Shown here piece by piece: positions 1-33,021 of a stretch of DNA of 33,021 bases; position 1 is the stretch's first letter; every line of letters begins with the position of its first letter. Where the stretch lies: positions 1 through 33,021 of the forward strand of contig JABIZD010000017.1 in assembly GCA_018666555.1 (NCBI GenBank), read 5' to 3'. The notes under the pieces are model-generated. The model was given only the letters and a program-made list of their open reading frames with translations, did no database searches and had not been told where the DNA came from. The stretch is from Gammaproteobacteria bacterium. Its GTDB lineage: Bacteria > Pseudomonadota > Gammaproteobacteria > Pseudomonadales > Azotimanducaceae. Position numbers and translations under genes: made by a program.

Positions 1-70
1 CGAGGTCTTTGTAATCAGTAAAATATCGGTTAGATTAATTGATCTAATCAACCTAAGGCTGGGAGTTGTT

Positions 71-634
71 ATGAAGAATATGTTGCGTTTTATTACCTGC
101 TTTTTCCTTGTTTCGCTATTCGCTGGCACCGTTAATGCCGAAACCCCTGAGCACAAAATTTCCAAAGCGGAGATTATTAAGATTGCCATGTCTGCTGCAC
201 CAGACAATATTAGCGCGCAAGCAACCATCCTGAGTGCGGCTGGGACTGTGTTGAGAGAAGGTTCTAATGGTTGGACCTGTATGCCAGGCACCCCGCCAAA
301 TGAAAATGTAAACCCCATGTGTGTCGATAAAGCCTGGCAAAAATGGCTCACTGCTTACATGAATCAAGCGCCCTATAATTCTGAAGAAGAAGGCTTTGGA
401 ATGACCTATATGTTGCAAGGCGATGCGATGGTCGATAATAACGATCCGTTTAATACGGATCGATCAAAAGGGGTCTGGATTCAGGAAGGCCCGCATCTAA
501 TGATGTTGATGCCGGAAAGCCTGATGAAGGATATGCCAAGAGATCCTTATGCCGGTGGTCCATATGTAATGTGGGAAGGAAATGATTTTGTCCATGTCAT
601 GGTGCCATTAGAAGTAACAGAAAAACCTGAATAG
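71..634 (+). CDS. secreted protein of unknown function
   Basis: The 187-residue product opens with a clear Sec signal peptide: basic MKNMLR, a hydrophobic core to about residue 20, and a likely cut after VNA (residues 21-23). The mature part has a short helical start followed by a segment containing WTCMPGTPP and MCVDKAW, whose two cysteines could form a disulfide in the periplasm. It also carries methionine-rich stretches such as GPHLMMLMPESLMKD. A Shine-Dalgarno-like GGGAG lies just before the ATG. I recognise a type of short periplasmic hypothetical protein but no named domain and no enzymatic motif. It stands alone, tail-to-tail with the leuD1 operon, and no copy of the cluster operator precedes it, so it may not belong to the regulon. 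Coding is well supported; function is unknown. Confidence 0.8.
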   Translation: MKNMLRFITCFFLVSLFAGTVNAETPEHKISKAEIIKIAMSAAPDNISAQATILSAAGTVLREGSNGWTCMPGTPPNENVNPMCVDKAWQKWLTAYMNQAPYNSEEEGFGMTYMLQGDAMVDNNDPFNTDRSKGVWIQEGPHLMMLMPESLMKDMPRDPYAGGPYVMWEGNDFVHVMVPLEVTEKPE

Positions 635-846
635 CGTTAGCAAAGCCGGCTAAAAGCAGGGCTGTGTTACTGCTTGTTTAGGCGAATTTTGGTTGCCTGG
701 TGTTGTTAATTCAGTCGATCTGGACTAATAAAATTAAACACGGTGGTCTGATGTTAAACAGGCCACGATGTGGATTGCTTTTACGGAATTCGATTAGAGT
801 TGGCCGTTAGGGTAATTGATCCTGCGGTTCATTTGTCTTTTCGTTA
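635..846. other. convergent intergenic region, no gene seen
   Basis: About 210 bases lie between the convergent ends of the secreted-protein gene and leuD1. I see no convincing ORF. A weak inverted repeat (AAGCAG at 654-659 and CTGCTT at 670-675, 10-base loop) followed by GTTTA could be a terminator for the leftward gene, but the stem is short and has no real T-run. Confidence 0.4.
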
Positions 847-1491
847 TCAGCCGAGATCTACATTTAACCAAGGTCGGTGTTTGAAATAGCGGTGCTCAAA
901 GGCTTTGATTTTTTCAGATTGTTGTAATGTGACTGAGATATTGTCGTATCCGTTAAGTAAGTTCTGCCTCAAGCTTTCATCGATTTTGAATTTGATTGTC
1001 TTGTGGTTCATTTGGACTTGCTGGGTGTTAAGGTCAATAGTAGCCATTAATCCGTTATCAGATTCGGCCAGGTAGAACATGTGATCTACCTCTTCCTGTT
1101 TTAATTCGATGGCAAGCAAGCCATTTGCAAAGCAGTTGTTATGAAAAATATCGGGGAACTCCGGGCAGATTATGACTTTGATACCATAGTCTCTAAGCCC
1201 CCAGACAGCGTGTTCGCGACTGGAGCCACAGCCAAAATTTTTCTGGGCTAATAGAAGAGTTGCCCCTTTATATTTGGCTGAGTTCAGTTCGAACTCGGGA
1301 TTGGTTCTGCGCTTGGAAGTAGGGATGTTGACATCACCGGGATCCAGATAACGCCAGTTGTCGAAAACCCAGTCGCCATAGCCATACTTATTAATACATT
1401 TAAGATACTGTTTAGGCATGATCGTATCGGTATCAATATTGGCGCGGTTCAGTGGCACTACCTGGCCTTGATGACGAAGGAATTTTTCCAT
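847..1491 (-). CDS. leuD: isopropylmalate dehydratase-type small subunit (LeuD1)
   Basis: This 214-residue swivelling-domain subunit of an aconitase-family hydro-lyase pairs with the adjacent LeuC1 to isomerise or hydrate a 2- or 3-hydroxy diacid in the cytoplasm. The sequence shows the family landmarks: VPLNRANIDTDTIMPKQYL (residues 12-30), which includes the substrate-recognition loop in a typical isopropylmalate-isomerase form, and the FGCGSSREHAVWGLRDYG active-site loop. I chose the ATG at 1491 (MEKFLRHQG) because it matches the family N-terminus and follows the leuC1 stop (1496-1498) by four bases; an upstream in-frame ATG at 1524 would overlap leuC1. Length is close to normal (about 200). 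It is the last gene of the operon. No leuA or leuB is nearby and an HMG-CoA-lyase-like gene precedes the pair, so a catabolic substrate (methyl-branched or unsaturated diacid) is as plausible as leucine synthesis. Confidence 0.9.
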   Translation of the reverse strand: MEKFLRHQGQVVPLNRANIDTDTIMPKQYLKCINKYGYGDWVFDNWRYLDPGDVNIPTSKRRTNPEFELNSAKYKGATLLLAQKNFGCGSSREHAVWGLRDYGIKVIICPEFPDIFHNNCFANGLLAIELKQEEVDHMFYLAESDNGLMATIDLNTQQVQMNHKTIKFKIDESLRQNLLNGYDNISVTLQQSEKIKAFEHRYFKHRPWLNVDLG

Positions 1492-1495
1492 CTGT

Positions 1496-2914
1496 CTAAA
1501 CCTCGCTAACTGTTCTGGCATCAACTAGATGCCCGGCAATAGCCGCAGCTGCAGCCATGACAGGACTGACCAGATGGGTTCGACCGCCTTGTCCCTGTCT
1601 TCCTTCGAAATTTCTGTTTGAGGTCGAAGCGCAACGTTCTTCAGGTTCTAGATGATCTGGATTCATGGCGTTGCACATGGAGCACCCGGGTGCTCGCCAC
1701 TCGACACCAGCGGCTTTAATAATAGTGTGCAGGCCTTCCTGTTCTGCCTGGGCTTTGACCAGACCGGAGCCTGGCACAACGATGGCCTCCTTTATGTTGG
1801 CTGCGATGGTCTTACCGGCTAGCAGGTTGGCAACACTGCGAATATCTTCAATTCGACCGTTGGTACAGGAACCAACGAAGACACGATCAATTGGGATACC
1901 GATCAAGGGGGTTCCTGTTGATAACCCCATATATTTCTGAGCCCGCTGATATTCTGCCTGCTGAACGGTGTCGCTGAGTGCCTCTGGATCTGGAACACGA
2001 CCTGTGATTGGTACGACCTGATCGGGGCTGGTGCCCCAGGTGACATGGGGAGCAACATCTCGGGCGCTGAGTCTGATGTCCTGATCGAAAATAGCGTCCT
2101 TGTCGCTATGGAGAGTTTGCCAGTGCTCGAGAGCCTGCTGTAGAAGTGGGCCTTGGGGCGCAAATGGGCGTCCTCGGAGATAGGTTTCAGTTGTCTCATC
2201 AAATGCAACTAAGCCTGCTCTGGCTCCCATTTCAATTGACATATTGCAGACCGTCATTCTCCCTTCCATTGATAGCTGGCGAATCGCTTTACCGGCATAT
2301 TCAATGACATGACCATTGGCGCCTGCCATACCGAGTTGACCAATGATGTAGAGAATCAGATCTTTGGCTGTACTCCCTTGGGGTAGTTCGTCGTCTATCT
2401 GAATGCGCATTGACTGCGGTTTTTTTTGGCTGAGGCACTGGGTTGCCAGGACGTGCTCCACTTCACTGGTACCGATCCCCTGGGCTAAGGCAGCAAAGGC
2501 GCCATGGGTTGAGGTATGAGAATCGCCGCACACGATCGTCATGCCAGGCAGGGTAGCGCCCTGTTCCGGGCCAACGACATGCACTATGCCCTGACGGTTA
2601 TCTTCCAGGCCAAACTTTAGTATTCCATACTCGCTGCAATTTTCATCGAGGGTTGTGACTTGCAGTCTTGCAATCGGATCATGGATTGCATTAATACCTT
2701 GTTCTCGCCCAGTGGTAGGAACCTGATGGTCTGGTGTGGCTAGTATCGAACCCTTGCGCCAGGGCATTCTTTGGGCCATGCGCAAACCTTCGAAGGCCTG
2801 GGCAGAGGTGACTTCATGGATGATATGCCGGTCGATATAAAGGACTGATCTACCACTGCGGTTTGTATCGACACAGTGGCTGTCCCAGATCTTGTCAAAT
2901 AAGCTGTTTGTCAT
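1496..2914 (-). CDS. leuC: isopropylmalate dehydratase-type large subunit (LeuC1)
   Basis: This 472-residue catalytic subunit carries a [4Fe-4S] cluster. Visible motifs are [11 protein letters not shown] (130-140), VGSCTNGR with C350, and [12 protein letters not shown] with C411 and C414, which supply the three cluster cysteines; [14 protein letters not shown] follows. The CNAMNPD stretch and the N-terminal DKIWDSH...[12 protein letters not shown] are the classic LeuC form, so by sequence this is the more orthodox of the two LeuC proteins here. The family interconverts 3- and 2-isopropylmalate, and relatives handle citraconate, dimethylmalate or homoaconitate. It lies 18 bases after the HMG-CoA-lyase-like gene and 4 bases before leuD1, all leftward, in an operon that starts beside the operator at 5332. 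This suggests regulated catabolism, but housekeeping leucine synthesis cannot be excluded without seeing the rest of the genome. Confidence 0.92.
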
Positions 2915-2932
2915 AATGTTAACTGTAGGAAC

Positions 2933-3853
2933 TCAGTAGCCTTTAGGGAGCCCAGCTTCAGCCGTAAATCCAAATAGGGATTCACCGGCAATGGTCTCGC
3001 TGAGGGTCTGTCGTACTGACAGTAGTTTGTGTATATCGATTCCTGTATTGAGGCCCATGGATTCAAGCATGAATACCAGATCCTCGGTGACAATATTGCC
3101 ACTTGCACCAGGTGCAGCAGGACAGCCACCGAGTCCACCAAGGGAGCTGTCCAGGGTGGTAATACCTTCCTCAAGAGCAGCGAGTGCATTGGCCAGACCT
3201 AAACCTCGGGTATTGTGCAAATGCACACCGGTGAGTTTGTCGTTACCAACGACGGAGCGAACTAGTTTTATCAAGTGCCTGACCTGAGCTGGGTTCGCTG
3301 ACCCTGTAGTATCGGATAAGCCGACCTCGTCGCAGCCTGCGGCGATGACTTTTTCGGCTATTTCCGCTATTTTTTCATCTGCTATTTTCCCTTCGAGTGA
3401 ACAACCAAACGCGGTTGATAGGCCGACCTCGAAATGAGGACGTTTTTCCTTTGGTAGAAGACTTAGCATATCCACTATTTGGTCAATTTCGGCGAACATC
3501 TGGTCGTGTGAACGATTCAGGTTCCTTTGACAGTGCGTTTCGCTGACTGAAAACGGAATCGACATCTTATCCGCCTGGGCTTCGACCGCTGCCTTGGCAC
3601 CATAAAAATTTGGCACCAGTACTGCGACCGAAAGACCCTTGATAGCGCGAGCAAAAGAAACCAGTTCCAGGGTATCAGCAAGCTGGGGCATGTATTTGGC
3701 GGGCACAAACGAGCCGACTTCGATTTCCGTAACACCGGCCTCAGCCTCTAATTGTATCCAGCGCTTTTTTGCCTCGGTCGGTAAAACTGCATCTATATTC
3801 TGCAGGCCATCCCGGGGTCCAACTTCACTTACCAAAATATCAGGTTCAGGCAT
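2933..3853 (-). CDS. hydroxymethylglutaryl-CoA lyase-family protein
   Basis: A 306-residue TIM-barrel lyase of the HMGL/DRE family. The N-terminus has GPRDGLQN (12-19) with the catalytic Arg14 and Asp15; HLHNTRG (211-217) supplies the metal-binding His211 and His213; and GGLGGCPAAPGASGN (239-253) carries the flexible-loop cysteine Cys244. These are all the residues expected of an active divalent-metal-dependent lyase that cleaves a 3-hydroxy-3-methylacyl-CoA into acetyl-CoA or another acyl-CoA plus an oxo-acid. Length is normal. It lies 14 bases after the permease gene and 18 before leuC1. Next to a hydro-lyase pair and a divergently encoded class III CoA-transferase under the same operator, a citramalyl-CoA-like or branched hydroxyacyl-CoA substrate fits. 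True HMG-CoA lyase of leucine breakdown is the alternative, but liuABC-type partners are absent. Confidence 0.88.
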   Translation of the reverse strand: MPEPDILVSEVGPRDGLQNIDAVLPTEAKKRWIQLEAEAGVTEIEVGSFVPAKYMPQLADTLELVSFARAIKGLSVAVLVPNFYGAKAAVEAQADKMSIPFSVSETHCQRNLNRSHDQMFAEIDQIVDMLSLLPKEKRPHFEVGLSTAFGCSLEGKIADEKIAEIAEKVIAAGCDEVGLSDTTGSANPAQVRHLIKLVRSVVGNDKLTGVHLHNTRGLGLANALAALEEGITTLDSSLGGLGGCPAAPGASGNIVTEDLVFMLESMGLNTGIDIHKLLSVRQTLSETIAGESLFGFTAEAGLPKGY

Positions 3854-3867
3854 CGGTCTATTCTCGA

Positions 3868-5238
3868 TTAGTCAGGGTTAGCGGTTTCAGAGTCTGTTTG
3901 TCCTGCATCAACCTGGTTCAGCCGGGCATGACCCATAGTAATACCAACACTGGCAGCGCCATAGTAGACCAGTAGATAGACGAGGATCGATACAGCCAAG
4001 CCAGCAAGAGAGGGCACCATCCAGTCCTGTTCTATGAAGGTACTTCCTGCACCCACTATATAAGCGATAAATGCAGCTGGGTTCCAGCGAGGTAGATCGT
4101 CGATTCGGTCCGCATTAAATCGTCGTTTGTTAACTATATAGTAGTCAGCAATGACCGGGCCAATTAAAGGCGGCACCAGGCTGGCAAGTAAATTGATCCA
4201 GTCAATAAAGTGCTGATAGATGCCAAGGCCAAGTAGGGTTCCCAGTAATCCACATATGACTGTCATGACCCGTTGGGGTCGTTTCAAGACGCTCGAGGTT
4301 TGTATTACTGGCAGGTACAGGTTGGCATCACCTGTAGTCCAGAGCGCCATACTCATGCCAATCAGTCCCAATCCTCCTATAAAAAATCCCTGCAGACGCA
4401 TGTAAGTAGTGAAGTCATGCGTACCCGCAACGATGCCACCCATGGATCCGATGATCTGCAGAAACCATTGGGCGATGATTAGGACAATGAACGGGATCGC
4501 TAAAGCGACCCATAATTTTTTTGCAAATCGCGCATACTCAGCCATGACAATAGCACCGGCGATCCAGGAGCCGATGACAAGATTGATGGCTTGCATTTGT
4601 GAGATCGGGGCTTGCGAGGCATTGGCGGCTGAAAGCGCGAGAAATGCATTCCAGCCACCGGCTTGATCAATATTGATGACAGCGGCGTATAGTCCCACCA
4701 GGATCAATATGATTACGGATGGCATGCTAACCAGCTCAAGTCCTCGAACTCCGAAATAAGTGGTGGCTGTGAACAGGACACCGGCCAGTAGCGCAACAAG
4801 GTAAAATGTCGGGCTTTCAAAATCCTGGGCCCAGGCAAAGCCGAACGCCCCGACTACGATACCTTGCCAACCGATTAATAGTAGGGCGAGGAACAATACC
4901 GGCAGGTAAGCACCGATTCCGCCGTAAACGAAACGATACAGTAGGCCGCTGTTGCATGCGGTCTTATAGCCAATATATCCGACCAGTGCGCCGATGATAA
5001 AATTTGCAAAGTTACCTAGAAAAGAGGCGTAAACCAGGTCAGGCCAAAAGTTAACCCCGGCACCCAGGGCACCGCCTACAAATAGTCCAGTGACCAGAAA
5101 ACCCCATCCGAAAGCTAATGTCAGTAAAGGCAATGCGTCCCGGCGTTGCTCCGGACTCAAAGGCGTCAGCGGATTGTCCGCGCTTGACTGCTCTTGTTCG
5201 GCATCAAAATGCCACCATAATTTTAACTTGTCTAGCAT
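3868..5238 (-). CDS. NCS1-family permease (cytosine/hydantoin type)
   Basis: A 456-residue integral membrane protein with about twelve hydrophobic segments beginning near residue 34, after a hydrophilic N-terminus. The opening repeat (PLLTLAFGWGFLVTG), the glycine-rich first helices and the overall spacing match CodB/NCS1 secondary transporters, which bring in nucleobases, allantoin, hydantoins or thiamine with Na+ or H+. A strong AGGAGG (complement at 5244-5249) lies six bases ahead of the ATG. It is the first gene of the leftward operon with the HMGL-like lyase and LeuC1/LeuD1, and its promoter region holds the operator at 5332. A hydantoinase-like amidohydrolase elsewhere in the regulon hints at a cyclic-ureide or similar N-heterocyclic substrate, but NCS1 specificity cannot be read from sequence. 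Confidence 0.85.
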   Translation of the reverse strand: MLDKLKLWWHFDAEQEQSSADNPLTPLSPEQRRDALPLLTLAFGWGFLVTGLFVGGALGAGVNFWPDLVYASFLGNFANFIIGALVGYIGYKTACNSGLLYRFVYGGIGAYLPVLFLALLLIGWQGIVVGAFGFAWAQDFESPTFYLVALLAGVLFTATTYFGVRGLELVSMPSVIILILVGLYAAVINIDQAGGWNAFLALSAANASQAPISQMQAINLVIGSWIAGAIVMAEYARFAKKLWVALAIPFIVLIIAQWFLQIIGSMGGIVAGTHDFTTYMRLQGFFIGGLGLIGMSMALWTTGDANLYLPVIQTSSVLKRPQRVMTVICGLLGTLLGLGIYQHFIDWINLLASLVPPLIGPVIADYYIVNKRRFNADRIDDLPRWNPAAFIAYIVGAGSTFIEQDWMVPSLAGLAVSILVYLLVYYGAASVGITMGHARLNQVDAGQTDSETANPD

Positions 5239-5331
5239 ACCAACCTCCTGTTTTTATCTGGGTTTGTCTGTAGCACGCCAACCGTCTGTAATCTTTATTG
5301 TTAACTGACTAGTGTTTTTTCTAGATTATAG

Positions 5332-5347
5332 TTTATCATTTGATAAA
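5332..5347. promoter_or_regulatory. cluster operator, copy 1
   Basis: TTTATCATTTGATAAA is a perfect inverted repeat with 7-base arms and a 2-base centre. It lies between the divergent permease (start 5238) and CoA-transferase (start 5388) genes, 40 bases before the latter. The motif recurs at every other divergent promoter in the cluster, so this is probably a dimeric regulator site serving both directions. Confidence 0.8.
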
Positions 5348-5387
5348 TTAGCAAATTGCATTAAATCAATAAAGAGGGGTATTCATT

Positions 5388-6572
5388 TTGACGGAACAGG
5401 ATAACTTGCCGTTAAGTGGCGTTAGAGTTATTGAATTCTCGCATATGGTCATGGGGCCAACTGTGGGCGTAATATTGGCTGATCTTGGTGCTGATGTTGT
5501 TAAGGTAGAGCCCATCGATGGCGATAATACGCGCCGGCTGCAAGGTTCGGGGGCGGGGTTTTTCTCAATGTATAATCGTAATAAGCGTAGCATTTGCGTT
5601 GACTTAAAGTCCGATGCTGGAGGCGCTTTGGCAAAGAAGCTGATTAATTCAGCGGATGTGGTGATTGAGAATTTTCGACCCGGTGCAATGGACAAGTTGG
5701 GATACGGATATGATGCCCTCGCTGTTGATAACCCTGGCCTGATTTATTGTTCTGCTCGTGGATTTTTAAGTGGTCCGTACGAGCATCGCGCGGCTCTGGA
5801 TGAAGTCGTGCAGATGATGGGCGGACTTGCTTACATGACTGGTTTACCCGATCGACCGATGCGAGCGGGCGCGTCAGTTGTCGATGTGATGGGTGGTATG
5901 TTTGCCGTGATTGGTATTCTCGCTGCTCTGGAATCGCGTCACAAGACAGGCAAGGGTAAACGGGTTGTGAGCTCGCTGTTTGAAAGTGTTGCTTTCCTAA
6001 TGGGCCAGCATATGGCTCAGGAGGTCGCCCAGAATGCACCGGTTAAACCGATGTCTATTCGGACCTCAGCCTGGGGCATTTATGATGTCTTTGCTACCCA
6101 GGATGATGAAAGTGTGTTCGTTGCGGTAGTCAGTGATACCCAGTGGCGAAAATTCTGTGAATCGTTTGAGTTGGACGATTTCCTGGCTGATAAGTCGCTA
6201 GCTGCCAATGGCGATCGAGTTCAAGCCAGAGACAGAGTGCTTCCCGTTATTCAAAATCTGTTCGCTACTTTTACCAAGTCAGAGCTGATGACGCGCCTTG
6301 ATGAATGTGGCTTGCCGTTTGCTGGAATTGGCAAGCCATCAGACTTGTTTGATGAACCGCATTTGCTGGCATCGGGAGGATTGCTGGATGTCACCCTGCA
6401 AGACGGAACCCAGACCAGACTACCCGGCTTGCCGTTACAGATGGATGGCAAGCGGTTTGGCCTTCGCCACGATCTGCCAAAGCATGGTGAACACACGCAG
6501 GAAATACTCAAGGCTGCTGGATTCGCAGATGAAGAAATTAGCGGGCTGTTCGATGATAAAGTAATTGCCTAG
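5388..6572 (+). CDS. class III (CaiB/BaiF-family) CoA-transferase
   Basis: A 394-residue acyl-CoA transferase. It shows LPLSGVRVIEFSHMVMGPTVG at the N-terminus, ADLGADVVKVEP (31-42), NRNKRSICVDLK (63-74), VIENFRPGAMDKLGYGYD (92-109) and GASVVDVMGGMFAVIGILAAL, in which Asp166 is the expected catalytic nucleophile by alignment to formyl-CoA transferase. The family moves CoA between carboxylic acids through an enzyme-bound aspartyl-CoA thioester. The start is TTG at 5388, after AGAGGGG (5373-5379); no nearby ATG fits the family N-terminus. It diverges from the permease-lyase-LeuCD1 operon and shares its operator, so I infer that it activates the diacid that the HMGL-like enzyme cleaves. The stop codon interlocks with that of leuD2 on the other strand (CTAG at 6569-6572). 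Confidence 0.9.
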   Translation: MTEQDNLPLSGVRVIEFSHMVMGPTVGVILADLGADVVKVEPIDGDNTRRLQGSGAGFFSMYNRNKRSICVDLKSDAGGALAKKLINSADVVIENFRPGAMDKLGYGYDALAVDNPGLIYCSARGFLSGPYEHRAALDEVVQMMGGLAYMTGLPDRPMRAGASVVDVMGGMFAVIGILAALESRHKTGKGKRVVSSLFESVAFLMGQHMAQEVAQNAPVKPMSIRTSAWGIYDVFATQDDESVFVAVVSDTQWRKFCESFELDDFLADKSLAANGDRVQARDRVLPVIQNLFATFTKSELMTRLDECGLPFAGIGKPSDLFDEPHLLASGGLLDVTLQDGTQTRLPGLPLQMDGKRFGLRHDLPKHGEHTQEILKAAGFADEEISGLFDDKVIA

Positions 6573-7213
6573 TCGTTGATCGGCCTGTTTGCATGGGCCC
6601 AGGAACGTTTTACTTGATCAGCCCTAATGAATTCATCGATGTCTGTTTGTAGCTGCAGAGTTAGGTCGATTGGGTCGAGGCCGTTCAAAAGCATTTGCTG
6701 ATATGAGGCCTCTATCCGAAATGAATAACGTTGCTGATTAGGGGTTGTTATCTGACTGTGTTGAAGGTCGATAGAAAGTTGATTTAATTGTGGGTTTGGG
6801 ACTACTTCGGTCGCAATATCCGCTATTTGTTTTTCATCAAGTATGATCGGAAGTACGCCGTTGCGAATGCAGTTGGTGTAAAAAATTGCGCCGAAGCTCG
6901 GCGATACAATTGCGCGGATACCGAAATCCTTGAGTGCCCAGACAGCGAATTCACGCGATGAACCACAGCCCATATTCTGGCCTGTTAACAGAATTGATGC
7001 ATCGGCGTAGGCCGGTTGATTCAGAACAAATTCAGGATCGAGGTTGCCGGCCTTTACTACTCCCTGAAGATAACGCCAGCCAGCAAATAAACTGCCGCCC
7101 AGTCCTTCACGCGAAACACGCTTCATCTCCCGGGAGGGTAGGATTGCATCGGTATCGATATTGACGCGCAGGAGCGGGGCTGCAATGCCTTGGTGGGTTA
7201 GGAACTTTTGCAT
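6569..7213 (-). CDS. aconitase-family small subunit, divergent type (LeuD2)
   Basis: A 214-residue partner of LeuC2. It keeps the core motifs APLLRVNIDTDAILP (12-26) and MGCGSSREFAVWALKDFG, but the substrate-recognition loop reads PSREMKRVSREGLGG instead of the PKQYLKCINKYGYG of LeuD1. That difference points to a different diacid, since this loop sets specificity in isopropylmalate isomerase, homoaconitase and citraconase. The ATG at 7213 matches the family N-terminus and follows the leuC2 stop by two bases, indicating translational coupling. It is the last gene of the hydantoinase-MFS-leuC2-leuD2 operon. The true reaction is unknown; hydration or isomerisation of a maleate- or citraconate-like acid is my best guess. 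Confidence 0.87.
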   Translation of the reverse strand: MQKFLTHQGIAAPLLRVNIDTDAILPSREMKRVSREGLGGSLFAGWRYLQGVVKAGNLDPEFVLNQPAYADASILLTGQNMGCGSSREFAVWALKDFGIRAIVSPSFGAIFYTNCIRNGVLPIILDEKQIADIATEVVPNPQLNQLSIDLQHSQITTPNQQRYSFRIEASYQQMLLNGLDPIDLTLQLQTDIDEFIRADQVKRSWAHANRPIND

Positions 7214-7215
7214 AG

Positions 7216-8634
7216 TCAGTCTTGTATTGCCCGGAAATCAGTGATGTAACCGGTAACAGCGGATGCAGCGACGGTAGCGGGACTGGCAAGATGAGAGCGT
7301 GTTCCAGGTCCTTGTCGGCCTTCAAAGTTTCGATTAGTACTGGTAATGACTCTATCGCCAGAATTAAAGCCCTCACCGCCAGCGTAGAAACACATAGAAC
7401 AACCAGACTCACGCCATTCGAAGCCGGCCTGCCTGAAGATCTGGTCAAGGCCTTCTTTTTCAGCAAGGGCTTTAACCTGTGTTGAGCCCGGCACGCAGAT
7501 TGCCTTTACGCCTGGCGCAATTGAGCGCCCTTTGAGTATATTTGCTGCGATGCGCAGATCGCTGAGCCGACTATTGGTGCACGAACCGATAAAAGCCGCC
7601 TGGATGGGTAAATCAGTAATGGGCATCCCTGGTGACAAGTTCATATAATTTAGTGCACGATTTATTGCGTTTTTCTTGGATGCCAGATCTGTACTGTCAG
7701 GATGAGGCACTACTGCTTCAATTGAAACGGCCTGCTCTGGACTGGTTCCCCAGGTGACCGTTGGGGCTATTTCGGTGCAGTCGATTTCGATTTCGTGATC
7801 GAATTTGGCATCAACATCAGTTTGCAGCGTTGACCAGTACTTCGTCGCCGTCTGCCACGCCTGCCCCTTCGGGGCAAAAGGCTTGTTTTTTAGATAGTTA
7901 ATAATTTTGTCATCGGGAGCGATAATGCCAGTGAATGCAGAAAACTCGACAGCTAGGTTACACAGAGTCTGGCGGGCCTCCACATCTAGTTCTGATATAA
8001 CAGGTCCTGCGAATTCTACTGCGCACCCTGACCCACCGGTAGCTGAGAAGGTGGATATCAGGTGTAGTGCGAGGTCCTTCGCTGTCACGCCGGGACTAAG
8101 CTTCCCCTTGAACTGAACCCGCATCTGTTTAGGTTTAAAAAAGCGCAGGGTCTCCGTTGCTAGCGCGTGTTCGCATTCGCTGGACCCCACGCCAGTAGCC
8201 AGGGCGCCGATGGCACCAAGAGTGCAGGTGTGGCTGTCGGGGCAGATCATGGTGCATCCCGGTAATGCGATAGCCTGTTCGGCAGCCACGACATGCGAGA
8301 TACCTTGCATGGGATCTTCGAGGTCAAACAGCGTAATGCCGTGCTGGTTCGCTAACTGACGGGTTACCTGTATAAATTCCTTTCCGCCCGGGGTCGTAGT
8401 GTTATCGCTGCGACCAGGTTTGGTATCGACAATGTGATCCATAGTACAGAATACGTTTGCAGGATTTTTGGTTGTGCGCCCACTGGATTCGAGGCCGCTT
8501 AATGCCAGGCTACCGGTACGTTCATGCAGGAAGATCCTGTCTATATAGATGAGATAGGAGCCATCTTCGCCACGCTCTACCGTGTGATCATTCCAGATTT
8601 TATCGAATAGAGTCAGACCGGGTGGTTTTGGCAT
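7216..8634 (-). CDS. aconitase-family large subunit, divergent type (LeuC2)
   Basis: A 472-residue [4Fe-4S] hydro-lyase subunit. The cluster cysteines are C352 (IGSCTNSR), C412 and C415 (SGCSMCFYAGG), and CPDSHTCTLGAIGAL (131-145) corresponds to the [11 protein letters not shown] motif of LeuC1. The stretch after the last cysteine reads FYAGGEGFNSGDRVITS instead of the AMNPD...ERCASTS of ordinary LeuC, and the N-terminal IDRIFLHERTG differs from the usual RHLLHEVTS. This is therefore an off-type member, probably annotated as 3-isopropylmalate dehydratase by homology but likely acting on another acid. It lies 34 bases after the MFS gene and 2 bases before leuD2. Regulation is probably through the operator at 11522. 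Confidence 0.88.
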   Translation of the reverse strand: MPKPPGLTLFDKIWNDHTVERGEDGSYLIYIDRIFLHERTGSLALSGLESSGRTTKNPANVFCTMDHIVDTKPGRSDNTTTPGGKEFIQVTRQLANQHGITLFDLEDPMQGISHVVAAEQAIALPGCTMICPDSHTCTLGAIGALATGVGSSECEHALATETLRFFKPKQMRVQFKGKLSPGVTAKDLALHLISTFSATGGSGCAVEFAGPVISELDVEARQTLCNLAVEFSAFTGIIAPDDKIINYLKNKPFAPKGQAWQTATKYWSTLQTDVDAKFDHEIEIDCTEIAPTVTWGTSPEQAVSIEAVVPHPDSTDLASKKNAINRALNYMNLSPGMPITDLPIQAAFIGSCTNSRLSDLRIAANILKGRSIAPGVKAICVPGSTQVKALAEKEGLDQIFRQAGFEWRESGCSMCFYAGGEGFNSGDRVITSTNRNFEGRQGPGTRSHLASPATVAASAVTGYITDFRAIQD

Positions 8635-8668
8635 GGCTGGTTGCTCCAGGGCATTATTTTGCAGTCTA

Positions 8669-9955
8669 TCATTTCAAGCTGTTGTCGGAATGCCGTTGCC
8701 TGATAGCTGGCCCCAACCTGGCAATTCGTGGAATAAAGATCATCACTGCCAATGCTGAAACAATGTGCATACTGCCGACAGCCAGGAACACGGGTTGGTA
8801 AGAAAACGTATCAATAAGGACCCCAACTTGTGACTGGAACAAAGCGCCGCCTAGGCTGCCAGCAGCACCAAAAATACCCCAGATTGTTGCCACTTCCTTG
8901 GCCGGAAACATATCGGCTGGTAACGTAAAAAGGTTGGATGATTTGAACTGGATTGCAAACAAGCCAATACAAATCAAACCGATAAAGGTTGCAGTGGACT
9001 CAGTATTTGCAGCTGGAACGATCGCTAGAACAAGTAAAGCACCAATCCAGATGATGAGTTTTCTGGCTGCGTCCAGAGACATGCCGTTGTCGATAAGTTT
9101 TTTACCGGCCCAACCGCCGGAGAGACTACCAAGGTCTGCGGCAACGAACGGAATCCAAGCAAATAGGCCGATTGCCTTGATATCCATGCCACGCTCATTT
9201 GCTAAATACAGGGGTAACCAGAATATCAAAAAATAGAAAGCACCATCTGCGAAAAACCTGCTGATCATCAGGCCCCAGGTTTCACGGTATTTAAAAAACT
9301 CGAGCCAGGATTTTGTGGGCTGATCAATGGCATCAACTTCTTCGATGATTTGAACTGCTTCCTGAGCAGGCAGGTTAGGATGATCCGCGGGTGAGTAATA
9401 GGCTCTATGCCAGAACCAAAGCCAGACGAAACCGATCAGGCCAGTTATGACGAATGCCCATTGCCAACTAAGCATGACAACCAGAGAGGCAACTATTGGT
9501 GGCGCAAGAATAGATCCCAGGCCAGGGCCAGCAGTGACAATACCAACCGCTAAGGATCTCTCAGTTGCAGGGAACCACTCGGCGATAGCTTTATTCACCG
9601 CCGGAAAATTTGCTGCCTCGCCGATCCCCAGTAACACCCGGAATAGAAAAAATGATCTGAATCCCTGGCCGAAGGCGTGCAATATGCCAGCGATACTCCA
9701 GAGTGCAACTGCAAAAGTAAGGGCGCGTTTGGTGCCGAGGGCATCAATGAGTTTACCGCCAAACAGCTGACCAAACGCATACGCAAACAGGAATGCTGCG
9801 GATAGGTTTCCATAGTCTGTATTGCTCAGCTCAAACTCATCCATGATGACGGGTGCAACGATGCTGAAGGTGAGCCGATCAATATAATTAATGGTAGTAA
9901 TCAGCAGTAGTAGAATGCTGATTTTCCATCGTATTGGTATGGTTCTTATATTCAC
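8669..9955 (-). CDS. MFS transporter, ACS (organic anion:cation symporter) type
   Basis: A 428-residue, 12-helix carrier. The start INYIDRLTFSIVAPVIMDEFELSNTDYGNLSAAF, the RVLLGIGEAANFPAVNKAIAEWFP segment near residues 110-130 and the RSLAVGIVTAGPGLGSILAPP helix are typical of the anion:cation symporter family (hexuronate, glucarate, tartrate and 4-hydroxyphenylacetate carriers). Substrates in this family are usually carboxylates, which would fit import of an acid. The start codon is GTG at 9955 with only a weak upstream AAAGG, so translation may depend partly on the preceding gene, whose stop is 42 bases upstream. It sits between the hydantoinase-like gene and leuC2 in one operon. Confidence 0.88.
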   Translation of the reverse strand: MNIRTIPIRWKISILLLLITTINYIDRLTFSIVAPVIMDEFELSNTDYGNLSAAFLFAYAFGQLFGGKLIDALGTKRALTFAVALWSIAGILHAFGQGFRSFFLFRVLLGIGEAANFPAVNKAIAEWFPATERSLAVGIVTAGPGLGSILAPPIVASLVVMLSWQWAFVITGLIGFVWLWFWHRAYYSPADHPNLPAQEAVQIIEEVDAIDQPTKSWLEFFKYRETWGLMISRFFADGAFYFLIFWLPLYLANERGMDIKAIGLFAWIPFVAADLGSLSGGWAGKKLIDNGMSLDAARKLIIWIGALLVLAIVPAANTESTATFIGLICIGLFAIQFKSSNLFTLPADMFPAKEVATIWGIFGAAGSLGGALFQSQVGVLIDTFSYQPVFLAVGSMHIVSALAVMIFIPRIARLGPAIRQRHSDNSLK

Positions 9956-9997
9956 ACGTTAGACATTGGGGTGACCTTTCTAAGACCGTTCTACGGA

Positions 9998-11482
9998 TTA
10001 GGGTCGTTTGGTAGGGCGTGCAATGTACTGGCCTGTTGGTTCCCCAACTATTCTATCATTAGAAAATACTGTTTTTCCGCGCAATACGGTTCGCTTCACT
10101 TTGCCGCGAAGTTCCATTCCTTCGAACGGCGTATAACCCTGGTGAGATTCAGATTCTTCAGCCTTGACGGTGAAAACTTCATCTGGGTCGAGTAACACAA
10201 TATCGGCATCATAACCTACGGCAACGTCGCCTTTATTGAGTAATCCGTATCGCTGAGCAGGATTCCAGCATACGAGCTCGGCCATCTTGTTATAGCTCAT
10301 ACCACGCTGAGAGCCTTCGCTGACAAGTCCTGAAAGCAGGTATTCAGTGCCGCCAAAACCGGATTTTGAAACCCAGATATTATCGCCATCCCCGGGATCC
10401 TGATTATCTGTTTTAAGCTCTTCAGAGCAACAGGCATGGTCACTGACAACCCAGTCCAGGTTGCCATCCAAGAGTGCCTGCCACAGATATTCGACATCCT
10501 CTCGAGATCGAATAGGTGGATTGACCTTGGCGTGGCAGGCCGCGGGACTATCGTAATCGAGTAGCAGGTGGCCAATAGTTACTTCGCGTTTAAAATTGAT
10601 GTGCGGGAAAACATTCTGCATGATCATCGCTGCTTCCACCGCTTTTTTCGAGCTCAGGTGGAGAAGATTGATATTAAGGCAATCCGTTTCATTGGCAAGA
10701 TACGAGGCAATCCAGATTGCCAGACCCTCAGAATGGGGTGGTCGAGCTGCACTATAGGCACGCAGCCCGGTTAAGGAATCGTCCTGCTGCACAATTTTAG
10801 TGTAGGCGTTGAGAATATCGGCAAGTTCACAATGCAGGCTTACACTGATTTGGTCTGCCATTTCTGGGTATTTTTTTATCAGTTTGGCCGCAGAACGCAT
10901 AATAAATTCAAAATGAGCGATATCGTAGCTGTCGTCCTCGTCCGCCATCAAGAATTCTCTTTGGGCTGCCGGATCAGTTTTACCGTGTAACCCGTAGCCA
11001 CCGTAAAACATGAATATCTTGAAGGAGCAGACACCGTGGTCTGTTAACAGCGATTCCATCTCATCTATGTGTGAAGAGGCGATTGGCGCGAGATGGTAAG
11101 CATAGTCGACTGTATAGTTGCCCTCAGAGGTATCAAGCACCTCTGGATAAAAATCTGCGTACGGGCCTCCCTTGTTGAGGTAGTATTGGCCAGTACGGAA
11201 ATAGGTAACGGCGGTGGTAACCCCTCCCATCGCTGCGGCTTTACTTTCTGTAACAGCATCTTCTGCCAGTGGCGAATAGATGCCGACATGCATATGGGTA
11301 TCGACCAGGCCTGGGAAAGCTAGCAGCTTATTGCCTTCGATAATTTCGGTTGCTGCCGATATTGGGATATCGGCCTCTATTAGAGCGAACTTACCGTCTT
11401 TTATTGCGATGTCGACCAGATCAACTGTATCCGTATTCGGCCGAGCGAGGCGAACGTTCTTGATAATAGAATCAAACTGCAT
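9998..11482 (-). CDS. dihydropyrimidinase/hydantoinase-like cyclic amidohydrolase
   Basis: A 494-residue amidohydrolase-superfamily enzyme of the hydantoinase/dihydropyrimidinase/allantoinase branch. GLVDTHMHVG (58-67) supplies metal ligands His63 and His65; CSFKIFMFY (152-160) contains Lys155, the expected carboxylated bridging lysine; SLHCEL and LHLSS give the next histidines; WVVSDHACC gives the catalytic aspartate. All ligands for a binuclear zinc site are therefore present. The family opens cyclic amides (hydantoin, dihydrouracil, allantoin or lactam-like rings). The C-terminal GYTPFEGMELRGKVKRTVLRGK is also typical. It is the first gene of the operon, 39 bases from the operator at 11522. 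No carbamoylase follows, so the ring substrate may not be a classical hydantoin. Confidence 0.88.
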   Translation of the reverse strand: MQFDSIIKNVRLARPNTDTVDLVDIAIKDGKFALIEADIPISAATEIIEGNKLLAFPGLVDTHMHVGIYSPLAEDAVTESKAAAMGGVTTAVTYFRTGQYYLNKGGPYADFYPEVLDTSEGNYTVDYAYHLAPIASSHIDEMESLLTDHGVCSFKIFMFYGGYGLHGKTDPAAQREFLMADEDDSYDIAHFEFIMRSAAKLIKKYPEMADQISVSLHCELADILNAYTKIVQQDDSLTGLRAYSAARPPHSEGLAIWIASYLANETDCLNINLLHLSSKKAVEAAMIMQNVFPHINFKREVTIGHLLLDYDSPAACHAKVNPPIRSREDVEYLWQALLDGNLDWVVSDHACCSEELKTDNQDPGDGDNIWVSKSGFGGTEYLLSGLVSEGSQRGMSYNKMAELVCWNPAQRYGLLNKGDVAVGYDADIVLLDPDEVFTVKAEESESHQGYTPFEGMELRGKVKRTVLRGKTVFSNDRIVGEPTGQYIARPTKRP

Positions 11483-11521
11483 GATGATTTCCTCTTCCTT
11501 CTGAAGATAATAAGTTCTTTA

Positions 11522-11537
11522 TTTATCAGATGATAAA
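11522..11537. promoter_or_regulatory. cluster operator, copy 2
   Basis: TTTATCAGATGATAAA has perfect 7-base arms around GA. It lies centrally in the 96-base divergent gap between the hydantoinase-like gene (start 11482) and the TIGR02444 gene (start 11579), about 40 bases from each start, where it could control both. Confidence 0.8.
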
Positions 11538-11578
11538 CTAAATTCCCTGCCAATTCGAGCAGGCTAACGAGCTAAAAT

Positions 11579-12121
11579 ATGATCGTAACAGAGCGTTTTT
11601 GGGATTTTTCCAATCGGATCTATCAGCGTGAAGCCGTGCAACAGGCCTGCCTCGAACTGCAGAACCAGCATAATCTGGATGTTAATATGCTTCTATTCTG
11701 TATTTGGTCAGGCATTGTTCATGGCGAGTTGGCAGATGCACTCTATGGCAAGGCGCTGCGAGTATCATCGAATTGGCGTAGCCGTTTAGTTCATCCTCTG
11801 CGGCAAGCTCGTTCCTGGATGAAGACTGGATTGGCATCAGCTGGATTCAAGGATGATCCATCTTATCTTGAGCTTCGCGAGCAGATTAAGGTCATTGAAC
11901 TCAAAGCAGAAAGACTGCAGCAACTAGAGCTTGAGAGGTTAGTTGAGAGCCAGCCTGCTGCGGACTTTGATCAGACTCTGGCTATTGTTCAAAACTTGAA
12001 ACGATATTGCCAAAGTCAGACACTCGATTTAGACCCGCCAGTTGTAATGTTAATGGCGGTGCTTTTAGAGGCATCGGTGCCGGATGAGAATCTTGAATCA
12101 GCGCTACTTGCAATGTCTTAG
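11579..12121 (+). CDS. TIGR02444/DUF2390 family protein
   Basis: A 180-residue cytoplasmic protein without signal peptide or membrane segment. The N-terminal pattern FWDFSNRIYQREAVQQACLELQNQHNLDVNMLLFCIWSG (residues 7-45) is the hallmark of the TIGR02444 family, whose members are widespread in gammaproteobacteria and functionally uncharacterised. The middle (about residues 100-128) is charged and helical, compatible with a short coiled coil. It stands between catabolic operons and its start lies 41 bases after an operator copy, so it may be co-regulated or may simply be a chromosomal neighbour. It ends two bases from the end of the UbiX-type gene on the opposite strand. Family assignment is from memory of the N-terminal motif; no function is claimed. 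Confidence 0.78.
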   Translation: MIVTERFWDFSNRIYQREAVQQACLELQNQHNLDVNMLLFCIWSGIVHGELADALYGKALRVSSNWRSRLVHPLRQARSWMKTGLASAGFKDDPSYLELREQIKVIELKAERLQQLELERLVESQPAADFDQTLAIVQNLKRYCQSQTLDLDPPVVMLMAVLLEASVPDENLESALLAMS

Positions 12122-12123
12122 GG

Positions 12124-12696
12124 TTACTTCTCGGTTGACTTGCCCTGCCAGCGTTTTACCTTGCCGCTATCCAGGCCAAATAGATCCAGTAAGCGGCCAG
12201 CTGTGTGATTAACAATATCTTCTACGCTTTGTGGGCGATTATAAAAAGCCGGCATAGGCGGTGCGATGGTGACGCCCATCTGGGAAGCTTCGTAAAGTAA
12301 ACGACAGTGCCCAGCATGAAGTGGTGTTTCGCGAGGTACGACAACTAGTCTCCTGCCTTCCTTGAGGACCACATCGGCTGCACGAACTAAAAGATTGTCT
12401 GCATACGAATTTACAATTGCTGAAAGCGACTTCATGGAGCAGGGGACAACGATCATGCCGTCTGTTGTAAACGAACCGCTGGCGATGCTGGCGCCCACAT
12501 CTGTAACCCGATGTACCTGGTCCGCTAGAGCTTCAACATCCTTGATAGTCCAGTCGGTCTCAATGGGGATATTCATTTTACCTGTGGCGGAAATTACAAG
12601 ATGTGTTTCCACTTCTGCCTGCTGCTGCAATAATTCAAGCAGCTTGATGCCATAAATTACGCCACTTGCACCTGATATACCGATAATAAGCCGCAT
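12124..12696 (-). CDS. ubiX: UbiX/Pad1-family flavin prenyltransferase
   Basis: A 190-residue flavoprotein that makes prenylated FMN from FMN and dimethylallyl phosphate, the cofactor needed by UbiD-type decarboxylases. GISGASGVIYG (6-16), PCSMKSLSAIV (85-95), PRETPLH (121-127) and APPMPAFYNRP are the family motifs. I place the start at the ATG at 12696 (MRLIIGISG), preceded by AAGGA (complement 12704-12708); an in-frame ATG at 12840 would add 48 unrelated residues and run into the preceding gene. It is the last gene of the two-flavoprotein operon, with a 103-base gap. The UbiD-family gene lies about 15 kb away under another copy of the same operator, so this is probably a dedicated accessory UbiX for that decarboxylase, not the ubiquinone one. 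Confidence 0.9.
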   Translation of the reverse strand: MRLIIGISGASGVIYGIKLLELLQQQAEVETHLVISATGKMNIPIETDWTIKDVEALADQVHRVTDVGASIASGSFTTDGMIVVPCSMKSLSAIVNSYADNLLVRAADVVLKEGRRLVVVPRETPLHAGHCRLLYEASQMGVTIAPPMPAFYNRPQSVEDIVNHTAGRLLDLFGLDSGKVKRWQGKSTEK

Positions 12697-12799
12697 AGGT
12701 CGATCCTTAATCCTGAATACTAATCCAAAGGTAAAAATGAGTACCGGAACGGCAGTGTAGCACAAGCATTTTCTCGATAAGGCAAGGCCATAAAGACGT

Positions 12800-14200
12800 C
12801 TAGCTAGCTTTAATATCAATTGCAGCGTTAATGCCTGCAAGGCGACCGAAGGTGGTTGCCGTCAACAGACCGTTACCGGCAAGATAACCAGAGGCATCTG
12901 GACCGGAGATACCCCGAGCTGCGCCGCCCCCTGCATATAGATTCTGCAATGCTGATCCATCGGCTCTGAGTACCCGTCCGACGGCGTCGACGCAAAGCCC
13001 TCCCTGGGTGTGGAACAATGCGCCAGTCACTTTGACCGCATAGTAGGGAGCAGAAAGCAAAGCCTTGCCCTTAAACCGTCTACCGAAAGCATCTTGGCTG
13101 CCTGCTCCAGCTAGGCTGGTAATTTCGCCAAGTGTTTTTTCCATCTCAGACAGGGGTAGTCCAGTTTTCCGGCAGATATCCTGCAGCGTGCTGCCATATT
13201 GGATAGCGCCGGCAGCGATAGCATCCCGATAGTCATCAAATTCCAGCATCAGCTGGTGACGAGGTTCGTCGTAGAAAGTCCATGCGATTGCACCAGGCTG
13301 TTTTATGACATCTACGGCCTGCTCTGAGTAGCCTCTTGATTCATTAGAGAATCGTTGACCATTCTGATTCACCTGAATACCACCCTCGACGATGACAGGC
13401 CATAAAATGGGTATGCCATGCCCTTTTGCCAATCCTCCATGGCCCTGATAGGCAGTCATATCGCCTACCTCGGCACCCAGCTCCCGCCCCCAAGCAACAG
13501 CATCACCCTGATTTCCTCGATGCCCGAAAAACTCTCCTTCGGCTATTTCCGGCATATATTCACGTACCATGTCAGGATTGCCAGCAAACCCGCAACAGGC
13601 CAGGATGATCGCACTGCAGGCGAGGTCTTCATGTTTGCCATCGGGCCTTTGGCAACGTAGCCCGTGTACTTCACCATTGGGCTCAGCGAACAGCCCGGTC
13701 ACGGTCGCGTCGGTTAAGATGTCGACCCCTATTCTTTCCGCAGCATTGCAGAGGCTACCCATGAGCTCTGCACCGGTTCGATTTGGAGTTCCATGCATGC
13801 GTTTAATCGAATGTCCTGGATAAAGGAAACTGTCTACCAGCGATAAAGGTACCTGTAAGTCAGATGCCAGCCACTCCACCGTATTGGCAGACTCCCGGGC
13901 AAGTGCCAGGGCGATATTTGCATCGGTTTGATATCCGGTTTTAGCACACACATCTTGAGTGAACAGCTCAGGCGTGTCAGTAATGCCTGCTTTAGCTTGA
14001 AAGGATGTCCCGGCAGCGGGTATAAGCCCGGTCGACATCGCGGTGGTGCCGAGTGCGCTGGGGTCCCGTTCGAGTATGAGTGTTTCCGCGCCGGATTGTT
14101 TTGCAGCAATTCCCGCACACAGGCCGCAGGCGCCAGCGCCAATAACAGCTACTTCTACAGCTGAGTTAAATTCGGCTTCTTCTTTTGACAAGATACTCAT
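12800..14200 (-). CDS. FAD-dependent oxidoreductase, fumarate reductase/ketosteroid-dehydrogenase type (cytoplasmic)
   Basis: A 466-residue flavoprotein of the FAD_binding_2 group. EVAVIGAGACGLCAGIAAKQSG (16-37) is the dinucleotide-binding Rossmann motif with the ribose-binding Glu44 (LILERD), and the C-terminal LYAGGGAARGISGPDASGYLAGNGLLTATTFGRLAG is the second FAD-contact region. Members add or remove hydrogens across a C=C bond next to a carbonyl or carboxylate (fumarate reductase, urocanate reductase, 3-ketosteroid delta-1-dehydrogenase). No signal peptide is seen, unlike the next flavoprotein. Its ATG overlaps the stop of that upstream gene (ATGA, 14197-14200), so the two are translationally coupled and may act in sequence or on related substrates. 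Reaction and substrate are unknown. Confidence 0.87.
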   Translation of the reverse strand: MSILSKEEAEFNSAVEVAVIGAGACGLCAGIAAKQSGAETLILERDPSALGTTAMSTGLIPAAGTSFQAKAGITDTPELFTQDVCAKTGYQTDANIALALARESANTVEWLASDLQVPLSLVDSFLYPGHSIKRMHGTPNRTGAELMGSLCNAAERIGVDILTDATVTGLFAEPNGEVHGLRCQRPDGKHEDLACSAIILACCGFAGNPDMVREYMPEIAEGEFFGHRGNQGDAVAWGRELGAEVGDMTAYQGHGGLAKGHGIPILWPVIVEGGIQVNQNGQRFSNESRGYSEQAVDVIKQPGAIAWTFYDEPRHQLMLEFDDYRDAIAAGAIQYGSTLQDICRKTGLPLSEMEKTLGEITSLAGAGSQDAFGRRFKGKALLSAPYYAVKVTGALFHTQGGLCVDAVGRVLRADGSALQNLYAGGGAARGISGPDASGYLAGNGLLTATTFGRLAGINAAIDIKAS

Positions 14201-15765
14201 GACAGGGCTTTGTTCTCCATATGTTTAACGTTTTCACATTCAGCTAGCAGAAATGGGTCACTTCGAGCGTAGCGAAATGCATTACGAGCCGCGAGCCTGC
14301 CGAGTGTAATAGCGGGACCTACACTCATGCCACTGAGTACCGCAGTACCCATCATTTGCGCAGACCCAAGGGTCTCGCCGACGGCAAATAGTCCCTGGAT
14401 CGCGGTATCGTTTGCATCCACTGCTTGAAGTAGATGATTGACGGCAATGCCACCGTGAGAAATTAAAATGCTACCGGTAATTGGAATGCTGTAAAAAGGT
14501 TGGTTTGACAGGGTTCGGGTCAGTTTCTGCCGACGGTAATCAGTATCTACTCCCGCGTTAACAAACTGATTGAAGCGAGCAATGGTTGCTGTCAGGCGCG
14601 TTGCATCAACGTTGATTTTTCTGGCGAGGACGTTGACTGTATTAGCCTGCTTGACGATGCCGCGTGAAATCCCATCCTGTATTTGCTTTTCGTCCCAGCC
14701 AATAATTCCTGGACCGGTTTTCCTGGTCTGATGATCAAAGATATAATAGAAGCCAAAATCCTTCTGATTGAGGAAGGCCCTTTCCCTCTGGTCAGGATTG
14801 AGAGTCTGTTCATTGACAAAGCGGTCACCTTGTTTATTTACCCAGATACCATCGGTAAGGTGATCGGGTGCATGCTGGAGTCGTCCGGAAGCTCCTTCGA
14901 CTGCACCCGGGAAGGAAATAAACTTGTCCATATTGATGAGTCTTGCACCGACTTGTTCGGCCATAACGATGCCATCGCCTGTGGCATGAGGTAAACAAAT
15001 CACTTTTGATTTTGCGATCTTTGGGTTGTATTTGGTTTTAAGGGCATCACTGGCACCATAACCTCCAGTTGCCAGAATTACAGCATTCGCCTTTAGTTCG
15101 GTTATCTTGCCTGACTTGCTGCGCACCTCAACCCCGATAATTCTATTTTCATGATTTTTAAGCAGCTTCGTGATTGAGGTGTTTAACTGGAGTTTAATCT
15201 GGCCTGTATCGATGCGTTTTTGCAGTTCTGCTTTCAGTGGATGCAGCAGTGAGCGTGCATATTCGGGCCCCATGTAGGTGCGAGGGGCACTGTAGTGTTC
15301 ATGGTCGTTTTCAAAAAATGGGGATTCCGGTGTGAACTCAACACCGATCTCGGCTAACCAGTCAATCATCGCAGCAGCGTGTTCCACAGCGAGTTTCAGC
15401 AGCTCTGAGTTGTTTTCATACCGGCCCATTCGCATGGCATCGCGGTAGTGCAGAGCAGGCGAATCTTCAATCCCTTTAGCTATCTGTAATTTGCTGTTGG
15501 CACCACTTATGTGGCCCCCGGAGATATTCAGCATGCCACCGATAAAGGGGTTTTTGTCGACCAAGAGGACCCTGGCACCCAGATCAGCGGCCTGGATTGC
15601 TGCCGGCATGCCAGCATTGCCGGCACCGATTATGAGGATATCAGTGGCTCCATCCATGAGCTTACTGGTGCTTTTGTTGGCTGAGGCTAGCAAGGGATTA
15701 AGAGTTGATATAATTCCAGTCTCGGCTAGAGCAACCTTCATTAAGTCTCTTCTATTTAGAGCCAT
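14197..15765 (-). CDS. FAD-dependent oxidoreductase, fumarate reductase-like, with Tat-like leader
   Basis: A 522-residue flavoprotein. The N-terminus MALNRRDLMKVALAETG carries an RRxLMK twin-arginine pattern followed by a modest hydrophobic stretch, then TDILIIGAGNAGMPAAIQA and VDKNPFIGGMLNISGGHISGA, the FAD-binding and isoalloxazine-contact region. The C-terminus has ILISHGGIAVN and LFAVGETLGSAQMMGTAVLSG. This matches soluble flavocytochrome/fumarate-reductase flavoprotein subunits; I see no heme c motif (CXXCH). I prefer the ATG at 15765 because an AAGG sits ten bases before it; the ATG three codons upstream (15774) has that AAGG too close. Export by Tat is inferred and the leader is weakly hydrophobic. 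It is the first gene of the operon, downstream of operator copy 3. Confidence 0.85.
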   Translation of the reverse strand: MALNRRDLMKVALAETGIISTLNPLLASANKSTSKLMDGATDILIIGAGNAGMPAAIQAADLGARVLLVDKNPFIGGMLNISGGHISGANSKLQIAKGIEDSPALHYRDAMRMGRYENNSELLKLAVEHAAAMIDWLAEIGVEFTPESPFFENDHEHYSAPRTYMGPEYARSLLHPLKAELQKRIDTGQIKLQLNTSITKLLKNHENRIIGVEVRSKSGKITELKANAVILATGGYGASDALKTKYNPKIAKSKVICLPHATGDGIVMAEQVGARLINMDKFISFPGAVEGASGRLQHAPDHLTDGIWVNKQGDRFVNEQTLNPDQRERAFLNQKDFGFYYIFDHQTRKTGPGIIGWDEKQIQDGISRGIVKQANTVNVLARKINVDATRLTATIARFNQFVNAGVDTDYRRQKLTRTLSNQPFYSIPITGSILISHGGIAVNHLLQAVDANDTAIQGLFAVGETLGSAQMMGTAVLSGMSVGPAITLGRLAARNAFRYARSDPFLLAECENVKHMENKALS

Positions 15766-15848
15766 GGTGATCATGCCTTTTTCGTGGACGACATCAAACC
15801 GGGTGAGTTCCAGCTTTTAGCTGGTACTGACAATGGCAGGATTATTAG

Positions 15849-15864
15849 TTTATCATTTGATAAA
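15849..15864. promoter_or_regulatory. cluster operator, copy 3 (longest palindrome)
   Basis: The TTTATCATTTGATAAA core here extends to 13-base perfect arms (15843-15855 and 15858-15870) around a TT centre, the most symmetrical copy in the window. It lies between the divergent flavoprotein operon (start 15765) and the secreted bicupin gene (start 15962). Confidence 0.82.
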
Positions 15865-15869
15865 CTAAT

Positions 15870-15883
15870 ATCATACATGATGT
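15870..15883. promoter_or_regulatory. second shared motif, copy A
   Basis: ATCATACATGATGT matches 13 of 14 bases of the motif at 18359-18372. In both places it lies just downstream of the TTTATCA operator, toward the plus-strand gene. It contains the inverted repeat ATCAT/ATGAT, so it could be a second regulator site. The CATGAT part could alternatively act as a -10 element. Confidence 0.45.
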
Positions 15884-15961
15884 AAGCGGTTGGCCGGTTA
15901 TAGCACCATCATGGTCTGCCTTTGGTACGTTTGGAGGCCATCAGTTGAGGAATACAATGAC

Positions 15962-16921
15962 ATGAATAAATCTATTTTTTTCAAAATCTGCCTGGTTTTG
16001 TATCTGGCCCTTGTCAGCATAAGTGAGGTCAATGCCGATAAGACTAGTCCTGAATTTCAACCACTACGAATTATTGATGTTGCCGCAATGGACTGGGATA
16101 GTTCCTGGGCGGGGTTAAATGGTACTAGCCAGGGGAAATTGCTGTATTCAGGCGGCGGTAGCATGATGCTACTGGTGTCGTTTAATCCTGGCTGGGACGC
16201 GGTTAATAAAACCCGTCACTATCATGACTTTCATGAGTGGGGTTACGTGCTGGAAGGTGATTTTCTGATTTATGATTTTGTTAGTCCCGAGCAGTTAATG
16301 GGAACCAAGTACACGATGCGAGCGGGTACCTGGATGAGCCGGCCACCCTTTAGTATTCATGGCAATCGTCCGGATGCCATGTTGCAGCAGCAGGTAACAC
16401 CTCCTTCTGTGCAATTGGTATTTGCAGAAGGTGGTAAAAATTATAGCCTTGATCCAGACAACAAATGGTACAGCGATGATTGGAAGCAGATACAGGAATG
16501 GACTCATCCGCTTTACCAGAATTCAGCTTTACCTGAGTCCATGGAGTGGGAGGATTCAAGAGACCTGCAAGGCGCTAAAATAAAATTGCTGAGTAATGAT
16601 ATTGCCGGCGGGTTTAGAGCCAGACTCGTTTATCTGCCGCCAGGCTGGTCTTACTCTGGTGGCCAGGCTAAGTCGTATTATAAAAAGGCCCGTCGTTTTA
16701 TCTATGTGTTGGCTGGAGATCTAGCCATAGGGTCAGATGTTCCCGGTGCCGATACCAGAACCATTGGTAAGGATTTCTTTGTTGAGCAGGCACCGATGAG
16801 CCTCTGGCAATGGGCAGATGGGCCGAGCACCCAAGCCGGTAGCATGTGGCTTGAAGTCACCTATGCTGAAGGAACCCGATTTGGTAAGGGGCCTATCGAG
16901 CCCCTGCGTTTTATACCCTGA
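15962..16921 (+). CDS. secreted two-cupin-domain protein
   Basis: A 319-residue protein. A Sec signal peptide (MNKSIFFKICLVLYLALVS, probable cut after VNA) precedes two cupin-like halves. The first has HYHDFHEWGYVLEGDF, giving metal-ligand candidates His86, His88 and Glu92, and GTWMSRPPFSIHG with a further histidine. The second has YYKKARRFIYVLAGDLAIG and lacks the HxH pair, so it is probably structural. I chose the ATG at 15962 because it begins a proper signal peptide and has GAGG 11 bases upstream; an in-frame ATG at 15890 would prepend 24 non-leader residues. It resembles bacterial cupin proteins of unknown reaction (isomerase, dioxygenase or lyase are all known in the fold). It diverges from the flavoprotein operon across operator copy 3. 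Confidence 0.82.
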   Translation: MNKSIFFKICLVLYLALVSISEVNADKTSPEFQPLRIIDVAAMDWDSSWAGLNGTSQGKLLYSGGGSMMLLVSFNPGWDAVNKTRHYHDFHEWGYVLEGDFLIYDFVSPEQLMGTKYTMRAGTWMSRPPFSIHGNRPDAMLQQQVTPPSVQLVFAEGGKNYSLDPDNKWYSDDWKQIQEWTHPLYQNSALPESMEWEDSRDLQGAKIKLLSNDIAGGFRARLVYLPPGWSYSGGQAKSYYKKARRFIYVLAGDLAIGSDVPGADTRTIGKDFFVEQAPMSLWQWADGPSTQAGSMWLEVTYAEGTRFGKGPIEPLRFIP

Positions 16922-16928
16922 ATTGTCG

Positions 16929-18260
16929 TTATTGTTTAGCGACTTCAGCTCTGAAGGGTTTTAGTCCCTTCCATAAGAACAGGGCTGCAAGCAGGCCTGA
17001 ACAACCAGCCATAATAGCGAGAGAAAATCCCACGGCTTGATCATCGTGAAAGACGTAATCGGTGATCAAGGCAATGATGGTCGGACCGAGACCAATGCCG
17101 ATCAGATTCAGGAAAAACAGGTAAAAGGCCGATACCATTCCTCTCATGCGATTCGGGGTAACCTGTTGCAGCGCTGCCGCTGCTGCTCCAAAGCCGAAAC
17201 TTGCGAAGAATAGAAGTGGGCAATAGATCACAAGAACCCATTGAAGTGTTGGCATGAATGGCACCAGCACTGCAAAGGGTATGCAGCCAATGCCAGCCAC
17301 CAGGCCGGTGCGCATCGCGCCATCTACGAAACCTTTTCGACCCAGGTAGTCGGTTAGCCAACCGCCGACAATAATACCAGCGGTTCCGAAAACTAATATT
17401 AATGCACCAATGGTCGGCCCAGATTGCCCCACAGACATATCAAAACTTCGGCTTAAAAAAGCCGGGGTCCAGGCGGTAATCCCGTTGAAAACAACTCCGA
17501 GCAGAGAAAAACCAAGATAATGGGTTCCGAAAACACGCCATCGGGCTCGAACGTAAGCAAAGACTTCGGTCATCGAAACCAGGTCACTTCCTGAGGCCGA
17601 GTTTATATGCCGTACCGGCTCGCGTACCGTATACATGAGCGCGGCAACGATCAGGCCGGGTAGCCCGACAATGAAAAATGCAGCCTGCCAGGATCGAATG
17701 GTACCCACCACGGGCAGGGTGATTTCCGGTGTGCTGGTTATCGCAGCGATAACGGTACCACCGATGATAAAAGCCAGTCCGGCTCCAACGAAGGCTCCAG
17801 TAGTGTAGACACTCAGTGCCCGGCCAAGTTTTTGTGGTGGGAACAGATCGGCGATCATTGAATAAGCAGCTGGCGACAAGGCAGCCTCACCCACGCCGAC
17901 GCCAACTCTGGCAGCGAACAGTTGCCAGTAGCCGCGAGTGATGCCGCAAACTGCCGTCATCAGGCTCCAGGTCGCGACTCCCAGGGCGATAATGCTCCGC
18001 CTGTTGTACTTGTCAGCAAGACGTCCGATTGGGATGCCCATTACAGTGTAGAAAATAGCGAAAGCAAATCCGTGTAGTAGGCTGATTTTAGTATCACTTA
18101 GCTGAAGATCCTGTTTGATAGGTTCGATCAGCAGGCTGAGTATGAATCGATCAGCAAAAGAAAAAGTGTAAGCGATGAATAAAATGGCCAGGGCATACCA
18201 GGCGATTCCGGTAGAAGGCCAAGTGGAATTTTCGTTGGTTACTGCGTTATTTGATGTCAT
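16929..18260 (-). CDS. MFS transporter, spinster-like type
   Basis: A 443-residue, 12-helix carrier. TFSFADRFILSLLIEPIKQDLQLSDTKISLLHGFAFAIFY at the N-terminus, GIPIGRLADKYNRRSIIALG (the loop 2-3 motif), and ARVGVGVGEAALSPAAYSMIADLFPPQKLGRALSVY match the spinster-type MFS proteins that are frequent in proteobacterial catabolic clusters for aromatic and hydrophobic compounds. The substrate cannot be deduced. The loop between helices 6 and 7 is short. It is transcribed alone, convergent with the bicupin gene (7 bases apart) and divergent from the BBE/molybdenum-hydroxylase operon, with operator copy 4 in the shared promoter region. The presence of this carrier, the ACS-type carrier and the NCS1 permease suggests import of more than one related substrate or an exporter role for one of them. 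Confidence 0.87.
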   Translation of the reverse strand: MTSNNAVTNENSTWPSTGIAWYALAILFIAYTFSFADRFILSLLIEPIKQDLQLSDTKISLLHGFAFAIFYTVMGIPIGRLADKYNRRSIIALGVATWSLMTAVCGITRGYWQLFAARVGVGVGEAALSPAAYSMIADLFPPQKLGRALSVYTTGAFVGAGLAFIIGGTVIAAITSTPEITLPVVGTIRSWQAAFFIVGLPGLIVAALMYTVREPVRHINSASGSDLVSMTEVFAYVRARWRVFGTHYLGFSLLGVVFNGITAWTPAFLSRSFDMSVGQSGPTIGALILVFGTAGIIVGGWLTDYLGRKGFVDGAMRTGLVAGIGCIPFAVLVPFMPTLQWVLVIYCPLLFFASFGFGAAAAALQQVTPNRMRGMVSAFYLFFLNLIGIGLGPTIIALITDYVFHDDQAVGFSLAIMAGCSGLLAALFLWKGLKPFRAEVAKQ

Positions 18261-18331
18261 AGCGATTTTCTCAATTAGGTCAAAGAAGCTGAATCATATG
18301 TTCGTAGCTGCCGGGCTTGTTTGATATTTAA

Positions 18332-18347
18332 TTTAGCAAATGATAAA
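18332..18347. promoter_or_regulatory. cluster operator, copy 4 (one mismatch)
   Basis: TTTAGCAAATGATAAA differs from the perfect inverted repeat by one base in the left arm (G for T). It lies 71 bases upstream of the MFS start at 18260 and 174 bases before the BBE oxidase start at 18522. The imperfect arm may mean weaker binding. Confidence 0.7.
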
Positions 18348-18354
18348 TTAGCGT

Positions 18355-18374
18355 GAACATCATATATGATGTTC
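18355..18374. promoter_or_regulatory. perfect 20-bp palindrome, second shared motif copy B
   Basis: GAACATCATA followed directly by its reverse complement TATGATGTTC makes a fully symmetrical 20-base site seven bases after operator copy 4. Its core ATCATATATGATGT (18359-18372) recurs at 15870-15883 with one change. It could be the site of a second dimeric regulator. TATGAT at 18365-18370 could also be a -10 box for the long plus-strand operon. Confidence 0.55.
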
Positions 18375-18521
18375 GAGGGATGATGCTAGTAGGGCGACAG
18401 GCTTTATGGTAGTTTTTTGAGGTTGAATTACTCGGTTTGGTCACTCTTTGAAGGTGATTCAAGGTAGGTCGGTAAAGGGCCGTCGGTAAGTTTTGGGTTT
18501 CAGTGAATAGGGGAAGTAGAT

Positions 18522-20003
18522 ATGAAAAGACGTGATTTTGTTAAGTCAGCAATTGGTGTGGCAGCAGCAGCCTATATACCTGCTAGTCAGGCGGCAAAGT
18601 TTCCTGCTGAGCTGCTGGTGCTATCCCGTACGGGCGTCGAAAAAGTCTTGAAACGAGGAGAAATTGAGGACCTGGCAAGTAGTCTCAGGAGAGCTTTATT
18701 AGTCCCTGGTAGCCCTCGTTATAATGAGGAACGAAAGATCTGGAATGGTTTGTGGGATGACCGTCGACCTGCATTGATTGCGCAATGTATCGACATCAGT
18801 GACATCATCAATGCAGTCAATTTTGCACGAACCCATGATTTGTTAGTCGCGGTTCGTGGAGGCGGGCATGGGATCTCAGGCCAGTCGGTTTGTGATCGAG
18901 GCATGGTTATCGATCTGTCCGAGATGCGAGGTGTATACGTCGATACCAAGACCCGGACGGCCAAGGTGGAAGGCGGTGCTCTGTTGCAGGACCTGGACAG
19001 GGAAGGCCAGTCCTATGGTCTGGTGTGCCCGGCTGGAGTGGTATCGCATACCGGCGTCGCAGGACTTACTCTGGGCGGTGGGATCGGTATTCTGATGCGT
19101 AAATACGGTTTGACCATCGATAATCTACTTTCCGTGGATATAGTTACCGCTGATGGCAAATTACGACACGCCAGCGCTGATGAGAATCCGGATTTGTTCT
19201 GGGGTGTGCGCGGCGGCGGTGGAAATTTCGGTGTGGTCAGCATGCTTGAGTACCGTCTGCATGAATTTGGGCCGAACATTCTGACGTCAAGTAGCTTCTA
19301 TGAGCAAAGCCAAGCAAAGGACATGTTCAACCGGTTTTTTGAAAACTCTGAAAATGTCCCTAATGATTTTCATATCTGGGCGGGGATGAGTATTCAAGAG
19401 AACGGAACACCCTTGACCATGATGGGCTTTACCTATGCGGGTCCGATGGATCAGGCTGATCGCATGACTCGACCATTACTGGGCCAGGGTAAACCTGTGT
19501 CGGAATTTACGGTTCCGGTTAATTATGTTAAGCAACAGAGTCGCATTGATGCTCATAACGCCCACGGCCGCAGTTATTATATTAAGGGCAGGCATGTTAA
19601 CGATTATGACCCAGCCATGACGGATAACATCCTTGAACGTTGGCAGCATGACCCCCGCAGAGTCAATACCATGCGCCTGGTGACCTTTGGTGGCGCTATA
19701 GCGGAAGTTGATAATGATGCCACGGCCTGGCCGCATCGACAGACGAAATGGGATCTGGAATTAGGTGCAAGCTGGACGGGTGCTGAAGATTCTGAGGAAT
19801 TTGTCGAATGGGGGCGGGACTACTGGGATTCTATCCTGCCCTATACAGAAGACAGTTTTTACGTCAATGAAATTATGGATGAGACCCAGGCTGAAATCAC
19901 AGCTAACTATGAGTCGAATCACCAACGTCTGGTTGCCCTGAAGAATACCTATGATCCAAAGAATCTATTTCGTTTGAACGCGAATATCAGACCCAAAACT
20001 TAG
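18522..20003 (+). CDS. Tat-exported FAD-linked oxidase of the BBE family (BBE1)
   Basis: A 493-residue PCMH-type flavoprotein. MKRRDFVKSAIGVAAAAYIPASQA is a twin-arginine leader with an AxA-type cut site near residue 24. VRGGGHGISGQ (111-121) contains His116, the expected 8-alpha-histidyl FAD attachment. SHTGVAGLTLGGGIG (175-189) is the pyrophosphate loop. The C-terminal YDPKNLFRLNANIRP is the berberine-bridge (BBE) motif. Cys169 (GLVCPAGVV) lies near the region where bicovalent members carry a 6-S-cysteinyl link, but the spacing to the GGG loop differs, so a single covalent bond is more likely. Members oxidise alcohols, amines or lactols with O2 as acceptor. A GGGGA precedes the ATG. It is the first gene of the eight-gene plus-strand operon and a paralogue of the gene at 31411. 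Confidence 0.9.
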   Translation: MKRRDFVKSAIGVAAAAYIPASQAAKFPAELLVLSRTGVEKVLKRGEIEDLASSLRRALLVPGSPRYNEERKIWNGLWDDRRPALIAQCIDISDIINAVNFARTHDLLVAVRGGGHGISGQSVCDRGMVIDLSEMRGVYVDTKTRTAKVEGGALLQDLDREGQSYGLVCPAGVVSHTGVAGLTLGGGIGILMRKYGLTIDNLLSVDIVTADGKLRHASADENPDLFWGVRGGGGNFGVVSMLEYRLHEFGPNILTSSSFYEQSQAKDMFNRFFENSENVPNDFHIWAGMSIQENGTPLTMMGFTYAGPMDQADRMTRPLLGQGKPVSEFTVPVNYVKQQSRIDAHNAHGRSYYIKGRHVNDYDPAMTDNILERWQHDPRRVNTMRLVTFGGAIAEVDNDATAWPHRQTKWDLELGASWTGAEDSEEFVEWGRDYWDSILPYTEDSFYVNEIMDETQAEITANYESNHQRLVALKNTYDPKNLFRLNANIRPKT

Positions 20004-20021
20004 AGAAACAGCAAATCGGTA

Positions 20022-21866
20022 ATGAAAATGTATAAAAATAGTAATTCACTCTACTCATCCGTTCTTTATGTTCTCCTGATTGCTGTCTCCGTGAGCAGTT
20101 GTACAGATCAGGAACCAGAACAGCCCGTAGTCAAGCAGGGTCATGAAATCGTGACCTTTGCTCGAGCAGCGATGGGAGGTGAAGACGCCTTGCAGCAGCT
20201 TACCGGGTTATCCTTTCGCAGTGATCGAGACTACTACATTATGGGCCAGGGTCCTGAACCGGGTCATGGTTTAATGAGATTGGCTCGTGCCGAGATGACG
20301 GTTCAACGCGATACAAAAGGAGACAGGTTAAGGCTCGATACCGTAACCAGAAACCCGGCTCGAGGCGGAGGCTATACAGAACGGAAAAGTCACGAATTAA
20401 TCATTGGTGAAAACGGTTATTTGCACGATGCGGGATTTTTAGGATTGCTTAAGGATGCCGACAGAGCCTTGCCCGCCGATAGAATGGCAGCAACGCTTAA
20501 GACTGAATTTCTGCTCAATCCTCACCTCATTCTTCAGGAGCTGATAGATGGTGAGTCAATACTCGCGAGTGATCAATCAAGTGGTACAGTCCAGGGTCGG
20601 TTGTTCAATGTTGAAGAGGCAATGCCGGTTACGTTGGACCGCGTTCGTCAGACCGGCAAGCGGACACTACTTGCGACCCAGGTCTGGCTCGACCGTTCCA
20701 GTGGAACGCCCTTCCACGAGCGCATGGTTGAAAAAATCGAAATTGATTCCGACTGGCTAAAAAACTGGCGAGCTGAAACGGCTATAGATCCAGATGCCCA
20801 TTATGTGCTGGTCGTTGATGATGAGGTTTATCCAATTACGCTCTATATCAATAAGCAGTCAGGTCAATTAGTCAAACTGCATACCCTGGAATGGGACGTT
20901 GTTTATGGTGATGTATCGCTGGATGTTAACTACCTGGACTGGCAGGTCAAAGATGGCGTGAGTTTTCCGCAACGGGTCCTCATGTCATATGGTGGTGCCC
21001 CGAGAATCGAGGTGTCGCGATCTGAACTCAAGGTCAACCCTGAGTTTGATGAAATATTTTTCACACCACCTGAGAATATAGCCTATGTACACGATGAAGA
21101 AGTCGCGGAAAGGACTCGAAAGCTGAGTCAGAGCTTGCTGATGTTCGGCTTTGCTGGCGTAGGTAGGCCGACTATAGAGTCTATTGAGCTATCTCCCCAG
21201 ATTCAGTTGCTATATGCGGCGCCGAAGGACGGTGTCTTTACCATGGTCATCGAGCAGGAAAATAGTTTGATTGTTGTTGAGCCTGGTCAGAATGACCTGA
21301 AAGGGGAGGTCATTATTGACCGATTGGCCAGTGAATATCCGGATAAGCCGATCAGCCACTTGATTGTTTCGCATCATCATAACGACCATGCCGCTGGCAT
21401 TCGCCCCTATATCGCTGCTGGTGCGGAGCTGGTTGTGCACGACACCGCGGTGGACTTTTTTAAAGAGCAGACCAGTCGACCTCAGTCACGAGTTTTAAAG
21501 GATGCCCTGGACCGACAGCCCACGGAAGCAATCATTGTAGGTGTTGCGGCAGATACCCCTTTGCGAATTGAGGATGCCCAGTTGCCGGTGGTTATTTACC
21601 CTCTGGCGATGGGGCATGTGCCTGATATGGTTTTTGTTTTTGTTGAAGGCCCGGATCTGCTTTATGGCGGAGATTTATATATCAGCGGTCTGGCCAGGGA
21701 TTTGCGGTCTGGCAAGAAACGGCCCGCAGACATTCTTCCTTTTCATGCTGCCAAATCGTTGGATGAAGGCATTCGGCAATATGGGCTTAAGGTGTCCAGT
21801 CTAGTGGGCTCTCATGACCAGCAGGTCGTCGTATACGAAGACTTAACAAATTACCTCAGCGACTAA
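20022..21866 (+). CDS. metallo-beta-lactamase-fold lipoprotein with long N-terminal domain
   Basis: A 614-residue protein. The leader ends in a lipobox-like VSSC with Cys27, so it is probably a lipoprotein anchored on the periplasmic side of a membrane. Residues 30 to about 365 form a beta-rich region I cannot name, with repeated strand-like segments. From about 385 a metallo-beta-lactamase fold follows, with LIVSHHHNDHAAGI: His451, His453, Asp455 and His456 fit the HxHxDH metal motif. Further candidates are VVHDTAV and the late MGHVPDM. The family hydrolyses esters, lactones, thioesters or phosphodiesters. It lies 18 bases after BBE1 and 28 before the molybdenum hydroxylase, so a lactone made by a BBE oxidase is a reasonable guess for its substrate. 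The start is the first ATG; a second lies two codons in. Confidence 0.82.
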   Translation: MKMYKNSNSLYSSVLYVLLIAVSVSSCTDQEPEQPVVKQGHEIVTFARAAMGGEDALQQLTGLSFRSDRDYYIMGQGPEPGHGLMRLARAEMTVQRDTKGDRLRLDTVTRNPARGGGYTERKSHELIIGENGYLHDAGFLGLLKDADRALPADRMAATLKTEFLLNPHLILQELIDGESILASDQSSGTVQGRLFNVEEAMPVTLDRVRQTGKRTLLATQVWLDRSSGTPFHERMVEKIEIDSDWLKNWRAETAIDPDAHYVLVVDDEVYPITLYINKQSGQLVKLHTLEWDVVYGDVSLDVNYLDWQVKDGVSFPQRVLMSYGGAPRIEVSRSELKVNPEFDEIFFTPPENIAYVHDEEVAERTRKLSQSLLMFGFAGVGRPTIESIELSPQIQLLYAAPKDGVFTMVIEQENSLIVVEPGQNDLKGEVIIDRLASEYPDKPISHLIVSHHHNDHAAGIRPYIAAGAELVVHDTAVDFFKEQTSRPQSRVLKDALDRQPTEAIIVGVAADTPLRIEDAQLPVVIYPLAMGHVPDMVFVFVEGPDLLYGGDLYISGLARDLRSGKKRPADILPFHAAKSLDEGIRQYGLKVSSLVGSHDQQVVVYEDLTNYLSD

Positions 21867-21894
21867 GAATATAAGCACTTACTGGAGCTAGAAA

Positions 21895-24282
21895 ATGACG
21901 AAACAATATGTAGGTAATAGCACCTCTACCCTGGACCACGCTGCATTTGTTTCTGGCCGGTCGACGTACACAGCGGACCATATCTTTCCGAACCAGCTCC
22001 ATGCCCATTTTGTTCGCAGCACCCATGCGGCAGCAAAAATAAAGCGGGTCGATTTGAGTGGAGCCGAAAGAGTATCGGGTGTGGTATTGGCGATGGACGG
22101 TATGCAGGCTGCGGAACATCTCGATCCCATCCCCCACTTTGTTGACCCCATTGTTTTTGGTGGTAAAACGACAAATCTTCGCTGCCTTGCCTTGGGCCAG
22201 GTCAGTTACTTTGGGGAGCCTGTAGCGGTGGTGGTTGCCAAAGACAAGAAAACAGCACTGTATGCAGCTTCGCGGGTTAATGTTGAGTACGAACCAACCC
22301 AGGCGGTACTTGATGCTTCTGACGCAATTGACAGTAATGCTCCAAGAGTAGTGCCTGAATGGGCTGATAATATGCTCATGCAGGTCCCATTCGGTGGTGG
22401 AGATTGTGCTGCGGCCTTTGAGGCAGCCGATCACATCGTTAAAACAAAATTAAAAGTCCACCGGCAGTCTGTTCAGCCCATAGAGACCCGCAGTTACAAT
22501 GCCGTATGGGATCACCGTGAAAGTGCCATCACGCTATACGCAACAGCGCAAAATCCCCATCCACTTCGATATGTATTAACCAATGCTTTGCGCATGCCCG
22601 AGAACAAAATGCGAATTGTTACCTCAGCAAGTGGTGGTGCATTTGGCCTGAAGATGCATGGTCATCCCGAAGAAGCGCTTATATGTCTTCTGGCTAAATT
22701 GACTAAGCAAGCCGTTAAATGGATTGAAAATCGCGAGGAATGTCTTCTTACAGGGGGCCGAGAGCAAGAACATGAAGTCGATTTTGCGATTAATGCAGAT
22801 GGTCGAATACTCGGAATAAGGGATCATTTTCTCGCAAATGTGGGTGCACCAGGAGGAACACCTGGCTGGGGTATGGCTTTTTTGACTGGTTTGTCGATGC
22901 CTGGACCCTACGATGTTGCCGATTTAGATGTATTGGCCAATATTGTGGTCACAAATAAAGCTCCTTGGAGTTCTTGCCGGGGTTATGGCAAGGAGGTGAC
23001 GGCGCTGGCCCTTGAATTGGGTATCGATAAAGCCGCTCGAGAATTGAACATGGATCCCGTTCAGCTGCGTTATAAAAACTTCATTAAATCAGATGCGTTT
23101 CCAAAAAAGAGTGCCACCGGATTGATCTATGATTCGGGTGATTATCAGGGTGTTATGGAGAAAACTCTGCAGCTGATTGATTATGATGGCTTTCGTGACC
23201 AGCAGGATGCGCTGCGAGAGGAGGGCACCTATGCAGGTATTGGTGTTGCCTATGAACTAACACCGGAAGGAGGGGCTCTGCCCGGTACACTCGTGGCTGG
23301 ATACGATACCTCGACCGTCAAAGTTGACCCGAGTGGCTTTGTTACCGTATTAACAGGTGTTACTGACCCGGGTGGCGGCAACAGGACTGGTATCGGCCAG
23401 ATTGTTGCAGATGAACTCGGCGTAGAGTTTGAAAAAATACGCGTAGTGCAGGGTGATACACAATCCTGTCCGTATGGTTTTGGCAACTATAGTGGCCGCA
23501 GCACGATTGTGGGAGGAGGGTCCGCAGCGTTGGCGGCCCAGGATATTAAGCTGAAGATCATTACCCTTGCGGCGGTAATGATGGAAGTTCCCGAGGAGAC
23601 CATTGAGATAGCCGGCGGTATTATATCAACCTCTGCTGATGCAGGCTCACAGATGAGCTTTGTTGAAGTCTGTTATGCGGCTTATACAAGAAATTATGAT
23701 ATAGCCGCTTGTATTGAGCCGCCGCTCGAATCGACACGCACGTTCAAACCCGGGCTGATTAGCCATACACCGGATGAGGAAGGGAAAATCAACCCTTATC
23801 CGAGTTATTCGAATGCGGCCTATGCTGTGGTGTGCGAAGTAGATATTGAAACCGGTAAGGTTTCTCTGAAAAAATTCGCAGTTGTTCATGATTGTGGCAA
23901 AACAATTAATCCGATTTTAGTAGAAGGCCAAGCCTGTGGTGCCGTTGCTTTTGGAATTGGCGGGATGCTGGGTGAAGAAATTCTCGTCGATGAGAGTGGC
24001 AGGCAGTTAACCACTGATTTGGTCGATTACACCATGCCCCGTGCAGCTGACGTTCCGCCAATTGCGCTTGGCCACCATGATACGCCTAATCCGATTACAT
24101 TTATGGGGCTTAAGGGAGCTGGAGAGGCTGGTGTCGGTGGTTCTGCCGCTGCGGTGGTCAATGCCGTAAATGATGCATTGAAATGTTTGAATGTAGAGGT
24201 CCTGGAATTACCTGTCAGTGCACCCATTGTGTGGAAAGCCATACAAGCGGCGTCATTGGGCTCAACGGAGACAGAATCGTGA
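21895..24282 (+). CDS. molybdenum hydroxylase large subunit (xanthine dehydrogenase family)
   Basis: A 795-residue molybdopterin-binding subunit. The N-terminal a/b hammerhead covers about residues 15-130 (ALGQVSYFGEPVAVVVA). GGAFGLKMHGHPEEA is the counterpart of the GGGFGGK cofactor loop, SSCRGYGKEVTALALE holds the conserved arginine, TGVTDPGGGNRTGIGQIVADELG is a further cofactor contact, and LKGAGEAGVGGSAAA contains the catalytic-base glutamate (GAGEA). No CO-dehydrogenase form I signature (AYRCSFR) is seen, so this is a hydroxylase that inserts water-derived oxygen into an aldehyde or an electron-poor ring carbon. A GGAG lies ten bases before the ATG. Its stop overlaps the GTG of the FAD subunit. 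The gene order large-medium-small is complete, so a full enzyme is encoded. Confidence 0.92.
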   Translation: MTKQYVGNSTSTLDHAAFVSGRSTYTADHIFPNQLHAHFVRSTHAAAKIKRVDLSGAERVSGVVLAMDGMQAAEHLDPIPHFVDPIVFGGKTTNLRCLALGQVSYFGEPVAVVVAKDKKTALYAASRVNVEYEPTQAVLDASDAIDSNAPRVVPEWADNMLMQVPFGGGDCAAAFEAADHIVKTKLKVHRQSVQPIETRSYNAVWDHRESAITLYATAQNPHPLRYVLTNALRMPENKMRIVTSASGGAFGLKMHGHPEEALICLLAKLTKQAVKWIENREECLLTGGREQEHEVDFAINADGRILGIRDHFLANVGAPGGTPGWGMAFLTGLSMPGPYDVADLDVLANIVVTNKAPWSSCRGYGKEVTALALELGIDKAARELNMDPVQLRYKNFIKSDAFPKKSATGLIYDSGDYQGVMEKTLQLIDYDGFRDQQDALREEGTYAGIGVAYELTPEGGALPGTLVAGYDTSTVKVDPSGFVTVLTGVTDPGGGNRTGIGQIVADELGVEFEKIRVVQGDTQSCPYGFGNYSGRSTIVGGGSAALAAQDIKLKIITLAAVMMEVPEETIEIAGGIISTSADAGSQMSFVEVCYAAYTRNYDIAACIEPPLESTRTFKPGLISHTPDEEGKINPYPSYSNAAYAVVCEVDIETGKVSLKKFAVVHDCGKTINPILVEGQACGAVAFGIGGMLGEEILVDESGRQLTTDLVDYTMPRAADVPPIALGHHDTPNPITFMGLKGAGEAGVGGSAAAVVNAVNDALKCLNVEVLELPVSAPIVWKAIQAASLGSTETES

Positions 24283-25148
24283 ATCTAAGAATGCAATATG
24301 CGCGACCCAGAAAACTAGATCAGGCGACCGAGCTACTTGATGCCCTTGGTACCGGGGCCATGGTGATTGCTGGAGGACAGGAGTTGATGCCGTATCTGAA
24401 TTATGGGCGCATCAGTCCGTCCATATTCATGGACATCAGTGGTCTGGCAGAACTTGAAGGTATTGAGGAAACAGCTCAGGGAATTTCCATTGGCGCATTG
24501 ACAGTACATCGGCAGATTCAGATAAACCCTGTTATCAACAGTGCGTTGCCACTGCTGTCTTTTGCGGCCGCACAGATAGGGGGAGGCAGGCAGGTTCATA
24601 ATCGAGGCACAATTGGCGGAAATATTGTTGCAATGCATGCTCTTTATGACATTGCTCCCGCGCTGATTGCGCTGCGTGCCCAAATTGAAGTTGCCGGAAA
24701 TCAGGGCTTAAGAACGGTTCCGCTGACTGAGCTTTTGGTTGAAACTGACCATGACTTGGGCACCAAGACGCTGCTGACACGAATCGTCATTCCGGCTATG
24801 GACCCAGCCAGTGGCTGGGCTTATGAAAAACTTAAAATAACAGAGGGTAGTTACGGCTCAGCTAACGCAGCAGCCATAGTCCTGCGCAAGCCAGATGGAG
24901 ATCTGCAGGTTGATCTGGTGGTTGGTGCCGTTGCTGAACAACCCGTTGATCTCACAGGCCCGCTATCTGAGCGGCTTAGAGATAATCCTGATACTGATTT
25001 GGATGAGCAGATTGACGCAGTTTGTCAGGCGGTAATCACCGATCCTATTTCTGATCAGCGTGGACATGCTGAGTACCGAAAAGCCATGGCTTGTGTAGTT
25101 GCGAAACGGGCAGTCGCAGCTGCAATCAAAAAAATAAAAACATCTTAA
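24279..25148 (+). CDS. molybdenum hydroxylase FAD-binding (medium) subunit
   Basis: A 289-residue FAD_binding_5 plus CO_deh_flav_C protein that passes electrons from the 2Fe-2S subunit to an acceptor. AGGQELMPYLNYGRISPS corresponds to the usual AGGTDLMP motif, and HNRGTIGGNIVAMHALYD to the second FAD motif, although the common SHADP ending is altered to MHALYD. I chose GTG at 24279 (VNLRMQYARP) because it overlaps the large-subunit stop as GTGA, has GGAG upstream, and begins exactly at the family N-terminus; an in-frame ATG at 24183 would overlap the previous gene by 100 bases. It is followed after 12 bases by the small subunit. Confidence 0.9.
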   Translation: MNLRMQYARPRKLDQATELLDALGTGAMVIAGGQELMPYLNYGRISPSIFMDISGLAELEGIEETAQGISIGALTVHRQIQINPVINSALPLLSFAAAQIGGGRQVHNRGTIGGNIVAMHALYDIAPALIALRAQIEVAGNQGLRTVPLTELLVETDHDLGTKTLLTRIVIPAMDPASGWAYEKLKITEGSYGSANAAAIVLRKPDGDLQVDLVVGAVAEQPVDLTGPLSERLRDNPDTDLDEQIDAVCQAVITDPISDQRGHAEYRKAMACVVAKRAVAAAIKKIKTS

Positions 25149-25160
25149 AGGAGCAGGATC

Positions 25161-25679
25161 ATGGCAGTTGATATGCAAGAACTTGTGGAAGATTCCGTTT
25201 TGTTACAGTGTCGGGTTAATGAAACCCCCTGTGAAGAGTTTATTCACCCAACCACATCTTTGCTTGATTTCCTCAGGGAGAATTTGCTTTTAACGGGTAC
25301 TCATATGGGATGTATGACAGGGCATTGTGGCGCTTGTACGGTCATGGTTGATGGCAGCATTGTCAAATCGTGTATCACGCTGGCGGCCAGTGTGCAGCGA
25401 AAGAAAATTTCAACCATAGAAGGATTGGGCGAAAAAGAGTCGTTACACCCGGTGCAGGCCGCATTCTGCGAAGAATCAGGATTTCAATGTGCCTATTGCG
25501 CGCCTGGTATGTTGCTTTCGACAGTGGAATTACTTAACGAAACACCCGATCCATCGGATGCAGAGATTCGTAGTGCGCTGTCCGGGAACTTATGCAGGTG
25601 TACGGGTTATCAGAGCATTGTGCGTGCGGTACGAACTGCCGCGAAACTTTACACCGCGGACAAGGAGACACAGGAATGA
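25161..25679 (+). CDS. molybdenum hydroxylase 2Fe-2S (small) subunit
   Basis: A 172-residue electron-transfer subunit with two [2Fe-2S] clusters. The plant-ferredoxin-like cluster uses Cys51, Cys56, Cys59 and Cys71 (GCMTGHCGACTV...KSC). The C-terminal helical cluster uses Cys110, Cys113, Cys145 and Cys147 (QCAYCAPGM and LCRCTGYQ). All eight ligands are intact. A good AAGGAG lies ahead of the ATG, and an N-terminal extension of about 15 residues precedes the usual start of the domain. No signal peptide is present, so the holoenzyme is probably cytoplasmic, unlike BBE1 at the head of the operon. Its TGA overlaps the ATG of the next gene (ATGA), so the ureidoglycolate-lyase-like protein is made in coupling with it. 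Confidence 0.93.
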   Translation: MAVDMQELVEDSVLLQCRVNETPCEEFIHPTTSLLDFLRENLLLTGTHMGCMTGHCGACTVMVDGSIVKSCITLAASVQRKKISTIEGLGEKESLHPVQAAFCEESGFQCAYCAPGMLLSTVELLNETPDPSDAEIRSALSGNLCRCTGYQSIVRAVRTAAKLYTADKETQE

Positions 25680-26242
25680 ATAGTATTTCGCCAGATATCA
25701 GGACGCTTACCGTCAAGAAAGCAACGCCAGAAGCACTCGCAGATTATGGTCAGGTGCTCGGTTACAACGCCGATATAGATCCAATGCCAATCGACTTTTA
25801 TGGCGGTACCGTAAAAGTCCGTCGTGTTGTTGATTTTGTTTCTGATGAGCAGACCGAGCTGCCGCTGGTGACAGTCCAGAGGCGGCCCTACGAGGTGCGC
25901 TGGATGGAGCGGCATTTCAAGCACACGCAAACCTTTATACCGCTGGCTGGTGCGCCTTTTGTGGTTGTTATGGCGCCGCCGAACGAAGCCGAAGTAGCAG
26001 ATCTCGATCGCGTAGAAGCTTTCCTGTTTGATGGTTCTGCCGGCTTCACCATGAAACTGGGTACCTGGCATGAATTCCCATTTGCAGTTCAGGATGACAC
26101 TAATCTGATTGTGGTACTGCGCAAGGAAGCAACCGACGGTTTGATCAGAGACAATGTGATTCAGGATGAGGCGCAAAGCCCTGATCTGGATAAAAAAGAT
26201 CTGCTTGCGCGATCTAATGTCGTGTTCCAGTTTGAGGTCTAA
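25676..26242 (+). CDS. ureidoglycolate lyase (AllA)-family protein
   Basis: A 188-residue member of the cupin-fold AllA family. MERHFKHTQTFIPLAGAPFVVVMAPP (77-102), LDRVEAFLFDGSAGFTMKLGTWHEFPF and DTNLIVVLRKE match the family pattern, including the GTWH segment. AllA splits ureidoglycolate into glyoxylate and urea at the end of allantoin breakdown. The remaining allantoin genes are absent, so the protein may cleave a related ureido- or hydroxy-acid. The ATG at 25676 overlaps the small-subunit stop; an ATG at 25592 in the same frame lies inside that gene and gives non-family residues. Tight coupling to the molybdenum hydroxylase suggests it works on a product of that enzyme or of the hydantoinase-like enzyme. 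Confidence 0.82.
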   Translation: MNSISPDIRTLTVKKATPEALADYGQVLGYNADIDPMPIDFYGGTVKVRRVVDFVSDEQTELPLVTVQRRPYEVRWMERHFKHTQTFIPLAGAPFVVVMAPPNEAEVADLDRVEAFLFDGSAGFTMKLGTWHEFPFAVQDDTNLIVVLRKEATDGLIRDNVIQDEAQSPDLDKKDLLARSNVVFQFEV

Positions 26243-26291
26243 ATAAACTAATTGATTAGAACCATAGGCTGTGGCCTACGGGAGGAAGCAT

Positions 26292-27176
26292 ATGGACAAA
26301 AAGTTGGATAGGCGGTCCTTGCTGATCGGTGCTGGTGCGGCGACCGTTGCCACGGCCGCCGCCGCATTTAATCCTGAACCAGTGCTTGCAGCCGGAAAAC
26401 GAAGGGTTCCACTGGATTTTTCAGACGACAAAGATAACGTCCGTGCCTACGCTAAATTGGTGGGTACGGTAGAGGATGGTCAGGTCCATTACTGGTATCG
26501 CGGCACCATCTTCGGTGTTACCCCTGATGCCACCATGGCCATGATCGGATTCACCGGTTTACTCAAGATGATTTGGAAAAACCTCGGCAATGGAAGTTTC
26601 CATTATCGTAATTATGACCTGGGGTACTTTACGGAACCCAATAGTGATGTACGAATCGAAGAATTTACCAACCCTTTTACCGGCAAGGTTAATAGACCTA
26701 TTGATATAAAAGGCGGACCATTTGATGTAGTGATCGCGCCACGACAGTATGAGTGGACGCGATCGGGTGATGATATCTGGTTTGCAGAGGCAAAGCATTT
26801 CAGGTTCCAGAATAAACTCGCCCCGGAAGACTGGCCTTTGGCATCAACCGGGGAGACGTTAAACATGCTTTATCTGGACGGATTTCATGGCAAAGTATCG
26901 GACTTGGAAGACCCCGATATCGTCAGCGCTCCTGCTGATTTGGGTATTCACCACGTCAATCCCTGGTACCCGTTTTTTTTAATGGGTCAGCAACCGGGGG
27001 TTAACTACTGGCACGGTCGGGGTAAGAAGATAGTCGATGAGTCAGATGTTTCTCCGGAAGTACTTGCCTATGCTAATGAGAAAATACCCGATTTCATAAA
27101 TTCCGGTCCTCCGTGGGTATCAAGAACCGACAGCTACCTCGATTATAAGACGCATCGGAAACCCGTTCTTGATTAG
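26292..27176 (+). CDS. Tat-exported DUF1838 protein
   Basis: A 294-residue protein with a twin-arginine leader (MDKKLDRRSLLIGAGAATVA, probable cut near VLA-AG at about residue 34). The mature part, with strands such as GQVHYWYRGTIFGVTP, FHYRNYDLGYFTEPNSD and DIKGGPFDVVIAPRQYEW, looks like the DUF1838 family, a beta-rich fold with no assigned reaction. Several W/Y/H clusters (HHVNPWYPFFLMGQQPG, NYWHGRG) could line a ligand pocket. The ATG at 26292 is chosen over the one at 26271 because GGAGGAA (26281-26287) is correctly spaced before it. It lies 49 bases after the AllA-like gene and 41 before the hydrolase. The family name is from memory; function unknown. Confidence 0.78.
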   Translation: MDKKLDRRSLLIGAGAATVATAAAAFNPEPVLAAGKRRVPLDFSDDKDNVRAYAKLVGTVEDGQVHYWYRGTIFGVTPDATMAMIGFTGLLKMIWKNLGNGSFHYRNYDLGYFTEPNSDVRIEEFTNPFTGKVNRPIDIKGGPFDVVIAPRQYEWTRSGDDIWFAEAKHFRFQNKLAPEDWPLASTGETLNMLYLDGFHGKVSDLEDPDIVSAPADLGIHHVNPWYPFFLMGQQPGVNYWHGRGKKIVDESDVSPEVLAYANEKIPDFINSGPPWVSRTDSYLDYKTHRKPVLD

Positions 27177-27217
27177 CCATCAAAACCCACAGTTTGAATC
27201 AGTTGAAAGAGGGAGCC

Positions 27218-28006
27218 ATGCATAAAGCTTATATAGATACAAAAGTTGGCCAGCTTCATTATCGTATCGGTGGAGAGGGGAAACCTTTACTGCTGATTCA
27301 CCAGGACCCCCAGTCCTCATTGCAGTATGCGCATACTTTTTCGAAATTTATTGATGCCGGCCTGCAGGTGATAGCACCTGATGTTCCCGGATATGGCATG
27401 TCAGATGCGCCTGCGAATCCGCTTAGTATTTTAGAATATGCGACGGTATTTAAGGAGTTTCTTGATCATCTGGGAATTGATAAGGCAGTCGTTGTCGGTC
27501 ATCACACCGGCGCATCGATGGCTTGTCAACTGGCATACCAGTTTCCGGAGAGCGTGAGTCGGTTAGTGTTGCACGGCCTACCCTGGTATACCCAGGCAGA
27601 GCGCGAAGAAAGACTGGCGCGACCACACATGGATTTTTCTGCACAAATGGATGGCTCTCATTTAGCCAGTCTCTGGGATTTGATCGGTAAGATGTCTAGA
27701 GGTGTATCGAAGCTGGAGTCATCGCATATGGCGGCTTTTCATACCCTCTGGGCTGAGGATAAGCACTGGTATGCTCACCACGCGGCGTTTAGTTACGATA
27801 TTACCACAGCGCTGCAATCCATCCAGGTACCGACGCTGAATGTTACCAATAGCGGGGATATTCTCCATTTTGTAGCTGGACGCATTGCTGAATTAAGACC
27901 TGATTTTGAATTCGTCGAGCTTGACGGTGGAACTTCATACATCATCCGTGACGAGCCAGACCTTTGGGTTGAAGCTATCCTGGATTTTGTTACTGCGGCG
28001 AATTAA
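27218..28006 (+). CDS. alpha/beta-hydrolase-fold protein with non-canonical catalytic residues
   Basis: A 262-residue alpha/beta-hydrolase fold protein without signal peptide. The fold is clear from LLLIHQDPQSS (24-34), VIAPDVPGYGMSDAP (51-65) and VVVGHHTGASMACQLAYQFP (91-110). At the nucleophile elbow the GxSxG motif reads G94-H-H96-T-G98, putting histidine where serine should be. Near the C-terminus, DGGTSYIIRDEPDLW has Thr239 where the catalytic histidine normally follows the glycines. The oxyanion-hole HG is HQ. I recall a subgroup of hydrolase-like proteins with HQxP and HTG motifs, so this is probably a lineage trait and not decay. The start at 27218 follows AGAGGGA. It closes the long operon and is convergent with the UbiD-type gene. 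It may catalyse a serine-independent reaction or be non-catalytic. Confidence 0.85.
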   Translation: MHKAYIDTKVGQLHYRIGGEGKPLLLIHQDPQSSLQYAHTFSKFIDAGLQVIAPDVPGYGMSDAPANPLSILEYATVFKEFLDHLGIDKAVVVGHHTGASMACQLAYQFPESVSRLVLHGLPWYTQAEREERLARPHMDFSAQMDGSHLASLWDLIGKMSRGVSKLESSHMAAFHTLWAEDKHWYAHHAAFSYDITTALQSIQVPTLNVTNSGDILHFVAGRIAELRPDFEFVELDGGTSYIIRDEPDLWVEAILDFVTAAN

Positions 28007-28019
28007 ATCATCCAGCAAG

Positions 28020-29525
28020 CTAGGACTTCCAGCCATTGATGATATCGCCCCATTTGTCGTTAATGTGTGACAAGATGTCGGGCTTCTCAGCAAGCAGGCA
28101 CTCACGGTTCATTTTCGCGTAAACTTCCGGTCCGCCTTCATCCGGTCGCTTTCGGGTGGCATCAATGACGACCCTGCTGCCAGATCCGCGTGTGGGTGAA
28201 CTTGGATCGCCGCCCATAGCGCCGGCTTTCTCGATAATCTCGGTTGCTTGGTACGGTTGCCAGCGAGCGCCTACCGTATGCATTACCTCAGTGAAATTGT
28301 GAACATCCACATCTTCATCGACGACAATGGCAATTTTGGCGATTTTCAATGAAGTGGCAATCTCCCGGCCGATTGTCATGGCTTCATCCGCATTTGTTTT
28401 TCTGATACGAATGAAGCAGTACCCTGGGGTTTGTAGCGGAAAGTGAACGCTGAGAACATTCGGGAACCGTTGCCGGTAGTTTAAATTTGAAGTCATCTCA
28501 AGTGGTGCAGTGAGAAAGCCGCGGTGTATACCAGTGAAATTGTTGATGAAGATAGGTTTTTTGCGGTGGGTTACGGCAGTAATGTTCATATAGAAGTTTT
28601 CTGGTTTGTGTTCTCCTATATAGCCGTACATTTCTCCGAATGGACCTTCAGGTTCGAAATCAAACGGAATTTCGCCTTCTATCACCATTTCTACATTCGC
28701 GGGAACCCGCAGTTCGCTGGTTTCACATTTCACCACTTCGACAGGTCGGCCGAGAAAACCACCGGCAACTTTCAGTTCATCCTGGCCAAGCCGGGTCGTC
28801 TTTGAACTGCTCATGGCAAATACGATGGGATCGGCGCCGATCACGACAGCAGCTCTCGCAAATGGTTCTCCGCGGTCTTTCATATCCATTAGAAAGGTCC
28901 AGCCGTGTTGATTGCGCTCTGGGTTGACGCTTATCTTCCTGGGGCCTTTGACCTGGCACCGATAGGTGCCCACATTACGACCATATTTTGGGTCTTCTAG
29001 TATGACATTGCCGGTATTGATATAGGCGCCACCGTCCGCTGGGTTAGTTTTGATGAAAGGAAACTGAAGGATATCGATGGCATCGTCGAGCAGGGTTACT
29101 TCTTTGCAGGGTGCGTCCTGCCTTGAAACCTCGACGGGTTCGACGGCAGGCCACTGGCCGTCTTTGTCTACCCGTGTTTCCAGTTGCTGGAGAGTTGATT
29201 TGTAAAGTTGGCGTTGGTCATATCCATGGGCTTCGACTCCAAATGCCAGGGGCTCATATTGCCAACGGCCCCATGGGTTGCCGATCACCGGGCCATCCAT
29301 CCAGCGGCCACCAGATTTTATTTTATTAAAGGAAACGATCGGCGCCTCGCTCCAACCGACTTTGTCGATCAACTGATACATGAACCCGGTTGCTTCATAG
29401 GCATCCTGGTCAACTTTATCAACGTGAAGGACTTGGCCGAGCTTATCGACAGCGTCTATATATTCGCGTAGTGAGCCAAAGGGACCTGAAACGCGATTAG
29501 GATTGTTTTGGTCTGTATTTGCCAC
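28020..29525 (-). CDS. UbiD-family prenyl-FMN-dependent decarboxylase
   Basis: A 501-residue decarboxylase of unsaturated or aromatic acids that requires prenylated FMN. GAYINTGNVI (166-175) and YRCQV (188-192), including the conserved arginine, form part of the cofactor and metal site; VPANVEMVIEGEI (274-286) and EGPFGEMYGY (293-302) hold the catalytic glutamates. Length is typical. Substrates in the family include 4-hydroxybenzoates, cinnamates, furan- and pyrrole-carboxylates; divergent members are common in catabolic clusters. It lies 15 bases after a small membrane protein gene in a two-gene leftward operon beginning near operator copy 5. The matching UbiX gene is at 12124-12696. Decarboxylation direction and substrate are unknown. 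Confidence 0.9.
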   Translation of the reverse strand: MANTDQNNPNRVSGPFGSLREYIDAVDKLGQVLHVDKVDQDAYEATGFMYQLIDKVGWSEAPIVSFNKIKSGGRWMDGPVIGNPWGRWQYEPLAFGVEAHGYDQRQLYKSTLQQLETRVDKDGQWPAVEPVEVSRQDAPCKEVTLLDDAIDILQFPFIKTNPADGGAYINTGNVILEDPKYGRNVGTYRCQVKGPRKISVNPERNQHGWTFLMDMKDRGEPFARAAVVIGADPIVFAMSSSKTTRLGQDELKVAGGFLGRPVEVVKCETSELRVPANVEMVIEGEIPFDFEPEGPFGEMYGYIGEHKPENFYMNITAVTHRKKPIFINNFTGIHRGFLTAPLEMTSNLNYRQRFPNVLSVHFPLQTPGYCFIRIRKTNADEAMTIGREIATSLKIAKIAIVVDEDVDVHNFTEVMHTVGARWQPYQATEIIEKAGAMGGDPSSPTRGSGSRVVIDATRKRPDEGGPEVYAKMNRECLLAEKPDILSHINDKWGDIINGWKS

Positions 29526-29540
29526 CTTCGACTCCGAATG

Positions 29541-30212
29541 TTAAAACGGTTTAACCTCTCCCAGAAAGGCCATTAATACCACCAGTAGCCAGATAAGAAA
29601 AGCCGCTCGATTAGCCATGCTGTTGATTTCAACCAGCAGTTTTTCACCTTGAGCTCGACTATCTCCATCAGCCAGGACCAGGTCGAACGCTCCTTGCCAG
29701 CGCATCGCGATTCTGCGTATCCACACGCCATTTAACAAGATGGCGGCAAACAGGATAATCTTCATCGCAAGCCATTTGTGGGCGATAAATTCGCCGGTCA
29801 CCAGGCAGTATGTGCCAAATGCTGCCATGGCTCCAATGACCATATAACGTATTCCCATATCAAGGCGTTGCAGACGTGCGCCCTTTGCTGTGCCTTTATT
29901 AAAGTAAACCAGCCAGACCAGGCCCAGCCAGGCCAAGTCGGCAACCCATAGCAGTAATAGCCAGATACCTGTAATGGGTGAACCATATAGCTGGGCGAGG
30001 GTGAAGCCGACGGCGAGTAGCAGTACCAGCGAGCTTCTGGCAGTCATATCAACGATGAACCTAAGATCGCGAACGCGAATCCGTTCTTCCAGACTAAGCT
30101 CTGAACGGGTGATGTATTTGCCAATGTAGTGCACTGCAACATCGCCACCGATGGCATATACAAACAGGAATACATGTATAAAGGCCATCAGAAGGTGAAA
30201 GTTAATCGTCAA
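29541..30212 (-). CDS. small integral membrane protein, possibly CopD/DUF2269-like
   Basis: A 223-residue protein with about five or six predicted membrane helices, starting directly with a hydrophobic segment (MTINFHLLMAFIHVFLFVYAIGGDVAVHYIG) that contains His6 and His13. A later HKWLAMKIILFAAILLNGVW resembles the helix of CopD-like or DUF2269-like small membrane proteins that ligate heme or metal with paired histidines. I cannot name the family with certainty. It precedes the UbiD-type gene by 15 bases and is 53 bases from operator copy 5, so it is co-regulated. Possible roles are electron transfer to the quinone pool from a periplasmic oxidase or a transport accessory; neither is shown by sequence. 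Confidence 0.75.
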   Translation of the reverse strand: MTINFHLLMAFIHVFLFVYAIGGDVAVHYIGKYITRSELSLEERIRVRDLRFIVDMTARSSLVLLLAVGFTLAQLYGSPITGIWLLLLWVADLAWLGLVWLVYFNKGTAKGARLQRLDMGIRYMVIGAMAAFGTYCLVTGEFIAHKWLAMKIILFAAILLNGVWIRRIAMRWQGAFDLVLADGDSRAQGEKLLVEINSMANRAAFLIWLLVVLMAFLGEVKPF

Positions 30213-30265
30213 TTGAGTGATCCTATTGCGTGGCTTAGCCTTAATCAGGTGTATTGAAATTCTTA

Positions 30266-30281
30266 TTTATCAAATGATAAA
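30266..30281. promoter_or_regulatory. cluster operator, copy 5
   Basis: TTTATCAAATGATAAA has perfect 7-base arms around AA. It sits between the divergent membrane-protein/UbiD operon (start 30212) and the alcohol dehydrogenase/BBE2 pair (start 30364). Confidence 0.8.
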
Positions 30282-30363
30282 CTAAAAACCTGACAGGTAA
30301 AAGGGTACCGCTGAACACGCAGCAATGATGAATGTACCTGCTGTCATATTAACCTGACTATTA

Positions 30364-31395
30364 ATGAGCGTAAAACTGATGAAAGCGATGCTGTTGCAAG
30401 CCCCTTCGGACCTGGTTCAGACAACCGTTGATGACCTCACGGTGGGTGCGGGAGAGGTATTGGTTGAGGTGACTCATTCTGGAGTTTGTGGCACTGACTT
30501 GAAGATTTTCCGCGGTGACATTCCTGTGCAATATCCCAGAGTGATGGGTCATGAAATGATTGGCAAGGTAGTCACCGCCCCTACTGCGACGGGTCTCGCG
30601 ATAGGCTCTCGGGTTGTTATCAATCCGGTTTTGAGTTGTGGCCAGTGTTTCTATTGTCAGGCTGGTCAGGAGAATCTGTGCCCGAGCGGGTTTCTTCTCG
30701 GAAGAGACAAAAATGGCGGTTTTGCAGATCATATCTGCGTTCCAGCCGAGGCAGTATTTCCCCTGCCCAGTCAGATCAGTAATGATTGCGCGCCACTGAT
30801 TCAAGTCATGACGACTTGCCATCACGCCCAGAACCTCTCATCCATTAATCCAGGAGAGACCGTTGTCGTTGTTGGTCTCGGGGTTAGTGGGCTGTTGCAT
30901 GTGCAGTTGGCGAAAGCCAGAGGCGCGTCACGAGTGATTGGCATAACAGGAAGTCCAGTAAGACGTTCCATGGCAGAAAAATTCGGCGCGGATGACACCT
31001 TTTCTCCTGATGAGGATGTTACTCAAGAAATTCTTAACCTGACCGGTGGGCGAGGAGCGGATCTGGTCATCGATTGTGTGGGGTCGATGAATACGCTTCG
31101 GCAGGCAATCGAATTGGCCCGTCCAGGCGGTCGTCTGCTTCTATTTGGTATCTATACAGATGAAATTGCCACGCTGCCATTTTATCAGCTGTATTTTAAG
31201 GAGCTCATCCTTACTAACGCTCGAGCGGCAAAGGCAGAGGATTTCCCAGCGTGTATACAGCTGGTGGTGGATGGCACCATTGATCTTGATTCGATGATCA
31301 GTCATGTTTTGCCGCTGGTCGAGCTTGAGCAAGCGATTCGGATGCTTGATGAGCGTGATGAAGCCCGTATGAAAGTCATATTGGACCATACCTAA
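30364..31395 (+). CDS. zinc-dependent medium-chain alcohol dehydrogenase
   Basis: A 343-residue MDR-family NAD(P)-dependent dehydrogenase. SGVCGTDLKIFRG (39-51) gives the catalytic-zinc Cys42 and Asp45, and MGHEMIG (61-67) gives His63 and Glu64. SCGQCFYCQAGQENLC holds the structural-zinc cysteines 92, 95, 98 and 106. VVVVGLGVSGLLHVQLAKARGAS is the Rossmann turn. It resembles sorbitol, threonine or related polyol/alcohol dehydrogenases. The start could be the ATG at 30364 or the one at 30379 (MKAMLLQAP); neither has a strong Shine-Dalgarno site. It lies 16 bases before the second BBE oxidase and 82 bases after operator copy 5. Together these two genes suggest successive alcohol/aldehyde or lactol oxidations. 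Confidence 0.87.
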   Translation: MSVKLMKAMLLQAPSDLVQTTVDDLTVGAGEVLVEVTHSGVCGTDLKIFRGDIPVQYPRVMGHEMIGKVVTAPTATGLAIGSRVVINPVLSCGQCFYCQAGQENLCPSGFLLGRDKNGGFADHICVPAEAVFPLPSQISNDCAPLIQVMTTCHHAQNLSSINPGETVVVVGLGVSGLLHVQLAKARGASRVIGITGSPVRRSMAEKFGADDTFSPDEDVTQEILNLTGGRGADLVIDCVGSMNTLRQAIELARPGGRLLLFGIYTDEIATLPFYQLYFKELILTNARAAKAEDFPACIQLVVDGTIDLDSMISHVLPLVELEQAIRMLDERDEARMKVILDHT

Positions 31396-31410
31396 TATTG
31401 GGGTTTTAAG

Positions 31411-32916
31411 ATGAAAAGAAGAAATTTCCTATATGCAGGGCTTTGTGCTGCAGCGATCGCCCCTTATCCAATTTGGCGACATTACCGCGGTGACCGCAAT
31501 ACATTGGTGAGCATTAATGCTGTTTCTAATTTAGGTGGAGAGGTATCACTGGATGCCAGCATTCTTGCCGAACTCAGTAAGAGTATCGACGGTAACCTGC
31601 TGTTTTCTGACTCTGAAGGCTACGAACAGGCAAGGCAGGTTCGCAATCGTATGGTCGATAAATATCCTGCTCTGGTGGTGCAATGTACGGGTAGTGCGGA
31701 TGTCAGCAAGGTAATTAACTTTGTAGATCACTACCAGTTGTTGACAGCAGTAAAATGTGGTGGTCATAACATAGCCGGGAACGGTACCTGTGATGGTGGC
31801 ATTCTCATTGACTTATCGCCGATTCAGGGTGTGCAGGTTAACCCGAAACTTAGAACCGCTCAGGTCGCTGGGGGTTCATTGCTGGCAGCTTTGGATGAAC
31901 AGAGCCAGGCGCATGGTTTGGTGACCACTTCCGGAACCGTGTCTCACACCGGAGTTGGTGGCTTAACCCTGGGTGGAGGGTTTGGTCGTTTGGCGCGTCG
32001 TTTTGGACTCACATCCGATAATGTGCTTGGGGTTGACATAGTAACGGCGGATGGCCGTCTTAAGCGGGCTAGCGCAGAAGAAAATACCGACTTATATTGG
32101 GCAGTTCGTGGTGGTGGCGGTAATTTTGGTGTAGTGACTTCGTTTGATTTCCAGCTTCATGCCCTACCACAACAAGTTGTCGGTGGTGAGATTTATTACC
32201 CCTATGACCAGGCCAGAGAAGTGATCAATTTTTATGCAGACTACTGTCAGGATATGCCAGATGAAATGTATGCGGACCTGGTGATATTCGCCCCACCTTT
32301 TGGCTTACCGGATGCACTTTACATAAATGTCTGTTACTCGGGTCCCTTGGACAAGGCTGAGAAGGTTTTAGCACCACTAAGGCGCGTCGTTAAACCAATT
32401 AAAGATGAAATAAAATTGGTCGACTATGTCGAGTTGCAGAAAAGCAGCGATGACACTGATCCAAGAGGTACGGGTCAGCACTTGAAAAGTGGATTTACAA
32501 AAGGTATCAGTCCAGCGCTTGTAGATGCGCTGGTTGACAACCTGGAATCAGATCTGTTCCGCGGCAGTATGGCTTTCTTCCAGCAAGCCGGTGGTGCAGT
32601 TTCTCGAGTTGAAACTTCGGCTACAGCCTTCCCGCACCGTTATGCAAGCCACAATCTAACCATCGGTGCCGTGTGGCCACATGGTGTTGATCCTGAGCCC
32701 CATTCAGCCTGGGCTGATGCCTATTGGAATAAAGTGAAGGGTTTTACAGACGGCTTTTATACCAATGATGCCTACGGCATTGATGCGGCGGTGGCAGAAT
32801 CTAATTACTTGACCAACCATGATCGTCTGGTGGAGGTGAAGACGAAATACGACCCTGCCAATTTATTTCGCGTCAATACCAACATCAGACCAGCGTCACA
32901 AAAACAACCCAGTTAG
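31411..32916 (+). CDS. Tat-type FAD-linked oxidase of the BBE family (BBE2)
   Basis: A 501-residue paralogue of BBE1. MKRRNFLYAGLCAAAIAP is a twin-arginine leader, although no clean AxA site follows and the next segment is basic (WRHYRGDR), so it could stay membrane-tethered. VKCGGHNIAGNG (115-126) carries His119 for covalent FAD attachment, with Cys116 replacing the usual arginine or glycine of the RGGGH motif seen in BBE1. SHTGVGGLTLGGGFG and the C-terminal YDPANLFRVNTNIRP complete the fold. At the position of BBE1 Cys169 it has threonine (GLVTTSGTV), so only a single covalent FAD bond is expected. It is co-transcribed with the alcohol dehydrogenase. Divergence from BBE1 suggests a different substrate or step. 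Confidence 0.9.
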   Translation: MKRRNFLYAGLCAAAIAPYPIWRHYRGDRNTLVSINAVSNLGGEVSLDASILAELSKSIDGNLLFSDSEGYEQARQVRNRMVDKYPALVVQCTGSADVSKVINFVDHYQLLTAVKCGGHNIAGNGTCDGGILIDLSPIQGVQVNPKLRTAQVAGGSLLAALDEQSQAHGLVTTSGTVSHTGVGGLTLGGGFGRLARRFGLTSDNVLGVDIVTADGRLKRASAEENTDLYWAVRGGGGNFGVVTSFDFQLHALPQQVVGGEIYYPYDQAREVINFYADYCQDMPDEMYADLVIFAPPFGLPDALYINVCYSGPLDKAEKVLAPLRRVVKPIKDEIKLVDYVELQKSSDDTDPRGTGQHLKSGFTKGISPALVDALVDNLESDLFRGSMAFFQQAGGAVSRVETSATAFPHRYASHNLTIGAVWPHGVDPEPHSAWADAYWNKVKGFTDGFYTNDAYGIDAAVAESNYLTNHDRLVEVKTKYDPANLFRVNTNIRPASQKQPS

Positions 32917-32958
32917 TACTTTAAATGCAAATTAGTTGCTCACTCGTTTGACATTTAA

Positions 32959-32974
32959 CTTATCAATTGATAAA
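32959..32974. promoter_or_regulatory. cluster operator, copy 6 (near window end)
   Basis: CTTATCAATTGATAAA contains the perfect 14-base palindrome TTATCAATTGATAA (32960-32973). It lies 42 bases after the end of BBE2 in otherwise empty sequence, so it probably serves a further gene starting beyond 33021. Confidence 0.65.
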
Positions 32975-33021
32975 TAAGAGGTGTAAATTTATCTTCGCGA
33001 GAAACTCAATTTTGAGAAAGT

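Follow-up and report, generated by a model that had tools for sequence, protein, structure and literature searches.

A 22-bp palindrome, TWR-TTTATCA-NN-TGATAAA-YWA, is probably the operator of a TetR-family repressor that would control a catabolic gene island and be released by a ligand. This reading was reached from the distribution of the sites, their conservation, their cross-species linkage to a TetR gene and the way in which the half-sites correspond to the type of recognition helix, all of which were observed directly. The window, that is, the whole stretch of DNA analysed, comprised 33,021 bp, and its genes and operators are listed in Table 1.

Table 1. Genes and operators of the window.
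Feature	Position	Strand	Remarks
LeuD-like, LeuC-like, HMG-CoA-lyase-like, NCS1 permease operon	847..5238	-	first gene start 93 bp from operator 1
Operator 1	5329..5350	.	22 bp perfect; between divergent 3868-5238(-) and 5388(+); conserved in G160 C96
CaiB/BaiF-type (class III) CoA-transferase	5388..6572	+	40 bp from operator 1
Second LeuD/LeuC-like pair, MFS transporter, allantoinase/hydantoinase-like amidohydrolase operon	6569..11482	-	39 bp from operator 2
Operator 2	11519..11540	.	22 bp perfect; between 9998-11482(-) and 11579(+); conserved in G160 C381, one change
DUF2390/TIGR02444 protein	11579..12121	+	possible bystander
UbiX-type flavin prenyltransferase, two flavocytochrome-c/fumarate-reductase-like flavoproteins operon	12124..15774	-	74 bp from operator 3
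Operator 3	15846..15867	.	22 bp perfect; between 14197-15774(-) and 15890(+); conserved in G160 C278
Cupin-like protein	15890..16921	+	weak Pfam matches, below cut-off
MFS-type transporter	16929..18260	-	named from sequence and transporter relatives; 71 bp from operator 4
Operator 4	18329..18350	.	one mismatch; between 16929-18260(-) and 18522(+)
Eight-gene operon (members in text)	18522..28006	+	174 bp from operator 4
UbiD-family decarboxylase, membrane protein (no Pfam match) operon	28020..30212	-	53 bp from operator 5
Operator 5	30263..30284	.	22 bp perfect; between 29541-30212(-) and 30364(+); conserved in G160 C444 and G158 C328
Zinc-type alcohol dehydrogenase-like, second berberine-bridge-like flavoprotein operon	30364..32916	+	82 bp from operator 5
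Operator 6	32956..32977	.	one mismatch; 5' of + operon; conserved in G160 C444 and G158 C568

The initial annotation had described a 16-bp operator, TTTATCA-NN-TGATAAA, at six positions, and the window scan recovered all six, with perfect arms at 5332, 11522, 15849 and 30266 and a single mismatch each at 18332 and 32959, the latter retaining a perfect 14-bp palindrome. The length was revised to 22 bp, the outer T at position -2 and its partner A being invariant in the seven sites of the source genome; at operator 3 the palindrome extends to 28 bp (15843-15870). According to the ORF calls of this analysis, the non-coding part of the window amounts to 1,355 of 33,021 bases, and the six sites are all located in it, in agreement with the earlier statement that copies are confined to intergenic promoter regions. 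A site was present in each inter-ORF gap longer than 90 bp, with the sole exception of the convergent gap at 634-847. The proposed association with divergent promoters held for all five divergent gene pairs, but the promoter at 32959 lies between genes of the same direction, in front of a plus-strand operon that starts near 33024 and continues past the window end. About 0.00014 perfect copies would be expected in the window from base composition. With up to three mismatches allowed, the 16-mer gave eight matches against a shuffled mean of 2.0, a number reached in none of 100 shuffles; the two extra matches (26417 and 29365, three mismatches each) lie within genes, and a weight matrix gave them about 9 bits, as compared with 24.4-27.7 bits for the true sites. 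Many operators are overlapped by promoter-like boxes, which are weak consensus matches.

The eight-gene operon encodes a berberine-bridge-type flavoprotein, a metallo-beta-lactamase-fold protein, three molybdenum-hydroxylase subunits, and ureidoglycolate-lyase-like, DUF1838 and alpha/beta-hydrolase-like proteins. The second berberine-bridge-like flavoprotein was named by its sequence and its 40% relation to the product of the gene at 18522. The DUF2390 gene may be a bystander; its protein is 43% identical in the relative G160 and the adjacent amidohydrolase 87%. It is plausible that the window genes form one catabolic system.

The earlier claim of a single operator at every promoter was borne out, and the scan of the 4.17-Mb source genome showed the operator to be specific to the cluster; the result named beforehand as refuting, a motif just as frequent at unrelated promoters or within genes, was not obtained. 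Five perfect 16-mers were detected, all on contig C148 (one at C148:51421 in addition to the four of the window), as compared with none in the reversed control and 0.017 expected by composition. The 22-mer occurred five times without mismatch, three times with one, never with two and three times with three, and seven of the eight copies with at most one mismatch fell inside 46 kb. At two or three mismatches the 16-mer hits were mostly background (264 places vs 170 in the reversed control). The remaining one-mismatch 22-bp site, C168:13189, lies on another contig between genes for a TonB receptor and a P450. It looks real in the source genome and is probably a species-specific extra, since no site of this type accompanies the most similar P450 genes of G160 and G158 (75-76% identity), the best matches there having 7 and 5 mismatches. 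In a separate exact 22-mer scan of viral contigs, seven stretches matched.

Among 206 genomes of the family, a homologue of the TetR gene described below was found in three, which contain 5, 3 and 5 perfect copies, whereas the other 203 contain two in total (Fisher p = 7e-6), one each in the TetR-less genomes G016 and G164 and both inside unrelated ORFs by our ORF calls. At six orthologous promoters in the relatives, 21-22 of the 22 operator columns were identical, as compared with 82-131 of 214 flanking columns. No orthologous promoter for operator 4 and no orthologue of the gene at 18522 was found in G158 or G160, the closest protein being a 40-41% relative. Outside the island, G160 has one perfect 16-mer (C367, inside an unrelated ORF) and two with one mismatch; at up to two mismatches, G158 gave 22 matches vs 14 in the reversed control and G160 gave 19 vs 9.

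The initial annotation had placed the regulator just outside the window or elsewhere and had suggested looking for a regulator gene with the same site in its own promoter. Such a gene was found about 18 kb beyond the window at C148:50713-51357, as the first gene of the transcription unit C148:45741-51357(-). The perfect site at C148:51421 lies 63 bp upstream of its start, and this palindrome is conserved in two relatives. Its product, P0001, contains a TetR_N helix-turn-helix (PF00440, E 2.7e-13, 49.9 bits vs a cut-off of 24) as the sole Pfam family found, and conforms to the all-helical two-domain fold of about 200 residues typical of TetR proteins. P0001 is most likely the reader of the operator. 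The MarR- or GntR/FCD-like winged helix guessed earlier found no support, although TetR had been among the families listed to be sought. Curated models of the RutR subfamily were missed (TIGR03613, 24 bits vs 368; NF011584, 20.1 vs 230), as were those of the tetracycline-resistance TetR (NF010319, 32.2 bits vs a cut-off of 265) and the LuxR/HapR quorum-sensing regulators (NF040929, 35 bits vs 350), although, among NCBIfam models and PDB sequences, HapR came closest to P0001. No description of the subfamily or its operator was found in the open-licence literature searched; PMC13273656 concerns an IclR-family regulator and has no bearing on this system.

Distant homologues of P0001 were collected at 35 loci, from 22 plasmid records (of 59 with a homologue), two named metagenome-assembled loci and 11 loci from class and phylum samples. 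A TTATCR-type site was present upstream of the own gene in 17 of the 21 homologues with a Q-P recognition helix, five of the 17 being weak positives (L059, L062, L071, L078 and L085) whose best site was matched by about 9-16% of shuffled upstream DNA. For the helix Q-P-L-L-Y, the count of genes preceded by the same core was 17 of 19. Homologues without Q-P had no TTATCR-type site (0/14) and in nine of 14 cases a TGACCR-type site (TGACCA-NN-TGGTCA), these two classes having been defined after some of the sites had been seen. Of the four Q-P exceptions, L051, L080 and L083 showed neither type, and L084 (QPLLF) showed the other. After clustering at 70%, the TTATCR type was retained in 9 of 13 Q-P homologues vs 0 of 10 with other helices (p = 9e-4, an optimistic value because the homologues have common ancestry).

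The plasmid regulators, uncharacterised TetR/AcrR proteins of alpha- and betaproteobacteria (for example R. johnstonii pRL8, Agrobacterium pA, Ancylobacter pA), share 34-50% protein identity with P0001. In members with a Q-P helix, this operator core recurs in front of the regulator gene itself and frequently at adjoining promoters too. Eight of the 22 plasmid loci, picked as annotated, with a Q-P helix and with a site near TetR already evident, yielded 16 copies of the core within one mismatch; every copy was intergenic, and neither the 101.5 kb of coding DNA nor the reversed control gave any. Eight of the 16 lie at promoters other than that of TetR and, given how the loci were picked, only these are independent of the choice. 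The plasmid loci differ from the island in their neighbouring genes, molybdenum-hydroxylase subunits being the only enzymes in common (Fe-S subunit in 8 of 24 homologue loci, large subunit in 5 of 24). Generic LacI-like and TRAP-transporter matches were also obtained at the homologue loci.

P0001 belongs to the same family as TetR of the TetR/tetO system, and its residues T41, R42, Q52, P53, Y56 and K62 match TetR positions 27, 28, 38, 39, 42 and 48, the aligned range suggesting a numbering offset of 14. According to PMC7102968, these TetR positions are DNA-contacting or functionally important. The operator tetO, TCTATCATTGATAGG, as given in PMC9736018, has the half-site TATCA/TGATA, which is also that of the island operator. 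The latter differs from tetO in its spacer of 2 bp instead of 1 and in its TWR/YWA flanks, and the predicted target of P0001 is the local catabolic island, whereas TetR acts on an efflux gene. The consensus of RutR, TTGACCANNTGGTCAA, has the same 7-2-7 layout as the island operator, but its half-site is GACCA instead of TATCA and the target genes differ. The E. coli RutR of pyrimidine utilisation, likewise of the TetR family, has been described with a palindrome of about 16 bp between the divergent rutAG and rutR and is released by a pathway compound (PMC10891134).

Another protein could read the palindrome. The GntR/UTRA gene C148:41801-42574, inside the operon that operator 6 precedes, has a conserved counterpart in G160 (71% identity), its product has both GntR and UTRA domains, and this class had been guessed in the initial annotation; the TetR gene would then be merely one target. 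This is improbable, since from species to species the operator accompanies the TetR gene, and its core stands upstream of TetR homologues in other classes, at 24 of which loci no relative of the island GntR was found (0/24); moreover, the half-site type follows the TetR recognition helix, and the GntR gene, some 40 bp from the preceding gene, lacks a gap of promoter size in front of it. MarR- and GntR-type regulators were rejected. Still less credible, to the point of being nearly negligible, is an origin by chance or from repeats (mobile-element ends, REP-like elements, nucleoid-protein sites) in which no specific regulator is involved. Intergenic DNA often contains AT-rich palindromes, and two TetR-less genomes hold single perfect 16-mers, but five copies in one 46-kb stretch far exceed the composition expectation, the operator is conserved base by base while its flanks diverge, and it is linked to TetR in distant lineages.

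A TetR protein that binds the sites but activates some promoters, or acts with nearby GntR, LacI- or IclR-type regulators, so that the island is not one simple regulon, is rather unlikely, yet carries more weight than either of the former. The contig encodes, in addition to the GntR gene, LacI-like (52614) and IclR-like (58933) genes, both named from sequence only, and the distances of 25-174 bp between operators and start codons may be counted for an activator or co-regulator. Nevertheless, one near-identical operator per promoter fits plain repression, as does the overlap with promoter-like boxes at several sites, weak as these matches are, and no sign of activation appeared in the analyses run.

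Under plain repression by the TetR protein, each subunit of a dimer would place one recognition helix (Q52-P53-L54-L55-Y56) on a TGATA half-site, as TetR does on tetO, and repressor bound at seven island promoters, its own included, would block transcription and make the TetR gene autoregulated. A pathway compound would release the repressor, and the island, about 46 kb between the outermost operators, would be expressed together. That the protein binds and represses, that a ligand releases it and that the enzymes share a single substrate is what we infer here. The assignment of all window operons to one regulator, already made in the initial annotation, is a prediction from the sites; because the same operator stands at every promoter and has one likely TetR-type reader, the degradation genes of the island are probably switched on and off together.

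On a wider view, for which the chances appear even, a widespread TetR subfamily, so far undescribed, would control entire catabolic islands by means of a single operator at each promoter and follow a readable code, with Q-P-L-L-Y helices for tetO-like TTATCA/TGATAA sites at 2-bp spacing and H-for-Q helices for RutR-like TGACCA/TGGTCA. The island would then encode an undescribed pathway for degrading a nitrogen heterocycle or a similar compound, made up of two LeuCD-type hydratase pairs, HMG-CoA-lyase-like enzymes, class III CoA-transferases, a UbiD/UbiX pair, a molybdenum hydroxylase and hydantoinase-type enzymes. About 46 kb of previously unassigned enzymes from an uncultured marine gammaproteobacterial lineage can now be put to the test as one regulon, for which a regulator gene has been named. 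The helix-to-half-site rule for this TetR subfamily of alpha-, beta- and gammaproteobacteria would make the regulons of relatives predictable from sequence alone, and the compound that releases the repressor could reveal the substrate of the island.

The six copies of TTTATCA-NN-TGATAAA listed in the initial annotation were all present exactly as given. When the whole genome (4,173,620 bases in 217 contigs) was scanned at no more than one mismatch, this 16-mer appeared at eight places, against none for the reversed control. Five were perfect, about 0.017 being expected by base composition: four lie in the window (positions 1-33021 of contig C148) and one at C148:51421. The three one-mismatch copies are at window positions 18332 and 32959 and at C168:13192. 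Equal frequency of the motif elsewhere, named in the initial annotation as evidence against a single regulon, was not seen, seven of the eight sites being on C148. At two to three mismatches, 264 places against 170 in the reversed control indicated mostly background.

When ten orthologous sites were aligned with the seven on C148, conservation reached three bases further on both sides, TWR-TTTATCA-NN-TGATAAA-YWA; these flanking bases had played no part in site selection. This 22-mer was found in the genome at five, three, zero and three places with zero, one, two and three mismatches, respectively (reversed control, 2). The seven C148 operators scored 24.4–27.7 bits, the next best site on this 98,947-base contig 15.7. 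Within the window, every inter-ORF gap above 90 bp contained a site, the single exception separating convergent genes; thus all ten drawn transcription units (847-32916) begin at an operator, with 25–174 bp between it and the start codon. These results confirm and strengthen the observation, and the single-regulon reading is well supported as a prediction.

A regulator gene with the same site at its own promoter, anticipated outside the window, was located on the same contig: the perfect C148:51421 site is 63 bp upstream of the start of P0001, a candidate regulator of 214 residues. The predicted winged-helix (MarR/GntR) class has to be corrected to TetR, since this protein contains a TetR_N domain. 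The predicted model of its orthologue (71% identical) has a TetR fold, and the best solved relatives by sequence were HapR/LuxR-type TetR-family proteins (E 9e-11); P0001 reached the NCBIfam cut-off of none of the 15 families listed. Its gene heads a run continuing with two hydroxyisobutyrate-dehydrogenase-like proteins, a Rid-family protein and an S15-type hydrolase.

Among 206 genomes searched in the family, a P0001 homologue was found in three, the studied genome, G158 and G160, and in none of 14 other genomes of the genus. These three contain 5, 3 and 5 perfect 16-mers, one of the five in G160 falling within an unrelated ORF; the remaining 203 genomes have two in total, in two genomes and both within ORFs (Fisher p = 7e-6). 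By DNA identity of contigs, G160 corresponds to SI073_bin94 and G158 to SI034_bin39, two assemblies from Saanich Inlet. Each has an orthologous island, with most genes 62–95% identical, and at six comparable promoters the operator was kept (21 or 22 of 22 columns identical), with just 82–131 of 214 flanking columns identical. The TetR promoter of G158 was seen at two contig ends, C204 and C312, which may be a single locus broken up by the assembly. Synteny with G160 (C444:1-16384) runs past the last operator, with genes 70–89% identical, and no operator was found on this stretch.

The island also encodes a GntR/UTRA protein, P0002, which by its position might be the reader of the operator. Relatives of P0002 were absent from all 24 loci with TetR homologues (E 1e-15), and the operator tracks the TetR gene, not gene content: among all enzymes encoded on the contig, solely molybdenum-hydroxylase subunits (Fe-S subunit in 8/24, large in 5/24, FAD in 4/24) recurred in these loci, apart from LacI-like and TRAP-transporter matches and one ligase match. 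P0002 is therefore a very improbable reader, and the TetR protein P0001 is preferred. Most likely, a dimeric repressor would cover each island promoter, its own included, and would leave the promoters when a pathway compound binds it. Several operators are overlapped or directly adjoined by promoter-like boxes that match the consensus weakly; the scan gave none at the TetR promoter.

Coordinates of features discussed (bare numbers are window positions)
Feature	Coordinates	Remark
LeuC/LeuD-type hydratase pairs	847-2914 and 6569-8634	neighbours: HMG-CoA-lyase-like and class III CoA-transferase genes
DUF2390/TIGR02444 gene	11579-12121	mid-island
UbiX-type; UbiD-type	12124-12840; 28020-29525	separate operons, operator ahead of both
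Berberine-bridge-like flavoproteins	18522-20003 and 31411-32916	both start MKRR + hydrophobic stretch
Putative HyuA/HyuB-type	C148:37832-41760	named from a reading of the sequence
Syntenic genes past last operator	C148:53935-62851	CoA-transferase (781 aa), AMP-ligase-like, amidohydrolase-like, regulator, acyl-CoA-dehydrogenase-like
Eighth operator	C168:13189-13210 (= L012:8190-8211)	one mismatch in 22; between TonB-dependent receptor and P450 gene

Domain and structure searches of the island identified, besides the two LeuC/LeuD-type pairs and a UbiX/UbiD pair divided between two operons, HMG-CoA-lyase-like enzymes, class III CoA-transferases, allantoinase/hydantoinase-like and N-carbamoylsarcosine-amidohydrolase-like enzymes, flavocytochrome-c-like and berberine-bridge-like flavoproteins, a three-subunit molybdenum hydroxylase, and NCS1 and MFS transporters. 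This set suggests breakdown of a nitrogen-containing ring by hydroxylation, ring opening, hydration and CoA-dependent cleavage; a leucine role for the LeuC/LeuD-type pairs seems unlikely. The starts of the berberine-bridge-like flavoproteins, judged by eye, are possible Tat-type export signals; the first of the two has no orthologue in G158 or G160. The DUF2390/TIGR02444 gene, 43% identical in G160 versus 87% for the adjoining amidohydrolase, is possibly a bystander behind operator 2. By eye, the longest ORFs at 12124-12840, 15890-16921, 24183-25148 and 25592-26242 likely begin too far upstream, internal ATGs being likelier starts.

TRAP transporter and PhyH-like genes lie near the C168 operator, which was absent at the nearest P450 relatives in G160 and G158. 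The studied genome is P450-rich: the C168 P450 has 16 matches in it, spread over many contigs, at E 1e-40 or better.

On tetO, TCTATCATTGATAGG (PMC9736018), side chains Gln38 and Arg28 of TetR are described as hydrogen-bonding bases +2 and +3 and Tyr42 as contacting the thymine at +4, specificity being governed by Gln38, Pro39 and Thr40 (PMC7102968). With an offset of 14 inferred from the aligned range, R42, Q52, P53 and Y56 of P0001 stand at matching places. The predicted operator of P0001 shares the TGATA half-site with tetO but has a two-base centre instead of one.

Homologues of P0001 at 32–50% identity occur in 59 plasmid records, from Rhizobium, Agrobacterium, Bosea, Ancylobacter, Loktanella and others, and in 12/398 sampled genomes of the phylum and 2/369 of the class, the studied genome being counted in both. 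When 300 bases upstream of 35 homologues were compared, TTATCR-NN-YGATAA was present for 17 of the 21 with a Q-P helix (other type, 1; neither, 3), all 17 belonging to the 19 with Q-P-L-L-Y; five of these 17 sites were weak versus shuffled DNA. Non-Q-P helices had this site in 0/14, TGACCR-NN-YGGTCA in 9/14 and neither in 5/14. After clustering at 70% identity, the Q-P group gave 9 TTATCR, 1 other and 3 none, and the non-Q-P group 0, with 6 TGACCR and 4 neither (p = 9e-4). Homologues with H for Q52 had the half-site TGGTCA instead of TGATAA in 8/9 cases, a correlation among related proteins, not proof, that would fit a changed base read by residue 52.

Eight annotated plasmid loci, picked because a site was already present, contained 16 core sites. 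All were intergenic: the 101,504 coding bases held no copy, and the reversed control had no match. At eight of the 16, the promoter is not that of the TetR gene; in the relatives, too, a single operator thus recurs across several promoters within a cluster. The rule linking recognition helix to half-site is directly testable.
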